Shown here one piece after another: positions 1-64,000 of a DNA stretch of 64,000 bases. This DNA is from Asanoa hainanensis. GTDB lineage: Bacteria; Actinomycetota; Actinomycetes; Mycobacteriales; Micromonosporaceae. Under the pieces are notes generated by a model. It searched no databases and was not told the DNA's origin. It saw only the letters and a list, made by a program, of their open reading frames with translations. The stretch spans positions 124,001-188,000 of the forward strand of contig NZ_FZPH01000009.1 in NCBI RefSeq assembly GCF_900188485.1, read 5' to 3'. The stretch's first letter is position 1, and the number at the start of each line of letters is the position of its first letter. The translations under genes were made by a program, and so were the position numbers.

Positions 1-1
1 C

Positions 2-436
2 GTCCTGCTGCTGGCGGCGCTCGCGGTGCCACTGGCGGCTGTCGACCTGCTCGTGTTGCGGTTGCCCGACCCGCTGGTCGGCGTGCTCTTCGGTGGCGGG
101 CTGGCCCTGCTCGCGCTCGCGGGTGACGGCCGGGCCCTGCTGCGCGCGGTGGTAGCCGCCGCGGCCTGCGGGGCCGGTTACGGCCTGCTCGCCCTGGTCC
201 TGCGCGGCCAGATCGGCTTCGGCGACGTCAAGCTGGGCGCCGCGCTCGGCCTCTATCTCGGCTGGTTCGGCTGGCCGGCGGTGGTCGCCGGGGTCGTGCT
301 CGCGCCCGTGGTCAACCTGCCGCTGGTGATCGGACTGCTGGTCAGCGGCCGGACTGATCGTCGCTCGGCGGCGCCGTTCGGCCCCGCGATGCTGGCCGCG
401 GCCCTCGCAGCCGTCACCTTCGTCGCCCTCCGCTAG
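2..436 (+). CDS. Prepilin peptidase (A24 family), C-terminal part
   Basis: This is the C-terminal part of a membrane aspartic peptidase that cleaves the leader of type IV/Flp prepilins; the gene enters from the left and its start lies outside the window. The frame is open from base 2 to the TAG at 434-436. The diagnostic GxGDxK motif is visible (GFGDVKLGAALGLYLGW), which contains the second catalytic aspartate of the family. It is surrounded by hydrophobic segments. It sits directly upstream of the Flp pilin and the Tad assembly genes, as expected for the pilus-dedicated peptidase (TadV/CpaA role). The missing N-terminal half should carry the first catalytic aspartate, which cannot be checked here. 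Confidence 0.85.
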   Translation, partial: VLLLAALAVPLAAVDLLVLRLPDPLVGVLFGGGLALLALAGDGRALLRAVVAAAACGAGYGLLALVLRGQIGFGDVKLGAALGLYLGWFGWPAVVAGVVLAPVVNLPLVIGLLVSGRTDRRSAAPFGPAMLAAALAAVTFVALR

Positions 437-604
437 CCGACCGGCCATAGTTGCCCTCGGTCAATCGTGTGGTGGTCGTGTAGCCACGCTCAGCGATCAT
501 CCAGGCCGGATATCGACCGGTGACTGAATGACAGTGATCTCTTCCCGAATGAGACTCATGTGCGTTCCCCGACCGTGTCCCGACATCTCTTGGAGTCCTG
601 TCTC

Positions 605-808
605 ATGATCGAGAAGATCAAGCGGTTCGCCGAGCGCCGTAACCGTGATCGTGGCGCGAGCGCGACCGAGTACGCGTTGATCCTGGGGTTCATCGTCACC
701 GCGCTGATCGTGGTGCTCGCGGTTTTCGGCCCGTCCATCGCCCGGACGTTCGACAAGGCGTGCAAGGGCGTAGCACCCACCGACACGTGCCGCGTCGCGA
801 CGCCGTAG
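605..808 (+). CDS. Flp/Fap-type pilin
   Basis: Predicted 67-aa major pilin of the Tad/Flp pilus. After a short basic leader it has the processing motif G-ASATEY, with cleavage expected after the glycine and glutamate-tyrosine at +5/+6 as in the Flp family, followed by a single hydrophobic segment (LILGFIVTALIVVLAVFG). I chose ATG 605 because a GGAG at 592-595 lies at proper spacing; an in-frame start further left at 560 would add a leader unlike the family. The two cysteines near the C-terminus (KACKG, DTCR) could form a disulfide; that is inference. The next gene starts inside or just before its stop, suggesting translational coupling. Confidence 0.88.
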   Translation: MIEKIKRFAERRNRDRGASATEYALILGFIVTALIVVLAVFGPSIARTFDKACKGVAPTDTCRVATP

Positions 809-1236
809 GCCCCGGTCAGGCCTCGGCCGGCCGCCCTCGGGCGGGCACCGTCGGTCGCCTGACCGACCGCGGTGCGGCGGCCGTCGAGGCGGCCCTCGTC
901 TTCCCGATCCTGTTGTTGCTGATATTCGGGATTGTCGACTTCGGACGGATGCTCAACGCCCAGATGAATGCCACGGAAGCGGCTCAGCAGGGAGCCCGGA
1001 TCGCCTCCTTCGGCGACCGGCCCGACGCCCGGGTCCGGGAGATCGCCGGTGACGGGGCCCGCGTCGACGCCGTCGTCTGCCCGATCGCCGCCAGCGCCGG
1101 ACGGACGGCGGAGGTGACCGTCACCTACCCGTTCGCGTTCGTGACGCCGATGGGCGCGATCGCCCGCGTGTTCGGCGCCGACGGCCCCGGCGGCACCGTC
1201 GAGCTGACCGGCCACGGGGTCATGCCGTGCTCGTGA
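787..1236 (+). CDS. TadE-like pseudopilin
   Basis: TadE-family minor pilin. The family signature is the segment DRGAAAVEAALVFPILLLL, a prepilin-like glycine followed by a hydrophobic helix with a glutamate at the fifth position, then IFGIVDFGRML. The rest is a small extracytoplasmic domain with two cysteines (VVCPIAA and the terminal PCS). The start is uncertain: GTG 787 and GTG 760 are both in frame, neither has a good ribosome binding site, and both overlap the upstream pilin gene, so translation is probably coupled. The product should be processed by the adjacent prepilin peptidase and act in pilus assembly with the next gene. Confidence 0.8.
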   Translation: MPRRDAVGPGQASAGRPRAGTVGRLTDRGAAAVEAALVFPILLLLIFGIVDFGRMLNAQMNATEAAQQGARIASFGDRPDARVREIAGDGARVDAVVCPIAASAGRTAEVTVTYPFAFVTPMGAIARVFGADGPGGTVELTGHGVMPCS

Positions 1237-2258
1237 CACGGCCCGGCCGCCGGGGCGATCGGGGCGCCGTCGGTGCCATCGTCGCGGTGCTCTTCGGGAC
1301 CGGGGTGGCGCTGGGCATGTGCGCGCTGGTCATCGACATCGGGCTGATCTTCGTCGAGCGCAAGCAGCTCCAGACCGGCGCCGACGCCGCCGCCGTCGAG
1401 GTGGCCCGGGTCTGCGCGACCAGCGCCGTCGCCTGCGGCGCACCGGGTACGACCGCCACCGCGGCCGCGTACGCCCGGGAGAACGTCGCCGACGGCGAGG
1501 CGACCGCGGCAGTGTGCGGCCGCGGTGGCGGGCTGAGCCCGTGCCCGACACCGAGCGCCTGTGCCCGCCCCGCGCCCGCGACCGGCGTCTACGCCGAGGT
1601 GCGCACCAGCATCCTGCGGCCGGACGGCTCGACCCTGCTGCCGCCGGTGTTCGCGCAGGCGGTGGTCGACGACTACGACGGTGCGGCGGTCACCGCCTGC
1701 GCCCGGGCCACCTGGGGCCCACCGCGGGCCGCGCGGACCCTCGCGCTGGCCGTCTCCGCCTGTGACTGGGAGGCGATGACCGGCCGGGGCGCCCGGTTCC
1801 CGTCCCGCGAGCGGACCCTCGGCGGCTACCCGGACACGGACCCCGGGGCCTGTGGCCGTGGTGCCGGCAGCGCCGGCGCGGGTGGCTTCCGCTGGGTGGC
1901 CGGCTCCGACGCCACCTGCCGCACGCCGGTGTCGACCACCACGGCGTTCCGGGTGACCGGGCGCACCGAGCTGCCCGCCGGCTGCCGGAACGTCCTGGAG
2001 ACGTTGCCGCCGGGGCAGGCCGTGGCCGTGCCGATCTTCAGCGCCGTCAGCGACGCCGGATCCGCGTACACCGTGCTGGGGGTCGCGGCCTTCGTCGTGA
2101 CCGGCTGGCGGCTGCCCGGCTCGCGCTCGACGCGGGCGCCGGCCGCCTGCGGCGCGGGGGGCTGCGTGTCCGGATATTTCACGCGGGCGCAGGTGCCCGG
2201 CGGGGGAACGGTCGGCGGGCCGAACCTCGGCGCACAGATCACCGAGCTCATCGGTTGA
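1227..2258 (+). CDS. TadG-like pilus assembly protein
   Basis: A 343-aa protein beginning at GTG 1227, overlapping the TadE-like gene by 10 nt. The N-terminal DRGAVGAIVAVLFGTG followed by a hydrophobic helix and the motif VIDIGLIFVERKQLQTGADAAA is typical of TadG/'Flp pilus-assembly TadE/G-like' proteins. The remaining 280 residues are a cysteine-rich exported domain (about ten cysteines, including a CGAGGC pair near the end), which suggests disulfide-stabilised extracellular folding. No VWA MIDAS motif is visible, unlike longer TadG proteins. Its position between the TadE-like gene and cpaB supports a role as a minor pilin or envelope anchor. Confidence 0.78.
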   Translation: MLVTRPGRRGDRGAVGAIVAVLFGTGVALGMCALVIDIGLIFVERKQLQTGADAAAVEVARVCATSAVACGAPGTTATAAAYARENVADGEATAAVCGRGGGLSPCPTPSACARPAPATGVYAEVRTSILRPDGSTLLPPVFAQAVVDDYDGAAVTACARATWGPPRAARTLALAVSACDWEAMTGRGARFPSRERTLGGYPDTDPGACGRGAGSAGAGGFRWVAGSDATCRTPVSTTTAFRVTGRTELPAGCRNVLETLPPGQAVAVPIFSAVSDAGSAYTVLGVAAFVVTGWRLPGSRSTRAPAACGAGGCVSGYFTRAQVPGGGTVGGPNLGAQITELIG

Positions 2259-2276
2259 CGAGGGGACAGACCACTG

Positions 2277-3062
2277 ATGAACCGACGCATCATCGCGGTG
2301 CTCGCCGCCGTCGTCCTGGCCGCGGCCGGGGCCGGCGCCGTCCTGCTGTACGTCAGGTCGGCCGACTCCCGTGCCGTCGCCGGCAAGCAGGCCCGCACCG
2401 TGCTGATCGCCGACAAGCAGATCCCGGCCGGCACTGACGGCCGTGCCCTCCGGGAGGGTGGCTACCTGCGGCAGACGCGGATGCCGACCGACACGTTGCC
2501 CGAGGACACCCTGGCCGCGGTCGAGTCGGACCTGGACGCCCTGGTCACCACCGCGCCGGTCCAGCGTGGACAGCTCGTGCTGCGGACGATGTTCGGCACG
2601 GCGGTCGACAGCTCCGGGATGGCGATCCCCGACGGCAAGCTGGCGATCTCGGCGAAGGTGAAGTCGGCCGTGTTCGGCCCCGGGTCGGTGCGGGCCGGCA
2701 CGCGGGTCGCGATCTTCTACACGTACACCCCGCTGACCGCGGGCAAGATCGACGACGTGTCCGGCAGCGGGCTCGAGCGTGGCCGCGACACCAACAGCGT
2801 CACCCGGGTGCTGATGACCGACATCGAGGTGATCTCGGTCGGCATCGCCGCGGAGGACGCCGTCGGCGACGCGCCGCTGCCGGCCACCGCCAGCACCGGC
2901 GACGTCGCGATGACCTTCGCGCTGGACCAGCGGCAGGCGGAGATCCTCGCGCACGCCACCGCGCTGGGTGGCCTGCTCAACGTCGGCCTGCTCGGCGACT
3001 CCTCCGACGTCCGACCCGACCGCGGGGTCGACAACGGGACCCTCTTCGGGAAGGCGGGCTGA
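2277..3062 (+). CDS. CpaB/RcpC-type Flp pilus assembly protein
   Basis: A 261-aa protein with one N-terminal membrane helix (IIAVLAAVVLAAAGAGAVLLY) followed by a SAF-like domain (VLIADKQIPAGT, about residues 41-53) and a second beta-rich domain ending in a segment on pilus assembly-type 'ALDQRQAE' sequence. This matches CpaB/RcpC, which in other Tad systems couples the secretion apparatus to the envelope. It begins at ATG 2277 after an 18-nt gap. The stop is separated by only one base from the start of the CpaE-like gene, so the two are in one transcript. Confidence 0.85.
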   Translation: MNRRIIAVLAAVVLAAAGAGAVLLYVRSADSRAVAGKQARTVLIADKQIPAGTDGRALREGGYLRQTRMPTDTLPEDTLAAVESDLDALVTTAPVQRGQLVLRTMFGTAVDSSGMAIPDGKLAISAKVKSAVFGPGSVRAGTRVAIFYTYTPLTAGKIDDVSGSGLERGRDTNSVTRVLMTDIEVISVGIAAEDAVGDAPLPATASTGDVAMTFALDQRQAEILAHATALGGLLNVGLLGDSSDVRPDRGVDNGTLFGKAG

Positions 3063-3063
3063 G

Positions 3064-4215
3064 ATGACCATCCTTTTCGAACCGAGCCGGCAGTGGTCGG
3101 CGCACCTGACGACCCTGCTCGGCGCCGGCGTGCACGCGGTCGGCGAGGTCGCCGACCTGCGGCGGCTGCTGGCCGACCTCCCCGGGGAGCCCCTGGTCGT
3201 CGTAGGACCGGGCGCACCCGCCTCGGTGGCGCTGGAAGTCGCGGCACAGCAGCGGCTGCTGCGGCCGGCACTCGGGGTGGTGCTGCTCCGGGAACGCCTG
3301 GACCTCGAGACGATGTCGCAGGCGCTGCGGGCCGGCGTGCGCGAGGCCGTCGACGCGCACGACACGACCGCCGTGCGGACGGCCTGCAGCCGGTCGCTCG
3401 AGGTGTCCCGGCAGCTCACCGGCGCTCCGGTGGCGGCACCGCCCGGGGAGGCGAAGATCGTCACGGTCTTCTCCGCCAAGGGCGGCTGCGGGAAGTCCAC
3501 CCTGGCCACCAACCTCGCCGTCTGCCTGGCCGAGGGTGGCCGGCGCAGGGTCTGCCTGGTCGACCTCGACCTCGCGTTCGGCGACGTCGGCATCATGCTC
3601 CAGCTCTCGCCCGACCGGGGCATCGCCGACGCGGTCGCCTCGCGGGACCGGATCGACGCCGGGCTGATCCGGGCGTTGCTGACCTCGTACGCGCCGGGCG
3701 TCGACGTGCTGCTCGCACCGGTCGGGCCGACGGAGGCCGAGCGGATCGACCGGGACCTCGTCGTCGCGGTGCTGGCCGCGGTCCGCACGATGGCCGACTA
3801 CGTGGTCATCGACACGCCGGCGCACTTCACCGAGGGTGTGCTGGCCGCGCTCGACGTCACCGACGTCCACGTGCTCGTCGCGACGCCCGACGTGCCGGCG
3901 CTCAAGAACCTGCGGATCGCCATGGACATGCTCGACCTGCTCGGCCTCGGCAAGGACAACCGGCTCGTGGTGCTCAACCGCAGCGACGCGAAGGTGGGGC
4001 TTTCCGGCGCCGACATCGAACGCGTGCTCCAGGCCCGCACGACCGGACAGATCCCGTCCAGCCGCGACGTGCCCATCTCGATCAACCGGGGCACGCCGAT
4101 CGTGGTCGAGAAGCCGGGCCATCCGGTCAGCAAGGCGATCCGCGAGCTCGCGGCGGGCCCGATCGCCCAGCGGGCGGGCGCCCGTGGCCGCCGGTGGCAG
4201 CGGGCCGGCCGATGA
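3064..4215 (+). CDS. CpaE/TadZ-like pilus localisation ATPase
   Basis: A 383-aa ParA/MinD-superfamily ATPase. Residues 1-125 form a receiver-like N-terminal region without an obvious phosphorylation site, as is usual for TadZ/CpaE. The ATPase domain follows, with a deviant Walker A KGGCGKST at residues 139-146 and the Walker B-like VCLVDLDLAFGDVG. TadZ/CpaE proteins position the pilus machine at the pole or on the membrane. I chose ATG 3064 because it directly follows the cpaB stop and gives the family N-terminus; a longer frame to the left lies inside cpaB. It overlaps the CpaF gene by 4 nt (ATGA). Confidence 0.88.
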   Translation: MTILFEPSRQWSAHLTTLLGAGVHAVGEVADLRRLLADLPGEPLVVVGPGAPASVALEVAAQQRLLRPALGVVLLRERLDLETMSQALRAGVREAVDAHDTTAVRTACSRSLEVSRQLTGAPVAAPPGEAKIVTVFSAKGGCGKSTLATNLAVCLAEGGRRRVCLVDLDLAFGDVGIMLQLSPDRGIADAVASRDRIDAGLIRALLTSYAPGVDVLLAPVGPTEAERIDRDLVVAVLAAVRTMADYVVIDTPAHFTEGVLAALDVTDVHVLVATPDVPALKNLRIAMDMLDLLGLGKDNRLVVLNRSDAKVGLSGADIERVLQARTTGQIPSSRDVPISINRGTPIVVEKPGHPVSKAIRELAAGPIAQRAGARGRRWQRAGR

Positions 4216-5561
4216 GCTTGACCGACCGGCTGTCCCAGCGGCACTACGCCGGCGGCGACAGCGGGGCGTGGCCAACCAGGGCGGGCGTGGGCTCGGCGGC
4301 GGCCCTGCGCGTGCGCGTGCACCGCGAGCTCCTGGCCATCCTGGGACCCCAGCTCTACGACCAGCGCACCGGCGACCAGGCGCTGGAGCAGAAGGTCCGC
4401 GAGACCATCAGCGAGGTGCTGGCCCGCGACGACTCGCCCCTCGCCGTCGCCGACCCGGCCCGGATCGCCGCCGAGCTGATCGACGAGATCCTCGGTCACG
4501 GGCCGATCGAGCCCCTGCTCCGCGACCCAGACATCACCGAGATCATGGTGAACGGCCCCAACCGGATCTTCGTCGAGCGGTTCGGGCAGATCCACCACGT
4601 CGACGCCTCGTTCGTCGACGAGGACCACCTGCGCCGGGTCATCGACCGGATCGTGCGGCGGGTGGGCCGGCGCGTGGACGAGGCGAGCCCGATGGTGGAC
4701 GCCCGCCTGCCGGACGGCAGCCGGGTCAACGTCGTTCTGCCGCCCATCGCGCTGGACGGCTCGATGCTGACCATCCGCAAGTTCGCCCGCGAGGCGTTCA
4801 CGGTGGACGACCTGATCGGGTTCGGCACGGTCACCCAGGAGGTGGCCCAGCTGTTGTACGCCTGCGTGCGCGGCCGCCTGGACGTCGTGATCAGCGGCGG
4901 CACGGGGTCCGGGAAGACGACGACCCTCAACGTGCTGTCCGGCTTCATCCCACCCAACGAGCGGATCGTCACCATCGAGGACGCGGCCGAGCTTCAGCTT
5001 CGCCAGGACCACGTGCTGCGGCTGGAGGCGCGTCCACCGAACATCGAGGGCCGGGGCGAGATCACCATCCGGGACCTGGTCCGCAACTCGCTGCGGATGC
5101 GTCCGGACCGGATCGTCATCGGCGAGGTCCGCGACGGCGCCGCGCTCGACCTGCTCCAGGCCATGAACACCGGTCACAACGGATCGCTGACCACGGTGCA
5201 CGCCAACGCGCCGCGGGACTCGATCGCGAGGCTGGAGACGATGGCCATGATGGCGGGCCTGGACCTGCCGGTGCGGGCGATCCGCGAGCAGCTCGCCTCC
5301 GCCGTCGACCTGATCCTGCACCAGGACCGCCTGCGCGACGGCTCGCGGCGGGTCACCCACGTCTCCGAGGTGATCGGCATGGAGGGCGAGGTCGTCACGT
5401 TGCAGGACCTGTTCGTCTTCGACCACCGGGCCGGCCTCGACGAGCACGGCCGCCATCGCGGGACGCTGTGCTGGACCGGCCTGCGACCGAAGTTCCTCGA
5501 CACCCTGGCCGACAGCGGAATCCCGTTGCCCGCCGGCCTGTTCGAGAGTCCACCGTGGTGA
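4212..5561 (+). CDS. tadA: CpaF/TadA-type secretion ATPase
   Basis: A 449-aa hexameric type II/IV secretion ATPase that powers Flp pilus extension and retraction. Visible motifs are the N-terminal [16 protein letters not shown] typical of the CpaF clade, Walker [10 protein letters not shown] at about 229-237, the Asp box around [12 protein letters not shown], and Walker B/His box [13 protein letters not shown] followed by [10 protein letters not shown]. All catalytic motifs appear intact. The start is ATG 4212, overlapping the CpaE stop by 4 nt. The stop overlaps the next gene, whose GTG start lies at 5555 or 5558, so the ATPase and its membrane platform are translationally coupled. Confidence 0.92.
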
Positions 5562-7396
5562 CCCGGCGGGCGCTGGCCGCCGTCGCCGGCGGGCTCGCGG
5601 CGAGCCTGCTGACCGGTCCGGCGGCGCACGCGGACGGCGCCCTGCCCGTCTCGGTGGCGGACGTGCGTCCGGGACAGGTGCGCCTCGTGGCAGCGTTGCC
5701 GGGCGGGCGGACTCCGGCCGTCACGGTCTCCCGCGACGGCTACGCGCTGCCCGCCACCGTCCGGGCCGGCGTCGCGGCCGGAGCGACGCCGGCCCGGACC
5801 CTGACCGTCGTGGTCGACGCAGGTCCGGAGACGCTGGACACCGCCCGGTCCGCGGTGGCCGCGCTGGCCGGCAGCGTGCCGGACGACGTCGCGCTCGGCC
5901 TTGTTGCCGCGACCGACCCGACCGTGGTGACGGTGTCCCCGACCCGGGACCGGGCCGCCTTCCGGGCCGGCCTCGACCGCCTGCGGGCCGAGGCCGGCCC
6001 GGGTCCCCTGACCGCGCTGCGCACCGCGGCGGCGCTGGCGCCCAGAGCGGGCGAGCGACGGCTGCTGCTGCTCGACGCCGAGGCCGCGACCGGCGCGGTC
6101 GATCCCGGCGCCGCGGACGCCCTGGCCCGGGCGGGCCAGCGCCTCGACGTGGTCACCCTCGGCCCGGCCGGCGCCGGCCTGCGCGAGCTCGCCGCCGCCA
6201 CCGGAGGCGAGGCCCGGTCCGCGACCGACGGCACGCTGGCAGAGACGCTCCGGTCGGCCGCCGCGCTGCCGGCGCTGTTCACCATCACCGTGGCCGTGCC
6301 GGCCGAGCTCGCCGGTGCCGCGACGTCGCTGCGGGTCAGCACCGGCGCCGGCGCCGCCCGGCGCACCGCCGACGTCAAGGTGCGGTTCGCCCCGGCCGTG
6401 GCCGCGCCCGCCGAGGCCGGCAGCGTCCGCCCGGGTTGGCGGCTGCCCCGGCTGGGCAGCGGCGTGCTCGGCGTCCTCGTCTTCGCCGTGCTGCTGGTGG
6501 CGCTGCTGCTCGTGGTCTTCGGCGTCGGCGGCACCCGGCGGCAGCGCCGGCTCGACCAGGTCCAACGGTTCCGGCTGGCCGGCCAGGGCGGCGGCGTGCC
6601 GGTCATGTCCGCCGCCGGCTTCGCGGGCACCGTGTCGAACCTGTCCGGCCGGGTCGCCCGGGCGACCGGCCAGGAGCAGCGGCCGGACGACGCCCGTCCG
6701 GTGCTGGGGCCGGGCTGGAAGATCCGACTGGCCGCGGTGGCTGTCGGCATCGCCGTCCTCGGTCCGTTGGCCGGAGCGTGGGGCATCGTGCTCGGCGGCC
6801 TGCTCGGCGCGCTGGTGACGGCGCTCTACCCCCGGATTCGCGAGGGCCGGCGCCGGCAGTCGTTCGCCGACCAGCTCCCGGACGCGCTCCAACTGATCGT
6901 GAGCTCGCTGCGCTCGGGGTTCTCGCTGACCCAGTCGCTGGACGCGGTGGTGCGGGACGCCCCACCCGGGCCGCTGGCGGTCGAGCTCGGCCGCGCGATG
7001 GCCGAGGTGCGGCTGGGCGCCGACCTGGCGGACTCGCTGGACCGGGCGGCCGAACGGGCCGGAAACCAGGACCTGGCCTGGGCGGTGATCGCGATCCGGA
7101 TCCAGCACGAGACCGGCGGCAACCTCGCCGAGACGCTGGAGACCACGGTGGACACGATCCGGGAGCGCGCCCGGCTGCGCCGTCACGTGCGGGCACTGTC
7201 GGCCGAGGGACGGCTGTCCGCGTACCTCCTGCTGGGTCTGCCGGTCGCGATCGGCGCCTGGATGTTCCTGGTCAGCCGCGACTACCTGAGCGTGCTGTGG
7301 ACCACGACGGCGGGGCTGGTCATGCTCGTCTGCGCGGGTCTGCTGATGGTGCTCGGCGCGTTCTGGATGTCCCGCTGGCTGAAGGTCGAGGTCTGA
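5558..7396 (+). CDS. tadB: TadB platform protein with N-terminal exported VWA-like domain
   Basis: A 612-aa inner-membrane platform protein, roughly twice the usual TadB length (about 300 aa). Residues 1-27 look like a signal peptide ending AAHADG. Residues about 82-240 resemble a von Willebrand A fold (LTVVVDAGPETL, later RRLLLLDAEA and LDVVTLGPAG), but the MIDAS DxSxS is degenerate (DAGPE). A beta domain and a membrane helix at about 302-325 follow, then the cytoplasmic and T2SSF core with FADQLPDALQLIVSSLRSG and a second set of helices. GTG 5555 or 5558 are both possible starts. Partner of CpaF and TadC. Whether the extra domain faces outward is inferred from the signal peptide. Confidence 0.87.
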   Translation: MTRRALAAVAGGLAASLLTGPAAHADGALPVSVADVRPGQVRLVAALPGGRTPAVTVSRDGYALPATVRAGVAAGATPARTLTVVVDAGPETLDTARSAVAALAGSVPDDVALGLVAATDPTVVTVSPTRDRAAFRAGLDRLRAEAGPGPLTALRTAAALAPRAGERRLLLLDAEAATGAVDPGAADALARAGQRLDVVTLGPAGAGLRELAAATGGEARSATDGTLAETLRSAAALPALFTITVAVPAELAGAATSLRVSTGAGAARRTADVKVRFAPAVAAPAEAGSVRPGWRLPRLGSGVLGVLVFAVLLVALLLVVFGVGGTRRQRRLDQVQRFRLAGQGGGVPVMSAAGFAGTVSNLSGRVARATGQEQRPDDARPVLGPGWKIRLAAVAVGIAVLGPLAGAWGIVLGGLLGALVTALYPRIREGRRRQSFADQLPDALQLIVSSLRSGFSLTQSLDAVVRDAPPGPLAVELGRAMAEVRLGADLADSLDRAAERAGNQDLAWAVIAIRIQHETGGNLAETLETTVDTIRERARLRRHVRALSAEGRLSAYLLLGLPVAIGAWMFLVSRDYLSVLWTTTAGLVMLVCAGLLMVLGAFWMSRWLKVEV

Positions 7397-7398
7397 GC

Positions 7399-8301
7399 AT
7401 GCTGCTGGTCATCGGGTTGCTCGCGATCACCGCCGCGTTGGCGGTCGCCGCGGTCACGGTGGTCGGCGGCCGTCCGCACGCGGCCGTCACCCGCACCGTC
7501 GACACGGCCGACCGGGGCTACCGGGTGCCCGGTGCGCAGGCCGCGCTGCCGGCCGACGACCGTGGGGGGCTGCCACCCGCGGCGTACGCGCTCGGCCACG
7601 CGTTGGGTCGCGGCGGCGTGTCCGCCTGGCTGTCCCGCCAGCTCGACCAGGCCGGCAACCCGGGCTGGCTCAACGTGCCCAAGGTGATCGCGTACCAGGG
7701 CCTGCTGGTGGTCGTGGGCGCCGCCGGCGGGCTGGCGCTGGCCGTGCTCGCCGCGCCGCCGCTGGGGTGGCCGGTGTGGACGCTGGTGGGCGCCGCCGCC
7801 GGCTATGCCGCGCCGACCCTGCTCGTGCTGCATCTCGCGCAGGAGCGGCAGGACTCGGTCCGGCGCACGCTGCCCGACGTCCTGGACACCCTGGTCGTCA
7901 CCGTCGAGGCCGGGCTCGGCTTCGAGGCGGCGCTGGCGCAGGTCGTGCGCAACGGGCGCGGGCCGATGGTCGGCGAGTTCGCCCGGGTCCTGCACGAGAT
8001 GCAGATCGGACGGGCACGGGTCGACGCCCTGCGCGAGATGGCGGCCCGCACCACCGTCACCGAGCTGCGGGCCTTCGCGTCGGCGGTCGTGCAGGCGACG
8101 ACGCTGGGCATTCCGATGGGTCAGGTGCTGCGCCAGCAGTCCGCCGAGATGCGGACCCGGCGCCGGCAGCGGGCGGAGGAGGCGGCGCAGAAGGTGCCGG
8201 TGAAGATCCTCTTCCCGATGGTGTTCTGCATCTTTCCGGCGCTGTTCGTGGTCGTGATCGGTCCGGCCGCGATCAAGATCTTGCGGGCGTTCGGTGGCTG
8301 A
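7399..8301 (+). CDS. tadC: TadC platform protein
   Basis: A 300-aa T2SSF-family membrane protein, the second platform subunit of the Tad machine. It shows an N-terminal helix, paired helices around residues 90-145, then the family motif RRTLPDVLDTLVVTVEAGLGFEAAL, the EMQIGRARVDALREMA segment, and terminal hydrophobic helices with VPVKILFPMVFCIFPALFVV. ATG 7399 follows the tadB stop by two bases. It ends one base before the stop of a convergent regulator gene, so there is no space for a conventional terminator between them. Confidence 0.9.
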   Translation: MLLVIGLLAITAALAVAAVTVVGGRPHAAVTRTVDTADRGYRVPGAQAALPADDRGGLPPAAYALGHALGRGGVSAWLSRQLDQAGNPGWLNVPKVIAYQGLLVVVGAAGGLALAVLAAPPLGWPVWTLVGAAAGYAAPTLLVLHLAQERQDSVRRTLPDVLDTLVVTVEAGLGFEAALAQVVRNGRGPMVGEFARVLHEMQIGRARVDALREMAARTTVTELRAFASAVVQATTLGIPMGQVLRQQSAEMRTRRRQRAEEAAQKVPVKILFPMVFCIFPALFVVVIGPAAIKILRAFGG

Positions 8302-8302
8302 G

Positions 8303-8887
8303 TCAGCCGGCCTGCGGCAGGTCGCCGCCGCCGGCGGTCTTGGCGCGGACCCGGGCGACGTAGGTGCGCACCGTCGACTCGCCCAGGCCCAGCTCGTCGG
8401 CCACGACGGCGGGGGTCAGGCCCGCCCGGAGCAGGTCGTACACCTCGCGCTCGCGGCGGCTCAGCCCGGTCGTGCGGTGCTGGCGGAGCGCGGCGTTCAG
8501 GGTGTGTGCCGAGTAGCTGCCGCCGCCGGACAGGCACGCGCGGATGGCCGCCGCGACCTCGACGGCACCGGCCTCGCGCGACACGTACGCGGCGACGCCG
8601 GCGGTCAGGGCCCGTTCGAGCAGCCGGTGCGTGGCCGCGCCGACCACCAGCACCGGCAGGTGCGGCCGGGTGGTGCGCAGGCGTTCGGCCAACGCGATCC
8701 CGTCGCCGTCGGGCAGGCGGAGATCGACGGTGACAAGGTCCGGTGCGAGGGACTCGACCACCCGCTGCGCCTCGACCGCCGAGGCGGTGCGGCCGGTCAG
8801 CTCGGTGTTGGCCACGGAGGCCACCGCCCGGCTGATCATGAGGTGTGTCGCCGCGTTGGCGTGGATGGCGAAGACGGTCGTCGCCAC
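8303..8887 (-). CDS. LuxR-type regulator with degenerate receiver domain
   Basis: A 194-aa NarL/FixJ-like protein. The receiver-like domain keeps a candidate phospho-acceptor aspartate (D55 in VTVDLRLPDG) but lacks the paired acidic residues that normally follow the first strand (FAIHANAAT instead of a DD motif), has glycine where the switch Thr/Ser is expected (VLVVGA), and arginine where the conserved lysine belongs (YVSRE). The C-terminal HTH is intact: LSRREREVYDLL ... ADELGLGESTVRTYVARV. It probably acts without classical phosphorylation. It converges with tadC and diverges from the kinase gene at 9029, so control of either the pilus operon or the kinase is plausible. Reverse GTG/ATG choice: ATG at 8887. 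Confidence 0.85.
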   Translation of the reverse strand: MATTVFAIHANAATHLMISRAVASVANTELTGRTASAVEAQRVVESLAPDLVTVDLRLPDGDGIALAERLRTTRPHLPVLVVGAATHRLLERALTAGVAAYVSREAGAVEVAAAIRACLSGGGSYSAHTLNAALRQHRTTGLSRREREVYDLLRAGLTPAVVADELGLGESTVRTYVARVRAKTAGGGDLPQAG

Positions 8888-8948
8888 TGCACCACTCCGA
8901 TTCGCTCGGTTCCTTCCTTGGCCCCGTGTGAAGTCCTGCCGACGGTAC

Positions 8949-8976
8949 TTGACACGCCTATGGATCCACCTAGGAC
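8949..8976 (+). promoter_or_regulatory. Putative sigma-70-type promoter for the kinase gene
   Basis: A perfect TTGACA (8949-8954) followed after 16 bases by TAGGAC (8971-8976) lies 50-80 bases ahead of the GTG start of the Ser/Thr kinase gene. The -10 is imperfect. It is in the divergent interval between the LuxR-type regulator and the kinase. Confidence 0.4.
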
Positions 8977-8988
8977 CGGCTTAGCCGG
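8976..8988. promoter_or_regulatory. Perfect inverted repeat at the kinase promoter
   Basis: CCGGCT-T-AGCCGG is a perfect 6-bp inverted repeat with a one-base centre, overlapping the end of the putative -10 and the expected transcription start of the kinase gene. The adjacent divergent LuxR-type regulator makes an operator plausible; this is inference from position and symmetry. Confidence 0.35.
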
Positions 8989-9028
8989 CGGTTAGGTCTT
9001 GCTTAAATCGGAGGGAGGATTCGGCACA

Positions 9029-11101
9029 GTGCGGGACGAGACGCTCAGCGCGCGCTACCGGCTCACCCGCCGGCTCGGCGCCGGCGGCATGGGCGTCGTC
9101 TGGCAGGCGTACGACCAGGTCCTCGATCGGGACGTCGCGGTCAAGCTGCTGGCGCCGCAGTTCGCCCGCGACGCCGAGTTCCGCCGCCGGATCCTGGCGG
9201 AGGCCCGCGCGGCGGGGCGGCTCAGCCATCCGCACATCGCGAGCGTCTACGACTACGGCGAGACGACCGGCCCCGGCGATCCGCTGCCGTTCGTGGTGAT
9301 GGAGCTCCTGCACGGCCGGTCGCTGGAGCAGCGGCTCAAGCGCGGCCCGATCGGCGTCGAACCGGCGCTGCGGATCTGCGCCGAGGTGGCCTCCGCCCTC
9401 GCGGCCGCGCACGCTCGCGACGTGGTCCACCGGGACGTCAAGCCCGGCAACGTGATGCTGCCCGCCGGCGGCGCCAAGGTCGTCGACTTCGGGCTCGCCG
9501 CCGTGGCCGGGGCCTACGATGCCGCGGCGGGTGAGCTGGTCCTCGGCACCCCCGCGTACCTCGCCCCGGAACGGCTCGACGGGCGGCCGGTGGTCGCCGC
9601 GACCGACGTGTACGCGCTCGCCCTCCTGCTCTACCGCCTGCTCGCCGGCCGGTTGCCGTGGACCGCCGAGACCAGCACGCAGATGCTCGAGGCGCACGTC
9701 TACCTGGAGCCCGACCCGTTGCCGAAGCTGCCCGGCGTGCCGCCGGTGGTCCGCGAGCTGCTGCTGCGCTGCCTGGACAAGGAGCCGGACGCCCGCCCCG
9801 TCAGCCGCGAGGTGACCGTGACGCTGGCCCGCGCCGCCGGCGTCCACGTCCCGCTGGACGGCGTCGACGACGACGAGCCGGACGACGACGAGGAGGAGGC
9901 TGCGCCCGGCCCGGGCACGACCGCCGACCGCCGCCCGCCGCGCGCCGTGACCGGTGGGCGACCGCGCACCGGACCCTTCGCCAAGCGGGTGGGCGCCGAC
10001 CTCGACGTCGCGCTCGACCACGTCGACCTGCGCCGCCAGGCCAGCGCGATGCTCCGCGAGACCGTCGGGTTCGACCTGGCGATCTGGGCGGTGCTCGACC
10101 CGGTGACGCTGATGTGGGCGGCCTGCGTGGTCGACGGCGGGCCGCACGACGAGTCGCTGGAACGCGAGCTGTTCGCCAACGAGTACGGCCAGGACGACGT
10201 GCTCCGGCTGGTCGACCTGGCCGGCGACCAGCGGGTCGGCACGCTGGACGCGGCCACCCACGGCGACCCGGCGTTGAGCCCGAGGTTCCGGGGCGTCCTG
10301 CTGCCGCGCGGCTTCACCGACGAGCTCCGGGCGTCCTTCCACGACGCGGACGGCACGTGGGGAGCACTGTTCGCTTACCGCGCCGGTGGCCGGTTCACCA
10401 GCGCGGACGTCGCCCAGGTGGCGCCCGCCGGCCGCCTGCTCGGCGCGGCCCTGCACAACGCCCTCGCCCGTGGCCGCGAGCTGCCACCGCCGCCTCCTCC
10501 GACGCCGTCGCCTGGCCCCGCCGAACCGGCCCCGCGGGTCTCGCGGTTCCGGCTGCCCCGCCAGCGGCGGACCCGCCGCGCCGACCTCGCCCCGGCGCCT
10601 GCTCCGGCCACGGCCGCGCCCGACTCCGACTCGGGCCGCCTCACCCTGTCACCCGACGGCCGCCTGCTCGACGTGACGGCCTCCGCCCGCGGCGTGCTCG
10701 ACGCGGGGGAGCTCGACCGGGTCGGCACGGCCGTCGCGAAGGGCCGGCGCACGGGGCTCGTCGACACGTCCGGCGGGCGCTGGCTGGCGTTCCACGCCGT
10801 CGACCTGGACAGCGCGATCGCGGTGAGCGTCGGCCGCATCCGCCCGCACGAGATCAGCGCCTTCGTCGTGCAGGCCCGCGGCCTGCAGCCGTGGCACGGC
10901 ACGGTCCTCGGCGCGGTCGCCCGGGGCCGCGACACGCGGCAGATCGCCCGCGAGCTGGGCCTGTCCGTCTACGCGGTCGAGGACGGCCTGACGGCGCTGC
11001 TGACCGCGTTCCGGGCCGGCGGCCGGGCGGAGCTGCTGACCAGCCTGTTCTTCGACCACTACGTTCCGTTCCACGCCTCCGACGTGATCCTTCGCGGCTA
11101 G
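9029..11101 (+). CDS. Ser/Thr protein kinase with GAF-like and LuxR-like C-terminal domains
   Basis: A 690-aa cytoplasmic protein. Residues 1-270 are a PknB-type kinase: glycine loop GAGGMG, AVKLL lysine, HRDVKPGN catalytic loop, VVDFGLA and LGTPAYLAPERL. An acidic linker (DDDEPDDDEEE) follows. Residues about 300-480 resemble the GAF-like sensor of actinobacterial LuxR regulators (ETVGFDLAIWAVLDPVTL ... FRGVLLPRGFTDELR ... GALFAYR). A proline-rich linker, a short PAS-like piece, and a final 70 residues resembling a LuxR HTH (RQIARELGLSVYAVEDGLTALL) complete it. No transmembrane helix or PASTA repeat. I chose GTG 9029 because GGAGGGAGGA lies at 10-base spacing; TTG 8999 is the alternative. DNA binding by the tail is inferred. 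Confidence 0.85.
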   Translation: MRDETLSARYRLTRRLGAGGMGVVWQAYDQVLDRDVAVKLLAPQFARDAEFRRRILAEARAAGRLSHPHIASVYDYGETTGPGDPLPFVVMELLHGRSLEQRLKRGPIGVEPALRICAEVASALAAAHARDVVHRDVKPGNVMLPAGGAKVVDFGLAAVAGAYDAAAGELVLGTPAYLAPERLDGRPVVAATDVYALALLLYRLLAGRLPWTAETSTQMLEAHVYLEPDPLPKLPGVPPVVRELLLRCLDKEPDARPVSREVTVTLARAAGVHVPLDGVDDDEPDDDEEEAAPGPGTTADRRPPRAVTGGRPRTGPFAKRVGADLDVALDHVDLRRQASAMLRETVGFDLAIWAVLDPVTLMWAACVVDGGPHDESLERELFANEYGQDDVLRLVDLAGDQRVGTLDAATHGDPALSPRFRGVLLPRGFTDELRASFHDADGTWGALFAYRAGGRFTSADVAQVAPAGRLLGAALHNALARGRELPPPPPPTPSPGPAEPAPRVSRFRLPRQRRTRRADLAPAPAPATAAPDSDSGRLTLSPDGRLLDVTASARGVLDAGELDRVGTAVAKGRRTGLVDTSGGRWLAFHAVDLDSAIAVSVGRIRPHEISAFVVQARGLQPWHGTVLGAVARGRDTRQIARELGLSVYAVEDGLTALLTAFRAGGRAELLTSLFFDHYVPFHASDVILRG

Positions 11102-11153
11102 TCGGACAGGCCCCGGCCGTGGCATTGTCAGGGCGGCGGAGGAGGCGTACGGG

Positions 11154-11471
11154 ATGAACGAGACCCAGGTCCTGGTTTTCCTGCTGGCGGTGTCGGTCGG
11201 TGCCATCGCGATCGGCGGCGTGTTGATCGCCCGGCGCGGCGGGCTCGATGCCGAGCGGTTCGAGGTGCCGGTCCGCTGCCGTGACGGGCACGTGTTCACC
11301 ACCGTCTGGGTGCCGGGCGTGTCGCTCAAGGCCATCCGCCTCGGCCCGGTGCGGTTCCAGTGGTGCCCGGTGGGCGAGCACCGCACGTTCGTCACCCTCG
11401 TGCCCTGGTCGCGGCTGAGCCCGGAAGAGCGCTGGATGGCGGCCCACAATCACGACTCCCGCGTGCCCTGA
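11154..11471 (+). CDS. Small single-pass membrane protein with Cys/His cluster
   Basis: A 105-aa protein of unknown function. Residues 5-28 are one hydrophobic helix (VLVFLLAVSVGAIAIGGVLI), then a soluble domain containing RCRDGHVFTT and QWCPVGEHRTF. The two Cys-plus-His pairs, about 32 residues apart, could form a zinc-ribbon-like site; only two cysteines are present, so the histidines would have to contribute. An upstream GGAGG lies at suitable spacing to ATG 11154. It stands alone on the + strand between the kinase and a metallo-hydrolase. I recognise this as a conserved actinobacterial hypothetical type but cannot assign a role. Confidence 0.75.
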   Translation: MNETQVLVFLLAVSVGAIAIGGVLIARRGGLDAERFEVPVRCRDGHVFTTVWVPGVSLKAIRLGPVRFQWCPVGEHRTFVTLVPWSRLSPEERWMAAHNHDSRVP

Positions 11472-11512
11472 TTCCGCCCCGACCCGCCGGGATCGGTGCG
11501 AGTCTGGGGTTC

Positions 11513-12352
11513 ATGGCACCACTTGTGTACGAGACCTACGTCGCTCCTGGTAAACCCGTGGTTTCTGATGACCTGCCCGCCGGTGAGACGGCGGAGATGT
11601 GGTCTCCGACCAGCGCGACGCTGATCCACGGTGACCGGGACGCGGTGCTCGTCGACGCGCTGCTGACCGACCGGGAGGGCTACGACCTGGCCGACTGGGT
11701 CGAGGAGTCGGGCAAGGAGCTGACCACCATCTACGTCACGCACGGCCACGGTGACCACTTCTTCGGCGCCGCCGCCGTGCTCGACCGGTTCCCGGACGCC
11801 CGGCTGGTGGCCACCTCGGAGGTGGTCGACGTGATGGCCGAGCAGGTCGAGCCGGACCTGCTCGACGGGTTCTGGCGGGCGGCGTTCCCGGACCAGATCG
11901 GCGACCCGGTGATCGCCGAGCCGCTCGACGGCGACACCATCGAGCTGGAGGGCCAGGAGCTGCACGCCGTCGCGCTCGGGCACAGCGACACCGACCACAC
12001 CACCGCGCTGCACGCGCCGTCGATCGGGCTGGTCGTGGCCGGCGACAGCGTCTACAACGACGTGCACCTCTACCTGGCCGAGGCCGGCCGGGACGGGCTC
12101 GACGGCTGGTTCGACGCCCTGGACACGGTGGCCGGCCTGCGGCCGCGGGCGGTGGTGGCCGGGCACAAGCGCGCCGATGCCGACGACCGCCCGACCGACG
12201 TCGACGCGACCCGCGACTACCTGCGTGACTGGGTCGAGGCCGTGCGCCGCACCTCGGACGCCCAGGCGCTCTACGACGCGATGGTTTCGCGCTACCCGGA
12301 CCGGATCAACCGGGCCGTGCTCTGGCACTCGGCCGAGGCCGCCAAGCCTTAG
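11513..12352 (+). CDS. MBL-fold metallo-hydrolase
   Basis: A 279-aa metallo-beta-lactamase-fold hydrolase. The zinc motif is THGHGDHFF (H77, H79, D81, H82), with a further metal histidine in LGHSDTDHTT, an aspartate in VAGDSVYND and a terminal histidine in VVAGHK, so the binuclear site appears complete. The sequence resembles the broad 'MBL fold metallo-hydrolase' group with a C-terminal helical extension rather than class B beta-lactamases. No signal peptide. ATG 11513 gives the family N-terminus. The stop TAG overlaps the stop of a convergent IclR-type regulator by three bases. Substrate unknown. Confidence 0.85.
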   Translation: MAPLVYETYVAPGKPVVSDDLPAGETAEMWSPTSATLIHGDRDAVLVDALLTDREGYDLADWVEESGKELTTIYVTHGHGDHFFGAAAVLDRFPDARLVATSEVVDVMAEQVEPDLLDGFWRAAFPDQIGDPVIAEPLDGDTIELEGQELHAVALGHSDTDHTTALHAPSIGLVVAGDSVYNDVHLYLAEAGRDGLDGWFDALDTVAGLRPRAVVAGHKRADADDRPTDVDATRDYLRDWVEAVRRTSDAQALYDAMVSRYPDRINRAVLWHSAEAAKP

Positions 12353-13131
12353 GCGCCCAGCCGCGCCGACAGCGACGCGGTCTCGGCCAGCAGGATGCGG
12401 GCCAGCTCGTCGACGCGGGTGCGGATGCGCTCTACCGGGCCGCAGACGCTGATCACCGCCACCGGCCGGCCCTCGTGGTCGAACACCGGCGCCGCGACCG
12501 ACGCCGCGCCGGTCTGGCGCTCGCCGAACGACGCCGCGTAGCCACGCTCGCGGATCACCCGCAGCTCGTCGCGCAGGAAGGTCGGGTCGACCACCGTGTG
12601 GTCGGTCAGCGCGGGCAGCAGGCCCGAGCCGAGATACGCGTCGCGCTGCTCATCGGGCAGGAAGGCCAGGAACGCCTTCGACGAGCTGCCCGCGTGCAGC
12701 GGGAACGGCTCGCCGATCCGCACCTCCATCTTCACGTCGCGGGCCGGCGTCACCTGGTCGAGGTAGACGCGGCTGTCGCGGACGCGGATCGACAGCGTCG
12801 AGGTCTCGTTCGTGGCGGCGCTGAGCCGGCGCATGGGCTCGCGGGCCAGGTCGCGCACGTCGACCCGGTCGAGGAACGCGCGGCCGAGGGCCAGCGAGGC
12901 GGGGCCCAGGCCGTAGCGGCGGCTGGTCTCGTCGGCGACCACGAGCTGCCGGCTGCACAGGGTGGTCAGGATGCGGTGCACGACGGCCTTCGACAGGCCG
13001 AGCCGGCGGCCGATCTCGGTGACGCCGAGGCTCGGCTCGGGGGAGCGGGCGAACAGCAGCAGCACGTCGAGGGCGCGTTCGAGGCCGTTGACGGTGCGCT
13101 CCGTCGACTCCTCCGCAGTGGTCGTGGTCAC
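12349..13131 (-). CDS. IclR-family transcriptional regulator
   Basis: A 260-aa IclR regulator: N-terminal winged HTH (LERALDVLLLF, LGVTEIGRRLGLSKAVVHRIL) and a C-terminal effector domain (PLHAGSSSKAFLAFL, GYAASFGERQTGAASVAAPVF, AVISVCGPVERI). I place the start at GTG 13131; an in-frame ATG at 13191 would add about 20 residues unlike the family, although it begins only six bases after the upstream pectate lyase stop. Lying just downstream of the lyase on the same strand, it could be cotranscribed and control pectin or uronate use; the 59% of family-typical residues I can align by eye support the family, not the target. Confidence 0.86.
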   Translation of the reverse strand: MTTTTAEESTERTVNGLERALDVLLLFARSPEPSLGVTEIGRRLGLSKAVVHRILTTLCSRQLVVADETSRRYGLGPASLALGRAFLDRVDVRDLAREPMRRLSAATNETSTLSIRVRDSRVYLDQVTPARDVKMEVRIGEPFPLHAGSSSKAFLAFLPDEQRDAYLGSGLLPALTDHTVVDPTFLRDELRVIRERGYAASFGERQTGAASVAAPVFDHEGRPVAVISVCGPVERIRTRVDELARILLAETASLSARLGA

Positions 13132-13197
13132 AAGGGCGAACGTAGCGCACGCCGGCGCGGCGGCGAGTCGGCCGCCGCGCCGGGTAATCATGGCTGG

Positions 13198-14622
13198 TCA
13201 GACACTGATCCGGCCGGCGCCCGCGCCGGCCGAGACGCTCGCCTTGACGCCGCTGGCGCTGTCGAGCTGGTACGAGTAGGGAACGCCGGAGACGCTACCG
13301 CCACCGCTCTCCGGGGTGCCGGAGCCGGTGAAGTAGTTGTTGCGCTGGAGGATCGCGCCGTCGTCCGAGTCCGCGTACCCGACGAGCGTGGGCTCGTCGA
13401 CGCTCTCGAAGTAGTTGCCCTCGACCAGCACACCCGCGCCCATGGTGGACGCGACGCCGTACTCGTTGCCGCGGTAGTAGTTGTTGTAGACGTGCACCGG
13501 GTTGCCGAACCGGACCCGCGGGTGGCGGGTGCCGGAGCCGTCGAACCAGTTGTGGTGGTACGTCACCCGCAGGTGGCCCCGGTCCTCACCGGCGTTGTCG
13601 TCGCTGTGGCCGAGCAGCATGGACTTGTCGTGGCCGTACACCCGGTTCCAGGAGACGGTCACGTAGTCGCTGGCCCGTTTGACGTCGACCGCGCCGTCGT
13701 ACCCGTTGGTGAAGCTGTTGTGGTCGATCCAGACCCGCGTCGAGTACTGGACGTTGATCGCGTCGTCGTCCCAGTCCCGGAACGAGATGTTGCGGATGAT
13801 CACGTTGCTGGCGTTGGACACGTTGAGTCCGCAGCCGGCGATCGTCGCACCGGAGTTGCCGAGGATCGTCTTGTTCGACCCGACGGTGATCATGCCGGAG
13901 CAGGAGATGGTGCCGGAGACGCGGACGACCCGGGCGGTCGAGCCGGAGACGGCGCTGGACAGCGCCGACGAGCTCGTCACCGTGGTCGCGGACGCGCTGC
14001 CGCCGCCGCTGGTGCCGCCACCCTGGGTGGCCCAGCCGACCAGGCCGGTCTGCGGGGTGCCGCCTCCGCCGCCTCCGCCGCTGCCGACCACGGCGAGCTG
14101 CCACTGCTGGTTCCAGCCGCCGAGGTCCGCGTACTGGGAGATGATGCCGCCGTCGGCCGTCGACCATTCCCAGATGTCGAGCGCCTTGCCGCTGTGCCGG
14201 TTGAGCAGTTTGACGAAGCCGCTGTCGGTGTCGCGGACGGCGAAGTGCTGACGCGTGGTGCCGTTGTCGGAGTTCGCGACGAGTTGCGTGCCGTCGTTGG
14301 CGTTCGGCAGCTCCAGGACCTTGCCGCTGTGCCGGGAGCGCAGCTTGTAATAGCCGCTGCCGGCGTCGACGAACTGCCACTGCTGGGCGTTGTTGTTGTT
14401 GCGGGCCCACTGCACGATGGGCGCGCCGTCGGCCGTGTTGAAGTTGTAGAGATCGATCGCCTTGCCGCTGTGCCGGGAGACGATCACGTAGTAGGCACCG
14501 GTGTCGATGGTGGCCGCTTGCGCGGGTGCGGCCACCACCTGCGTGACCGCGACGGCCGCGAGCAGGCCAAGGGCGCCTGCCAGCAGCGCGCGTACGCGGC
14601 GCGCGGGAGCGGAATGTCGCAT
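13198..14622 (-). CDS. Secreted pectate lyase (PL1) with N-terminal ricin-type lectin domain
   Basis: A 474-aa exported enzyme predicted to cleave polygalacturonate by beta-elimination. Residues 1-37 form a signal peptide ending AQAA. Residues about 40-180 are a RICIN/CBM13-like module with repeated HSGKALD/HSGKVLE and QQWQF motifs, a carbohydrate-binding beta trefoil. A glycine-rich linker leads to a PL1 parallel beta helix with GYDGAVDVKRASDYVTVSWN (calcium-binding aspartates) and the catalytic-arginine region GSGTRHPRVRFGN. The lectin module precedes the catalytic domain. It has its own upstream promoter and a LacI-type operator, and the IclR-type gene follows on the same strand. Confidence 0.92.
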   Translation of the reverse strand: MRHSAPARRVRALLAGALGLLAAVAVTQVVAAPAQAATIDTGAYYVIVSRHSGKAIDLYNFNTADGAPIVQWARNNNNAQQWQFVDAGSGYYKLRSRHSGKVLELPNANDGTQLVANSDNGTTRQHFAVRDTDSGFVKLLNRHSGKALDIWEWSTADGGIISQYADLGGWNQQWQLAVVGSGGGGGGGTPQTGLVGWATQGGGTSGGGSASATTVTSSSALSSAVSGSTARVVRVSGTISCSGMITVGSNKTILGNSGATIAGCGLNVSNASNVIIRNISFRDWDDDAINVQYSTRVWIDHNSFTNGYDGAVDVKRASDYVTVSWNRVYGHDKSMLLGHSDDNAGEDRGHLRVTYHHNWFDGSGTRHPRVRFGNPVHVYNNYYRGNEYGVASTMGAGVLVEGNYFESVDEPTLVGYADSDDGAILQRNNYFTGSGTPESGGGSVSGVPYSYQLDSASGVKASVSAGAGAGRISV

Positions 14623-14687
14623 GGGGAAAGGACCTCCATTGCCGATCAGCCGGCGGGGCTGGTCGCCGGCATGCTGAGTTAGCTATA

Positions 14688-14701
14688 GGTAAGCGCTTTC
14701 C
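14688..14701. promoter_or_regulatory. LacI-type operator upstream of the pectate lyase
   Basis: GGTAAGCGCTTTCC contains the perfect palindrome AAGCGCTT with GG/CC flanks, the centre-CG form typical of LacI-family operators. It lies immediately downstream of the putative -10 of the pectate lyase promoter, about 66 bases from the start codon, where a repressor would block initiation. No LacI-family gene is present in the window, so the regulator must be encoded elsewhere. Confidence 0.5.
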
Positions 14702-14709
14702 TGCCGGGA

Positions 14710-14739
14710 AAGGTAGGCGTTTACAACCATGCTCGTCAA
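14710..14739 (-). promoter_or_regulatory. Putative promoter of the pectate lyase gene
   Basis: On the minus strand, TTGACG (14739-14734) and TACCTT (14715-14710) are separated by 18 bases. The predicted start point falls next to the palindromic operator at 14688-14701. The hexamers are recognisable but not perfect. Confidence 0.4.
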
Positions 14740-14814
14740 TGCTTTGGCATGTGCAGGAAGTTTGCAGTGCGTTCGGCTGAGGCCACGCACGGTGTGGGGG
14801 TGCGATCATGCCTC

Positions 14815-15615
14815 ATGACCGAAAAGCCAGACACGATTGTCCTGATCCACGGTTTCTGGGTGACACCGCGCAGTTGGGAAGAGTGGAAGGCGCATTACGA
14901 GGCGAAGGGCTTCACGGTCCTCACGCCCGCCTACCCCGGCTTCGAGGTCGAGGTCGAGGCGCTCAACGCCGACCCCTCACCGATCGCCTCCCTGACCGCC
15001 CCGCAGGTCATCGAGCACCTGTCCGCGGTGGTCGGGGCCCTGCCGAAGCCGCCGATCCTGATGGGCCACTCGGCCGGCGGCGCGTTCACCCAGGTGCTGC
15101 TCGACCGCGGCTATGGCGCGTCGGCCGTGGTGCTCAACTCGGCGCCGACCGAGGGCGTCAACGTCATCCCGCTCTCGCAGATCAAGTCGACGTTCCCGGT
15201 GCTGAAGAACCCGGCCAACCGGCACCGCGCGGTCGGCTTCGACTTCGACCAGTGGAACTACGCGTTCACCAACAACTTCCCCGAGGACCGGGCCCGGGCG
15301 CTCTACGAGCGCTACGCGATCCCGGCCTCGGGCGGCATCCTGTGGAACAGCGTGCTGGCCAACCTGATGCCCGGCCCGCAGGACATCGCGGTCAACTACC
15401 ACAACGCCGACCGGGCGCCGCTGCTGTTCATCTCCGGCTCCGAGGACCACATCATGCCGCCCAGCGTGCAGAAGTCGAACGCCGCGCACTACAAGGGCAA
15501 CACGATCACCGAGGTGCGGTTGTACGAGGGCAAGGCGCACCTGCTGCCCTCGCAGGACGGCTGGCAGGAGATCGCCGACTACGCCCTCGACTGGGCGCTC
15601 GATCACGCCAAGTGA
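14815..15615 (+). CDS. Alpha/beta hydrolase
   Basis: A 266-aa cytoplasmic alpha/beta hydrolase. Visible motifs: oxyanion region VLIHGFW near residue 10, nucleophile elbow GHSAGG (serine in LMGHSAGGAFTQ), acid in ISGSEDHIMP and catalytic histidine in GKAHLLP, so the triad looks complete. It resembles the short-chain esterase/haloperoxidase-like group. ATG 14815 is preferred over an earlier ATG at 14749 because it gives the family N-terminus. Its stop overlaps the GTG start of the following MBL-fold gene by 4 nt (GTGA), and a QsdR-type regulator gene follows, so the three probably form one transcript. Substrate unknown. Confidence 0.83.
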   Translation: MTEKPDTIVLIHGFWVTPRSWEEWKAHYEAKGFTVLTPAYPGFEVEVEALNADPSPIASLTAPQVIEHLSAVVGALPKPPILMGHSAGGAFTQVLLDRGYGASAVVLNSAPTEGVNVIPLSQIKSTFPVLKNPANRHRAVGFDFDQWNYAFTNNFPEDRARALYERYAIPASGGILWNSVLANLMPGPQDIAVNYHNADRAPLLFISGSEDHIMPPSVQKSNAAHYKGNTITEVRLYEGKAHLLPSQDGWQEIADYALDWALDHAK

Positions 15616-16403
15616 CCCAGGCCCGGCTGACGCACGTCGGCGGCCCGACCACCCTGGTCGAGGTCGCCGGCTGGCGGCTGCTCACGGACCCGACCTTCGA
15701 CCCGCCCGGCCGGCGGTACGGGTTCGGCCTGGGCACCTCGTCGCGCAAGCTGACCGGCCCGGCGGTGGCGGTCGACGCGCTCGGCCCGATCGACGCGGTG
15801 CTGCTGACCCACGACCACCACGCCGACAACCTCGACGACGCCGGGCGCTCGCTGCTGCCGCTGGCGGACGACATCGTCACCACGGTCTCCGGGGCGCGCC
15901 GGCTCGGCCACCGGGCCCAGGGGCTGCGCCCGTGGCAGACGCTCACCCTGTCGCGGCCCGGAAGGCCGAGCATCGAGGTCACCGCGACGCCCTGCCGGCA
16001 CGGTCCGCCGCTGAGCGGCCCGCTGGTCGGCGACGTGATCGGCTTCGCCCTGGCGTGGGAGGGGCAGCGGCACGGCGCGCTCTGGTTCACCGGCGACACC
16101 GTGCTCTACGGCGGCGTGCGCGAGGTCGCCGGCCGCGTCCCGGTCGGCACCGCCGTGCTGCACCTCGGCGGCGTGCGGTTCCCGATCACCGGCCCGCTGC
16201 GCTACTCGCTGACCGCCCGCCGTGCGGTCGAGCTGTGCGAGCTCGTCCGCCCGCACACCGCGATCCCGGTGCACTACGAGGGCTGGAGCCATTTCCAGGA
16301 GCCGCGACCGGCGATCGAGCGGGCGTTCTCCGCCGCGCCGCCGGCCGTGCGCGAGAGCGTGCGGTGGCTCCCGATCGGCGCCGCCACGGATATCGACGTC
16401 TGA
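15612..16403 (+). CDS. UlaG-like MBL-fold hydrolase
   Basis: A 263-aa metallo-beta-lactamase-fold protein of the UlaG/RomA-like type: THVGGPTTLVEVAGWRLLTDP at the N-terminus, metal motif THDHHADN at about 66-73, then FTGDTVLYGG and IPVHYEGW near the C-terminus supplying the remaining ligands. UlaG itself opens ascorbate-6-phosphate lactone; other members act on phosphoesters or N-acyl lipids, so the reaction here is open. GTG 15612 overlaps the upstream hydrolase stop. The pairing of a hydrolase, an MBL-fold enzyme and a QsdR-type regulator suggests lactone or ester turnover; that is inference. Confidence 0.82.
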   Translation: MTQARLTHVGGPTTLVEVAGWRLLTDPTFDPPGRRYGFGLGTSSRKLTGPAVAVDALGPIDAVLLTHDHHADNLDDAGRSLLPLADDIVTTVSGARRLGHRAQGLRPWQTLTLSRPGRPSIEVTATPCRHGPPLSGPLVGDVIGFALAWEGQRHGALWFTGDTVLYGGVREVAGRVPVGTAVLHLGGVRFPITGPLRYSLTARRAVELCELVRPHTAIPVHYEGWSHFQEPRPAIERAFSAAPPAVRESVRWLPIGAATDIDV

Positions 16404-16429
16404 CATTCGCCGGGGCTATCGTCACCCGC

Positions 16430-16978
16430 ATGCGGGTGGTCAGCCAGGAACGGGTCGTGCGGGGCGGCTGCGCCTTCTTCCTGCGGCACGGCACTGTGGA
16501 CATGGACGGCCTGGCCGGCAGCCTCTCGGTCAGCCGCGCCACCCTCTACCGCGTGGTGCACGGCCGCGACCCGCTGCTCGGCGAGGTGCTCTGGCGGCTC
16601 GCCGACCGGATGTTGGCCCGCGCCCACGCCGAGACCACCAGCTCCGGCCTCGACGGCGTCCTGGAGACCACCCGCCGGTTCGCCGACCAGGTCAGGCGGG
16701 CCGAGCCGTTCCTGGCGTTCCTGGCCGCGGAGCCCGCCACGGCCGCCCGCGTGCTGTTCACGCCGGCCGGGGGAGTGCACGCCCGGGTGGTCGCGGCGCA
16801 GCGGGGCATCCTGGCCGCGGCGACCGATCCCGCCTGGTCGCCCGGCGACCTCGACGGCGCCGCGTACCTCTACGTCCGGATCATCGAGTCCGCCCTGTAC
16901 GCCGAGCTGCTCGGCGGTCACCAGGCCGACCCGGGCACCACCGAACGGGCCGCCCGGGCGGTGCTCGAGGCCTGCTGA
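16430..16978 (+). CDS. QsdR-like TetR-family regulator
   Basis: A 182-aa TetR-type regulator. The N-terminal HTH is short and atypical (GTVDMDGLAGSLSVSRATLYRVVHGRDPLLGEVLW), and the C-terminal part (FLAFLAAEPATAARVLFTP, later YLYVRIIESALYAELLGG) matches the C-terminal domain described for QsdR, the regulator first linked to quorum-signal lactone degradation in Rhodococcus. ATG 16430 lies 26 bases after the MBL-fold gene on the same strand. It probably regulates its own transcript. Assignment to the QsdR subfamily is by motif memory and should be treated as moderate. Confidence 0.72.
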   Translation: MRVVSQERVVRGGCAFFLRHGTVDMDGLAGSLSVSRATLYRVVHGRDPLLGEVLWRLADRMLARAHAETTSSGLDGVLETTRRFADQVRRAEPFLAFLAAEPATAARVLFTPAGGVHARVVAAQRGILAAATDPAWSPGDLDGAAYLYVRIIESALYAELLGGHQADPGTTERAARAVLEAC

Positions 16979-17074
16979 GACGGCCATCTCAGCTTCTCCG
17001 CGACCGGTAGCAGCACGCATCGACGACCACTTATGGTGCGGCGCAGGACCGTCGTCGTGAAGGAGCTCGCCGAC

Positions 17075-18436
17075 ATGACCCGTCTCTGGAGCCGTGCCGC
17101 GCTCGCCGCCGGACTGCTCGCCTCGCTGCTGTCCGCGACCCCGGCCCAGGCCGGCCCCGCACCGGTCGCTCGCCCCACCGTGCAGGGGCCGATTCCCGGC
17201 ACCGCGCCCGGCGACCCGAAGTCGTCCGAGCTCGCCGACACGTACCCCTTCTTCTCGACGCCCTTCGACCTGGCCCGGCACGGCTACGTGGAGCAGGAGT
17301 TCTACCTCTCCGGCGCCGCCGACGGCTGGGACACCCTGGGCAACCAGGTGGCCACCGACGTGCCGTACCGGACGCGCCTGGTGGTCCGCCGACCCGCCGA
17401 CGCCCGCCGGTTCAGCGGCACGGTCCTGGTCGAGTGGCAGAACGTCACCGCCGGCTACGACCTCGACGCGCTGTGGAACGCGGAGGCGACCATCCGCGCC
17501 GGGCACGCCTGGGTCGGCGTCTCCGCGCAACGGGTCGGCGTCGACCAGCTCCGCGGCTGGAGCCCGACCCGCTACGGCACGCTCGACGTCACCGGCGCCA
17601 GAACCTTGGTGGGCGACGAGCTGTCGTACGACATCTTCGCCCAGGCCGGCAAGGCGATCGCGGACCCGCGCGGCGTCTCCCCGCTCGGCCGGCTGACGGC
17701 CCGCACGGTCCTGGCCATCGGGGCGTCGCAGTCGGCGTCCCGGATGACGGTCTACTACGACAAGGTGCTGCCCCAGGTGCGCCCGGTGTACGCGGGTTAC
17801 GGCTTCATCGTCGGCTCGGCACCGACCCGCGTCGGTCCGGAGCCGGTGTTCCAGGTGCTGTCGGAGACCGACGTGCGCACGCCGGCGCGCCCGGCCGACA
17901 CCAACCAGTTCCGTCGGTGGGAGGTGGCCGGCGGTGCGCACAGCGGCTCCAACGGCCAGGTCTACCGGGCACCGATCCAGGTGCGCGACCTCGGCGCGGC
18001 GCCGGTCTACACCTGCGCGCAGCCCCCGTTCAGCCAGGTCCCGGTGCAGCACGTGACGGCGGCGGCGTACGCACACCTGGAGCGCTGGGTGCGCCGCGGC
18101 ACGCCGCCGCCGACGGCGGAGCCGATCGCGTTCAACCCGGACGGCACCAAGGCCCGCGACGAGCTGGGCCTGGCCCGGGGCGGCATCCGACTGTCCCAGG
18201 TGGACGTCCCGACGGCCCTGAACACCGGCGACAACGCGGGCGAGTCGTTCTGCTTCCTGTTCGGCACGCACCAACCGTTCGACGAGGCCACACTGGACGG
18301 TCTCTACCGCACGCACCTGGGTTACGTCGCGCGCGTGGTCGCCACCGACGTCCGCAACGTCGTCGCCGGCTACCTCCAGCCCGCTGACGCGGCAGAGAAC
18401 CTACGGGCGGCGCTGCGGTCCAGCGTCGGCCGCTGA
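17075..18436 (+). CDS. Secreted alpha/beta hydrolase-domain protein
   Basis: A 453-aa exported protein with a signal peptide (residues 1-24, ending TPAQAG) and a large alpha/beta-hydrolase-type domain of the kind annotated 'alpha/beta hydrolase domain' (Abhydrolase_10). Motifs: FSGTVLVEWQNVTAGYDLD, the nucleophile region VLAIGASQSASRM with serine in GASQS, and WEVAGGAHSG, which supplies a histidine. A Cys pair near the end (YTCAQ, SFCFL) may form a disulfide. I chose ATG 17075 because GAAGGAG lies nine bases upstream; GTG/ATG codons further left add a basic leader. A strong terminator hairpin follows directly. Substrate unknown. Confidence 0.84.
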   Translation: MTRLWSRAALAAGLLASLLSATPAQAGPAPVARPTVQGPIPGTAPGDPKSSELADTYPFFSTPFDLARHGYVEQEFYLSGAADGWDTLGNQVATDVPYRTRLVVRRPADARRFSGTVLVEWQNVTAGYDLDALWNAEATIRAGHAWVGVSAQRVGVDQLRGWSPTRYGTLDVTGARTLVGDELSYDIFAQAGKAIADPRGVSPLGRLTARTVLAIGASQSASRMTVYYDKVLPQVRPVYAGYGFIVGSAPTRVGPEPVFQVLSETDVRTPARPADTNQFRRWEVAGGAHSGSNGQVYRAPIQVRDLGAAPVYTCAQPPFSQVPVQHVTAAAYAHLERWVRRGTPPPTAEPIAFNPDGTKARDELGLARGGIRLSQVDVPTALNTGDNAGESFCFLFGTHQPFDEATLDGLYRTHLGYVARVVATDVRNVVAGYLQPADAAENLRAALRSSVGR

Positions 18437-18441
18437 GGAAA

Positions 18442-18478
18442 GGCCCGCCGGCCCCGACCCGACGGGGTCCGGCGGGCC
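18442..18478. terminator. Bidirectional hairpin terminator
   Basis: A 10-bp perfect stem (GGCCCGCCGG with CCGGCGGGCC) continues, after one bulged T, into CCCCG/CGGGG around a six-base loop. It starts six bases after the secreted hydrolase stop and ends 15 bases before the stop of the convergent small membrane protein gene. There is no U-tract, as is common in actinomycetes. Confidence 0.75.
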
Positions 18479-18492
18479 GCCCCGACGCCCGG

Positions 18493-18891
18493 TCAGTGGT
18501 GGTGGTAGTAGTCCGCGCGGCGCCACACCATCGCGGCGAGCATCGTCACGAACATCAGCACGTGGCCGCCCATCATCAGGCCGTGCCCGGAGAGTGCGCC
18601 CAGCCAGTACGGCACCAGGAGGACGACGAAGGGCGCGTACATCGCGGCGACCATCTCCGCGATCCGCGGCCACGAGTGGCGCCGGATCGCCATCCAGCCC
18701 GCCATGCCGATGGACATGTTGGTGGCCATCACCAGGGCGTCGGCGGCGGCGTGGTCGGCCAGGCCGGGCAGCGCCATGGACCACAGTGGACCCAGGGCGA
18801 ACATGCCGACCAGCATCGAGACGACCATCTCGAGGTAGTGGAGGGCGAAGCGGAGGTGGCCCCGGCGGGTGCTGTGCGTCGTCGTTGTCAT
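18493..18891 (-). CDS. Small polytopic membrane protein, Met/His-rich
   Basis: A 132-aa hydrophobic protein with about four helices (residues about 16-40, 48-68, 80-102, 106-122) and a short polar C-terminus ending YYHHH. Methionines are abundant in the helices (MVVSMLVGMF, LMMGGHVLMFVTMLAAMVW), with histidines at several membrane boundaries. This composition could suit metal binding, but no defined motif is present. It is transcribed alone or with the two-component genes upstream on the same strand (gap about 70 bases). I recognise similar short actinobacterial membrane proteins but no established function. Confidence 0.72.
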   Translation of the reverse strand: MTTTTHSTRRGHLRFALHYLEMVVSMLVGMFALGPLWSMALPGLADHAAADALVMATNMSIGMAGWMAIRRHSWPRIAEMVAAMYAPFVVLLVPYWLGALSGHGLMMGGHVLMFVTMLAAMVWRRADYYHHH

Positions 18892-18962
18892 GTGGACGAT
18901 CCTCCCGGCGCGCTACCCGCGGGCGCAGGTGCCGAAGGTCATGACCGGGGTCATGTGACCCC

Positions 18963-19601
18963 TCAGAGCAGGCCGAGCTCCCGCGCCCGCAGGGCGGCCT
19001 GCGTGCGGTCCCGGGCGTCGAGCTTGCCGAGCACGTTGGTGACGTGGTTCTTGACCGTGCCCTCGGCCAGGAAGAGCGCGGCGGCGATCTCCCGGTTGCT
19101 GCGCCCGCCGGCGAGCAGCCGGACGACCTCGAGCTCCCGCTCGGACAACGACACGGACAACGGGGCCGGGGCCGCGGGCTCCGCGGCGATCCGGGCCACC
19201 AGCTTGGCCGCGACCGACGGCTGGAGCACCGACTCGCCGCGGGCGGCCGCCAGCACCGCCTCCACCAGCCGCTCCGACGAGACGTCCTTGAGGAGGTAGC
19301 CGAGCGCCCCGGCGCGCAGGGCCGCGAAGACGTCCTCGTCGTCGTCGAACGTGGTCAGCGCGATCACCTGTACGCCGGGATGCTCGGCCCGCAGGCGCCT
19401 GGTAGCGGCGACCCCGTCCAGCACCGGCATCCGCAGGTCCATCAGCACCACGTCGGGCCGCGTCGTGGTCACCGCGGCGAGGGCCCGCGCGCCGTCGCCG
19501 GCCTCACCGACTACCTCGATGTCCGGGTGTACGCCCAGCAGCATCGCCAGCGCCTCCCGGAACAGTGCCTGGTCGTCGACGAGCAGCACCCGGACGCTCA
19601 T
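18963..19601 (-). CDS. NarL/DesR-type response regulator
   Basis: A 212-aa two-component response regulator. The receiver is canonical: acidic pair VDD at residues 9-10, phospho-acceptor D55 in VVLMDLRMP, threonine in IALTTFDD and lysine in YLLKD. The C-terminal LuxR HTH reads LSERELEVVRLLAGG ... IAAALFLAEGTVKNHVTNVL. ATG 19601 overlaps the stop of the upstream kinase gene by 4 nt, so the pair is coupled. The divergent ABC transporter genes are the likely targets, by analogy with kinase/regulator/ABC sets in actinomycetes. Confidence 0.93.
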   Translation of the reverse strand: MSVRVLLVDDQALFREALAMLLGVHPDIEVVGEAGDGARALAAVTTTRPDVVLMDLRMPVLDGVAATRRLRAEHPGVQVIALTTFDDDEDVFAALRAGALGYLLKDVSSERLVEAVLAAARGESVLQPSVAAKLVARIAAEPAAPAPLSVSLSERELEVVRLLAGGRSNREIAAALFLAEGTVKNHVTNVLGKLDARDRTQAALRARELGLL

Positions 19602-20671
19602 CCGGGCACCTCGACCCACAGCGTCGAACCCTGGCCCGGCACCGATTCCAGGCTGGTCCGGCCACCCAGGTGCGCCGCTCGCTCCCGCAGGCCGAGCAGG
19701 CCGAAGCCGTCGCTCCCGGCGGCCGTGCCGGCACCGTCGTCACGCACCTCGACCCGCACCTCCGCCGGCCGAGAGTAGTCCAGCGTCACCGCGGCCTGTC
19801 GCGCGCGGGCGTGCTTGCGCACGTTGGTCAGGCCCTCCTGGACGGCCCGGAACAGGGCCTCCTCGGCGTCGGCCGGCAGCGCGCGCACCGGGCCGGTGAC
19901 GTCGAGACCGGTCGGCACGCCGGCGGCCGACGTCTCCGCGGCCAGTGCCTTCAGCGCCTCCGGCAACGGCACCGCCGGCTGGCGCTCGCGCAGCGCCCCC
20001 ACCGAGCGGCGTACCTCGCGCAGCGCCTCCTCGGCCTGGTCCTGGGCCTTGGCCAGCACCTCGTCGGCCCGGTCGGGCTGGGCCGCCAGCACCGCGCGGG
20101 CCGCCTTGATCTGCATCTGGACCACGGTCAGGGAGTGCCCGAGGCCGTCGTGGATGTCGCGGGCCACCCGGTTGCGCTCCCGCACGGCGGCGAGCTCCTC
20201 CACCTGCACCGCGTACTCCCGGAGCTTGGTCCTCGCCTCCTGTTCCCGCAGCAGCAGCTTGGTCAGCACCGCCGCGAACACGGCGGCGGCGAGCAGGCCC
20301 AGGCCCTCGCGCAGGCCCTCGGCGAAGGCCATGCCGGCGTGGAAGAACGGCACCAGCGCGACCACGACGACCACCGCCGGCACGGGCAGCAGCAGCGTGG
20401 TCTGGCTCACCAGCACGACCAGCAGCAGGGCGGAGCCCACATAGCCACCTGAGGTGGCGAAGACGGCACCCCCGAGCAGGAAGAGCGCCACGATGTACGC
20501 GTACCGCGGCCAGATCCTGCTGCTCTTCTCGACGCGTCCGAAGCCGAACGTCGCGGCGAGCACGAAGGCGACCGCCGGCCCGAGGGACACCGCCGACCGG
20601 TGTCCGGCGACGACGTCGACCACGAGGGTGACGAACGCCGCGACGGTCAGCGCGGCCAGGGCACGTCTCAC
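19598..20671 (-). CDS. HisKA_3-type sensor histidine kinase
   Basis: A 357-aa membrane sensor kinase. Residues 1-140 form about five hydrophobic segments with no large extracellular loop, suggesting sensing within the membrane. A short coiled-coil (LREQEARTKLREYAVQVEEL) precedes the H-box RDIHDGLGHSL, with H174 as phosphorylation site. The HATPase region includes VQEGLTNVRKHARA (N-box), VRDDGAG and GFGLLGLRERAAHLGG. The start is GTG 20671. The gene diverges from the ABC ATPase gene at 20727, leaving only 55 bases that must hold both promoters. Confidence 0.92.
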   Translation of the reverse strand: MRRALAALTVAAFVTLVVDVVAGHRSAVSLGPAVAFVLAATFGFGRVEKSSRIWPRYAYIVALFLLGGAVFATSGGYVGSALLLVVLVSQTTLLLPVPAVVVVVALVPFFHAGMAFAEGLREGLGLLAAAVFAAVLTKLLLREQEARTKLREYAVQVEELAAVRERNRVARDIHDGLGHSLTVVQMQIKAARAVLAAQPDRADEVLAKAQDQAEEALREVRRSVGALRERQPAVPLPEALKALAAETSAAGVPTGLDVTGPVRALPADAEEALFRAVQEGLTNVRKHARARQAAVTLDYSRPAEVRVEVRDDGAGTAAGSDGFGLLGLRERAAHLGGRTSLESVPGQGSTLWVEVPG

Positions 20672-20726
20672 GGCACCACTGTGGGCTCTCAGCGCAGACA
20701 CAGCAACCCTGGGCGATCCTGCACGC

Positions 20727-21638
20727 ATGATCCTGGCTACCCATCTGGGCAAGCGGTACGGCGCGAAGGTCGCCGTCGACGACCTCTCGTTCGAGGTCCG
20801 CCCTGGCCTGGTCACCGGCTTCCTCGGCCCCAACGGCGCCGGCAAGTCGACGACCATGCGACTGATGCTCGACCTCGACCGCGGCGCCGGCGAGACGCTC
20901 TTCGACGGCCGGCGGTTCGCCAGGTTGCGGCACCCCATGCGGGAAATCGGCGCGGTGCTGGAGGCGCGCGCGTTCCACCCGACCCGGACCGCCCGCAACC
21001 ATCTGCGCATGCTCGCCGCGGGCAGCGGCATCCCGGCGTCGCGCGTGGACGAGGTGCTCGAGTTCGTGGGCATCGCCGACGTCGCGCGCCGCAAGCCCAA
21101 GGGCTTCTCGCTCGGCATGGCGCAGCGGCTCGGCCTGGCCCAGGCGCTGCTCGGCGACCCGGGCACGCTGATCCTCGACGAGCCGGCCAACGGTCTGGAC
21201 CCGCATGGCATCCACTGGCTGCGCGACGTGCTGCGGGCGCTGGCCGCCGAGGGCCGCACGGTGTTCGTCTCCAGCCACCTGCTCTCCGAGATGGAGCTGA
21301 TGGCCGACGAGCTCGTGGTGGTGGGCCGCGGGTCGATGATCTACTCCGGCAAGGTCGACGGCTTCGTGAGCGAGTTCACCCGGTCGACGGTGCTGGTCCG
21401 CAGCCCCGAGTCGGCCGTGCTGGCCGCCGCGCTGCGGGCGCTGGACGGGGTGAGTGTGGAGCCGACCGACGACGGCGGCCTGCGGGTCGCGGGCGCCGAC
21501 GCGGTGACGATCGGCGACGTCGCGTTCGACAACGGCGTACGCCTGCACGAGCTCGCCACGACGACGGCCTCGCTGGAGACGGCGTTCATGACCGCGACCG
21601 GCGACGCTTCGGAGTACGTGGCGGTGGCCCATGGCTGA
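20727..21638 (+). CDS. ABC transporter ATP-binding protein
   Basis: A 303-aa ABC ATPase of the drug/lantibiotic-export type. Walker A is GPNGAGKST (residues 34-42), signature region FSLGMAQRLGLAQALLG, Walker B TLILDEPANGLDPHG and H-loop VSSHLLSEM. A C-terminal extension of about 80 residues follows the nucleotide-binding domain, common in ABC-2 partners. No ribosome binding site is visible before ATG 20727, so the message may be leaderless. It overlaps the permease gene by 8 nt. Divergent from the two-component genes, which may sense the exported compound. Confidence 0.9.
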   Translation: MILATHLGKRYGAKVAVDDLSFEVRPGLVTGFLGPNGAGKSTTMRLMLDLDRGAGETLFDGRRFARLRHPMREIGAVLEARAFHPTRTARNHLRMLAAGSGIPASRVDEVLEFVGIADVARRKPKGFSLGMAQRLGLAQALLGDPGTLILDEPANGLDPHGIHWLRDVLRALAAEGRTVFVSSHLLSEMELMADELVVVGRGSMIYSGKVDGFVSEFTRSTVLVRSPESAVLAAALRALDGVSVEPTDDGGLRVAGADAVTIGDVAFDNGVRLHELATTTASLETAFMTATGDASEYVAVAHG

Positions 21639-22401
21639 CGCGCTGCGCTTCGAGTGGGTGCGGCTGCGCACCTTGCGGTCCACGTACTGGCTGATCGGTT
21701 CGGCGCTCGTGCTCAACGTCGCGATCGCGCTCCTGGTGGCCTCGCTCGTCGCCGACCCGACGCCGGACGTGGTCGCGGCCGCGGTGACCGGTGGCGGCGC
21801 GAACACTCCGGTGCCGATGGCCGTGGTGCTGCTGGCGGTGGTCGGGGTGTTCGCGTCGGGCCACGAGTACCGCTACGGCACGATCCAGCCGACCCTGACC
21901 ACGGTGCCGCAACGGGCCCGGCTGTTCACGGCGAAGGTGCTCGTCGTGGGCGCGACGGCCCTGGTCGTCACGACGGTGTCGGTGTTGCTCGACGTCGCCG
22001 CGACGCTGCCGTTCTGGGCGGACACGCCGGCGCTGACGGGCGTGACGGTGATCGGCTACGTGCTGCTCGCGGTGCTCTGGGCGGTGGTCGGCGTGGCCTT
22101 CGGCCAGTTGCTGCGCGGCGTACCCGGCGCCCTGACCGTGATCCTGGTAATGCCGATGGTCGTCGAACAGCTGATCTTCCGGCTGTCGTACGTGCCGGCG
22201 CTGGACTGGCTGCACCCCGTGGTGAAGTTCCTGCCGTTCACCGCCGGCATGCAGTTGGTCAGCGCGGCCGGCGAGGCGTCGGGCGGGCTGGCCTCGGAGG
22301 TCGGCCTGTTCAGCCGGTGGCCGTCGGCGGCGGTGTTCGCGGTCTTCGTGGCCGCCGTCCTGGCCGCCGCCGTCACCCTGTTCCGTCGGCGCGATGCCTA
22401 G
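21631..22401 (+). CDS. ABC-2-type transporter permease
   Basis: A 256-aa integral membrane protein with six predicted helices: a first near residues 20-40, a pair around 60-125, 140-165, one flanking MPMVVEQLIF and a last at about 228-250 ending in FRRRDA. The motif ASGHEYRYGTIQPTLTTVPQR after the second helix is typical of ABC-2 permeases paired with an exporter-type ATPase. It overlaps the ATPase gene by 8 nt. It ends 14 bases before the P1 stem of the SAM-IV riboswitch, which therefore controls the next gene and not the transporter. Confidence 0.88.
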   Translation: MADALRFEWVRLRTLRSTYWLIGSALVLNVAIALLVASLVADPTPDVVAAAVTGGGANTPVPMAVVLLAVVGVFASGHEYRYGTIQPTLTTVPQRARLFTAKVLVVGATALVVTTVSVLLDVAATLPFWADTPALTGVTVIGYVLLAVLWAVVGVAFGQLLRGVPGALTVILVMPMVVEQLIFRLSYVPALDWLHPVVKFLPFTAGMQLVSAAGEASGGLASEVGLFSRWPSAAVFAVFVAAVLAAAVTLFRRRDA

Positions 22402-22415
22402 GGGCGTATGGTGGC

Positions 22416-22533
22416 GCCAGGTCATGAGTGTCAGCGCGTAGCCCCGGCTTGCTGACCGGCAACCCTTCATCGCGATGGGGTGCCCCGGGTGAGGACCTGG
22501 CCGACGCCGCCCGGTGTTCGGCAAGCGCGAGCA
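22416..22533 (+). ncRNA. SAM-IV-type S-adenosylmethionine riboswitch
   Basis: The leader of the class V aminotransferase gene matches the SAM-IV riboswitch class of Actinobacteria. P1 is an 8-bp helix, GCCAGGTC (22416-22423) with GACCTGGC (22494-22501). Inside it are the conserved blocks ATGAGTGTCAGCG, GCCCCGGCTTGCTGACCGGC, AACCCTTCATCG and GGGGTGCCCCGGGTGA. After P1 come the P4 hairpin (22501-22521) and the typical tail GCAAGCGCG. The ribosome binding site GGAAG starts at 22536, so ligand binding could sequester the initiation region. SAM binding should lower expression of the enzyme when methionine supply is high. Confidence 0.88.
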
Positions 22534-22546
22534 TCGGAAGGCCCTC

Positions 22547-23791
22547 GTGATCACTCTCGCTGCCCTGCCGCCCCAGGTGGCGCTCCCCGACGGGCACAAG
22601 GTGCCCTTCGCCAACCTCGACTACGCCGCGACCGCGCCCGTCGCGCGCGCCGCGGCCGAGGCGGTCGAGGCCCTGCTGCCCTGGTACGGGAGCGTCCACC
22701 GGGGTGCCGGAGCCCTGTCGCAGAAGACCTCGCTGGAGTACGAGCGCGCCCGCCAGACCATCGGCGACTTCCTGGGTTGTCGGCCGGGCGACGAGGTGGT
22801 GTTCACCAGGAACACCACGGACGCGATGAACCTGCTCGCCCACGCCCTGCCGCCGGACACGCTGACGGTGACGTTCCTCGGCGAGCACCACGCCGGCCTG
22901 CTGCCCTGGCCCTCGGTGCACCGGCTGCCGATACCCGCGTCGCCGGAGTCGGCGGTCGCGTCGCTCGCGGAGGCGTTGCGGGCCATCCGGGCCCGCGACG
23001 GCGCCGCCCGGCCGGTGCTCGTGGCCGTGACCGCCGCGAGCAACGTGACCGGCGAGGTGTGGCCGATCGCGGACCTGGTCGAGCAGGCGCACCGGTGCGG
23101 CGCCCGGCTGGCCGTCGACGCTGCCCAGCTCGCGCCACACCGGCCCGTCGACCTGTCGTCCTGGGACGCCGACTACGTGGCGATCTCAGGCCACAAGCTC
23201 TACGCGCCGTTCGGCGCCGGGGTGCTCGCCGGACGGGCCGACTGGCTGGACCAGGCGCCGCCGTACCTGGCCGGTGGCGGCGCCACCCGGTCGGTCGACG
23301 CCGGGGCCGAGACGGTGACCTGGACGGACGGCCCGGCCAGGCACGAAGCGGGCACGCCGAACGTGTTCGGTGCCGTGGCGCTGGGTGCGGTCTGTGCCGC
23401 GCTGGCGTCGTCGGACCGGGCCGACTGGCAGGACCACGAGGCCCGGCTGTCCGCGCGTCTCGAACGACGGCTGGTCGGGATCCCGGGTGTGGCGGTGCTG
23501 CGGTCCTTCCCGGCCGGGTCCGACCGGGTGGGCATCGTCTCGTTCGCCGTGTCGGGGGAGGACAGCGGCGACCTGGCCACCTGGTTGAGCGTGGAGCACG
23601 GCATCGGGGTCCGCGAGGGCCTGTTCTGCGCGCACCCGTTCAGCCGCCACCTGCTGTCCGAGGCGGGTCGCCGGACGGGCCGGCCGATGCCCGCGACCGC
23701 GCTGCGCGCCAGCATCGGCGCGGGCACCACGGCCGACGACATCGACCGGCTCGTCGCGGCGTTGGCGGACCGGGTCGGCACGGCACGATGA
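22547..23791 (+). CDS. Class V aminotransferase / cysteine desulfurase-like PLP enzyme
   Basis: A 414-aa fold-type I PLP enzyme. The Schiff-base lysine is K217 in SGHKLYAPFG, and the cofactor-binding aspartate is D191 in AVDAAQLAPH. Other family features are NLDYAATAPV near residue 24, HRGAGALSQ and TRNTTDAMNLL. A cysteine lies in GLFCAHPFSRHL, near the region of the desulfurase active-site cysteine, but assignment is uncertain. GTG 22547 has GGAAGG six bases upstream; an in-frame GTG at 22514 lies within the riboswitch. The SAM-IV leader points to a role in sulfur amino acid or SAM metabolism; cysteine desulfuration and beta/gamma-lyase reactions are both possible. Confidence 0.87.
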   Translation: MITLAALPPQVALPDGHKVPFANLDYAATAPVARAAAEAVEALLPWYGSVHRGAGALSQKTSLEYERARQTIGDFLGCRPGDEVVFTRNTTDAMNLLAHALPPDTLTVTFLGEHHAGLLPWPSVHRLPIPASPESAVASLAEALRAIRARDGAARPVLVAVTAASNVTGEVWPIADLVEQAHRCGARLAVDAAQLAPHRPVDLSSWDADYVAISGHKLYAPFGAGVLAGRADWLDQAPPYLAGGGATRSVDAGAETVTWTDGPARHEAGTPNVFGAVALGAVCAALASSDRADWQDHEARLSARLERRLVGIPGVAVLRSFPAGSDRVGIVSFAVSGEDSGDLATWLSVEHGIGVREGLFCAHPFSRHLLSEAGRRTGRPMPATALRASIGAGTTADDIDRLVAALADRVGTAR

Positions 23792-23842
23792 CGGCCTGAA
23801 CCGTCTCGTACAGGTGCCGGGCTGTCGCGAAGGCCGTCCCGG

Positions 23843-24457
23843 TCAGGGCCGGCAGACCCGGCGGACCAGGTCGCGCCAGCCGTTCGCGAGCGCGTCGGTG
23901 ACCTGGTCCGCGGCGTGGTCGGCGTCGGTCGCCGACAGGTAGCGCAGCAGCGGCACGTCGAGCGCCGCGGTCAGTTGGGCGGTGAGCACCGTGAGGTCGG
24001 CCGGGCCGAGGTCGATCAGGCCCAGCAGCATCCGGATGTGGGTGTGGGACAGCGACGCCGGCAGGCCGCCGGCGGGAACCGGCAGGCGGCCGAGGAGGGC
24101 GGCCCGGGCGGCGTCGCGGTTGTCCATCAGGAACCGCATCCGGGCCTCGCCGTACGCGGCGAGCCGGTCGATCGGCGGCGCACCGGGACCGAGCGGCGGC
24201 GGCCCGCCGAGCATCTGCTCCTGGAAGTCGCGCTCGGCGTCGTCGAGCAGTGCGACGAAGATCCCCGTGCGGGTGCCGAAGCGGCGGAAGACGGTGCCCT
24301 TGCCCAGCCCGGAGCGCTCGGCCAGCGCGTCCATGGTCAACCGTTCCGGGCCGGCCTCGGCCAGCATCTCGCGCGCGGTGGCGAGCAGATGCTGCCGGTT
24401 GCGGGCGGCGTCGGCGCGTTCCGGCTGTGGCGCCTGCCACACCAGGGGCTCGGTCAC
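23843..24457 (-). CDS. TetR-family repressor
   Basis: A 204-aa TetR regulator: HTH region LTMDALAERSGLGKGTVFRRFGTRTGIFVALL at residues about 40-71, then a helical ligand-binding domain. The GTG start at 24457 is supported by the family N-terminus RNRQHLLATAREMLAEAG. It diverges from the LUD-domain gene; the interval contains two near-identical palindromes that are probably its operators, giving both autoregulation and control of the LUD gene. Effector unknown. Confidence 0.9.
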   Translation of the reverse strand: MTEPLVWQAPQPERADAARNRQHLLATAREMLAEAGPERLTMDALAERSGLGKGTVFRRFGTRTGIFVALLDDAERDFQEQMLGGPPPLGPGAPPIDRLAAYGEARMRFLMDNRDAARAALLGRLPVPAGGLPASLSHTHIRMLLGLIDLGPADLTVLTAQLTAALDVPLLRYLSATDADHAADQVTDALANGWRDLVRRVCRP

Positions 24458-24482
24458 CAGGTCACCCTACCGGCCACGGCAG

Positions 24483-24527
24483 AAGCGGGGTAAAGTCCGC
24501 TTACGAAAAGCGGGGTGAAGTCCGCTT
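24483..24527. promoter_or_regulatory. Tandem 20-bp palindromic operators
   Basis: Two copies of AAGCGGGGTRAAGTCCGCTT occupy 24483-24502 and 24508-24527, differing at one base. Each has AAGCGG/CCGCTT arms with an 8-base centre, and the copies are 25 bases apart. They sit between the divergent TetR gene and the LUD-domain gene, 25-70 bases from both starts. This is the expected architecture for a TetR repressor binding as two dimers. Confidence 0.8.
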
Positions 24528-24551
24528 AGCCGAAGATCCAAGGAGAGACCC

Positions 24552-25166
24552 ATGACCGACAGCCGTTTCACCACGCTCCCGGACGAGCAGACCCTGAAGG
24601 CGACCGTGGTCGCGCTCGAGGAGCACGGCTTCAGCGTCGAGATCGTCGACGACCTCGACGCCGCGCGCGAGGTCACCCTGGCCCGCATCCCGCACGGCGC
24701 GTCGGTGATGACCAACACCTCGATGACCCTCACCGAGTCCGGCATCGAGGCCGCGATCAACGACGCTGGGCCGTACGACTCGGCCCGCGCCAAGATGCTC
24801 ACCCTGGACTGGCAGACGCAGGGCCAGGAGATGAAGCTGATCGCCAACCAGACCGACTACGCGCTCGGCAGCGTGCACGCGATCACCCGGGACGGCACGC
24901 TGGTCATCGCCTCGGCGTCCGGCAGCCAGTTCGCCTCGTACGCCTGGGGCGCCGCCAACGTCATCTTCGTGGTCGGCGCCCAGAAGCTCGTGGCCACCCT
25001 GGCCGAGGCCCACGAGCGGATCTACCAGCACAGCCTCAAGCTCGAGGACGCCCGCGCCCAGGCCGCCTACGGCATGCACAGCAGCGTCGGCAAGGTCCTG
25101 GAGATCCACCAGGAGATGCCCGGCCGGATCCACATCGTCCTGGTCCGCACGCTCGTCGGCTTCTAG
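24552..25166 (+). CDS. LUD-domain protein (LutC/YkgG-like)
   Basis: A 204-aa cytosolic protein of the LUD (lactate utilisation) superfamily. Characteristic stretches are VEIVDDLDAAREVTLARIPHGASVMTN-type sequence near residue 35, then TDYALGSVHAITRDGTLVIASASGSQFASYAWGA and IFVVGAQKLV. A good AAGGAGA lies seven bases before ATG 24552. In lactate operons LutC works with LutA and LutB, but neither is nearby, so this is an orphan copy under TetR control. It ends at a CTAG that also supplies the stop codon of the convergent Clp gene. Confidence 0.83.
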   Translation: MTDSRFTTLPDEQTLKATVVALEEHGFSVEIVDDLDAAREVTLARIPHGASVMTNTSMTLTESGIEAAINDAGPYDSARAKMLTLDWQTQGQEMKLIANQTDYALGSVHAITRDGTLVIASASGSQFASYAWGAANVIFVVGAQKLVATLAEAHERIYQHSLKLEDARAQAAYGMHSSVGKVLEIHQEMPGRIHIVLVRTLVGF

Positions 25167-27676
25167 GCCGCGACCGACGAGGACACCTCGAAGGTCAGGG
25201 ACCCCTCGCGTTCGCCGACCGTGACCTTCTGGCCCGCCGAGAGCCGCCCGTCCAGCAACATCTCCGAGAGCCGGTTGTCGACCTCGCGCTGGATGGTGCG
25301 GCGCATCGGCCGGGCGCCGTACGCCGGCTCGTAGCCCTTGTCCACCAGCCACCGGATCGCCTCCGGCGTGAACTCGGCGGTGATGTCCTGCGCGTGCATC
25401 CGCCGCCGGGTCTGCTCCAGCATCAGGTCGGTGATCGCGACGAGCTGCTCGGGGTCCAGCCGCCGGAAGATGACGACCTCGTCGATCCGATTGATGAACT
25501 CCGGGCGCAGCTCCTCGCGCAGCCGGCGGGTGACCCGGTCGCGCAGGTCCTGCTCGGCGTCGCCGCTGCCCGCCGTGGCGAAGCCGACCGACGGCTGCTC
25601 CGCGGTGATCAGCTCGGAGCCCAGGTTGCTCGTCATGATCAGGACGGTGTTCTTGAAGCTGACCGTGCGGCCCTGGCTGTCGGTCAGCCGGCCGTCGTCG
25701 AGCACCTGCAGCAGCAGGTTGAACACGTCCGGGTGGGCCTTCTCGATCTCGTCGAGCAGCATCACCGAGTACGGGGCCCGGCGCACCGCCTCCGTGAGCT
25801 GGCCGGCCTCGTCGTAGCCGACGTAGCCGGGCGGTGCGCCGACCAGCCGGCTGACCGTGTGCCGCTCCTGGAACTCGCTCATGTCGAGGCGGATCATCCG
25901 GTCCTGGTTGCCGAACAGCGTCTCGGCCAGCGCCCGGGCGAGCTCCGTCTTGCCGACGCCGGTCGGGCCGAGGAACAGGAAGCTGCCGATCGGCCGGTTC
26001 GGGTCGCCGAGCCCGGTCCGCGAGCGGCGGATCGCCTGGGCGACCACCTGGACCGCCTCGTCCTGACCGACCAGGCGCTCGTGCAGGCGCGACTCCAGGT
26101 TGGCGAGGCGCTCCTTCTCCTCCTCGCTGAGCTGCCGCGCCGGGATGCCGGTGGCCCGGGAGACCACCTCGGCGATGTCCTCGGGCGTCACCTCCGGCAC
26201 CCGGCTCTGCCCGTCGGCGTCCCGCTGGTCGATCTGCTTGCGCAGCTCGGCGACCTGGTCGCGCAGCTCGCTGGCCCGCTCGAAGAGCTCCGCGGCGACC
26301 GCCTGGTCCTTGTCGCGGCAGAGCTGGTCGATCTGCTGCTCCAGGTCGCGCTCGTCCTTGGCCACCGACCGGCTGCGCAGCTGCACCCGGGCACCGGCCT
26401 GGTCCATCAGGTCGATCGCCTTGTCCGGCAGGAAACGGTCGGTCAGGTAGCGGTCGGACAGCTCCGCCGACGCGATCAGGGACTGGTCGGCGAACCGTAC
26501 GCCATGATGTGCCTCGTAGCGGTCGCGCAGGCCGCGCAGGATCTCGATGGTGTCCTCGACGCTCGGCTCCGGCACCAGGATCGGCTGGAAGCGCCGCTCC
26601 AGCGCGGCGTCCTTCTCGATGAAGCGCCGGTACTCGTCCAATGTGGTCGCACCGACCGCGTGCAGCTCGCCGCGCGACAGCGCCGGCTTGAGGATGTTGG
26701 CCGCGTCGGTCGCGCCCTCGCCGCCGCCCGCGCCGACCACCGTGTGGATCTCGTCGATGAACACGACGAGGTCGTCGGAGTGGGTACGCACCTCCTCGAG
26801 GAGGTTCTTGAGCCGCTCCTCGAAGTCGCCCCGGTAGCGGGTGCCGGCGACCAGCCCGGTCACGTCGAGCTGCACGAGCCGCTTGCCGGTCAGCGTCCGC
26901 GGCACCTCGCCGTCGACGATCCGCTGCGCCAACCCCTCCACGATCGCGGTCTTGCCGACCCCGGCCTCGCCGATCAGCACCGGGTTGTTCTTGGTGCGCC
27001 GGGCCAGCACCTCGACGCACTGCTCGATCTCGTCCGCGCGGCCGACCACCGGGTCGATCCGGCCCTCCCGGGCCATCGCGGTCAGGTCCCGCCCGTACTG
27101 GTCGAGGGTGGGTGTGTCGGTCTCCTGCTGCTGTTGCGCGGGCCGGGGCACGGTCTGCGCGCCGGGCCGCGACGCCGCCTGCAGCGACTCCGGGTTGATC
27201 CCGTGCATCGCGAGCAGTCGGCCGGCCTCGGTCTCCTGGCTGAGGGTCAGGGCCAACAGGATGTGCTCCGGACCCAGGTACGAGGACCCGAGCCGCCGGG
27301 AGATCTGGTGCGCCTGCAGCAGCACCCGCTTGGCCGCCGGGGTCAACGCCGGCATGCCCTCGACCGCGTTGCCGCGCCGGTCGCGCTGCTCGATCTCGCC
27401 GGCCAGCGTCGCCGGGTCGGCGCCGGCCCGGGCCAGCAGCTCGTTGAGCGGCGGCTTCTGGGTCATCGCCCAGAGCAGGTGCTCGGTGTCCAGGTCGCTG
27501 CTGCCCAGTTGGGCGGCCTCACCCGCGGCCGCCTGGAGCAGCTCCCGGGCGTCCTGGCTCATCACCTTGCCCAGGTCGAGCCGGGCCCGGGGTTGCCCCG
27601 GGGAAAGGAACTGGGCCATGAACTCGTCGAACGGGTCGCCGCCGAAAGGCCCGTTTCCCCAGTAACCGGTAGACAT
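25163..27676 (-). CDS. ClpC-like AAA+ unfoldase (Clp/Hsp100)
   Basis: An 837-aa class I Clp ATPase. A glycine-rich leader ([16 protein letters not shown]) precedes two Clp_N repeats (residues about 40-185). NBD1 has Walker A GEAGVGKT, pore loop [11 protein letters not shown] and Walker [11 protein letters not shown] short UVR-like coiled coil (around 430-480) separates it from NBD2, with GPTGVGKTE, pore GAPPGYVGY and [13 protein letters not shown] tripeptide before the second sensor region resembles the ClpP-docking loop, so it probably feeds ClpP; the short middle domain is ClpC-like, not ClpB-like. Strong GAGGAGAG ribosome site. Whether another clpC exists elsewhere cannot be seen. No HspR/CIRCE site noticed upstream. 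Confidence 0.9.
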
Positions 27677-27831
27677 CTGACTCTCCTCGGGTCGAAACCA
27701 CGATTGCCGGCGCCTACCCGTTCACCGGGCGGGCAAACCGGCAGCGCGGCGGGCGGGAAACGCGGTGCCACTGAGTCGAAAGCGCACGATCCCGGGCGTG
27801 TAGCCCCGGGCGCAGGGGGCACGTGACCCCC

Positions 27832-28791
27832 ATGGCCCCGAAAGAGATGGAGGGCGACAACCGTCGCCGTCGCCAGTTGGCCCGGGAGGCCCGCAACGCG
27901 GACCGCAAACCCAGTGCGGAGGGCGTCACGCTGGGCGCCTCGAAGCAGCAGGAGCATCGCGAGGAGAAACGTCGGTCGGGGCCGGAGCCCGTGGGTCGGC
28001 ACAAGCCCCGCGCCGGCTCCGCCGAGATCACCGGGCCGGGTGTGCCGGAGTCGACCTGGCCGCGGCGCCCGGCCGGGGCCGACAACGGCACCGACGCCGG
28101 TGCGGGTCCCCGGCTGCGCTACCGGGAGATGGTCACCGAGATCGCCCGGTTGACCGGCGACGAGTTCGCGGTGGCCCGCGAGCTGACCCAGGCCGTGGTC
28201 GGGGTCACCGCCCGGTCGCTCGACGAGCCGGACGGCAAGCACCTGGTCGCCGTCCTGCCGGGTGAGCTGGAGGTGCCGCGGGCGCTGAGCGGCCCGCCGG
28301 AACGCGACCTGACCATGTTCCTGCGCGAGGTCGGCCGGCTGGTCGAGCGGCGGCCCGAGCAGATAAGGGTCAAGGTGCAGGCGGTGTTCGCCGTGCTGGG
28401 CGACGCGGGCGTCGACCTGCCCCTGCCGCCGGAGCTGCGCGAGCTGTCCGACCCGCTGCCGCCGGAGGAGCGCACGGAGGCCGGGCGGCCGCTGCCGCTC
28501 AGCGACGCCGACGTGGTCGCGGCGCTGCGCGACCTGCCGGAGTGGTCCGGCGACCACCACGCCATCAGCCGCACGATCGAGCTGCCACCCGACAACCTCG
28601 ACCGGGTGCTGCCGAGGATCGAACGGCTGCGCGAGACCGGGCGGGCCCCGCACATCGCCCGACCGGACGCCCGCACGGCCACGCTCACGGCGTACACGTC
28701 GGCGACCGGGACCGTGACCGACGCGGACGTGACGCTCGCCCACCGGGTGGACACCGCGATCGACGAGGCCGGGGCGGGAATGGCCGGTTGA
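27832..28791 (+). CDS. DUF2267 protein fused to a pterin dehydratase-like domain
   Basis: A 319-aa protein. Residues 1-90 are charged and probably disordered (RRRRQLAREARNAD, KQQEHREEKRRSG). Residues about 98-205 look like DUF2267 (YREMVTEIARLTGDEF ... HLVAVLPGELE ... FLREVGRLVERRPEQI). Residues about 222-315 resemble 4a-hydroxytetrahydrobiopterin dehydratase (DLPEWSGDHHAISRTIEL ... VTDADVTLAHRVDTAID), but the catalytic HH-P-D is reduced to PHIARPD, so activity is doubtful. ATG 27832 is preferred over GTG 27823 on ribosome-site spacing. It lies divergent to the Clp gene and just before a broken AraC gene. Confidence 0.72.
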   Translation: MAPKEMEGDNRRRRQLAREARNADRKPSAEGVTLGASKQQEHREEKRRSGPEPVGRHKPRAGSAEITGPGVPESTWPRRPAGADNGTDAGAGPRLRYREMVTEIARLTGDEFAVARELTQAVVGVTARSLDEPDGKHLVAVLPGELEVPRALSGPPERDLTMFLREVGRLVERRPEQIRVKVQAVFAVLGDAGVDLPLPPELRELSDPLPPEERTEAGRPLPLSDADVVAALRDLPEWSGDHHAISRTIELPPDNLDRVLPRIERLRETGRAPHIARPDARTATLTAYTSATGTVTDADVTLAHRVDTAIDEAGAGMAG

Positions 28792-28813
28792 GCAGCCGTG
28801 CGAGGATCCCGGC

Positions 28814-29739
28814 ATGCTCCACGAGTCGGTGTTCGACAGCGGTGACCTCGCGGTCGGTGACTGGTTCGACGCCTGGTGCGAGCGGATGGGCGCGACCCAC
28901 GCGCCGATGCGGCTGGCGAGCGACCACGCCGCCGACTACCGCGCCCACCAGCGGCTGATCTCCCTGGGCGCGGTGACGATCTGGCCCGCGACGTTCGACC
29001 AGCTCGTGTTCGTGCGCACACCGAAGCTGATTCGGCAGGCCGATCCCGAGGTCTACCACCTCTCGCTCATGCGGGCCGGCTCGGCCAAGGCGTCCTGGGG
29101 AGAGAGCCAGGCGGCCTACCGCCCGGGCGACTTCCACCTCAACGACTCGTCACGGCCGTACGAGATCTGGACCGGCCGCACGTCCGCCGTGGGCGTCGAG
29201 ATCCCCAAGGCGCTGCTGCGGCTGCCCGCGCGCACCGTGCGACAGGCTGTCGGGCGGCGCCTGTCGGCCGAGGCCGGCCTGGGTGCGCTGGCGCAGGCGG
29301 TCGAGGCCGAGCCGAACGGGCACGCGTTGGTGCCGCGGGTCAAGGACTTCATCCGGCAGCACCTGCACGACCCGGGGCTGACCCCGGCGCGGATCGCCGA
29401 CCAGCACCACATCTCGCGCGGCTACCTGCACCGGCTCTTCCAGGCCGAGGGCGAGACGGTGAGTGCGTACATCCGGCGCAACCGGCTCGCGGGCGCGCAC
29501 CGGGATCTCGCGGACCCGGCGCTGGCGGGCACGCCCATCCACGTCGTGGGAGCCAGGTGGGCTATCCGCGGGCGGCGGACTTCACGCGCGCGTTCCGCGC
29601 GGCCTACGGCATGCCGCCCTCGGAGCGGCGCGCGGCGATGCCGTCGTCCAGGTCCCCCCGTGCCAACCTGGACGACGGCTGTGCCGTGCGCACCCACGGC
29701 ACCCGCAAGACTGCCGGCCCGACGACCGGACGTCGTTAG
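28814..29739 (+). pseudogene. AraC-family regulator disrupted by a one-base deletion
   Basis: The first 248 codons encode an AraC-type regulator: a cupin-like 'AraC-binding' domain (TFDQLVFVRTP ... YRPGDFHLNDSSRPYE) and the first HTH of the AraC domain (ARIADQHHISRGYLHRLFQAEG). At the TGGG of 29558-29561 the frame changes: up to PIHVVGARW the protein reads in one frame, and the expected continuation GYPRAADFTRAFRAAYG lies in the -1 frame, ending at the TAG 29737-29739. Adding one G to that run restores a normal AraC C-terminus. Unshifted, translation runs 49 bases further in nonsense sequence. It is either a recent inactivation or a sequencing error. Confidence 0.8.
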
Positions 29740-30719
29740 CGCTCGGTGCCCAACCGCGTTGGCGCTGGATCCACCCGGGTCGAGCTGAAGCGGCGCTGAT
29801 AGGCCGCCGGGCTGATCGACAGCCGCCGGGCGAAGACCCGGCGCATGCTCTCGTAGCTCGGGAAGCCGGCCATCGTCGCCGCCCGCGTGGCGGTGTAGCC
29901 CTGGTCGAGCAGCGTCCGCGCCAGGTCGAACCGGATGCTCTCGACGAAGCGGGCCGGGGTCGTGGCGAGCTCGTCGTGGAAGAGCCGGTTCAGGTGCCGG
30001 GTGCTGACGTTGAGGTGTTTCGCCAGCTCGCCGACCGAGTGCTCGGCCCGCGGGTCCGCGCTCACCAGGTCCGTGACCTTGCGCAGGATCGGCGAGCGCG
30101 GCGGCGGCCCCTGCAGCGGCGCCGAGAACTGCGACTGGCCGCCGGTGCGCTGCAGGTAGACCACCAGGGTGCGGGCGACCTCGCGGGCCACGTCGGCGCC
30201 GAGGTCCTCCTCGACGAGGGCGAGCGCCAGGTCGATCCCGGCCGTCACCCCCGCCGACGTGTACGTCGTGCCGTCGCGCACGTAGATGGCGTCAGGCTCG
30301 ACCTGGCAGGTGGGGCAGCGCAGGGCGAGCTCGTGCGTCACCTTCCAGTGCGTCGTGGCCCGCTTGCCGTCGAGCAGGCCCGCGGCGGCGAGGACGAACG
30401 CTCCGGTGCAGACCGACGCGACCCGGTCGGCCACCGGCACGCGCACGGCGTCGACCAGCTCGGCCGGGACGCGGGCACGCGGATAGCGGTCGGAACCGGG
30501 CACCAGCAACGTGTCGTACGTCGGCTTGGCAGAGACCGGGCCGTCGACCGACATCCGGAACCCGAGGTTCGACGTGACCTCCGCGCCGGTGGGCGACAGC
30601 AGCACGAGCGCGTAGTCACCCCCGAACCGGTTGGCCTCCTTGAACACCTCCGCCGGGCCGGCGACGTCCAGCATCGTCACCCCGTCGTACACGAGGATCG
30701 CGACGCGATGGCTGGGCAT
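29736..30719 (-). CDS. GlxA-type transcriptional regulator (DJ-1/PfpI + AraC)
   Basis: A 327-aa regulator with an N-terminal DJ-1/PfpI-like domain (VAILVYDGVTMLDVAGPAEV; nucleophile elbow SVCTGAFVLA with a cysteine) and a C-terminal AraC-type double HTH (HSVGELAKHLNVSTRHLNRLF ... AATMAGFPSYESMRRVFARRL). Such proteins bind small ligands without known enzymatic activity. Its stop (TAA) overlaps the stop of the broken AraC gene. ATG 30719 is divergent from the oxidoreductase gene at 30866, making that oxidoreductase-glycosyltransferase pair the likely target. Confidence 0.9.
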   Translation of the reverse strand: MPSHRVAILVYDGVTMLDVAGPAEVFKEANRFGGDYALVLLSPTGAEVTSNLGFRMSVDGPVSAKPTYDTLLVPGSDRYPRARVPAELVDAVRVPVADRVASVCTGAFVLAAAGLLDGKRATTHWKVTHELALRCPTCQVEPDAIYVRDGTTYTSAGVTAGIDLALALVEEDLGADVAREVARTLVVYLQRTGGQSQFSAPLQGPPPRSPILRKVTDLVSADPRAEHSVGELAKHLNVSTRHLNRLFHDELATTPARFVESIRFDLARTLLDQGYTATRAATMAGFPSYESMRRVFARRLSISPAAYQRRFSSTRVDPAPTRLGTER

Positions 30720-30727
30720 CGTTCATT

Positions 30728-30743
30728 CGTAACACACCGTAAC
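30728..30743. repeat. CGTAAC direct repeat, candidate regulator half-sites
   Basis: Two CGTAAC copies (30728-30733 and 30738-30743) lie exactly ten bases apart, one helical turn, immediately upstream of the GlxA-type gene's start. AraC-domain proteins bind direct half-sites on one DNA face, so this suits autoregulation; function is inferred. Confidence 0.35.
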
Positions 30744-30865
30744 CGGCGGCGATTTCGCGTTGTCCGGATGCGAGGGGTTCATGGCCGGAGAAACGCAGCA
30801 CCGCCACAGGCCGGTTGGGCAGCATGGAACCCGAGATCTAGCTGTGCGTCTTGAAAGGGACCGAC

Positions 30866-31783
30866 ATGCGAGCGATCACCGTACGAGATCGTGCCGCCGG
30901 TGTGGGCGGCCTCACCCTGACCGACCTGCCGTACCCGCACGCCGCGGAGAACGACGTCATCGTGCGTGTGCACGCGGCCGGGTTCACCCCCGGCGAGCTC
31001 GACTGGCCGGCGACGTGGACCGACCGCGCCGGCCGCGACCGCACGCCGACCGTTCCCGGGCACGAGCTTTCCGGGACCGTGGCCGCGCTCGGCTACGGCA
31101 CCACGGGCCTGTCCGTCGGCCAGCGGGTGTTCGGCATGGCCGACTGGGCCCGCGACGGATCCCTGGCCGAGTTCACCGCGGTGGAAGCGCGCAACCTCGC
31201 GCCCCTGCCGGCCGACATCGACCACACCGTGGCCGCGGCGCTGCCCATCTCCGGGCTGACCGCGTGGCAGGGGCTGTTCGACCACGCCCACCTCACCACC
31301 GGCCAGCGGGTCCTCGTCCACGGCGCGGCCGGGGCCGTCGGCTCGATCGCCGTCCAGCTCGCCCGCGAGGTCGGCGCCTACGTGATCGGCACCGGTCGGG
31401 CCGGCGCCCGCGACGCCGTGCTGGGCCTGGGCGCACAGTCCTTCGTGGACCTGGGCGCCGCCGACTGGGACAGCGTCGGCGAGGTCGACGTGGTGTTCGA
31501 CGTCATCGGTGGCGACGTCCTCGCGCGGTCGACCGCGCTGGTCGGCCCGGGCGGCACCGCCGTCACCATCGCCGAGCCACCCACCGTGCGGCCCAAGGAC
31601 GGGCGGGCGGTGTTCTTCGTGGTCGAGCCCGACCGCGCCCGGCTGGTCGACCTCGCCGAGCGCGTGCGGTCCGGCCGGCTCACGCCCGCCGTCGGGGTCG
31701 TGCGGCCGCTGGCCGAGGCCGCCGACGCGTTCGTGCGGCGCCACCCCGCCGGCAGGACGATCATCCAGGTGGCCGACGAATGA
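30866..31783 (+). CDS. NADP-dependent quinone-oxidoreductase-like MDR protein
   Basis: A 305-aa zinc-independent medium-chain dehydrogenase/reductase. Features: N-terminal GroES-like fold with VRVHAAGFTPGELDW and VPGHELSGTVAALG, and the nucleotide site VLVHGAAGAVGSIAVQLAREVGA. It lacks the zinc-binding cysteines of alcohol dehydrogenases, matching the quinone/enoyl reductase branch. I chose ATG 30866, with GAAAGGGA at good spacing; TTG 30851 is the alternative. It overlaps the downstream glycosyltransferase by 4 nt, so the two are cotranscribed under the divergent GlxA-type regulator. Confidence 0.88.
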   Translation: MRAITVRDRAAGVGGLTLTDLPYPHAAENDVIVRVHAAGFTPGELDWPATWTDRAGRDRTPTVPGHELSGTVAALGYGTTGLSVGQRVFGMADWARDGSLAEFTAVEARNLAPLPADIDHTVAAALPISGLTAWQGLFDHAHLTTGQRVLVHGAAGAVGSIAVQLAREVGAYVIGTGRAGARDAVLGLGAQSFVDLGAADWDSVGEVDVVFDVIGGDVLARSTALVGPGGTAVTIAEPPTVRPKDGRAVFFVVEPDRARLVDLAERVRSGRLTPAVGVVRPLAEAADAFVRRHPAGRTIIQVADE

Positions 31784-32991
31784 GCAAGGTGGTCGTCTGC
31801 GCGACCCCGTTCCAGGGCCACGTGACCCCGGTCCTGACCGTCGCGGCGGACCTGGTCCGGCGCGGTCACGAGGTCGTGGTCTACACCGGGTCCCGGTTCG
31901 CGGACCGGGTCGCGGCGACCGGGGCGCGGTTTGCCCCGCTGCCGCCGAACGCCGACCTCGACGACCGGGAGCTGGACGCCCGCTATCCGGTGCGGGCCAC
32001 GCTCCCACCGGGACCGGCGCGGCTCTCGTTCGACTTCGAGACGTTCTTCGTCGGCCAGTTGCCCGCGCAGCTGCGCGGTCTGCGGGAGCTGTTGGCGACC
32101 TTCCCGGCCGACGTGGTGATCGGCGAGCTCGGGTTCTGGTCGATCCCGGCGCTCAGCCTGACCGAGGCCCGCGCTGACCGCCCGACGCTCGTGACGCTGG
32201 GCGTGGTGCCGCTGCTGTTCCAGGACGAGGAGCCGCCGGGCTTCGCCTACCTGCAACGGTTCGCCGAGGCGATACTGGCGTCGGTGGGCGCGTCGTTGGA
32301 CGGCTTCGCGCTCAGCGCGCCCTTCCGGCACACGGACCACTACCTGCAGCTGACCGTGCCCGGGTTCGAGTACCCCCGCGACGACCTGCCGCCGCACATC
32401 CGGTTCGTCGGTGCGCTGCCACCGCACGCGAGCGGGCAGTTCGACGAGCCGTCGTGGTGGCCGGAGCTGTCGACGGAGCGGCCTGTCGTGGTCGTCACGC
32501 AGGGCACGGTCGCGCGGACCGACCTGACCGAGCTCGTCGTCCCGACGGTGCTGGCCCTCGCGGACCAGGACGTCCTGGTGGTCGCCGTCACGGCCAGCGC
32601 GGACGGGCCAGAACGGGTGCGCCGCGAGCTCGGTGTCGTGCCGGACAACCTGCGGCTGGCCGGCTTCGTGCCGTTCGACCGGCTGCTGCCGCGCACCGAC
32701 GTGCTGGTCACCAACGGCGGCTACGGCGGCGTGCAGGCCGCCCTCCACCACGGGGTTCCGCTGGTGGTCGCCGGCGCCAGCGAGGACAAGCCCGAGGTGG
32801 CGGCCCGCGTCGCATGGAGCGGCACCGGTGTCGACCTGCGCACCGGCCGACCCCAGCCGGCGGACCTGCGCGTCGCGGTGCGGACGGTGCTGGACGATCC
32901 CGGCTACTACGACCGGGCCAGGATCATGGCCAAGGAGATCAGCCGGTACGACCCGTTCGAGGCGATCGCCGAGATTGTCGCGCCCCGATAA
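31780..32991 (+). CDS. Macrolide-type glycosyltransferase (GT1)
   Basis: A 403-aa GT-B enzyme of the UDP-glycosyltransferase/MGT group. The N-terminal acceptor domain begins with VVCATPFQGHVTPVLTVAADL. The C-terminal donor domain contains VVVVTQGTVARTDLTELV, the LRLAGFVPFDRLLPRTDVLVTNGGYGG-type PSPG region, with HGVPLVVAGASEDKPEVAARV completing it. Members glycosylate hydrophobic natural products or antibiotics using activated sugars. The start ATG overlaps the upstream oxidoreductase. A protective or tailoring role against a xenobiotic is plausible but the acceptor is unknown. Confidence 0.9.
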   Translation: MSKVVVCATPFQGHVTPVLTVAADLVRRGHEVVVYTGSRFADRVAATGARFAPLPPNADLDDRELDARYPVRATLPPGPARLSFDFETFFVGQLPAQLRGLRELLATFPADVVIGELGFWSIPALSLTEARADRPTLVTLGVVPLLFQDEEPPGFAYLQRFAEAILASVGASLDGFALSAPFRHTDHYLQLTVPGFEYPRDDLPPHIRFVGALPPHASGQFDEPSWWPELSTERPVVVVTQGTVARTDLTELVVPTVLALADQDVLVVAVTASADGPERVRRELGVVPDNLRLAGFVPFDRLLPRTDVLVTNGGYGGVQAALHHGVPLVVAGASEDKPEVAARVAWSGTGVDLRTGRPQPADLRVAVRTVLDDPGYYDRARIMAKEISRYDPFEAIAEIVAPR

Positions 32992-33093
32992 CGGCGCGGT
33001 CTCGAAAGGACGGACAATTTCCCTGACGGCGAGGCGCGGTTAGGGTGGCCTCATGCACCGCGCCAGCCGGACGCACGTGGGCCGCGGCCCGCG

Positions 33094-33876
33094 ATGACCG
33101 ACGAGGGCGTTCCGCCGCCCCGCCCCCGCTGGTCCCGGCGGGGCGCTCTGGCCGGTGCGGGCGTCGTCGTGCTGCTGGTCGTCACCGCCGTGGTCGCGTT
33201 CCAGGCCGGCGGTGGGGGAGACGCCGGTCCCGAGGCTGAGCCGAGCCCGTCACCCACCGGCAAGCCACCGCTGACGACCGCCCAGGTGTACGCCACGCTG
33301 GCGCCGTCCGTGGTCAGCATCGAGGGTGCCGGCAACGGCACCGGCGTCGTCGCCAACGCCGACGGGCTCGTGGTCACCGCGCTGCACGTCGTCGACGGCG
33401 CGCGGAAGATCGCGATCACCTTCGCGGACGGCACCGAGGTGCCGGCCACCCTCGCCGGCAGCGACCCGGAGAACGACATCGCCCTGCTGATGCCGAACAG
33501 CCCGCCCGGCCTCATCGTGCCGGCCGTGCTCGGCAACGCCGGCCGGCTCGTGGTCGGCGACGACGTCGTGGCCATCGGCAACCAGCTCGGTCTCGTGCAC
33601 AGCACCACCGCCGGCGTCGTGTCCGGGTTGGAGCGGGTCGCGACCGGCACCGACGGCACCCGGCTGCGCGGGCTCATCCAGTTCGACGCCGCGGTCAACC
33701 CGGGCAGCTCCGGCGGTCCGCTGGTGAACACCCGGGGCGAGACGGTCGGCATCGTCGTCGCCCTGCTCAACCCGACCCCGGCCGGCACCTTCGTCGGTGT
33801 GGGCTTCGCCGTGCCGATCGGCGCCGCGCTCGGCGGCGGCTCCGACGGCACCGGACCACCCGGACCGATGCGATAG
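33094..33876 (+). CDS. Membrane-anchored trypsin-like S1C protease
   Basis: A 260-aa protease. Residues 17-37 are a single membrane helix, then a proline/serine linker and a chymotrypsin fold with triad H98 (VTALHVVDG), D128 (ENDIALL) and S206 (NPGSSGGPL). No PDZ domain follows, so it is shorter than HtrA/DegP; the catalytic domain should face outside. ATG 33094 is the only sensible start. The gap to the MoxR gene is eight bases, so protease, MoxR, DUF58 and two VWA genes appear to form one operon. Confidence 0.87.
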   Translation: MTDEGVPPPRPRWSRRGALAGAGVVVLLVVTAVVAFQAGGGGDAGPEAEPSPSPTGKPPLTTAQVYATLAPSVVSIEGAGNGTGVVANADGLVVTALHVVDGARKIAITFADGTEVPATLAGSDPENDIALLMPNSPPGLIVPAVLGNAGRLVVGDDVVAIGNQLGLVHSTTAGVVSGLERVATGTDGTRLRGLIQFDAAVNPGSSGGPLVNTRGETVGIVVALLNPTPAGTFVGVGFAVPIGAALGGGSDGTGPPGPMR

Positions 33877-33884
33877 GAGCGTGG

Positions 33885-34853
33885 ATGGACACCGAGCAGA
33901 TCCTGTACGAGGTCAAGAAGACCATCGTCGGCCAGGACGTGCTGCTGGAACGGCTGCTGGTCGCCCTGCTCTCCCGCGGCCACATCCTGGTCGAGGGCGT
34001 GCCGGGCCTGGCCAAGACCCTCGCCGTCAAGGCGCTCGCCGGCGCCATCGGTGGCCAGTTCCACCGGGTGCAGTTCACCCCCGACCTGGTGCCCGCGGAC
34101 ATCGTCGGCACCCGGGTCTACCACCAGCACAGCGGCGAGTTCCAGGTGTCGCTCGGTCCGGTGTTCACCAACCTGCTGCTCGCCGACGAGATCAACCGCG
34201 CGCCGGCCAAGGTGCAGAGCGCCCTGCTCGAGGTGATGCAGGAGCAGCAGGTCACCATCGGCCGGGAGACCCACCGGGTGCCGCGCCCGTTCCTGGTGAT
34301 GGCCACCCAGAACCCGATCGAGTCCGAGGGCACCTATCCGCTGCCGGAGGCACAGGTCGACCGGTTCATGATGAAGGTCCTCGTCGGCTACCCGAGCCCG
34401 ACCGAGGAGTTCGTCATCGTCGAGCGAGCGATCGCCGCGATCGCCGTCGGCCAGGCCGTGTCCGACCCGGAGAAGCTGGTCGCGATGCAGGACCAGGTCG
34501 ACCGGGTGTACGTGGACCCGGCGCTGATCGAGTACGCGGTGCGGCTGGCCAACACGACCCGGGACCCCGCCGCCGCGGGCCTGGGCGACCTGGCCCGCTA
34601 CGTCAGCTTCGGCGCCAGCCCGCGCTCCTCGATCAACCTGATCCTCGCCGGGCGGGCGCTGGCCTTCATCAGGGGCCGCGACTACGTGGTGCCGGCCGAC
34701 GTCACGGAACTCGTCCTCGACGTGTTCCGGCACCGCCTGGTGCTCTCCTACGAGGCGCTCTCCGACGACGTGACCCCCGACCACATCCTCACGACGGTGA
34801 TGTCCGCCGTCCCCGTACCCGAAGCGCCGTTGCAACGGGCCGGACGTCCGTGA
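33885..34853 (+). CDS. MoxR-family AAA+ ATPase
   Basis: A 322-aa MoxR ATPase with Walker A EGVPGLAKT (residues 37-45), Walker B LLLADEINRAP, sensor MATQNPIESEGTYPLPEAQ and arginine region DRFMMKV. The C-terminal lid ends VVPADVTELVLDVFRHRLVLSYEA. MoxR proteins act as chaperones that insert metals or remodel VWA partners; here the VWA partners are encoded directly downstream (DUF58 and two VWA genes). The stop overlaps the DUF58 start by 4 nt. Confidence 0.93.
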   Translation: MDTEQILYEVKKTIVGQDVLLERLLVALLSRGHILVEGVPGLAKTLAVKALAGAIGGQFHRVQFTPDLVPADIVGTRVYHQHSGEFQVSLGPVFTNLLLADEINRAPAKVQSALLEVMQEQQVTIGRETHRVPRPFLVMATQNPIESEGTYPLPEAQVDRFMMKVLVGYPSPTEEFVIVERAIAAIAVGQAVSDPEKLVAMQDQVDRVYVDPALIEYAVRLANTTRDPAAAGLGDLARYVSFGASPRSSINLILAGRALAFIRGRDYVVPADVTELVLDVFRHRLVLSYEALSDDVTPDHILTTVMSAVPVPEAPLQRAGRP

Positions 34854-35734
34854 GTACCGCCCCGGACCGCCTCCTGCGCCGCCTCGAATGGCGGGTCATC
34901 CGCCGGCTCGACGGGCGGTTGCAGGGCGCCTACCGCACGGCGTTCCGGGGCACCGGGATCGACTTCGACAGCCTGCGCGAGTACGCGCCCGACGACGACG
35001 TCCGGCACATCGACTGGAACGTCACCGCCCGGCTGGACCAGCCGCACGTCCGGCAGTACACCCAGGAGCGTGAGCTGACCGCCTGGCTGGTGCTCGACCA
35101 GTCGGCGTCCATGCGCTTCGGGGAGACGCCGCAGGGGAAAGACTCGATGCTCACCGACCTGGCCGTCTGCCTGGCCCGGTTGTTCACCCGGGGCGGCAAC
35201 CGCGTCGGCGCGATCCTCTACGACAACCGGGCGCACCGGGTCGTGCCGCCGCGCACCGGCCGCGACCACGTGCTGCGGCTCACCGACCTGGTCACCGCGC
35301 CGACGGCGGACCGCGGCGGCGGCAGCACCGACCTGGCGGCGATGCTCCGGCTGGCCGCCGCCAGCGCGCGCCGCCGGAGCCTGGTGTTCGTGGTCTCCGA
35401 CTTCATCGGCGAGGGCGACTGGTCCGGCGAGCTGACCCGGTTGGCGCTGCGGCACGAGGTGGTGGCGATCCGGGTCGTCCACCCGGCCGAGCTGGAGCTG
35501 CCGGACCTGGGCCTGGTGCTGGTGGAGGACGCCGAGACCGGCGAGCAGCTGCTGGCCGACACCGGGGATCCGCTGTTCCGGGAACGGTTGCGGGCCGAGG
35601 TCGAGGCCCGCGAGTCCATGGTGGACGGCGCCCTGGCCCGCACGGGCGTTGCCGCGCACCGGGTGCGCACCGACGAGGACCTCGTCGAGGTGCTGGTCGA
35701 GATGGTCCGCCGGACCAGGCGTAGGCGCCGATGA
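34850..35734 (+). CDS. DUF58 VWA-like protein
   Basis: A 294-aa DUF58 protein, the usual partner of MoxR. The N-terminal signature is RLEWRVIRRLDGRLQGAYR and FRGTGIDFDSLREYAPDDD, followed by DVRHIDWNVTARL. The C-terminal half has a VWA-like fold with LVLDQSASM, which retains a DxSxS MIDAS. No transmembrane segment is obvious, unlike many DUF58 proteins. GTG 34850 overlaps the MoxR stop, and its own stop overlaps the next VWA gene. Confidence 0.9.
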   Translation: MSTAPDRLLRRLEWRVIRRLDGRLQGAYRTAFRGTGIDFDSLREYAPDDDVRHIDWNVTARLDQPHVRQYTQERELTAWLVLDQSASMRFGETPQGKDSMLTDLAVCLARLFTRGGNRVGAILYDNRAHRVVPPRTGRDHVLRLTDLVTAPTADRGGGSTDLAAMLRLAAASARRRSLVFVVSDFIGEGDWSGELTRLALRHEVVAIRVVHPAELELPDLGLVLVEDAETGEQLLADTGDPLFRERLRAEVEARESMVDGALARTGVAAHRVRTDEDLVEVLVEMVRRTRRRRR

Positions 35735-36687
35735 GCGTGCAGCATCCCGCCATGGTCGCGGTCGCCGTCCTCGTCGGCGCCGGCTGCGCGCTCGCGCTGC
35801 GGTGGCTGCACCGCGAACGGAACCGGGCGTACGCGGCTGCCGGTGTGACCGCCCGCGGCGGACTGCGCCGTTACCTGCCGCCGCTGCTGTTCCTCGCCGC
35901 CGTCGTCTTCCTGCTGCTGGCCGTCGCTCGTCCACAAGCGACACTCGGCGTACCGCGTACCTCCGGCACCGTGATCCTGGCCTTCGACGTCTCCAACAGC
36001 ATGGGCGCCGACGACATCGCGCCCAACCGGCTGGCCGCCGCGCAGGCCGCCGCGACCGCCTTCGTCGAGGCCCAGCCCGACACGGTCGACATCGGTGTCG
36101 TCGCGTTCAGCCAGGGCGCGCTGACCACCCACCAGCCGGCGAACCGGCACGCCGAGACCGTCGACGCGATCAAACGCCTGCGGGTCACCGGCGGCACCTC
36201 GCTCGGCCAGGCCATCCTCGCCTCGCTCACGGCGATCGCCGGCCGGCCCGTCACGCTGCCCGAGCCGCCCGCACCGCCGCCGGACATCGGCTACCACTCC
36301 GACGCGACCATCGTGCTGCTCACCGACGGCGAGGACACCGGCGGGCCGGACGCCCTGCAGGCCGCCGAACTGGCCTCCAACGCCGGGGTGCACATCCAGA
36401 CGGTCGGGGTCGGCACGGTCGAGGGTGACACGGTCGACATCGACGGCTACCAGGTGTCGACGGCGCTGGACGAGGACCTGTTGACCCAGATCGCCGCGAC
36501 CACCAGCGGCGCGTACCACCGGGCCCAGGACGCCGGCGCGCTCGACGCCGCCTACCGCGACCTCGACCTGCGCACCACGATCGAGCCGCAGCCGATCGAG
36601 CTGACCGGTGCGATCGTCGTCCTGGCGTTGCTGCTGCTCGTGGCCGGCGCGCTGCTCACGATCCACTGGTTCGGGCGGTTGCTCTGA
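35731..36687 (+). CDS. BatA-like VWA membrane protein
   Basis: A 318-aa membrane protein with helices at about residues 7-24 and 51-66, an exposed VWA domain and a C-terminal helix (IVVLALLLLVAGALLTIHWFG). The MIDAS motif is intact: DVSNS (residues 86-90), with a threonine in GGTSLGQAI and an aspartate in LLTDGED. This is the BatA/BatB-type organisation. It overlaps the DUF58 gene by 4 nt and the second VWA gene by one base. A role in envelope stress or surface-complex assembly with MoxR is inferred. Confidence 0.88.
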   Translation: MSVQHPAMVAVAVLVGAGCALALRWLHRERNRAYAAAGVTARGGLRRYLPPLLFLAAVVFLLLAVARPQATLGVPRTSGTVILAFDVSNSMGADDIAPNRLAAAQAAATAFVEAQPDTVDIGVVAFSQGALTTHQPANRHAETVDAIKRLRVTGGTSLGQAILASLTAIAGRPVTLPEPPAPPPDIGYHSDATIVLLTDGEDTGGPDALQAAELASNAGVHIQTVGVGTVEGDTVDIDGYQVSTALDEDLLTQIAATTSGAYHRAQDAGALDAAYRDLDLRTTIEPQPIELTGAIVVLALLLLVAGALLTIHWFGRLL

Positions 36688-37754
36688 TGTCGCTGACCTG
36701 GCCCTGGGCCCTCGCCGCGCTGCTGGTCTTCCCGGCCTTGCTCGGCTACCGCTGGTGGACGCGGCGCTGGCGCCGGCGGGAGACGGTGCGGCTGCCGAGC
36801 ATCGCGCTCGTGCGGGCCGCGCTGCCGGGGCGGTCCCGTTGGCGGCGCCGGATCCCGCTGTGGCTGTTCGCCGCCGGCCTGGTCGTGCTCGCCACCGGTG
36901 CCGCCCGGCCACAGGCGTCGGTGCCGGTGCCGGCCAACTCCACCACCATCATGCTGGCGATCGACTCGTCCGGCTCGATGTGCTCGACCGACGTGCCACC
37001 CAACCGGCTCACCGCGGCGCAGCAGGCGGCCAAGGAGTTCGTCGAGAGCCAGCCGGAGGGAGCCAGGATCGGCCTGGTCACCTTCTCCGGCAACGCCGGC
37101 CTGCTGGTCGAGCCGACGGAGGACAAGAAGGCGCTGACGGCCGCGATCGACGCCCTGCGCACGGCCCGCGGCACCGCGATCGGCCTGGCCATCCTCGCCT
37201 CCGTGGACGCGATCGCCGAGGTCAACGTCGACGTGCCGCCGACCGGCGTGGAGCTGCCGGTGGGCGTCGCGCCCGGTGAGGTCCAGGCGGACACCATCGT
37301 GGTGCTGACCGACGGCCGCAACACCCAGGGCGTCGACCCGACCACCGCCGCGGAGCAGGCGGCGGCCCGCGGGCTACGCGTATACACGATCGGCTTCGGC
37401 ACCACGCAGCCCTCGTCCATGGTGTGCAACCCCACTCAGGTCAGCGGCGACGCGACGTTCGGCGACAGCTCGCGCTTCGGCGGCGGCGGGTTCGGCGGGC
37501 GGCGCTACCAGAACATCGACGAGCCGACGCTGCGCGAGGTCGCCGACCTCACCGGCGGCGAGTATTACCAGGCGCAGGACGCGGCCGAGCTGAGCCGGGT
37601 GCTGCGCGACCTGCCCAGCAACATCGTGCTCCAGAAGCGAGACATGGAGATCACCGGCTGGTTCGCGCTGGCCGGCGCCCTGCTGGTGCTCGCCGCCGTG
37701 GCCCTGGCTCAATGGTGGACCCGGCCCCCGGGGTCGAGCGGGTCGAAGCCGTAG
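36687..37754 (+). CDS. BatA/B-like VWA membrane protein
   Basis: A 355-aa VWA protein with the same layout as its neighbour: N-terminal helices (about 7-24, 57-74), VWA domain and a C-terminal helix. MIDAS residues are DSSGS (93-97), threonine in ARGTAIGLA and aspartate in VLTDGRN. It carries a cysteine pair (DSSGSMCSTD and SMVCNP) and a glycine-rich insert (RFGGGGFGGRRY), absent from the first VWA gene. Its last 46 bases overlap the convergent monooxygenase gene. The two VWA proteins may form a hetero-complex; that is inference. Confidence 0.88.
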   Translation: MSLTWPWALAALLVFPALLGYRWWTRRWRRRETVRLPSIALVRAALPGRSRWRRRIPLWLFAAGLVVLATGAARPQASVPVPANSTTIMLAIDSSGSMCSTDVPPNRLTAAQQAAKEFVESQPEGARIGLVTFSGNAGLLVEPTEDKKALTAAIDALRTARGTAIGLAILASVDAIAEVNVDVPPTGVELPVGVAPGEVQADTIVVLTDGRNTQGVDPTTAAEQAAARGLRVYTIGFGTTQPSSMVCNPTQVSGDATFGDSSRFGGGGFGGRRYQNIDEPTLREVADLTGGEYYQAQDAAELSRVLRDLPSNIVLQKRDMEITGWFALAGALLVLAAVALAQWWTRPPGSSGSKP

Positions 37755-38887
37755 AGCCAGTCGATGTCGGGTGACAGGCCGTAGGTCGATGCGATCGCGG
37801 CGTCGCGGTCCCGCTGTTGCGGACCGTCCGGCAGGTGGAACCGGGTCGCGTTGCCCCGCGAGAGCTCCTGCACGCGCGCGGTGCGGTCGTGCCGCAGGAG
37901 CTCGTAGCGGGCCAGCGCGGCGGGCACGTCGGCGGCCGCGTCGCGCAGGCAGGCGGCCAGCACCGCGGCGTCCTCGATCGCCTGCGCGGCGCCCTGCGCG
38001 CCGTACGGCAGCATCGGGTGGCACGCGTCACCGAGCAGGGTCACCGGGCCCTCGCTCCAGCGCGCGAACGGCAGGCGGTCGAACAGCGCCCACTTGAGGG
38101 GCGCGTCGAGCGCGTCGACCAGCGCCCGCACCACCGGGTCCCAGCCGGCGAACGCCGCCCGCAGTTCGGCGGGATCGCCGTGGTCGGTCCACGACTCCCG
38201 CGTCCACGAGTCCTCCTCGATCACGCAGACCACGTTGAGCAGCCGCCCCGCCGAGACGAAGTAGTGCACGCAGTGCGCGCCCGGTCCCATCCGGACGGTG
38301 GACGTGTGCCCGACCGGCAGGTCCGCGACCCGAGCGGCCGGGATCAGCCCGCGAAACGCCACATGGCCGGTGAAGCGGGCGTCGGCCGTGCCGAGGATCA
38401 CCTGCCGGACCACCGAGTGGATGCCGTCCGCGCCGACCACCAGGTCCGCCCGCTCCCGCCGCCCGCCGGCGAACCGCAGCTCCACGTCGCGGTCGCCGGG
38501 CAGCACGTCGACGCAGCGCGCGCCCACCTCCACCGGCACCGCGTCGGCCAGCACGGCGACCAGGTCGCCGCGGTGCACGTGCAGGTACGGCGCGCCGTAC
38601 GCGGACTCGACCGGGGCGCGCAGCGGCGTCGAGGAGAGCACCCGCCCGTCGTCCCAGCGCCGGAACTCGAACGCGGTCGGCTCGACAGCGCCCCGGCGCA
38701 CCGCCGGCAGCACGCCGAGCGCCGCCAGCACGCGGGTCGCGTTGGGTGCGAGCTGGATGCCGGCGCCGACGGTGCCGACCGCCGGAGCCTGCTCGAAGAC
38801 CCGGACGTCGAGCCCGGCCTGGCGCAGCGCCAGACCGGCCACCAGCCCACCGATCCCGCCCCCGATCACCGCCGCCCGCACTGTCAT
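37709..38887 (-). CDS. FAD-dependent aromatic-ring monooxygenase
   Basis: A 392-aa flavoprotein of the class A salicylate/3-hydroxybenzoate hydroxylase type. Motifs: dinucleotide fold GGGIGGLVAGLALRQAG, DG motif VVGADGIHSVVR and GD motif PVTLLGDACHPMLPYGAQG. NAD(P)H is the expected electron donor and a hydroxylated aromatic or aromatic-like acid the expected substrate. I chose ATG 38887, which begins right before the FAD fold; an upstream ATG at 38956 adds a non-conserved leader. Its C-terminus (DWLYGFDPLDP) is family-like, supporting the real 46-base overlap with the VWA gene on the other strand. Confidence 0.9.
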   Translation of the reverse strand: MTVRAAVIGGGIGGLVAGLALRQAGLDVRVFEQAPAVGTVGAGIQLAPNATRVLAALGVLPAVRRGAVEPTAFEFRRWDDGRVLSSTPLRAPVESAYGAPYLHVHRGDLVAVLADAVPVEVGARCVDVLPGDRDVELRFAGGRRERADLVVGADGIHSVVRQVILGTADARFTGHVAFRGLIPAARVADLPVGHTSTVRMGPGAHCVHYFVSAGRLLNVVCVIEEDSWTRESWTDHGDPAELRAAFAGWDPVVRALVDALDAPLKWALFDRLPFARWSEGPVTLLGDACHPMLPYGAQGAAQAIEDAAVLAACLRDAAADVPAALARYELLRHDRTARVQELSRGNATRFHLPDGPQQRDRDAAIASTYGLSPDIDWLYGFDPLDPGGRVHH

Positions 38888-38989
38888 CGGCCACCCCCGA
38901 AACGCATCATCCCCTATGGGGTGTGGCGGCCGGAATGACAGATTCTTCGGGCGCACAGCCCTTCGTGGAATCCGTTAGATTCAACGGCG

Positions 38990-40660
38990 ATGCTCGACGC
39001 ACCAACGGTCTCCGCGCCCGCCACCGAAACCTCCCCGCCGCCCCGCACGCGCTGGTTCTCCAGGCTCACCTGGTCCGACCTCTCGCTGCTGCCGTTGGCC
39101 TTCGGGGTGCTGCTCTATGTCCGGCAGTACGCCAACCATCTGCCGCTCTGGCTCGACGAGCAGATGATTTCCCGCAACCTCCGTGACCGCGGTTTCGGCG
39201 GGCTGGTCGGCGAGCTCGCCAACAACCAGAGCGCGCCGCTGGGCTGGCTCTGGGTCCAGCGTGCGCTGATCTCGGTGTTCGGCACCGACGAGTACGTGCT
39301 TCGGCTGCTTCCGTTGCTGGCCGCGATCGGCACGCTGGTGGTTGCGTGGTGGGCCGGCCGCCGCTGGCTGGGCCCGGTGGGCGCGATCACCCTGGTCACG
39401 GTGGTGGCCACGAGCGCCGCCGCGATCCGCTACTCGGCCGAGGTCAAGCAGTACTCGGGCGATCTGTTCTGGACGATGCTGCTGCTGGTCGCGGCCATGG
39501 TGCTGCTGGAGCAGCCGCGCCCGGCGATCCGGTCCTATGTGCTCTGGTGGTCGCTGGCCGGGCTCGCCTGCCTGTTCAGCATGGGTGCGATGCTCGCCAC
39601 GCCGGTCTTCGCGGTGGTCGTCGTCGCGTCCGCCCTGGCGCGCGCGGGCTGGCGCGAGGCGGTCCGGGCCGCGGCGCCGTTCCTGATCTGGCTCGCGCTC
39701 TTCGCCTTCCACTATCTGGCCTCGCTGCGCCACGTGGTCGGCAGCGAGTTCATGGCGACGTTCTGGGGCCGGCGTGGCTACCCGCCGGTCGACGCGGGCC
39801 CCCGACAGCTCGCGGGCTGGGCCTGGGACCGTCTCGAGGTGCTGGGCCGCGACCCGCTGGGCCTGCTCCCGCCGGGCCAGGGCGCGCACTACCTGGAGAT
39901 CGCGTCGCACCTGTTCTGGGCGCTGTTCCTGCTCGGTTGCCTGGCCGCCGCATGGCACCGCCGCCCGTTCGGCGCGCTGCTGGCCGGCGTCGTGGTGTTC
40001 GCGTACGTGCTCGCCGTCGCCGAGGTCGTCCCGCTCTACATGCGCATGGCGATGTGGATCCTCCCGGCGGTGTACGTCGGGATCGGGTTCGCCGCCGACG
40101 CCGGCGCGCGGTTGGTGGCGGCCGCCGTGCGCGCCCGGCGCATGCCGACCGCCGTGCGCTCGCCGCGTGCCCTGGCCGGCGGTCTGGTCGGGGCGGCCGC
40201 CGTGGCGCTGGTGGGTGTGCTGGTCGCGCCGCTGGCCGTCGCCCACGCGGACCCGCCGGCACTGGTCAACACCGACGAGCGGGCCGCGGTGCGCTGGATG
40301 GCCGGCCAGCACCGGCCCGGCGACCTGACGCTGGTGCTGTCGTCGAGCCGGCACGCCGTTCCCTGGTACGCCGACTCCCTGCGCCCGAGGCGGGAGCCGA
40401 AGCTCTGGGAGATGCCGGCCGGGGGGACCTGCAAGTTCACCGACCTGAGCGCGGCCGTCGACGGCTACCAGCGCCTGCTGCTCATCGGCTACCTGAAGGA
40501 AGGCCCGGCGGCCACGACCGGCAACCGGCTGCGGGCCGACGTCGGCGCCATCGGCACGGTCGTCGCGGAAGGCCCGTTCGGTCCCTCGATGATCGCGCTG
40601 GTCGTCGAGCTGCGTCCGGCCGCCGAGCGCGGTCCGACCGGCTGCTACGAGCTGTTCTAG
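38990..40660 (+). CDS. GT39/ArnT-like polytopic glycosyltransferase
   Basis: A 556-aa membrane protein with about ten helices. The first extracytoplasmic loop has LPLWLDEQMISRNL, with the acidic residue characteristic of GT-C enzymes that use polyprenyl-phosphate sugars, then NNQSAPLGWLWVQR and IRYSAEVKQYSGDLFW. A soluble C-terminal domain of about 130 residues ends CYELF. Such proteins mannosylate or otherwise glycosylate proteins or lipids outside the membrane. Divergent from the FAD monooxygenase, with about 100 bases between. Acceptor unknown. Confidence 0.78.
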   Translation: MLDAPTVSAPATETSPPPRTRWFSRLTWSDLSLLPLAFGVLLYVRQYANHLPLWLDEQMISRNLRDRGFGGLVGELANNQSAPLGWLWVQRALISVFGTDEYVLRLLPLLAAIGTLVVAWWAGRRWLGPVGAITLVTVVATSAAAIRYSAEVKQYSGDLFWTMLLLVAAMVLLEQPRPAIRSYVLWWSLAGLACLFSMGAMLATPVFAVVVVASALARAGWREAVRAAAPFLIWLALFAFHYLASLRHVVGSEFMATFWGRRGYPPVDAGPRQLAGWAWDRLEVLGRDPLGLLPPGQGAHYLEIASHLFWALFLLGCLAAAWHRRPFGALLAGVVVFAYVLAVAEVVPLYMRMAMWILPAVYVGIGFAADAGARLVAAAVRARRMPTAVRSPRALAGGLVGAAAVALVGVLVAPLAVAHADPPALVNTDERAAVRWMAGQHRPGDLTLVLSSSRHAVPWYADSLRPRREPKLWEMPAGGTCKFTDLSAAVDGYQRLLLIGYLKEGPAATTGNRLRADVGAIGTVVAEGPFGPSMIALVVELRPAAERGPTGCYELF

Positions 40661-40695
40661 GGTCGTTTGATCCGTCGGCCGTCCGCGTACGTACC

Positions 40696-40740
40696 CCCTC
40701 GTGGCGATCGGTGGTGCCTGCCGCCGGCCCGGCACGAGGG
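40696..40740. repeat. Long-arm inverted repeat after the GT39-like gene
   Basis: CCCTCGTG (40696-40703) and CACGAGGG (40733-40740) form a perfect 8-bp stem around a GC-rich 29-base loop that can fold further. It lies 36 bases after the GT39-like stop and 130 bases before the sigma factor start, so it may be a terminator or a leader structure. The rest of this 209-base interval shows nothing convincing. Confidence 0.35.
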
Positions 40741-40869
40741 AGAGCTGGCATGCACGCGGTAACCGCCGCGCTACCCGGTGTGATGTCGCCGAACTGGACG
40801 TTCCGGGCCTCGCCACGCATTCATGGGGCGGCTACTGACGAGTCGGTGGTCGCACGACAGAATGATCGC

Positions 40870-41433
40870 GTGCTGCCACGTTCGGAACCCGGTAAACCCT
40901 CAGCCGGGTCAGGGCCCCCCGGTGACGCCGACGAGCTCATGCGGCTGCTTTACCGCGAGCACGCGGGTCCGTTACTGATGTTCGTGCTCCGGCTGACCGG
41001 AGGCGACCGCCAGCGCGCCGAAGACGTGGTGCAGGAGACCCTGCTGCGGGCCTGGCGCAACGCGGACCGCCTCACCACCTCCACACAGCCGTCGCTGCGG
41101 CCCTGGCTGGTGACCGTGGCCCGGCGGATCGTGATCGACGAGCACCGCAGCGTGCAGGCCCGGCCGCAGGAGATGTACGACCAGGACCTGTCGCGCTTCG
41201 CGGAGTCGGACGAGACCGAGCAGGTCGTCCGCCGGATGACCATCACCTCCGCGTTCAAGACGCTGAGCCCGGTGCACCGCGAGATCATTCTGGCGACGTA
41301 CTTTCGCGGCCGGACCGTGCCGGAAGCGGCCGCGGAGCTGGGGGTTCCCCTGGGGACGGCGAAGTCCCGCGTCTACTACGCGCTGCGCGCCCTGCGCGAG
41401 GCGCTCGAGGCACGCGAGGTGACCGAGGCATGA
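40870..41433 (+). CDS. ECF-type sigma-70 factor
   Basis: A sigma factor of about 187 aa. Region 2 reads REHAGPLLMFVLRLTGGDRQRAEDVVQETLLRAWRNADRL, split here as YREHAGPLLMFVLRLT and AEDVVQETLLRAWR; region 4 has LSPVHREIILATYFRG and VPEAAAELGVPLGTAKSR. This is group 4 (ECF). The start is uncertain: GTG 40870, GTG 40846 and ATG 40783 are in frame without clear ribosome sites; I chose 40870 because the earlier residues look unconserved. It overlaps the anti-sigma gene by 4 nt. Target promoters were not identified. Confidence 0.85.
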   Translation: MLPRSEPGKPSAGSGPPGDADELMRLLYREHAGPLLMFVLRLTGGDRQRAEDVVQETLLRAWRNADRLTTSTQPSLRPWLVTVARRIVIDEHRSVQARPQEMYDQDLSRFAESDETEQVVRRMTITSAFKTLSPVHREIILATYFRGRTVPEAAAELGVPLGTAKSRVYYALRALREALEAREVTEA

Positions 41434-42167
41434 GCCGCGAGGAGCACTGGGACGTCGCGTCGTACGCGCTCGGCGTTCTCGACGAGGCCGACACCGAGCG
41501 GTTCGAGGAGCATCTCGCCACGTGTTGGGTCTGCGCCGGCGAGCTGGAGTCGTTCCTGCCGGTGGTGGACGCGCTCGGGGCGGTCAACGGCAACGACCTC
41601 GCGGTGACGGAGCAGGTCGACCGCGACGGCCGCCTGCTCGGCCGGATGCTGACCGCGGTCGGCGACGACCGCCGCCGGGCCCGCCGGCAGCGCGTGCTCA
41701 GCCTCGCGGCCGGCGTGGTGCTGATCGCGCTGGTGGGCGCGTTGGCGCTCTTCGCGGGCGCCAACTGGGTGGCCGAGCCGCAGGTGGCCGCCGGACCGCC
41801 ACCGTCCTCGTCGGCGCCGAAGCCCGACGTCGGCCCCGGCGAGCGGCACAGCGCGACCGACGCGAAGTCGGGTGTGCACGCCGAGGTCGCCGTCGACACG
41901 AAGCCCTTCGGCACCCGGATCTCGTTCGCGCTCAGCAACCTCGACGGGCCGGCGACCTGCCGGTTGGTCGCGCTGACCAAGGACGGCGCCGCCGAGGTGC
42001 TGTCCAGCTGGCAGGTGCCGCCGGGAGGCTACGGCACGCCGGCGCGACCGGACGCGCTGACGCTCCAGGCGGCCACCGCGTCGCCGCTCAAGGACCTGCA
42101 AGCCGTCGAGGTGCAGGTGCTCCAGCCCGACGGCGCGACCAGCCCGCTGGTCACCGTCCCCGTCTAG
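41430..42167 (+). CDS. Zinc-finger anti-sigma factor (RskA-like)
   Basis: A 245-aa single-pass membrane protein. The N-terminal cytoplasmic domain has the ZAS motif H28-x3-C32-x2-C35 in FEEHLATCWVCAGELE, which binds and restrains the partner sigma factor. One membrane helix (residues about 89-108, LSLAAGVVLIALVGALALF) leads to an RskA-type extracellular domain (SNLDGPATCRLVALTKDG). Release probably occurs by regulated proteolysis, as in related pairs. Its TAG lies in a CTAG shared with the stop of the convergent MmgE/PrpD gene. Confidence 0.9.
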   Translation: MSREEHWDVASYALGVLDEADTERFEEHLATCWVCAGELESFLPVVDALGAVNGNDLAVTEQVDRDGRLLGRMLTAVGDDRRRARRQRVLSLAAGVVLIALVGALALFAGANWVAEPQVAAGPPPSSSAPKPDVGPGERHSATDAKSGVHAEVAVDTKPFGTRISFALSNLDGPATCRLVALTKDGAAEVLSSWQVPPGGYGTPARPDALTLQAATASPLKDLQAVEVQVLQPDGATSPLVTVPV

Positions 42168-43519
42168 GGACAGAACCGGCCGAGCACCTCCGTGGCCACC
42201 GCCTGCAGTGTGTGGCCGCCGGCGGCGCTGTCGAGCAGGCCCGCCACGACGGCGTCCGCGGTGGCCGGCGTGAGCACGTCCTGTGCGTTGCGGCGGAACT
42301 TGGCCGCGACCTCGTCGTCCGGCAGCGGGTCGGACGGATTGCCGCGGGCGTTGCGGACCGACGCCGTTTCCGCCGAGCCGTCGCGCCAGCGCACCGTGAC
42401 CGTGGTCGGGCGTTCGTGGGGTAGGGCCGCGGTGTACGCCGGCTCCTCGCGCAGCCGCACCAGCGCGGCCAGTTCGCCCACCTCGGAGCGGGCCAGCCGG
42501 TCGGGCAGGAAGCCGGCCGCGGCGAGCTCCCCGTCGAGCGCGTACGTGGCCAGGCTGACCGGCACGGAGAACCGGGCGTGCAGGTCCGAGGCGACCCGCA
42601 CGGCCGACAGCGACGCGGCGAAGGCGAACGTGTCGACCTCGATCGCGGCCAGCCCGCCCCTCTCCGGCGCGCCCGCGACGGCCAGGCGGAACGCGTCCAG
42701 GGCCGGATGGATCCAACGCGCGCAGGCGTACGGCTTGAGGTAGCTGTCCGCCAGCCGCCAGCGCTCGCCCAGCCCGCCGGTCAGCTCCGATGTGGACAGA
42801 CCCGTGGTGACGAGGCCGTCGAGCAACTGGCTCAGCACCGTTGCCGAGCCGGCCACCCCGTCGGCGGCCCGTCCGGCGGCCGCGGCGCCGTAGTAGGCGC
42901 CGAGTCCCGTCCAGAGGTTGCGCACCGTGCCGCCGTGCATGGGCACGGCTAACGTCGCCGCCAGCGGCACCGAGCCGGCGAGCTCCACCGAGGTGGCGGT
43001 GAGCGCGGAGGAGAGGTCGTGCAGCAACGCGGTGGCGACGGCCGAAGCGATCGGACCGTGGATTCCGTGCGGGTGCAGGCCGGGCCGCAGCGTGGTGCCC
43101 ACGCCGAACCGCATTCCGACCTCGTTGGCGACCAGGAAGATCTCCAGCAGGCGGCGGTCGTCGAGGCCGCCGGCCGCGGCGTGCAGCAGGACCGGCAGGG
43201 AGTGCGGGGCCGGGTGCGCGGTCGGCACGGGCGGCAGGCGGTGGCCCTGCGGGTGGAACGAGCCGCCGGAGTCGGCGTCCAGCCAGGTGGCGGCCGTGCC
43301 GAGGGTGACCAGCCGGCCGAACGGGAGGTCGCGCGGCCCGGCCGGCTCCGCAGCGCGCAGGCTGTCGCCGAACGCCGTCACCTGCGGGTAGCGCAGGCCG
43401 CCGAGCAGCGCGCCCAGCGTGTCGAGCAGCAACCGGCCCGCGAAGGCGACGACCTCCGGCGGTGCGTCGTCGAGGCGGGCGTCGTGGGCGAACGCGGCGA
43501 TCCGCGCGGTGTCGATCAT
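42164..43519 (-). CDS. MmgE/PrpD family protein (copy 1)
   Basis: A 451-aa MmgE/PrpD protein. This family includes 2-methylcitrate dehydratase, aconitate decarboxylase and iminodisuccinate epimerase. Family-like stretches: LLLDTLGALLGG, TWLDADSGGSFHPQGHRLPP, GTTLRPGLHPHGIHG, and SYLKPYACARWIHPALDA, which supplies the conserved Lys/Cys/His region, then ARFSVPVSLA. It is the last gene of the leftward catabolic operon and overlaps the upstream LLM gene by 4 nt. ATG 43519. The reaction cannot be picked from sequence. Confidence 0.88.
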   Translation of the reverse strand: MIDTARIAAFAHDARLDDAPPEVVAFAGRLLLDTLGALLGGLRYPQVTAFGDSLRAAEPAGPRDLPFGRLVTLGTAATWLDADSGGSFHPQGHRLPPVPTAHPAPHSLPVLLHAAAGGLDDRRLLEIFLVANEVGMRFGVGTTLRPGLHPHGIHGPIASAVATALLHDLSSALTATSVELAGSVPLAATLAVPMHGGTVRNLWTGLGAYYGAAAAGRAADGVAGSATVLSQLLDGLVTTGLSTSELTGGLGERWRLADSYLKPYACARWIHPALDAFRLAVAGAPERGGLAAIEVDTFAFAASLSAVRVASDLHARFSVPVSLATYALDGELAAAGFLPDRLARSEVGELAALVRLREEPAYTAALPHERPTTVTVRWRDGSAETASVRNARGNPSDPLPDDEVAAKFRRNAQDVLTPATADAVVAGLLDSAAGGHTLQAVATEVLGRFCP

Positions 43520-44430
43520 GATTCCCCCATCCCGGTGCGGACGGCGGTCCCGAGCTCGTCGAGCCGGTCCCACACGCCGTCCAGGGCGCCGGCGAGCACG
43601 ACGCCGTCGACGCCGAGCGCGCGGAACTCGGCGAACCGCGCGGTGACCGCTGCCGGGTCGCCGGTGACCACGAATCGGTCCCGGACGAAGCGGTCGGCGC
43701 CGGCCGGCACCTCACCCCGGCGGGCGTCGGCGGTGCCGTGCCGCCGGTAGTCGTGTGCGTCGGCGACGGCGCTGACCGCCGGGCGCCGGTCGGCCGGCAC
43801 GTCGAACCAGTCCGGTGCCCGCACGAGCCGGGCCGCGCAGGAGCCGAGCACGGGTGCGGCGGCGTCGGGGTCGTCGGTCACGACCGCGCGGACGAACATC
43901 CAGACGGTGGCGTCCGGTCGCTCGGACCGGGCCAGCGCGACCGCCTTGCCGACGATCGCCGGGTCGGCGCCCGCGTCGACCAGCACGCCACCGAGCAGGG
44001 CCGCGGTCGACGCGATGGTGCGCGGCCCGGACGCGGCGCCGAGCACGACGGCCGACGGCGGCACCAACTCGCGCAGGGTGCGCAGGGACTCCTCGTACGC
44101 GCGCAGCGACGGCGGCGCCACCCCTTCGTTGCGCACCGAGCTCTCGCCCCGCCCGACCACCGTGAACACCCGGCCGGGATGGTGCCCGTCGAGGGTGCGC
44201 ACCGCGCCGGCGACCGTGGCCGGGTGGCGCAGGCCGAGGCTGAGCACGCACGGCCCGGCCAGCCGGGCGGTGGTGCCACCGAGCACGCGCTCGGTCTCCA
44301 CCAGGCAGTCCGGGAACAGCCGGGGACTGTCGGCCAGCGCGATGCCGTCCAGGCCTGCGGCCAGCGCCGTGCCCGCCAGCGCGACCGGGTCCGCGGTGCC
44401 GATCGGCCGGACGATGTTGAGCAGGATCAT
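43516..44430 (-). CDS. LLM-class flavin-dependent oxidoreductase
   Basis: A 304-aa protein of the luciferase-like (LLM) superfamily, an FMN or F420-dependent TIM barrel. Features: AGTALAAGLDGIALADSPRLFPD, LSLGLRHPATVAGAVRTLDGHHPGRVFTVVGRGESSVRN (split by family convention around RHPA and GRGESS) and SLRTLRELVP. It starts directly with the first strand (ILLNIVRPIG). It overlaps both neighbours by 4 nt. In catabolic pathways LLM enzymes hydroxylate ring or amine substrates or open lactams; the substrate here is unknown. Confidence 0.78.
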   Translation of the reverse strand: MILLNIVRPIGTADPVALAGTALAAGLDGIALADSPRLFPDCLVETERVLGGTTARLAGPCVLSLGLRHPATVAGAVRTLDGHHPGRVFTVVGRGESSVRNEGVAPPSLRAYEESLRTLRELVPPSAVVLGAASGPRTIASTAALLGGVLVDAGADPAIVGKAVALARSERPDATVWMFVRAVVTDDPDAAAPVLGSCAARLVRAPDWFDVPADRRPAVSAVADAHDYRRHGTADARRGEVPAGADRFVRDRFVVTGDPAAVTARFAEFRALGVDGVVLAGALDGVWDRLDELGTAVRTGMGES

Positions 44431-45008
44431 CGCAGCGCCCTGACGAGCTCCGCGACGTCCACATCGGACGGATCGTCGGACAGCAGGGAGACGGTGTGCG
44501 CCAGGGCGCCCGACATGCCGACGATGCCGGCGTCGCGGGCGCGCAGGGCGAGCCAGGCGGCGGCCGGGTCGTGCCCGGGTGCCACGCCCGGCGGCCCGAT
44601 CACCATCAGGCTGGCCGCGAGGTCGAGCAGCGCCGGCAGCTCGTCCTCCGGCACGCGGGCCAGCCGGGCGGCGCACACCGTGGCGGCCAGCACGCCGGTG
44701 CTCACGGTCGCCCGCGGTGCCGGGTACGCGGCACCGGCGGCGACGGCGTCGGACAGCTCGACGGCCGTCCGCCCGTGCGCGGCGCCGACCGCGAGCCCGA
44801 CCAGGGTCAGCGCGCTCTCCTGACCGAGGCCGGCCCGCGCGCAGCGCTCGCCGTTCCACAGCAGTGCGGTGTAGGTCTCCGCCCGGGTCCCGGTGCCGAT
44901 GAGCGGGAAGTCACCGTCCGGGGTGCCGACCCGGGCCGCCCACGCGGACAGGTCGCCGTCCGGAGCCGGCAGGGCGGCGAATGCGGCGAGCATCGTGCCG
45001 ACGGTCAT
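44427..45008 (-). CDS. Unrecognised 193-aa protein of the catabolic operon
   Basis: A 193-aa soluble, alanine-rich, mostly helical protein I do not recognise. Stretches such as YTALLWNGERCARAGLG, LVGLAVGAAHGRTAVEL, LPALLDLAASLMVIGPPG and DAGIVGMSGALAHTVSLL are loosely reminiscent of MmgE/PrpD helices, but the length is less than half of that family. It has three cysteines and no signal peptide or metal motif. Start and stop overlap both neighbours by 4 nt, so it is a real operon member, possibly an accessory subunit. Confidence 0.75.
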   Translation of the reverse strand: MTVGTMLAAFAALPAPDGDLSAWAARVGTPDGDFPLIGTGTRAETYTALLWNGERCARAGLGQESALTLVGLAVGAAHGRTAVELSDAVAAGAAYPAPRATVSTGVLAATVCAARLARVPEDELPALLDLAASLMVIGPPGVAPGHDPAAAWLALRARDAGIVGMSGALAHTVSLLSDDPSDVDVAELVRALR

Positions 45009-45358
45009 TCGCGGGTCACCTCGGTGCTCTCGGTGACCAGGTAGAACTTGAACTTCGTGCGCCCGGCCGGGCCACGCTCGACCGGCAACGGATTCTCCTC
45101 GAACCACCGCAGGTAGTTCGCGTACGCCTCCTCGTCGGCGTAGTACATCTCCGCGATCCGGTAGAACGTGTAGCCCTCCGGCACCGCGGCCGTGTTGCCC
45201 GAGGCCTGGCGCACCGGCCGCAGCACCTTGTTGAAGACAATCTTGTCCAGGTACTGGTTGGCCAGCAGGTCGGGCGCGTGCACCTCGAACAGCCAGCGCT
45301 CGTACTCCACGGGGCTGACGCCGTCCTCGATCTCGTACCCGAGAATGTTCTTGATCAT
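45005..45358 (-). CDS. EthD-like dimeric alpha/beta-barrel protein
   Basis: A 117-aa protein with the look of a small EthD/muconolactone-isomerase-like dimeric alpha-beta barrel: MIKNILGYEIEDG, SPVEYERWLFEVHAPDLLA and FYRIAEMYYADEEAYANYLRW-type repeats, with histidine in FEVHAPDLL as the most conserved polar position. Such proteins are small isomerases, oxygenases or accessory factors in ring-degradation operons. Start ATG 45358 and stop both overlap neighbours by 4 nt. Function inferred only at fold level. Confidence 0.7.
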   Translation of the reverse strand: MIKNILGYEIEDGVSPVEYERWLFEVHAPDLLANQYLDKIVFNKVLRPVRQASGNTAAVPEGYTFYRIAEMYYADEEAYANYLRWFEENPLPVERGPAGRTKFKFYLVTESTEVTRE

Positions 45359-45864
45359 GTGGTTTCTCTCCTCACGGTCCAGAGGTGGGACTCCGCACCG
45401 GCGCCGAATCCCTCCAGCCGCACCCGGGCGGGAACGATGCGTACCCCGGCCAGTTCGGCGACGACCTGTTCGTCCGTCCGCAATGGAGCCTTGGTGTGTC
45501 CGGCGGCCCGCTGCCGCGTCACCTCCCGCCGGTAGACCGCGACCGTCCAGTCCGCCGGCATCAGCACCGCCGTGCCGCGCACGGCGACCACGCGGGGTGG
45601 CAGCAGGTCGAGGTCGAAGACGTGCGGATGGTCGTTGCTGGCGCCGGGAGCCGGCGTGCCGACCCAGGTGACCAGCGTGTGCGGATCGCGGCGCCACTGG
45701 TCGAGGCGGCGGTGCCCGGCCCGCTGCACCAGGCTGACCGACCAGTCCGGCTCCAGGAACGCGGTCATCGTGCGGGCGACCGGGAAGCCGCCGCGGTCGA
45801 TGGTGGTCACCTGGGCGAAGCCGGCCTCGCGGAGCACGAAGTCGTAGGCGGAGTCGAGGTCCAT
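45355..45864 (-). CDS. PPOX-family flavin-binding protein
   Basis: A 169-aa split-barrel protein of the pyridoxamine 5'-phosphate-oxidase-like family. Typical features: FAQVTTIDRGGFPVARTMTAF at the N-terminus, VQRAGHRRLDQWRRDPHTLVTW and a C-terminal strand RIVPARVRLEGFG. These proteins bind FMN, F420 or heme and can be reductases. Start ATG 45864 overlaps the DUF3891 stop by one base (TGATG). It could act as a flavin partner of the LLM enzyme in the same operon; this is inference. Confidence 0.75.
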   Translation of the reverse strand: MDLDSAYDFVLREAGFAQVTTIDRGGFPVARTMTAFLEPDWSVSLVQRAGHRRLDQWRRDPHTLVTWVGTPAPGASNDHPHVFDLDLLPPRVVAVRGTAVLMPADWTVAVYRREVTRQRAAGHTKAPLRTDEQVVAELAGVRIVPARVRLEGFGAGAESHLWTVRRETT

Positions 45865-46739
45865 CAGCTGCTCCACGGCGCGAGGCGCCAGGTCGTGACG
45901 GTGGCCGGCGTGCGACCGACGCGGGAGACGAGCTCCGCGTGGCTGAACGGCCGGTCGGGGACGGCGGTGCTGACCACGTCGACCGTCATTTCCGAAGCGA
46001 ACGGGTACGGGTCGAGCCAGAGCACGCCGGGCACGCGGACGCCGACGGTGATCCGCTGGGCAGGCCCGAACGGGTTGCCGCGCACCGGTGGCAACAGCAC
46101 GTCCTCGGCCGCGTGCGCCAGGGCCGCGAGCTGCGGACCCCACGGTGTGGCCGGGCCCGGCGCGGCGGCCGGCTGCGACGGCATCACGCACAGGTAGAGC
46201 GACAGCAGGTCCCAGAGCTGGAGCAGCTCGAAGTTGTGCCAGAGCCGGGCCTCGAACGCGGCCCGCGGCTCCTGCGACGTCCAGGCCAGCCGCTTGGCCT
46301 CGACCCAGCGCCGTTCCTCGGCGTCCACCGCGGCGTCCTGCGCGGCGCGGCCGTCGGCGCCGAGGTCGAGCCGCCCGCGCGCGCCGGGCGCCGACCAGCG
46401 GCCCCGGTAGAGGCCGGTCCAGTGCATGCCGACCAGCACGCCGGCGTAGACGTCGCCGAGCGCGACCCGCTCGACGCCCTGCCGGTAGAGCTGGACGTGC
46501 TCGCTCGCGTCGATCTCCAGGAAGTGCAGCGGCCGCCGGTCGAGCTCGTGGAAGAGCACCCGGGCGTCCCAGGCCCGCCAGCCCTCGTCGTGCCGGGTCG
46601 CCGCGGTGCGCACCGGCTCGCCCGGGGTGGGCGCCTCGAACACCTCGTTGCCCCAGGCGGCCGCGAGGACGCCGGAGACCCGGCCGTGCTCGACCTGCTC
46701 GACCAGGTGCAGGGCGCCGTCGCGGCGGGTGACGATCAC
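45864..46739 (-). CDS. DUF3891 family protein
   Basis: A 291-aa protein of the DUF3891 type, whose function is unknown. Matching stretches are VEQVEHGRVSGVLAAAWG, TAATRHDEGWRAWD and LHFLEIDASEHVQLYRQG, with conserved histidines that could form a metal site. GTG 46739 overlaps the upstream MmgE/PrpD stop by 4 nt. Similar DUF3891 proteins occur near hydrolases; here it is embedded in an organic-acid-type operon. Confidence 0.75.
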   Translation of the reverse strand: MIVTRRDGALHLVEQVEHGRVSGVLAAAWGNEVFEAPTPGEPVRTAATRHDEGWRAWDARVLFHELDRRPLHFLEIDASEHVQLYRQGVERVALGDVYAGVLVGMHWTGLYRGRWSAPGARGRLDLGADGRAAQDAAVDAEERRWVEAKRLAWTSQEPRAAFEARLWHNFELLQLWDLLSLYLCVMPSQPAAAPGPATPWGPQLAALAHAAEDVLLPPVRGNPFGPAQRITVGVRVPGVLWLDPYPFASEMTVDVVSTAVPDRPFSHAELVSRVGRTPATVTTWRLAPWSS

Positions 46740-48028
46740 GCGGCCGCCGCCGTCCGCAGCGCGGCACCGAGCTCCCGGGCGGAGCCGCCGGTGGCCAGGC
46801 CGTCGACCGCCGCGAGCACGGCGCCGGCGTGGCCGGGGAAGCGGTGGCCGATCAGGCGGCGGGCCTTGGCCCGCAGGGTGTCCCGGTCGAACGCCCGCTC
46901 GTCGTCGCCGCGCGGGAGGTCGGCGGAGGCGGTCAGCTCGCTGCCGTCGGCCCGGACCACCCGCACCCGGGCCGGCCGGCCGGCCGGGTAGCCGGCGTCC
47001 AGCTCCGGGTCGTGGCGCACGTCCACGCGGCCGGCGAGCTCGCGGACCGCGGGCGACCGGACGATCTCCGTGGTCAGCGTGGTCTCGTCGAGCCGGCCGG
47101 TGAGCAGGGCGACCGCGACCGAGGTGGGCACGCTGAACCGCGCGGCCAGCTCGGTGTCGGCGACCTGGTCGAAGGCGGCCGCGTGCGCGAACGTCCGGAC
47201 CTCGACGCGCTCCACATCGGACAGCGGGCCGATATCGGCGACCGCGTCGTTCACGCCGTGCAGGTGTGCGCAGGTCGGGTGCGCCTTGAGGTAGCCGCCC
47301 AGCACCGCGTAGCCCTCGTCCGGGGCGAGACCGGACCAGTCGCGGGCCGCGACGGCCGCGAAATGCCGGTCCAGCGCGCCCGGCTCCGGCTCCAGGCCGC
47401 TCACGGCGGCCGCGCCCAGGCTCGCGCCGAGCTGCACCGAGGCGCCCAGGAAGGCGTGCCCGCCGGTGCGTCCCGCGAAGATCGTCGCCGCGTCGCTGAG
47501 CAGCACGGCGGACGCCGCGAGCTCGACCGCCCGGCGCATCGCGGCCGGGTCGCCGGGCGCCAGCAGCCGCGCCACGCCGGCGGCCGCGCCGACCTGCCCC
47601 CACGTGCCGATGTCGTGCACGCCGCTCGGCGTGCCGCCCATCGCCCGCCCGATCCGGACGCCGGCCTCGTAACCGGCGAGCACCGCCGACAGCAGCTCGG
47701 CGCCGGAGCGGTCGCGGTCCTCGGCGAACGCCAGCACCGCCGGCACGACGTGCGAGGCGGGGTGACCGCGGGCCAGGCGGTGACCGTCCTGGAGCTGGTC
47801 GGCGGCGATCGCGCTGCCGTTGCGGAACTGCGCGTCCGCGACCGGCCAGCCATCGTGGGAGCCGACCACTGTGGACAGCCCCGAGCCGCCGCAGGACAGC
47901 GCCCGCAGCTCCGGCCGTCCGCTGCCCAGCGCGGCCACCGCGACCGTGTCGGCGACGAGGTCGACCACGCGGTCCCGGACGGGCGACGGTGCGGCGGCCC
48001 AGTCCGTCGCGGCGAGCCGCTCGATCAT
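46736..48028 (-). CDS. MmgE/PrpD family protein (copy 2)
   Basis: A 430-aa MmgE/PrpD protein. Family stretches: VAALGSGRPELRALS, AIAADQLQDGHRLARGHPASH, VRIGRAMGGTPSGVHDIGTWG and GGYLKAHPTCAHLHGVNDA, which contains Lys, Cys and His of the expected site, then ARFSVPTSVA. ATG 48028 overlaps the stop of the upstream copy by 4 nt. The two adjacent copies are clearly different in sequence, so this is not a recent tandem duplication. Confidence 0.88.
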   Translation of the reverse strand: MIERLAATDWAAAPSPVRDRVVDLVADTVAVAALGSGRPELRALSCGGSGLSTVVGSHDGWPVADAQFRNGSAIAADQLQDGHRLARGHPASHVVPAVLAFAEDRDRSGAELLSAVLAGYEAGVRIGRAMGGTPSGVHDIGTWGQVGAAAGVARLLAPGDPAAMRRAVELAASAVLLSDAATIFAGRTGGHAFLGASVQLGASLGAAAVSGLEPEPGALDRHFAAVAARDWSGLAPDEGYAVLGGYLKAHPTCAHLHGVNDAVADIGPLSDVERVEVRTFAHAAAFDQVADTELAARFSVPTSVAVALLTGRLDETTLTTEIVRSPAVRELAGRVDVRHDPELDAGYPAGRPARVRVVRADGSELTASADLPRGDDERAFDRDTLRAKARRLIGHRFPGHAGAVLAAVDGLATGGSARELGAALRTAAAA

Positions 48029-49422
48029 CCCCGTACCCGGTCCATCAGGCCGGCCACGTCCGGTGCGGCCACGAGGTCGAGCACGGCCGCGGCGATCGCG
48101 TCGCGGTCCTCGACGGCGGCCGCGTTGAAGGCGAACTTCGTGGCCAGCTCCGCGGAGGACAGTGGGTTGCCCGGGCCGCCCCGGTTGACGTCGACGCGCA
48201 CCTCGTGTCGGGTGCCGTCGTGCAGGACCACCCGGAGCACGGCGGGGAACTGGTTCGGGAAGATCTCGTCGCAGCGGGCGTCCGGGACGCAGGTGACCTT
48301 CGCGGCCAGCGCCAGCCGGGCCTCGTCGGCCGCCGCCGCGTCGGTGAAGTCGGCGTGACCGAGGCCCAGGCCGCCACCGCCGAGCAGGGCCGCGGCGACG
48401 GTGTACGGGCCGCTGAACGCCGCGTGGTAGCCGGACTTCGGCCGCGCCTTGTCCTCGGGCGGCTGCGCGATCGTGCGCAGCACCGGCGAGGGCACGCCCA
48501 GCTCGATCGACTCGATCGCGGCCGGGTCGACGCCCCGGGCGCGCAGGGTCAGCGCCGCGTCGATGCCGGCCTGGGTGAAGTGGTTGCACGGGTACGGCTT
48601 GAAGAAGATCCCGGGCAGCTCCCAGTGCTCGCCGAGCCGGTCGACCACCGCGTCGACGTCGGCCCGCTCACCGCAGAACGCGTGCAGGAAGCCGAAGCGG
48701 CCCTCGACGACCGTCGGCGGGCCGGTGAGCCCGTGCCGGGCCAGCGCCGCCGCCACCACGCCGGCGTGCGCGGCCCAGCCACAGTGGACCCGCTTGACCG
48801 TGCCGCCGGTGCGGTTGGCCTCCAGCAGCCCGGCGCCCATGCTGGCGGCGATGCCGGCCGCGTGCGCGATGCCCTCGGCGTCGGCTCCGCCGACCATGGC
48901 GGCCGCGACCGCGGCGCCGACCGCGCCGCAGATCGAAGTGGCGTGCTGGCCGCGCTCGAAGAACTCGGAGTTGCCCAGGACGCGGTCGTAGCCGCCCATG
49001 CCGAGCCGGACCGCGACCTCGATGCCCATGCCGGCGGCGTCCAGCAGCGCGGCGCCGGACGCACCCCGGGCCTCGGCCACGGCGAGCGCGGCCGGCACCA
49101 CCGGCGACGACGGGTGCAGCACCGACGGCAGGTGGGTGTCGTCGAAGTCGAGGGAGTGCGCCAGGGTTCCGTTGACCAGGGCGGCGTTGGCGGCCGGCAC
49201 GCGCAGCCCGGTGCCGATCGCGACCGCCTCGGGGGTGCCGCCGGCCTCCCGGACGTACGCGGTGACGGCGCGGGCGGGCGGCAGCCCGGTGGCCGCGAGG
49301 CTGTTGCCGATCAGGTCGAGCACCCGGCGGGCCACGTCCTGCCGCAGGTCGCCCGGCAGGCCGTCGCGGCGCACGTCCGCGGCGACGGCGGCCAGCCGCT
49401 GCACGACGGTGGGGGCGGTCAT
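48025..49422 (-). CDS. MmgE/PrpD family protein (copy 3)
   Basis: A 465-aa MmgE/PrpD protein, the longest and most canonical of the four. Features: DLIGNSLAATGLPPARAV, LAHSLDFDDTHLPSVLHPSS (the active-site aspartate/histidine region of methylcitrate dehydratase), LGMGGYDRVLG, KRVHCGWAAHAG and FFKPYPCNHFTQAGIDAAL, then NQFPAVLRVVLHDG and NPLSSAELATKF. ATG 49422 overlaps the cyclase stop by 4 nt. Among the four it is the best candidate for a true dehydratase or decarboxylase. Confidence 0.9.
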   Translation of the reverse strand: MTAPTVVQRLAAVAADVRRDGLPGDLRQDVARRVLDLIGNSLAATGLPPARAVTAYVREAGGTPEAVAIGTGLRVPAANAALVNGTLAHSLDFDDTHLPSVLHPSSPVVPAALAVAEARGASGAALLDAAGMGIEVAVRLGMGGYDRVLGNSEFFERGQHATSICGAVGAAVAAAMVGGADAEGIAHAAGIAASMGAGLLEANRTGGTVKRVHCGWAAHAGVVAAALARHGLTGPPTVVEGRFGFLHAFCGERADVDAVVDRLGEHWELPGIFFKPYPCNHFTQAGIDAALTLRARGVDPAAIESIELGVPSPVLRTIAQPPEDKARPKSGYHAAFSGPYTVAAALLGGGGLGLGHADFTDAAAADEARLALAAKVTCVPDARCDEIFPNQFPAVLRVVLHDGTRHEVRVDVNRGGPGNPLSSAELATKFAFNAAAVEDRDAIAAAVLDLVAAPDVAGLMDRVRG

Positions 49423-50258
49423 GCGGCTACCGCCGCGAACGGCCGGACCGGCGAGCCGGTGCCACCCACGATGCGCAGCGGGGCCATCCCGAAGACGAAC
49501 TCGGTCAACCCCTGTGCCGCCGCGTCCTCCAGGTTGAGGTGTTCGATGATGTAGATGCCGGCGTCGACCAGCAGCACCCGGTGCACCGGCAGCACGCTGT
49601 GCCCGGCGCCGGGGCGGATCTGCTCGTACGCCGTGGTGTCCGACCCGGTCGCGACCACCTCGCGCGCGGCCAGCCACTGCGCGGCCTCGGTGGTGGCCCC
49701 CGGAACGCCGCTGCTCTGTCCGAGGTAGGTCGGCGCGTCGTCGAAGTGCCGGGCCCAGCCGGTGCGGACCAGCGCGACATCGCCGCGACCCACCTCGACA
49801 CCGGCCCGTTTGGCGGCGGCGTCGAGGTCGTCGGCGGTGACGCCGTAGCCGGCGGGCAGCACGTCCACGCCGTGCACGGCGGCCACGTCGAGCAACACGC
49901 CGCGGGTGAGCAGGGCGGGGGTGTGCTCGGCGCCGAGCGCGGTGAACCGGCCGCCGGTCTGGGCGGCCGCGGCGTCGACGCCGCCGTGCAGCTTGCCGTC
50001 GTGGCTGACGTGGGAGAGCGCGTCGACGTGGGTGCCCACGTGCCCGCCCGTCACGATCATCTCGTTGGCCGCCGAGCCGCCGTCGGGGCGCACCATGTCG
50101 CCGTGGCGGCGGATCAGGCTCATCCGGAAACCGGGGTGGTTCGGCGAGCACGGCATGCCCGTGAAGTGCGGGTGCCCGAGCTCGACGAGCCGTACGCCGG
50201 CGGTCACCGCGGCGAGCAGGGCGTCAGGCGCGGGGCGGGCCTGCGGCTCGGTGGTCAA
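49419..50258 (-). CDS. Cyclase-family metal-dependent hydrolase
   Basis: A 279-aa protein of the cyclase/kynurenine-formamidase-like family. The metal motif HxGTHxDxxxH is present as HVGTHVDALSH, followed by a hydrophobic barrel with LVRTGWARHF and HRVLLVDAGIYIIEHLNLED. Members hydrolyse formamides, isatin or lactam/lactone rings. The start is TTG 50258, supported by a perfect AGGAGG six bases upstream and by a 4-nt overlap with the CitE-like stop. A ring-opening role suits the operon; the substrate is unknown. Confidence 0.87.
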   Translation of the reverse strand: MTTEPQARPAPDALLAAVTAGVRLVELGHPHFTGMPCSPNHPGFRMSLIRRHGDMVRPDGGSAANEMIVTGGHVGTHVDALSHVSHDGKLHGGVDAAAAQTGGRFTALGAEHTPALLTRGVLLDVAAVHGVDVLPAGYGVTADDLDAAAKRAGVEVGRGDVALVRTGWARHFDDAPTYLGQSSGVPGATTEAAQWLAAREVVATGSDTTAYEQIRPGAGHSVLPVHRVLLVDAGIYIIEHLNLEDAAAQGLTEFVFGMAPLRIVGGTGSPVRPFAAVAA

Positions 50259-51079
50259 TTCGTTCCTCCTGCGGAAAGGTCGGACAGGTCGAGCACGAGT
50301 CGGGCCCGGCGCACCACGGCGGGGTCGACGAACCGCCCGTCGGCGTCGAGCACGGCGACCTCGCCGCGCTCCTGCGCGCGGGCCGCGGCGGCGAGCACCG
50401 CCCGCGCGGCGGCCACCTCGGCGGCGCCGGGGGTGAAGACGTCGTGCACGACCGGGATCTGGCGGGGATGCACCACCGACCGGCCGACGAAGCCGCTCAG
50501 CCGGGCCTGCTCGGTGCTGGCCCGCAGGCCGTCGAGGTCGGCGACGTCGGTGTAGACGCTCTGGATGGGCGAGGGCAGGCCGGCCGTGCGGGCCGCGACC
50601 ACGATCCAGCCGCGGGCCCAGGCCAGTCCCTCGTCGCCGGTCACCCGCAGGTCCGCGGACAGGTCGGCCTCTCCGAGCCCGAGGGCCGCGACCAGCGGGT
50701 GCGCGGTGGCCAGGTCGGCGGCCCGGGCCAGGCCGGCGGCGGTCTCCACCAGCAGTTGCAGGGGAAGCCCGGCGCGGTTGCCGACCTCGCGGACGACGGC
50801 CGGGTCCTCGCAGCGGGGCAGGCGCAGGCCGGCCAGGTTCAGCCCGGCGAGGGCCTCGACGTCCGCCGCGCCCCACGGGCCGGCGGGGTCGTTCACGCGT
50901 ACCCACACTGGACGGTCCTCGGCGGCCAGCCGCAGCGCGGTCTCCCGGGCGACCCGCTTCTGGTCGGGCGGCACGGCGTCCTCGAGGTCGACGACGACCG
51001 CGTCGGCCCCGGCGGCCAGGGCCTTGGCCACCCGGTCGGTGCGGTGCCCGGGCACGTAGAGCCAGGAGCGCGGAGTCAC
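50255..51079 (-). CDS. CitE/HpcH-like CoA-ester lyase
   Basis: A 274-aa (beta/alpha)8-barrel lyase of the citrate-lyase beta/malyl-CoA/citramalyl-CoA family. Motifs: RSWLYVPGHRTDRVAKAL, VVVDLEDAVPPDQK, VRVNDPAG, metal ligands in LLVETAAGLARA and LGLGEADLSADL, and HPRQIPVVHDVFTP. It probably splits a 3-hydroxyacyl-CoA into two smaller units. GTG 51079 overlaps the IclR stop by 4 nt. With the CaiB-type transferase across the divergent region it could form an activation-and-cleavage pair. Confidence 0.9.
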   Translation of the reverse strand: MTPRSWLYVPGHRTDRVAKALAAGADAVVVDLEDAVPPDQKRVARETALRLAAEDRPVWVRVNDPAGPWGAADVEALAGLNLAGLRLPRCEDPAVVREVGNRAGLPLQLLVETAAGLARAADLATAHPLVAALGLGEADLSADLRVTGDEGLAWARGWIVVAARTAGLPSPIQSVYTDVADLDGLRASTEQARLSGFVGRSVVHPRQIPVVHDVFTPGAAEVAAARAVLAAAARAQERGEVAVLDADGRFVDPAVVRRARLVLDLSDLSAGGTN

Positions 51080-51858
51080 TTGGGCAACCCGCCGGACCAG
51101 CCGAGGGCGCGCGAGATCCGGTCGGCGGCCTCGCGGACCAGCGGCCCGTAGCGTTCCCGGGCGTCCGCGTCGACGCGGTGCGCCGGCCCGCAGACGGAGA
51201 TCGCGCCGATGACGGTGCCGTCGATGCCGAACACCGGCGAGGCGACCGAGCCGGCGCCCTCCTGCCGCTCGCCGTCGGAGCCGGCGACGCCGGTCTCGCG
51301 GATCTCGGCCAGGCGGATGCGCAGCAGGTCGTGGTCGGTCGTCGTGCGGCTCGTCAGCGTCGGCAGGTCGGCGCGGAGCACCGCCTCGCGCTCGGCGTCC
51401 GGCAGGAACGCCAGGATGCACGTGCTCGAACTGCCCGCGTGCAGCGGGTATCGGCGGCCCACCTCGACGGTCATCTTGATTTCCCGGGTGGACTCGACCT
51501 GGTCGAGGTAGACGCGGCCGCTGTGCACCCGCGCCGAGACGGTGGTCGTCTCGCCGGTGGCCAGTTGGAGCTCGCGCAGCACCGGCATCGCGACGGTGCG
51601 CAGTTGCGACTCGCGCAGCGCCCGCGCGCCGAGCGCCGCTGCTGCGGGGCCGAGCTGGTAGCCGCGGCTGGCCGGGTCGCTGACCAGGAGCCGGCGCTCG
51701 ACGAGGGTCTGCAGGATCCGGTGCACCACGGCCTTGGACAGGTCGAGGCTGCGCGCGATGGCGGTGACCCCGAGGAAGTCCGGCCCGTCGGTGAACAGGA
51801 GCAGCACGTCGGCGACGCGGGTTGCCGCCTCCGTGCCTTGACCTTCTGCCACGTCCAC
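51076..51858 (-). CDS. IclR-family regulator of the catabolic cluster
   Basis: A 260-aa IclR regulator: HTH FLGVTAIARSLDLSKAVVHRIL and effector domain with YPLHAGSSSTCILAFL, GSDGERQEGAGSVASPVF and VIGAISVCGPAHRV. The start is GTG 51858 or GTG 51852; the second has GAGGG at better spacing. It heads the leftward operon and faces the ABC importer operon. A 17-bp palindrome lies 15 bases upstream of its start and another near the importer start, so it probably controls both directions and itself. The effector is likely a pathway intermediate. Confidence 0.9.
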   Translation of the reverse strand: MDVAEGQGTEAATRVADVLLLFTDGPDFLGVTAIARSLDLSKAVVHRILQTLVERRLLVSDPASRGYQLGPAAAALGARALRESQLRTVAMPVLRELQLATGETTTVSARVHSGRVYLDQVESTREIKMTVEVGRRYPLHAGSSSTCILAFLPDAEREAVLRADLPTLTSRTTTDHDLLRIRLAEIRETGVAGSDGERQEGAGSVASPVFGIDGTVIGAISVCGPAHRVDADARERYGPLVREAADRISRALGWSGGLPK

Positions 51859-51873
51859 ATCCCTCAGTACGGT

Positions 51874-51890
51874 GTTTCAGCCAGCGGAAC
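51874..51890. promoter_or_regulatory. Candidate IclR operator, site 1
   Basis: GTTTCA-GCCAG-CGGAAC is a 17-bp imperfect palindrome; symmetric flanks extend it to 21 bases (GT...AC). It lies just upstream of the IclR-type gene and matches the arms and spacing of three other sites in the window (52017, 62806 and 62892). Confidence 0.6.
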
Positions 51891-51972
51891 ACGATTTCAA
51901 CACCGACCCGCTCGGGGGTCAACCCCTCAACCCGCCTCTGTGCTGCGTTGAAGAAGATTCTGCAACGGAGTC

Positions 51973-52001
51973 TTGACCCGTAACACGGGCAGTGCCAGAG
52001 T
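51973..52001 (+). promoter_or_regulatory. Putative promoter of the ABC importer operon
   Basis: TTGACC (51973-51978) and CAGAGT (51996-52001) are 17 bases apart, about 55 bases ahead of the substrate-binding protein start. The -10 is weak. Site 2 (52017-52033) lies just beyond the predicted start point, consistent with repression. Confidence 0.35.
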
Positions 52002-52016
52002 CAGCCTTCATGCGAC

Positions 52017-52033
52017 GTTCCGTGCGGCGGAAC
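52017..52033. promoter_or_regulatory. Candidate IclR operator, site 2
   Basis: GTTCCG-TGCGG-CGGAAC is a perfect 6-bp inverted repeat with a 5-base centre. It sits 23 bases before the ATG of the substrate-binding protein gene and has the same arms as the site at 62806. Confidence 0.65.
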
Positions 52034-52055
52034 ACTGTCACCCCCAGGAGCTGAC

Positions 52056-53300
52056 ATGAGGAAGACCTGGACCCTGAGCCTCGCCTTAGCCCTGCCGCTG
52101 GCGCTCGCCGCCTGCGGCGGGTCCGCGCCGGCCGGCACGACCAACGGCGGCGGCGGGCAGTCCGGCGGCACCATAAAGATCGGTTCCCTGCACCCGCTGA
52201 GCGGCTCGTCCGCGGCTGACGGGCAGCAGATGGACAACGGAGCCAAGCTGGCCGTGGAGGCCATCAACAACGCCGGCGGCATCAAGTCGCAGGGCGGCAA
52301 GAAGCTCGAGCTGGTCAGCGGCGACACCCAGGGCAAGCCCGAGGTCGGCCAGAGCGAGGCCCAGCGCCTCATCCAGGAGGGCGCGGTCGGCCTGGTCGGC
52401 ACCTACCAGAGTGCCGTCAGCGCCAACGTGTCCACCGTGGCCGAGCGCAACAAGGTTCCGTTCGTCATCGACGTCTCCAGCGCGGACTCGATCCTGGCGC
52501 AGGGCTACAAGAACACGTTCCGGGTGCAGCCCAGCTCCACCGTGCTCGGCACCGCCGGCGCGCAGTTCCTCGACCAGGTGGCCAAGGCGGCCGGCAAGCC
52601 GGTCAAGAAGGTCGCCGTCCTGCACGAGCAGGGCCCGTTCGGCACCGCGGTGCGGGACGCCTTCAAGGCCGAGGCGCAGAAGGCGGGCATCACGGTCGAC
52701 CCGGCCATCGCGTACGACGCCGCCAGCGTCTCCGACCTGACCACCCAGGTCACCCAGGTGAAGGCCAGCGGTGCCGACGTGCTGATGGTCGCCGGCTACT
52801 ACCGCGACGGCGTGCTGGCCGCGAAGGCCGTCGACACCGTCAAGCCGGCGCTCAACGCCGTCTACGGCGTCGCCAACGGTGCCTTCGACCTCCCGCAGTT
52901 CCCCAAGGAGGTCGGCGCCGCGGGTGAGGGCTACTTCGACGCCAACTACCACGCCGACATGACCAAGCCGGAGATGCAGGCGCTGGCCCAGCTCTACCAG
53001 TCGAAGTACAACGACGCGATCCGGACCGGCGCCGTCCTGGCGTACGACTCGGTGCGGGTCATCGCCGCCGCGCTGGAGAAGGCCGGCAGCGCCGAGCCGG
53101 CCAAGGTGCGGGACGCGATCGCCAGCGGCGAGGTGCCGACGCTGATCGCCGGCCCCGGCACGATCAAGTTCGGCCCGACGGGCGAGAACCTGAACGCCAC
53201 GCCGATCCTGATGCAGGTCCAGGGTGGCGCCCCCAAGCAGGTGTTCCCGGCCGACAAGGCGGAGGCACAGCCCACCTACCCCGCGTTCAAGAGCCAGTGA
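52056..53300 (+). CDS. livK: ABC importer substrate-binding lipoprotein (Leu/Ile/Val-type)
   Basis: A 414-aa lipoprotein with a signal sequence and lipobox ALAAC (lipidated C20), followed by a type I periplasmic-binding fold: KIGSLHPLSGSSAADGQQMDNG, VGLVGTYQSAVSANVSTVAE and VAVLHEQGPFGTAVRDAF. It captures the substrate outside the membrane for the four downstream components. CAGGAG lies at good spacing before ATG 52056. The family transports branched amino acids, amides, urea or aromatic and organic acids; genes downstream favour an organic acid or amide. The gene symbol is family-level. Confidence 0.92.
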   Translation: MRKTWTLSLALALPLALAACGGSAPAGTTNGGGGQSGGTIKIGSLHPLSGSSAADGQQMDNGAKLAVEAINNAGGIKSQGGKKLELVSGDTQGKPEVGQSEAQRLIQEGAVGLVGTYQSAVSANVSTVAERNKVPFVIDVSSADSILAQGYKNTFRVQPSSTVLGTAGAQFLDQVAKAAGKPVKKVAVLHEQGPFGTAVRDAFKAEAQKAGITVDPAIAYDAASVSDLTTQVTQVKASGADVLMVAGYYRDGVLAAKAVDTVKPALNAVYGVANGAFDLPQFPKEVGAAGEGYFDANYHADMTKPEMQALAQLYQSKYNDAIRTGAVLAYDSVRVIAAALEKAGSAEPAKVRDAIASGEVPTLIAGPGTIKFGPTGENLNATPILMQVQGGAPKQVFPADKAEAQPTYPAFKSQ

Positions 53301-54331
53301 CGTCGGCATCCGACCAGGACCACGTCGCCGCCGGAAACGGCGGCGGCGTGGCCGCCCTGGACCCCGACGAGGTGCGCGCGTCCCCGGCGCGCACCGTGCC
53401 CTGGCTGCGCATCGCGGTCATCGTCGCGCTGGTCGTCGTCGCGATCGTGCTCGCCTACGTCCGCGCCGGCAGCAGCGTGGTCGTGGTGCAGGCGGTCACC
53501 ACCGGCATCCTCATCGGTGGCGTCTACGGCCTGGTCGCGATGGGCCTGACGCTGATCTTCGGCGTCCTCGACATCGTCAACTTCGCGCACGGCAGCTTCC
53601 TGGCGCTGGCCCTGTTCCTCACCTTCGGGCTGACCCAGGCGGGCCTGCACGTCTACCTGGCGTTGGCGATCAGCGTGCCCGCCATGTTCCTGCTCGGCGT
53701 GCTGGTGCAGCGTGGCATCCTGGCCGGCGCGATGGGCAAGCCGCTGGAGAACCAGCTGCTGATCACGCTGGGCATCTCGCTGATCATCGAGAACGCGCTG
53801 CTGCTGTTCTTCGGCGCCAACCCCCGCTCGGTCGCGCTGTCCGGCGACCGCGGCGTGCCGATCTTCGAGGCCGTGGCCAACCTGTCCCGGATCCTCGCGT
53901 TCGTCGGGGCGCTGCTCCTGGCCGGCCTGCTCTACCTGCTGCTGCAGCGCACCCGGCTGGGCACCGCGATCCGCGCCGTGGCTGCCAACGACACCGGCGC
54001 GCAGCTCGTCGGCATCGACACCCGGGTGATCTACGCGGTCACCTTCGCGCTCGGCACGGCCTGCGCCGGCGCCGCCGGCACGCTGGTGGCGCCACTGGTC
54101 ACCATCGAGCCGACGACCGGCTCGCTGTTCAACATCGTGGCCTTCGTGGTCGTCGTGCTGGGCGGCATGGGCAACGTGGTCGGCGCGCTCGTCGGCGGCC
54201 TGATCATCGGGCTGGCCGAACAGCTCGGCGGCATCTACCTGCCGGGCCAGTCGCCGCTGCTGTCGGTCTTCATCGTCTTCGTGCTCGTGCTGTTCCTGCG
54301 ACCGCAGGGACTCTTCCGGAGGTCGGCATGA
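53297..54331 (+). CDS. livH: Branched-chain-type ABC permease, LivH subunit
   Basis: A 344-aa permease with about eight helices. Family motifs: VTTGILIGGVYGLVAMGLTLIFGVLDIVNFAHGSF, split here as GGVYGLVAMGLTLIFGV and LDIVNFAHGSF, then AVAANDTGAQLVGID and FVVVVLGGMGNVVGALVGG. A 35-residue soluble leader precedes the first helix. GTG 53297 overlaps the livK stop by 4 nt. Pairs with LivM to form the translocation pore. Confidence 0.92.
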   Translation: MTSASDQDHVAAGNGGGVAALDPDEVRASPARTVPWLRIAVIVALVVVAIVLAYVRAGSSVVVVQAVTTGILIGGVYGLVAMGLTLIFGVLDIVNFAHGSFLALALFLTFGLTQAGLHVYLALAISVPAMFLLGVLVQRGILAGAMGKPLENQLLITLGISLIIENALLLFFGANPRSVALSGDRGVPIFEAVANLSRILAFVGALLLAGLLYLLLQRTRLGTAIRAVAANDTGAQLVGIDTRVIYAVTFALGTACAGAAGTLVAPLVTIEPTTGSLFNIVAFVVVVLGGMGNVVGALVGGLIIGLAEQLGGIYLPGQSPLLSVFIVFVLVLFLRPQGLFRRSA

Positions 54332-55374
54332 CGACCACCACCGCACCGGCCGCGGAGACGGCGGCGACCAAGCCGCTGCCCCGCCAGCCCTGGAACCGGC
54401 ACCTGCTGGCGATCGCGGTGCTGACCGTGCTGCTGATCCCGCTGCCGCTGATCCTGCCGCCGGCTCAGGCGTCGGTCGCCGTCCGCGTGCTGATCTTCGC
54501 GTTGATGAGCATCGGCTGGAACATGATGAGCGGCTTCGGCGGCATGTTCAGCTTCGGTCACGCGGCCTACTTCGGCATCGGTGCGTACGCCGGCGGCTAT
54601 CTGCTCGTCGAGCACGACGTCTCGCCCTGGATCGGGATGCTCGTCGGCATGGCGGTCGCCGCGGCCTTCGCCACGCTGATCGGCTTCCTCGCGCTGCGCT
54701 ACAAGCTGCGCGGCGCCTACTTCGCGCTGGCGACCTTCGCCTTCGCGGAGATGCTGCGGCTCTGGGCGACCAACAGCGAGTTCGTCAACCGCGCCGTCGG
54801 CTACCACGTGCCGCTGCGTCCCGAGAGCTCGTGGTGGTGGCTGCAGTTCGAGCCGTCCTCGGCGAACTACTTCTGGATCGCGCTCGGCCTCACCGTGATC
54901 GCGCTCGTGGTCAGCGTCCAGTTCGTCCGGTCCCGGGCGGGTCAATTCGCCAAGGCCGCCCGCGACGACGAGGACGCGGCCGCCGCCGTCGGCATCCCGG
55001 TGATGCGCTACAAGCTGCTGACGATGGCGCTCTCCGCCGCGATCACCGCCGTCGCCGGCGCCTTCTACGTGCAGTACTTCCTGTTCATCGACCCCGACCT
55101 GGCGTTCGGGTCCAGCGTGTCGATCCAGGCGATCCTGCCCGCGGTGATCGGCGGCGTGGCGACCATCTGGGGCCCGGTGATCGGAGCCGTGGTGATGGGC
55201 CCGCTCAACGACGTCACGGCGACGATCCTGCGCAACCCACCGCCGGCGCTGGAGTTCCTGCAGGGCCGCGGTGGCCTCGACGTGATCGTCTACGGCGTAC
55301 TGCTGATCATTATCGTCCTGCTCCTGCCGCAAGGCATCTACGGAGCGCTGCGCAAGAGGTGGTCCCGGCGATGA
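54328..55374 (+). CDS. livM: Branched-chain-type ABC permease, LivM subunit
   Basis: A 348-aa permease with about nine helices. Motifs: IGWNMMSGFGGMFSFGHAAYFGIGAYAGG, given here as GFGGMFSFGHAAYFGIGAYA, LRGAYFALATFAFAEMLR, KAARDDEDAAAAVGIPVMRYK and GVATIWGPVIGAVVMG. ATG 54328 overlaps livH by 4 nt and the stop overlaps livG by 4 nt. No unusual insertion. Confidence 0.92.
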   Translation: MTTTTAPAAETAATKPLPRQPWNRHLLAIAVLTVLLIPLPLILPPAQASVAVRVLIFALMSIGWNMMSGFGGMFSFGHAAYFGIGAYAGGYLLVEHDVSPWIGMLVGMAVAAAFATLIGFLALRYKLRGAYFALATFAFAEMLRLWATNSEFVNRAVGYHVPLRPESSWWWLQFEPSSANYFWIALGLTVIALVVSVQFVRSRAGQFAKAARDDEDAAAAVGIPVMRYKLLTMALSAAITAVAGAFYVQYFLFIDPDLAFGSSVSIQAILPAVIGGVATIWGPVIGAVVMGPLNDVTATILRNPPPALEFLQGRGGLDVIVYGVLLIIIVLLLPQGIYGALRKRWSRR

Positions 55375-56102
55375 CCCTGTTGCGGGTGGAGAACCTGGCC
55401 AAGTCCTTCAAAGGGCTGCGGGCGGTCGACGACGTCAGCTTCGAGGTCACCGAGGGCAGCATCCTCGGCGTGATCGGGCCCAACGGCGCCGGCAAGACCA
55501 CCATGTTCAACCTGGTCGCCGGCGCCCTGCGGCCCGACACCGGCCGGGTGCACCTGGGCGGCAAGGAGATCACCGGGCACGCGCCGCACCGGATCACCGC
55601 CGCCGGCATGACCCGGACGTTCCAGCTCATGCGGCCGTTCTACTCGATGACCGTGCTGGAGAACGTCACGGTCGCCGTGCTGGCCGGCGGCGCCGCCAAG
55701 CGCACCGCCCGGGAAGCCGCCGCCGAGGTCATCGCGCGCGTCGGCCTGGACCGGTGGCGCGACTCGCCGACCGAGGGCCTGCCCACCGCCGCGCTCAAGC
55801 GCCTCGAGCTGGCCCGGGCGCTGGCCAGCAAGCCGCGGGTGCTGCTCCTCGACGAGGTGCTCGCCGGGCTCGTGCCCGCCGAGCGGGCGCCAGTGATGGA
55901 ACTGCTGGAGCGGCTGCGCACCGAGGACGGCGTGACGCTGGTGTTCGTCGAGCACATCATGGCGGCCGTCATGCGGCTGTCGGACTCGGTGCTGGTGCTC
56001 GACCTGGGCCGGGTGCTCACCTCGGGCGCGCCGGAGGCGGTGACCCGGGACCCCCGGGTCATCGAGGCCTACCTCGGGGAGGACCCGCATGCTCAAGCTT
56101 GA
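55371..56102 (+). CDS. livG: ABC importer ATPase, LivG subunit
   Basis: A 243-aa ATPase with Walker A GPNGAGKT (36-43), Q-loop region GMTRTFQLMRPFYSMTVLENV, Walker B VLLLDEVLAGL and H-loop FVEHIM. The ABC signature is degenerate: the expected LSGGQ position reads LPTAALKRLELARAL. Divergent signatures occur in this subfamily, so activity is not excluded. ATG 55371. It overlaps livF by 14 nt. Confidence 0.9.
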   Translation: MTLLRVENLAKSFKGLRAVDDVSFEVTEGSILGVIGPNGAGKTTMFNLVAGALRPDTGRVHLGGKEITGHAPHRITAAGMTRTFQLMRPFYSMTVLENVTVAVLAGGAAKRTAREAAAEVIARVGLDRWRDSPTEGLPTAALKRLELARALASKPRVLLLDEVLAGLVPAERAPVMELLERLRTEDGVTLVFVEHIMAAVMRLSDSVLVLDLGRVLTSGAPEAVTRDPRVIEAYLGEDPHAQA

Positions 56103-56790
56103 GGGGCTCAGCGCCGGCTACCACGGCCTCCAGATCCTGCACGAGCTCGACCTGCGGGTCGACGAGGGCGAGATCGTGGCGATCGTCGGCGCGAACGGCG
56201 CGGGCAAGACCACCACGCTGAAGACCGTCTCCGGGCTGGTCAAGCCGACCGCGGGCACGATCACCTTCGACGGGAAACGCGCCGACGGGGTACGCCCGAG
56301 CGAGCTCGTCTCCCGCGGCCTGCTGCACGTGCCCGAGGGGCGGGCGTTGTTCGGCCCGCTCAGCGTCGAGGAGAACCTGCGGATGGGCGGGTGGACCCGC
56401 GGCCGCAAGCCGTTGGACGCGCCGCTGCGCGAGGTCTTCGAGCTGTTCCCGATCCTCGCGGAGCGCCGCACCCAGGCCGCCGAGACGCTCAGCGGCGGCC
56501 AGCAGCAGATGCTCGCGATCGGCAGGGCACTGATGGCGGCGCCGAAGCTGCTGCTGCTCGACGAGCCGTCCACCGGCCTCTCGCCGAAGCTGACCTGGAC
56601 GGTGCTCGACGCGGTCAAGGCCATCCGGGACAAGGGCGTCTCGGTGCTGCTGGTCGAGCAGAACGCCGCGCACGCGCTCAACCTGGCCGACCGGGCGTAC
56701 GTGCTGGAGAGCGGCAGCCTGGTCCTCGACGGGCCGGGACCCGAGCTGGCCCGCGACGACCGGGTCCGGGCCGCGTACCTGGGGCTGTGA
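56089..56790 (+). CDS. livF: ABC importer ATPase, LivF subunit
   Basis: A 233-aa ATPase with Walker A GANGAGKT (34-41), canonical signature LSGGQQQMLAIGRALM, Walker B LLLLDEPSTGLSPK and H-loop VLLVEQNAAHAL. Together with LivG it gives one complete and one altered signature per heterodimer. The final A of its TGA stop is the first base of the MmgE/PrpD start, linking import to catabolism in one transcript. Confidence 0.92.
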   Translation: MLKLEGLSAGYHGLQILHELDLRVDEGEIVAIVGANGAGKTTTLKTVSGLVKPTAGTITFDGKRADGVRPSELVSRGLLHVPEGRALFGPLSVEENLRMGGWTRGRKPLDAPLREVFELFPILAERRTQAAETLSGGQQQMLAIGRALMAAPKLLLLDEPSTGLSPKLTWTVLDAVKAIRDKGVSVLLVEQNAAHALNLADRAYVLESGSLVLDGPGPELARDDRVRAAYLGL

Positions 56791-58115
56791 TGTCTACTGT
56801 GGAGGCCGTCGCGCGGCTCGGTGACTGGGTCGCCGGGCTGCGCTGGGCCGACGTTCCCGCGTCCGCGCGGGACCGGCTCGGTCTGGTGCTGCTCGACTCG
56901 CTCGGTGTGACGGTCGTCGGTGCGCGTCAACCCGAGCAGCGCGCGCTGGCCGCGGCGTGGCGGCCGTCCGCCGGGCCGGCGCCGCTGATCGGCGGCGGTC
57001 TTCGCACGACGGTGGAGGCGGCCGCCTGGCTCAACGCGACCGCCCTCTGCCGGCTCGAGCTCGACGAGGGACACAAGTACGCCAAGGGCCACCCGGCCGC
57101 GCACGGGCTGCCGGCGGTGCTGGCGCTGGCCGCGGACCTCGGCGCGTCCGGCCCGGCGACCCTGACCGCCCTGCTGGCGGCGTACGAGGTGGCCGCCCGG
57201 TTCGGCCAGGCGACCTCGCTGCGGGCGGGGATGCACCCGCACGGAAGCTGGGGCGTCGCCGGCGCGGCGGCCGGCGCCGCGCACCTGCTGGGGCTGCCCG
57301 GGGATCGGGTGGCCGCCGCCATCGACGCCGGCGCCGGGCTGCCGGTCGCCGGCCACTTCGCCAGCGCGCTGGACGGCAACCCCGTCCGGGACGCCTGGCT
57401 CGGAGCGTCCAATGTGTCCGGTCTCGCGGCGGCCCGGATGGCGGTGGCCGGTGTCGCTCGCAATACCGGCACGCCTTCCCTTTCGCTGGGGGACGTGCTC
57501 GGCAGCTTCGATCCCGCGCCGTTGACCGACGAGCTCGGATCTCGATGGGATGTCTCGCTGGGCTACTTCAAGCGCCATGCTTCCTGTTCGTTCACCCACC
57601 CGGCCGCCGACGCGGCGTTGACGATGGGCGACCTGGACCTCGGCGCCGTCGAGGAGATCCTGGTCGAGACCCACTCGCTGGGCGGCGGCCTGAGTCGCAC
57701 GACCTGGGACAGCCGGCTGGGCGCGTTGTTCTCGACGCCGTTCGTCGTCGCCGCCGCGCTCGTGCACGGCACCGTCGACCCCTTTGTGTCCGCCGACGAG
57801 CCGCGCGCAAACCCGCGGATCCGCGAGCTGGCCGCGAAGGTCACGCTGCGGGTGGCGCCCGACCTCGACGCCCGACTGCCCGACGAGCGGGCGGCCCGGG
57901 TGACCGTGCGCGTGGCCGGCGCCGAACCGCGTGTCGTCGAGGTGCCGAACCCGATCGGCGACGCCGCCTACCACCCGATGGCCGAGGACGACGTGCTCGC
58001 CCTGCTCGGCCGCCTGCTCGACCCGGGCACCGTCGCCACCCTGCACGAGGTGGCGACCGGCCTGCCCGACAGCCCCGACGTCGGCCCGGCGCTCCGGCGG
58101 CTCGCCGACATCTGA
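56790..58115 (+). CDS. MmgE/PrpD family protein (copy 4)
   Basis: A 441-aa MmgE/PrpD protein in the importer operon. Features: LLDSLGVTVVGARQPEQ, LDEGHKYAKGHPAAHGLPA, LRAGMHPHGSWGVAGAAAG, GYFKRHASCSFTHPAADAAL (Lys, Cys, His region) and IGDAAYHPMAEDDV. It differs from the canonical family in lacking the DFDDTH-type segment (LELDEGHKYAKG instead), like copies 1 and 2. ATG 56790 overlaps livF by one base. Substrate unknown. Confidence 0.88.
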   Translation: MSTVEAVARLGDWVAGLRWADVPASARDRLGLVLLDSLGVTVVGARQPEQRALAAAWRPSAGPAPLIGGGLRTTVEAAAWLNATALCRLELDEGHKYAKGHPAAHGLPAVLALAADLGASGPATLTALLAAYEVAARFGQATSLRAGMHPHGSWGVAGAAAGAAHLLGLPGDRVAAAIDAGAGLPVAGHFASALDGNPVRDAWLGASNVSGLAAARMAVAGVARNTGTPSLSLGDVLGSFDPAPLTDELGSRWDVSLGYFKRHASCSFTHPAADAALTMGDLDLGAVEEILVETHSLGGGLSRTTWDSRLGALFSTPFVVAAALVHGTVDPFVSADEPRANPRIRELAAKVTLRVAPDLDARLPDERAARVTVRVAGAEPRVVEVPNPIGDAAYHPMAEDDVLALLGRLLDPGTVATLHEVATGLPDSPDVGPALRRLADI

Positions 58116-58127
58116 AAGGAACGTGCT

Positions 58128-58760
58128 GTGCGGATCTACGCCGTGACCCCGATCCACGTCGACACCGACGAGCTGGCCCGCCGGCAGGCGCGGTACGCCG
58201 CGCTGTCGCCGCCGGGTGTCGAGGTGCTGCTGCACGACATCGGGCCTGCCGCGCCACGCGCGTTGGACACGGCTGAACAGGTGCGCGAGAGCGAAACGCT
58301 GGTGATGGCGGCGTTGCGCGACGCGCAGGACGGCTTCGACGCGCTGCTGCCCGACTGCGTCCTCGATCCCGGCGTCGCCGACCTCGCCGGCACCCTTCCG
58401 GTCCCGGTCTTCGGGCTGCTGCGGCTCAGCCTCGGCTGGTCGGTGCTGACCGGGCGCAAGTCCGCGGCGGTGGCCCGCAACAAGGCGATCGCCGACGAGA
58501 TCGTGGCCCGGGCCGCCGTCTACGGCTGGTCCGCCGAGCTGCTCGGCGTCGAGGTGCTCGACCTCGACGTGCACGCGATCGCCGACGACGCCCGCTGGGC
58601 GGACGCGCTCGGCGGCGCGGTCGGCACGCTGGCCTCGGGCGGGGCCCGCGACGTCATCAACGGCTGCTCCGCCGTCGACGTGTCCGACGAGCTCGACCTG
58701 CCCGCCCGGGTGGTCGACCCGACCGCGCTCGCGCTGCGGCTGATCGGGGCCGGGCGATGA
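58128..58760 (+). CDS. Asp/Glu/hydantoin racemase-like protein
   Basis: A 210-aa protein of the Asp/Glu/hydantoin racemase superfamily. The two catalytic cysteines are visible: C77 in LLPDCVLDPGVADLAG and C180 in DVINGCSAVD, each in the family context. AVTPIHVDTDELARR at the N-terminus and VFGLLRLSLGWSVL fit the fold. The superfamily also includes maleate isomerase and arylmalonate decarboxylase, the latter with one cysteine. GTG 58128 has GAAAGGA upstream. With the dihydropyrimidinase-like gene two loci downstream, hydantoin-type racemisation is one option. Confidence 0.83.
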   Translation: MRIYAVTPIHVDTDELARRQARYAALSPPGVEVLLHDIGPAAPRALDTAEQVRESETLVMAALRDAQDGFDALLPDCVLDPGVADLAGTLPVPVFGLLRLSLGWSVLTGRKSAAVARNKAIADEIVARAAVYGWSAELLGVEVLDLDVHAIADDARWADALGGAVGTLASGGARDVINGCSAVDVSDELDLPARVVDPTALALRLIGAGR

Positions 58761-60124
58761 CCCTCGACCTGGTCGTCGCCGGCGCCGGCGGCGGCCTCGT
58801 GGCCGCGCTGCGGGCCGCCCAGCTGGGCCTGCGGGTACTGGTGGTCGAGGCCAGCGAGCACTTCCGCCGGGGCAACAACACCTCGATGTCCACGGCGATG
58901 ATCCCCGGCGCCGGCTCCCGGTGGCAGCGCGCCGCGGGCATCGACGACTCGCCGGAGCTGTTCGCCGCCGACGTCGCCCGCAAGACGCACGGCGAGGGGG
59001 ACCAGCGCCTCGCCCGCACCCTCGGTGACGTCAGCGCACCGCTCGTCGAGTGGCTGGCCGACGACGTCGGGCTCGGCCTCTCGCTGGTCACCGACTTCCA
59101 CTACCCGGGCCACTCGGTCGACCGTTGCCACACCGTCGAAGGCCGGCACGGCACCGTGCTGCTGGACCACCTGGTCTCGCGGGTCGAGCAAGCCGGCATC
59201 GACGTGCTGGTGCCGGCGCGCCTCGTCGACGTTCTGGTCGCCGCCGACGGGGCCGTGCGGGCCGCGGTGGTCGAGCGCCCGGACGGCTCCCGGGAGGAGA
59301 TCGAGACCCGGGCGGTGCTGCTGGCCACCAACGGGTACGGCGCCGACCGGGCGCTGGTCGCCGAGCACCTGCCGGAGATCGCCAAGGCGGTCTACCACGG
59401 CAGCGAGACCTCCCGGGGCGACGCGCTGCGGATCGGCGCCGCGCTGGGCGCGTCGTCGGCGTACCTCGACGCGTACCAGGGGCACGCCGCCCTCGCCGCC
59501 CGCTCGGCGACGCTGGTCGGCTGGGCAACCGTGATGCACGGCGGGTTCGTGCTCGACACCACCGGCCGCCGCTTCGGCGACGAGACCACGGGATATTCCG
59601 AGTACGCCGCCGCCCTCGCCGCCCGCCCGGACGCGTTCGGCTGGCTGGTGCTCGACGAGCGGATCCACGACGCCTGCCTCGCCTTTACGGACTTCCGGCA
59701 GAGCGTGGAGTCCGGCGCACTGCTGACCGCCCCCTCCGCTGCTGAACTCGCGTCGCTGGCCGGACTTCCGGTCGAGGCGGTCGCCGCGGAGCTGGCCGAG
59801 ACCGCCGCCGTCGCGCGCGGCGAACAGGCCGACCGGTTCGGCCGCACCTTCTTCGAAGCGCCGCTGGCGCCGCCGTACCGTGTGGCTCGGGTGGTTCCGG
59901 CGCTCTTCCACACCCAGGGCGGCCTGGTGGTCGACGAGCATGCCCGGGTGCTGCGCCCGGACGGCGCGCCGATCCCCGGGCTCTACGCCTCCGGCGGTGC
60001 CGCGTCGGGCATCTCCGGGCACGGCGCGGCCGGTTACCTCGCGGGCAACGGACTGCTGCCCGCCCTCGGCCTCGCGTACCTAGCCGCCAACCACGCGGCC
60101 GCAACCACGGAAGGACCCGCATGA
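58757..60124 (+). CDS. FAD-dependent fumarate-reductase-like dehydrogenase
   Basis: A 455-aa FAD_binding_2 flavoprotein related to fumarate reductase, tricarballylate dehydrogenase and ketosteroid dehydrogenases. The N-terminal fold has AGAGGGLVAALRAAQLGL, then FRRGNNTSMSTAM, and the C-terminal FAD segment reads HTQGGLVVDEHARVL and GLYASGGAASGISGHG followed by GYLAGNGLLPALGLAYLA. It probably oxidises or reduces a C-C bond next to a carboxylate. The start overlaps the racemase stop by 4 nt, and its own stop overlaps the next gene. Confidence 0.87.
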   Translation: MTLDLVVAGAGGGLVAALRAAQLGLRVLVVEASEHFRRGNNTSMSTAMIPGAGSRWQRAAGIDDSPELFAADVARKTHGEGDQRLARTLGDVSAPLVEWLADDVGLGLSLVTDFHYPGHSVDRCHTVEGRHGTVLLDHLVSRVEQAGIDVLVPARLVDVLVAADGAVRAAVVERPDGSREEIETRAVLLATNGYGADRALVAEHLPEIAKAVYHGSETSRGDALRIGAALGASSAYLDAYQGHAALAARSATLVGWATVMHGGFVLDTTGRRFGDETTGYSEYAAALAARPDAFGWLVLDERIHDACLAFTDFRQSVESGALLTAPSAAELASLAGLPVEAVAAELAETAAVARGEQADRFGRTFFEAPLAPPYRVARVVPALFHTQGGLVVDEHARVLRPDGAPIPGLYASGGAASGISGHGAAGYLAGNGLLPALGLAYLAANHAAATTEGPA

Positions 60125-61590
60125 AACCTCTAGAGACCCTGATCAAGAACGTCACCGTGGTACGGCCCGACGCCGGCTCTCCGGACGGCGACCAGCTCGA
60201 CATCGGCATCGCCGGCGGCAAGGTCGTCCGGCTGGAGGCCGACATCCCCGCGTCCGACGCCGAGGTGGTCGTCGACGGTCGCGGGCGGCTCGCGTACCCG
60301 GGTGCGGTCGACGCGCACCAGCACTGGGGCATCTACAACCCGCTGGACGCCGACACCGCCACCGAGAGCCGGGCCAGCGCGCAGGGCGGCGTGACGACCG
60401 GCCTGACCTACATGCGCACCGGGCAGTACTACCTCAACCGGGGCGGCTCGTACGCGGACTTCTTCCCGCACGTGCTCTCGGCCTCCGAGGGGCGCTCGTA
60501 CATCGACTACGGGTTCCACCTCGCGCCGATGAGCAAGGAGCACATCGGCGAGATCCCGTCGATCGTGGAGAGATTCGGCGTCACCTCGTTCAAGATCTTC
60601 ATGTTCTACGGCAGCCACGGCCTGCACGGGCGCTCGTCCGACCAGAGCTCGTTCCTGATGATCCCGCCGGACGAGCGCTACGACCTGGCCCACTTCGAGT
60701 TCGTGATGCGCGGCGTGCAGGAGGCGCGGGAGAAGCTGGTCGACGCGGCGCCGCACGTGTCGCTGTCGCTGCACTGCGAGACCGCCGAGATCATGACCGC
60801 GTACACGAAGCTGGTCGAGGAGGACGGCTCGCTGTCGGGCCTGGCCGCCTACAGCGCGTCGCGGCCGCCGCACTCGGAAGGGCTCGCGGTCACCATCGCC
60901 GCGTTCCTGGCCGACGAGACCGGGCTGCCGAACATCAACCTGCTGCACCTCTCGTCGCGCAAGGCGCTCAAGGCCGCGATGGCCATGGCGCGGACCTTCC
61001 CGCACGTCGACTTCCGCCGTGAGGTGACGATCGGCCACCTGCTGGCGTCGGTCGACACGGCGCACGGCCTCGGTGGCAAGGTGAACCCGCCGCTGCGCCC
61101 GCAGGAGGACGTCGAGGCGCTCTGGGAGCACGTGCTCGCCGGTGACGTCGACTGGGTGGTCAGCGACCACGCGTGCTGCAAGGACGAGCAGAAGTTCGGC
61201 GACCCGCGAGACGACATCTTCGCCGCCAAGTCCGGCTTCGGCGGTGCCGAATATCTGTTGCCCGGCCTGGTCTCCGAGGGACGCAAGCGGGGCCTGTCGC
61301 ACCAGCGGATCGCCCAGCTCGTCGCGCTCAACCCGGCCCGCCGCTACGGCCTGCCCGGCAAGGGGACCATCGGGGTCGGCTTCGACGCGGACCTGTGCCT
61401 GGTGGAGAACACGTCGTGGACCGTGCACGCGGCCGACTCGGAGTCCACTCAGGAGTACACGCCGTTCGAGGGTTTCGAGCTCGGCGCCCGGGTGACCGAC
61501 ACGTGGGTCCGGGGCCAGCGGGTGCTGGAGAGCGGCAACGTGGTCGGCGCACCGTCCGGTCGCTACGTTCACCGTCCTTACCAGGGGTGA
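60121..61590 (+). CDS. Dihydropyrimidinase/hydantoinase-like amidohydrolase
   Basis: A 489-aa binuclear amidohydrolase. Metal ligands are intact: HxH at H66/H68 in GAVDAHQHWG, carbamylated lysine K158 in TSFKIFMFYG, histidines in SLHCETAEI and NLLHLSSR, and aspartate in VVSDHACC. The family opens cyclic amides such as hydantoins and dihydropyrimidines, or hydrolyses allantoin. Length matches (about 460-490 aa). ATG 60121 overlaps the FAD gene; the stop overlaps the CoA transferase start. The closeness to a racemase suggests a cyclic amide intermediate. Confidence 0.9.
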   Translation: MKPLETLIKNVTVVRPDAGSPDGDQLDIGIAGGKVVRLEADIPASDAEVVVDGRGRLAYPGAVDAHQHWGIYNPLDADTATESRASAQGGVTTGLTYMRTGQYYLNRGGSYADFFPHVLSASEGRSYIDYGFHLAPMSKEHIGEIPSIVERFGVTSFKIFMFYGSHGLHGRSSDQSSFLMIPPDERYDLAHFEFVMRGVQEAREKLVDAAPHVSLSLHCETAEIMTAYTKLVEEDGSLSGLAAYSASRPPHSEGLAVTIAAFLADETGLPNINLLHLSSRKALKAAMAMARTFPHVDFRREVTIGHLLASVDTAHGLGGKVNPPLRPQEDVEALWEHVLAGDVDWVVSDHACCKDEQKFGDPRDDIFAAKSGFGGAEYLLPGLVSEGRKRGLSHQRIAQLVALNPARRYGLPGKGTIGVGFDADLCLVENTSWTVHAADSESTQEYTPFEGFELGARVTDTWVRGQRVLESGNVVGAPSGRYVHRPYQG

Positions 61591-62795
61591 GCGTGTCTAC
61601 TGCTGACGGTCCGCTGGCGGGACTGCGGGTGCTCGATCTTTCGACGATCCTCGCGGGCCCGCTGGTGGCACAGGTCCTGGGAGACTTCGGCGCGGAGGTC
61701 ATCAAGATCGAGCACCCGGCCCGTGGCGACGGCATGCGCGGGCACGGGTTGGCCAAGGACGACCAGCCACTGTGGTGGAAGATGGTGGCCCGCAACAAGC
61801 GGACCGTCGGGCTCTACCTCGGCGACCCCTCGGGCGCTGCGGTCTTCCGCAAGCTGGCGGCGACCGCCGACGTGGTGATCGAGAACTTCCGGCCCGGCAC
61901 GTTGGAGCGCTGGGGCCTCGGCTACGACGTGCTCTCCGCCGACAACCCCGGGCTGATCCTGTTGCGGGTGACCGGCTTCGGGCAGTCCGGCCCGTACGCG
62001 TCGCGGCCGGCGTTCGGCACGCTGGTCGAGGCGATGAGTGGTTTCGCGCATCTCACCGGCGAGCCGGACGGCCCGCCGACGCTTCCCGCGTTCGGGCTGG
62101 CCGACTCGATCGCGGGAATGGCCGGGGCGGCGGCGGTCTCGATGGCGCTCTTCCAGCGGGAGAAGGACGGTCACGGGCAGGAGATCGACCTCGACCTGCT
62201 CAGCCCCATCATGACCGCCGTCGGCCCCGGTGTGATCTACGCCGACCAGCTCGGCGTCGACCAGCAGCGCACCGGGAACCGGTCGGCCAACAACGCGCCG
62301 CGCAACACGTACCGCACCTCTGACGGTCACTGGGTGGCCATCTCGACGAGCGCCGACAGCATCGCCCGCCGCGTGCTGACTCTGGTCGGCCATCCGGAGG
62401 TGCTTTCCGAGCCTTGGTTCGCGACCGGGAGGCAGCGGGCGGCCCATGCCGACCTGCTCGACGGGTACGTGGGCTCGTGGATCGCCGCGCGGACGCGTGA
62501 CGAGGTGCTGCGGGCCTTCGAGGAGGCGGGTGCCGCGGTCGGTCCGGTCTACAAGCCGAGCGAGCTGCTCGACGACCCGCAGGTGCGGGCGATGGAGCTG
62601 GTGACCACGGTGGACGATCCGGACCTGGGCGAGATGCGGATGCAGAACCTGCTCTGGCGGATGGGGCGCACGCCGGGCCGGATCCGGTTCACCGGGCGGG
62701 CGTTGGGCGCCGACACCGACGCGGTGCTCGGCGACGAGCTCGGGCTGTCCGCCGCGGAGCTCGCGGACCTGCGGGAGCGTGGCGTGGCGGGCTAG
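61587..62795 (+). CDS. CaiB/BaiF-type CoA transferase
   Basis: A 402-aa family III CoA transferase. Motifs: LRVLDLSTILAGPLVAQVLGDFGAEVIKIEHP (given here as LDLSTILAGPLVAQVLGDFG), VVIENFRPGTLERWG, and NAPRNTYRTSDGHWVAI. The catalytic aspartate normally found after GPY..RP.(Y/F)D appears replaced by glycine (G144 in RPAFGTLVEAMSGF), a feature I recall in a large CaiB subgroup, so the mechanism may differ. GTG 61587 overlaps the hydantoinase-like stop by 4 nt; GTG 61593 is possible. Last gene of the importer operon. Confidence 0.88.
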   Translation: MSVSTADGPLAGLRVLDLSTILAGPLVAQVLGDFGAEVIKIEHPARGDGMRGHGLAKDDQPLWWKMVARNKRTVGLYLGDPSGAAVFRKLAATADVVIENFRPGTLERWGLGYDVLSADNPGLILLRVTGFGQSGPYASRPAFGTLVEAMSGFAHLTGEPDGPPTLPAFGLADSIAGMAGAAAVSMALFQREKDGHGQEIDLDLLSPIMTAVGPGVIYADQLGVDQQRTGNRSANNAPRNTYRTSDGHWVAISTSADSIARRVLTLVGHPEVLSEPWFATGRQRAAHADLLDGYVGSWIAARTRDEVLRAFEEAGAAVGPVYKPSELLDDPQVRAMELVTTVDDPDLGEMRMQNLLWRMGRTPGRIRFTGRALGADTDAVLGDELGLSAAELADLRERGVAG

Positions 62796-62805
62796 GTTCC
62801 GCTTG

Positions 62806-62822
62806 GTTCCGCTGGGCGGAAC
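62806..62822. promoter_or_regulatory. Candidate IclR operator, site 3
   Basis: GTTCCG-CTGGG-CGGAAC (or GTTCCGC-TGG-GCGGAAC, a perfect 7-bp inverted repeat) lies 31 bases before the -10/-35 of the esterase promoter. A partial copy, GGTTCCGCT, starts ten bases earlier at 62795. Confidence 0.65.
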
Positions 62823-62836
62823 GACCGATATGGATG

Positions 62837-62865
62837 TTGACACAAGATCGACCCGGTCCTAGCGT
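62837..62865 (+). promoter_or_regulatory. Strong sigma-70-type promoter of the esterase gene
   Basis: TTGACA (62837-62842) and TAGCGT (62860-62865) are exactly 17 bases apart, both at or near actinobacterial consensus. The predicted start is near 62872, 50 bases before the GTG. Candidate operators flank it at 62806-62822 and 62892-62908. Confidence 0.7.
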
Positions 62866-62891
62866 CAGCGTTCAGATAGCGGGGGAACCAT

Positions 62892-62908
62892 GTTCCGTTC
62901 AGCGAAAC
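62892..62908. promoter_or_regulatory. Candidate IclR operator, site 4
   Basis: GTTCCG-TTCAG-CGAAAC is an imperfect copy of the 17-bp palindrome with one mismatch, located in the 5' leader of the esterase gene, four bases before its ribosome binding site. Confidence 0.5.
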
Positions 62909-62921
62909 GATGGAGGCCATC

Positions 62922-64000
62922 GTGCTCCGCAGTTTCCGTCCTCTGATCGGGTTGGCGCTCGTCGCCGGCCTCGTCGTCGCCGTGTCGCCTGGGACCGCGG
63001 CCCAGGCGCACGGCAAGCCCACTCTCGAGTGTTCCACCACCGCCCTGTCGACCGCGGGGCTCACGCGGGCCGTCGGTTATCCGACGACGGTCACCGCCGC
63101 CACCACCGCGGCCACGACCGCCGGCACGGCCTTCTGCGACGTGCGGGCCAGCATCACCGTCGGCGCCCGCGACGGCAGCACCTCCGTCATCCAACTCCGG
63201 CTGCAGGCGCCGACCGACTGGAACCGGCGCTACGTCCAGCTCGGTGGCGGCGGCTTCTGCGGCAGCATCCCGACCGGCGGCACGTCCGGCAACGCCAACG
63301 TCGACCTCGGGTATGCCGTGGCCTCCGACGACACCGGCCACGTCGGCGGCGGCTCGGACGCCTCGTTCGCCCTCGACAACACCGCGGTCCAGAACACCTG
63401 GGGCTACCTCTCCGAGCACCTGACGGCGCTCGCTTCGAAGTCCCTCCTCAAAGGACTGTCCGGGCGCGCCGTCTCCTACTCCTACTTCGTCGGCTGCTCC
63501 ACCGGCGGGCGGCAGGCGCTGATCGAGGCGCAGCGCTGGCCCGACGACTTCGACGGCATCGTCGCGGGCGCGCCGGCCAACCGGCAGAACTACCTCGCCA
63601 CCCTCTCGCAGGGCGTGCGGGAGCAGCAGAACCGGGACGCTTCCGGGGCCCAGGTGGTCGACGCGGCCGCGGCCGCGGTGGTGGGCGCTGCCGTGGTCGC
63701 GGCGTGCGACGGCGTCGTCAAGGACGGCGTGGTCGACGACCCGCGTACCTGCCGCTTCGATCCTGCCGCGGTGGCCTGCCCGGGTGGCGTTGCCGCACCG
63801 GGTTGCCTGTCGGCCGCGCAGGTCGCCGTGGTGAAGGACTGGTACGACAGCCCGCGCGACAACCGGGGCCACGAGCTCTACCCCGGCGGGCTGCCGGTGG
63901 GCTCCGAGGGTGGCTGGGTCGGCTCCGACATCAGCACGTCGCCGACCAGGCTCAGCGGCGGTGGCGCGTACGCGGAGCAGGTCCTGCGGTATCTGGCCTT
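62922..64000 (+). CDS. Secreted tannase/feruloyl-esterase-family protein (partial)
   Basis: The first 359 codons of a secreted esterase cut by the window end. Residues 1-27 are a signal peptide ending AAQA. The mature part matches the tannase/feruloyl esterase family: nucleophile region SYFVGCSTGGRQALIEAQRW with serine near 193, then DFDGIVAGAPANRQNYLA, and the lid segment DPRTCRFDP with AVACPGG, typical of calcium-binding tannase-fold lids. Several cysteines suggest disulfides. I chose GTG 62922 because GGAGG lies five bases upstream; ATG 62910 is in frame. The family releases acids from galloyl or feruloyl esters; here the released acid may feed the adjacent pathway. Confidence 0.88.
   Translation, partial: MLRSFRPLIGLALVAGLVVAVSPGTAAQAHGKPTLECSTTALSTAGLTRAVGYPTTVTAATTAATTAGTAFCDVRASITVGARDGSTSVIQLRLQAPTDWNRRYVQLGGGGFCGSIPTGGTSGNANVDLGYAVASDDTGHVGGGSDASFALDNTAVQNTWGYLSEHLTALASKSLLKGLSGRAVSYSYFVGCSTGGRQALIEAQRWPDDFDGIVAGAPANRQNYLATLSQGVREQQNRDASGAQVVDAAAAAVVGAAVVAACDGVVKDGVVDDPRTCRFDPAAVACPGGVAAPGCLSAAQVAVVKDWYDSPRDNRGHELYPGGLPVGSEGGWVGSDISTSPTRLSGGGAYAEQVLRYLA

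Follow-up and report, generated by a model that had tools for sequence, protein, structure and literature searches.

What does the divergent, tightly packed gene cluster in the genome of the soil bacterium Asanoa hainanensis degrade, and do its genes act as one system? The window, meaning the whole stretch of 64,000 nucleotides that was analysed, holds 21 such genes: from the IclR/LivK promoter, 11 run to the left and 10 to the right (Table 1). The minus-strand arm, with the IclR gene among its members, runs from 51858 down to 42164 and the plus-strand arm from 52056 to 62795, with overlaps of 1 to 14 bases between most adjacent genes. The two operons had been described in an earlier note made from the sequence, and gene starts and stops, codon-position GC and Pfam matches confirm them. 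Pfam also recovers every family named there: LivKHMGF, the Asp/Glu-racemase family, FAD_binding_2, amidohydrolase, CoA_transf_3, HpcH/HpaI, cyclase, Bac_luciferase and four MmgE/PrpD proteins.

Table 1. Genes and operator-like sites of the cluster (positions in the window)
Feature	Positions	Strand	Match or location
g11, MmgE/PrpD no. 4, altered active site, 451 aa	42164..43519	-	Pfam
g10, LLM-class (Bac_luciferase) flavin or F420 enzyme, 304 aa	43516..44430	-	PF00296, 57 bits
g9, 193-aa orphan, possibly degenerate MmgE/PrpD N-domain	44427..45008	-	no meaningful Pfam match
g8, EthD-like small protein, 117 aa	45005..45358	-	PF07110, 20.4 bits (cut-off 22 not reached)
g7, weakly PNPOx-like protein, 169 aa	45355..45864	-	PF01243, 18.6 bits
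g6, DUF3891 protein, 291 aa	45864..46739	-	PF13030, 132 bits
g5, MmgE/PrpD no. 2, separate clade, altered active site, 430 aa	46736..48028	-	Pfam
g4, MmgE/PrpD no. 1, core type, 465 aa	48025..49422	-	Pfam
g3, cyclase (PF04199) metal hydrolase, 279 aa	49419..50258	-	Pfam
g2, CitE/HpcH-like CoA-ester lyase, 274 aa	50255..51079	-	PF03328
g1, IclR-family regulator, 260 aa	51076..51858	-	Pfam IclR_C, HTH_IclR
Operator-like palindrome GTTTC-N7-GGAAC	51874..51890		upstream of g1
Operator-like palindrome GTTCCG-N5-CGGAAC	52017..52033		upstream of LivK
h1, LivK-type binding protein, 414 aa	52056..53300	+	PF13458
h2, LivH permease	53297..54331	+	PF02653
h3, LivM permease	54328..55374	+	PF02653
h4, LivG ATPase	55371..56102	+	PF00005, PF12399
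h5, LivF ATPase	56089..56790	+	PF00005
h6, MmgE/PrpD no. 3, altered active site, 441 aa	56790..58115	+	Pfam
h7, allantoin/hydantoin-racemase-like two-cysteine protein, 210 aa	58128..58760	+	PF01177
h8, FAD_binding_2 oxidoreductase, flavocytochrome c fumarate reductase relative, 455 aa	58757..60124	+	Pfam
h9, hydantoinase/allantoinase-like amidohydrolase, 489 aa	60121..61590	+	profile matches
h10, CaiB-type (class III) CoA-transferase, 402 aa	61587..62795	+	PF02515, 394 bits
Operator-like palindrome GTTCCG-N5-CGGAAC	62806..62822		upstream of tannase-family gene
Second palindrome GTTCC-N7-GAAAC	62892..62908		upstream of tannase-family gene
Tannase/feruloyl-esterase family protein, 538 aa, hydrophobic N-terminus	62910..64000, past window end (L131:411-2027)	+	PF07519, 343 bits

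A shared palindrome and the predicted regulon

Two pairs of palindromes lie at the cluster, the second preceding the tannase-family gene, and GTTCCG-N5-CGGAAC occurs just twice in the 8.64-Mb genome, both times here. For comparison, we used 80 loci collected with h9 as the query, hence all h9-bearing, and each cut at about 10 kb. These loci contain 110 sites of the relaxed form GTTYC-N7-GRAAC, spread over 51 of them, against 4 for the relaxed control, and the exact form has 52 sites against 0 to 9 for 29 other arrangements of the half-site. The palindrome is absent from 29 of the 80 loci and was not found on the Mycobacterium MAG contig L129, which carries much of the cluster. When sites were placed relative to genes, any site within 30 bases of a gene end was treated as lying outside the gene; for some of the 80 loci the gene caller gave only a few genes or none at all, as in L096 and L109, where three sites were left unplaced. 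In one locus (L100), the palindrome is followed by an SDR / nitrilase-type amidase-like gene pair.

Several promoters thus have one operator-like site in common, as members of an IclR regulon would. The best NCBIfam model for g1 is BhcR, at 161 bits against a cut-off of 350; we take BhcR to be linked to glyoxylate. Conserved gene order and the shared palindrome support the claim, made before, of one catabolic system under predicted IclR control. The tannase-family gene at 62910, beyond the limits first drawn for the cluster, probably belongs to the same predicted regulon. Its relatives directly follow h10 in two other genomes (G246 and G096) and match in pieces in a third (G052); no match follows h10 in G232, and among the 80 loci only L045, from Asanoa, has the gene.

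A common core with optional and rare parts

The complete set of 21 genes, in unchanged order, is found in 4 of 10 fetched neighbourhoods (G052, G232, G246 and G096), at 66 to 98% protein identity, so the cluster is no chance run; the comparison took in 10 genomes with a g4 relative, 49 other such genomes being left out. The view of the cluster as a single unit holds in part. Gene order and palindrome speak for it, while the 80 loci divide the cluster into a common core (IclR, CaiB, the CitE-like lyase, the cyclase, one MmgE/PrpD protein and the hydantoinase-like amidohydrolase), optional parts (the FAD enzyme, the racemase, a second MmgE and the Liv importer) and a rare left arm. Counted as tblastn best-hit labels above 60 bits, which include some remote paralogues and carry no orthology test, the CoA-transferase was present in 68 of these h9-fetched loci, IclR in 65, CitE in 58, the cyclase and MmgE1 in 51 each, the FAD enzyme in 47, the racemase in 29 and MmgE3 in 24.

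On sequence matches, the core is common in actinomycetes: h9 relatives were confirmed in at least 380 of 590 candidate stretches, and core neighbours occur in most of the 80 kept loci, clustering together across genera. Outside Asanoa, h9 relatives at 65 to 82% identity sit with core genes (h9 being the query). Left-arm genes are scarce, with two matches for g9 and three for g7 among 394 class-level genomes, own genome counted. A search of 72,556 plasmid records at E 1e-60 found h9 in three and g4 in seven, and a separate plasmid search gave no match for g9; plasmid pDF02 (L134) has only a partial g4 match, next to an annotated amidase.

Catalytic residues of the core and accessory enzymes

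The four MmgE/PrpD proteins are the sole MmgE_PrpD_N matches in the genome. Nearest to g4 among PDB chains are the Bacillus subtilis IRG1-like protein and IDS epimerase, and its H89, D92, H103, H160, K210 and K275, aligned with IDS epimerase, are near-invariant in 51 sequences. Thus g4 has the dicarboxylate-binding His, acidic and Lys residues of the MmgE/PrpD superfamily, which we infer to match the numbering in PMC12290011. There, MmgE/PrpD homologues are described as mostly uncharacterised; the substrates known for the family have a 1,4-dicarboxylate in common, and a member found in itaconate clusters acts as a methylsuccinate isomerase. The H89 equivalent is missing from the other three proteins. 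The PrpD model of the 2-methylcitrate cycle is far out of reach, with g4 scoring best (46.6 of 950 bits) and h6 scoring 25.8 of 950. The orphan g9 may be a degenerate fifth MmgE-like N-domain, as suggested by one weak profile match (hhalign probability 56, collinear over 151 columns); its AlphaFold model, at pLDDT 41, is too poor for structure search.

The previously proposed CoA activation by CaiB and cleavage by the CitE-like enzyme gain support as putative roles from kept key residues. In h10, which matches its family profile, D173, presumably the catalytic Asp, is near-invariant in 65 sequences. In g2, R61, E112 and D139, which we take to be the key lyase residues, are near-invariant in 44; against the RipC/Ccl citramalyl-CoA lyase model NF038242, g2 scores 170.8 bits, short of the cut-off of 375.

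Ring opening by the hydantoinase-like and cyclase enzymes, also suggested before, is consistent with a kept motif and metal ligands. H73, T76, H77, D79 and H83 of g3 are near-invariant in 49 sequences, and H66, H68, K158, H218, H276 and D349 of h9, presumably metal ligands, are invariant in four homologues. Among NCBIfam models, h9 scores best with allantoinases, although TIGR03178 gives 201.5 bits against a cut-off of 357.85 and the D-hydantoinase model TIGR02033 gives 165.7 of 393.25. The h7 model (pLDDT 95.4) is closest to allantoin racemases (TM 0.83, E 6e-11) and then hydantoin racemases in Foldseek, at 18% identity to both, with a sequence match to hydantoin racemase at only E 0.0064; C77 and C180 are kept in 26 sequences.

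The FAD enzyme h8 lacks both fumarate-reductase arginines. Alignment to 1qo8 places G279/Y280 and about Y427 there, at what we take to be the catalytic and carboxylate-binding sites of fumarate reductases, and Y280 and Y427 are near-invariant in 43 sequences. Its scores against TcuA, 136.4 of 369 (NF006130) and 91.7 of 372.55 (TIGR02485), fall below the cut-offs, as do those of g10 against F420-type NCBIfam models. A g7 relative in L099 reaches 32.3 bits for PF01243, above the cut-off of 28.1.

Candidate pathway, alternatives and related systems

The genes probably serve to bring a small cyclic compound into the cell, open the ring and break the carbon skeleton down to central metabolites. Quite possibly it is an IclR-controlled regulon for ring opening of a cyclic ureide or imide to a 1,4-dicarboxylate, CoA transfer and retro-Claisen cleavage, the most likely substrate class being a chiral five-membered cyclic ureide or imide. 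Outside the cell, an exported tannase-type esterase would split an ester and release a small acid for uptake by the Liv importer. The chiral ring carbon would be inverted by h7, and h9 and g3 would open the ring by hydrolysis and cleave one more amide or lactone bond, yielding a substituted 1,4-dicarboxylate. This would be epimerised or (de)hydrated by g4, with h8 altering saturation where the starting compound requires it, loaded onto CoA by h10 and cleaved by g2 in a retro-Claisen reaction to acetyl-CoA and a 2-oxo acid. Genes of the rare left arm would let the core handle further substrates or stereoisomers. Points against this reading are the missing carbamoylase, the h7 relatives in just 29 of the 80 loci, the two arginines that h8 lacks, the H89 equivalent missing from three MmgE/PrpD proteins and the 29 loci that have no palindrome.

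We regard as doubtful a bolder version, a new route common in actinomycetes, with opening of chiral cyclic ureides or imides, CoA transfer, CitE-type retro-Claisen cleavage and MmgE/PrpD stereo-editors; in Asanoa-type hosts it would begin outside the cell with a tannase-type esterase and feed on ester-bound plant nitrogen rings, three of the MmgE/PrpD proteins having an undescribed active-site type and g9 perhaps being a catalytically dead fifth subunit. Several uncharacterised MmgE/PrpD proteins become testable in a conserved module that has an operator-like site, kept catalytic residues and transporters that vary between loci. Substrate identity would assign MmgE/PrpD, PF04199 cyclase, CitE-like and dihydroorotase-like functions together, and the palindrome offers a simple reporter for inducer discovery.

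Alternatively, one regulator could govern at least two separate pathways, the upper one for rings/ureides and the lower one for branched dicarboxylates, with host-dependent feed compounds. Transporters and accessory hydrolases differ from locus to locus, and Burkholderia arboris (L133) and Streptantibioticus (L135) have CaiB, CitE, MmgE and cyclase genes with no h9 match in the fetched stretch, so the lower pathway may not need a nitrogen ring. Such a division is nevertheless unlikely. In many of the 80 loci h9 and the lower genes flank one palindrome-bearing promoter, though with h9 as the query only h9-bearing loci were sampled.

The scheme first put forward for the cluster was a free-acid route of the tricarballylate/itaconate type, in which the FAD enzyme desaturates the acid, MmgE isomerises or decarboxylates it, and CoA transfer and citramalyl-CoA-like cleavage follow. 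In PMC12290011, the itaconate/methylsuccinate cluster (ict, ich, ccl, mcd and an MmgE/PrpD isomerase acting on the free 1,4-dicarboxylate) likewise combines a CoA-transferase, a CitE-like lyase and an MmgE/PrpD protein. Compared with that description, the 21 genes lack a MaoC hydratase (by Pfam scans) and an acyl-CoA dehydrogenase, and they add the hydantoinase-like amidohydrolase, the cyclase, the racemase-like protein and the FAD_binding_2 enzyme. On Rhodococcus gordoniae plasmid pDND3A, the core adjoins HyuA/HyuB, an amidase gene and a set of five genes of the methylsuccinate/itaconate type, and L089 has relatives of the MmgE (53%) and acyl-CoA dehydrogenase (69%) of that set. These companions are rare or absent among the 80 loci (HyuA/HyuB in 0, amidase in 2, acyl-CoA dehydrogenase in 5, MaoC in 1), so the plasmid context is not general, and we rejected it as a rule. 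The tricarballylate/itaconate scheme as such is not supported and is improbable: the TcuA and RipC cut-offs are missed (136 of 369 and 171 of 375 bits), h8 lacks the fumarate-reductase arginines, no MaoC hydratase is among the 21 genes, and h9, g3 and h7 are left unexplained, though h9 relatives sit with core genes.

The allantoin pathway consists of an allantoinase, an allantoin racemase and an IclR-type regulator, and the cluster resembles it in the fold of h7, the wider family of h9 and its own IclR-family regulator. A ureide route would take an allantoin-like compound to glyoxylate, which the CitE-like enzyme would condense with acetyl-CoA and CaiB would release as malate; the allantoin-racemase-like h7 model, the allantoinase models matched by h9 and the BhcR match, with its glyoxylate link, fit this. 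We rejected it as very improbable, since the true allantoin genes, an over-cut-off allantoinase (527 bits, on contig C11) and an allantoicase, lie on another contig of the genome, h9 reaches about 200 bits against a cut-off of 358, and the MmgE proteins and FAD enzyme go unexplained. Next to no weight falls on an auxin-type oxindole route (opening of oxindole-acetate to an arylmalate/arylsuccinate, CoA transfer, lyase cleavage to isatinate and an isatin-hydrolase-like cyclase), whose chemistry we infer to fit citramalyl-CoA-type cleavage: isatin hydrolases are among the PDB relatives of g3, but the best such match (E 2e-11) is not its top match, the 21 genes hold no ring hydroxylase unless the FAD or LLM enzyme serves, and the iac and iad loci, in the descriptions available, have other enzymes, so the route was rejected.

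The proposed ring-opening regulon also overlaps with other known systems. Hydantoin utilisation relies on a racemase, a hydantoinase and a carbamoylase; racemase-like and hydantoinase-like proteins are present here, but Pfam scans found no carbamoylase among the 21 genes, which the classical route would need, CoA-dependent cleavage genes are added, and h9 is far below the hydantoinase cut-off. The anaerobic indoleacetate (iaa) pathway proceeds by hydantoinase-like ring opening and then a class III CoA-transferase, both of which have counterparts here, although its hydantoinase belongs to a different family and a mutase takes the place of CitE-type cleavage. The iaa pathway is named in PMC9613470. 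No description of the cluster was found in the open-access library searched on MmgE/CoA-transferase/amidohydrolase, auxin, cyclic imide and Rhodococcus gordoniae DND3 topics. For cyclic imide degradation, no gene set to compare turned up in this analysis; the pathway opens a ring to the half-amide of a dicarboxylate, much as proposed here for a cyclic amidohydrolase, and its imidase belongs to the cyclic amidohydrolase family.

Extent and conservation of the divergent cluster

The earlier note had described one divergent catabolic cluster, and Pfam matches agree with the gene families it named there. The 21 genes lie in two arms that diverge from a 197-base region; the minus-strand arm has the IclR gene plus ten others, and the plus-strand arm has ten. 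All four MmgE_PrpD_N matches in the whole genome fall inside this cluster. At the left end, the stop of the minus-strand MmgE/PrpD gene g11 abuts a plus-strand zf-HC2 gene. This anti-sigma-like gene follows a sigma-70-type (ECF-like) gene, the pair occupying 39346-42167 and converging on the cluster. The interval 35725-37754 holds two neighboring genes with VWA domains, of which the second also has a BatA domain.

Features of the cluster and its surroundings (window positions)
Feature	Position	Context	Basis or remark
Divergent cluster, 21 genes	42164-62795	two arms	
Region between the arms	51859-52055	197 bases	
zf-HC2 gene, plus strand	41430-42167	abuts g11 stop at 42164	
Palindromes	51874 and 52017	between IclR and LivK	pattern search of window
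Palindromes	62806 and 62892	before tannase-family gene at 62910	pattern search of window
Tannase/feruloyl-esterase family gene, 538 aa	62910-64000, on into L131 (continuation of window) to 2027	beyond the limits of the earlier note	PF07519 343 bits; own palindrome pair

Relatives of the MmgE/PrpD protein g4 (E of 1e-80 or better) occur in 60 of 250 family genomes, the window's own counted, and four genomes besides the window's carry one of >90% identity. We compared neighborhoods from 10 of the 59 other genomes with a g4 relative; all 21 genes are present in the same order, at 66-98% identity, in the four whose g4 relative exceeds 90% identity (G052, G232, G246, and G096), and the remaining six hold parts of the core only. 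Within the genus, two of the six genomes listed have a g4 match (the window's own and G052), and the hydantoinase-like amidohydrolase h9 of Asanoa ishikariensis DSM 44718 (NZ_FNQB01000004.1) is 97% identical. A good part of the left arm is seldom encountered: counting the window's own genome, the 193-aa orphan g9 is matched in 2 and the PNPOx-like orphan g7 in 3 of 394 class-level genomes.

Composition of the module across h9 loci

Four aligned h9 homologues, used as the query against named genomes, gave at least 590 stretches, at least 380 of them confirmed, and the best 80 loci were kept. Module genes were labeled by the best match above 60 bits within ~10 kb of h9. The core comprises CoA-transferase (68 of the 80), IclR (65), CitE (58), cyclase (51), and MmgE1 (51); the FAD enzyme (47), racemase (29), and MmgE3 (24) are optional. 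These counts are lowered by loci ending at contig ends and raised by remote paralogues, and h9 is present by design. The left-arm genes g7 (3 loci), g8 (2), g10 (1), and g11 (1) are seldom found, and g5 and g6 gave no label under the same threshold and distance. Transporter type varies among these loci, from Liv (LivH 26, LivF 25, LivK 24, LivM 24) to an MFS carrier (16 loci), an NMT1/TauA-like system, and other ABC permeases.

CaiB, CitE, and MmgE also occur together with a cyclase in Burkholderia arboris (L133) and Streptantibioticus (L135), and no h9 match was found in the fetched stretches of either. On Rhodococcus gordoniae pDND3A (L132 and L136), the core adjoins HyuA/HyuB and an amidase, as well as an annotated CoA ester lyase, acyl-CoA dehydrogenase, MmgE/PrpD, CoA transferase, and MaoC dehydratase. 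The latter five are the same gene kinds as the itaconate/methylsuccinate cluster described in PMC12290011. The pDND3A context is not general, because its neighbors are rare or absent in the best 80 loci (HyuA 0, HyuB 0, amidase 2, acyl-CoA dehydrogenase 5, and MaoC 1). One core module (L096) lies on a contig labeled as a Bifidobacterium breve MAG, a label that looks doubtful.

An operator-like palindrome and the tannase-family gene

The pattern GTTYC-N7-GRAAC yields 110 sites in 51 of the best 80 loci (zero in the other 29), compared with 4 for a relaxed control. In these 80 loci the exact form GTTCC-N7-GGAAC has 52 sites, the 29 other half-site arrangements have 0-9, and changing the spacing to other values between 3 and 11 leaves 0-4. 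Outside called genes or no more than 30 bases from gene ends lie 105 of the 110 sites, mostly beside module genes; two fall within called genes and three in loci without any called gene. Sites are frequently paired, most commonly 155-156 bases apart. The only two GTTCCG-N5-CGGAAC sites in the whole genome are those at 52017 and 62806, and the looser pattern finds 21 genome-wide versus 5 for the reversed control, with 4 of the 21 in this window. Searches of L129 (a Mycobacterium MAG contig holding much of the cluster) and of loci L133, L135, and L137 gave no site. In L069 (12825) and L080 (15619), operator-like sites are flanked by a DUF4437 cupin gene on one side and a second FAD_binding_2 gene on the other; these genes are possible further regulon members in Actinomadura.

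The limits drawn in the earlier note enclose the 21 genes, but given the palindrome pair before the tannase-family gene, the regulon in this genome probably extends past 62795. This gene directly follows the CoA-transferase gene h10 in G246 and G096, with two palindromes in each. The match in G052 is fragmented across different frames, with no palindrome found for it, and in G232 the stretch that follows h10 gave no match. Among the best 80 loci only L045, from Asanoa, carries the gene; this part of the regulon is not general across loci.

Enzymes and a candidate pathway

The amidohydrolase h9 keeps H66, H68, K158, H218, H276, and D349, the ligand set of hydantoinase-type enzymes; of the NCBIfam models listed, the 25 best all scored below their cut-offs. 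The genome's allantoinase, which does exceed its cut-off, and allantoicase lie apart from the cluster on another contig (C11, 84870-87142). The cyclase g3 keeps its metal motif. Both cysteines of the racemase-like h7 are conserved across 26 sequences, and the predicted model of h7 (pLDDT 95.4) matches allantoin racemases, hydantoin racemase, and then fungal OpaE and aspartate racemases, in that order, at no more than 18% identity. Taken together, the racemase-like and hydantoinase-like proteins indicate that the substrate may be a cyclic ureide or imide with a chiral center.

The FAD enzyme h8 has flavocytochrome c fumarate reductases among its relatives; it lacks their catalytic and carboxylate-binding arginines, and its Y280 is near-invariant. 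The CoA-transferase h10 and the CitE-like lyase g2 retain their key residues. Among the MmgE/PrpD proteins, g4 keeps the His/Asp/Lys set; g5, h6, and g11 form a separate clade (support 99/96 in a 15-row tree) and keep H103, H160, and K275 without H89. A weak profile alignment (probability 56) places g9 collinear with the MmgE N-domain; its AlphaFold model was unusable. PMC12290011 gives 1,4-dicarboxylates as the substrates of MmgE/PrpD enzymes characterized so far.

We infer an order of ring opening, MmgE/PrpD, CoA loading, and cleavage. The pairing of CaiB with a CitE-like lyase, in a cluster that has no MaoC hydratase, suggests a hydroxylated acid at the point of CoA loading, with the hydroxyl group either already present or introduced through MmgE or the FAD enzyme. 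Counting against this mechanism are the absence of a carbamoylase from the cluster, the existence of loci lacking h9, and the lack of h7 in many loci. For each of the itaconate, tricarballylate, methylcitrate, hydantoin, and allantoin pathways, the cluster lacks a defining feature that was tested, so we place it outside all five. No description of the gene combination, palindrome, or spread was found in the open-access literature searched; the enzyme families themselves are already known, except for the orphans g7 and g9, and we regard the cluster as a kind of CoA-dependent dicarboxylate catabolic cluster.
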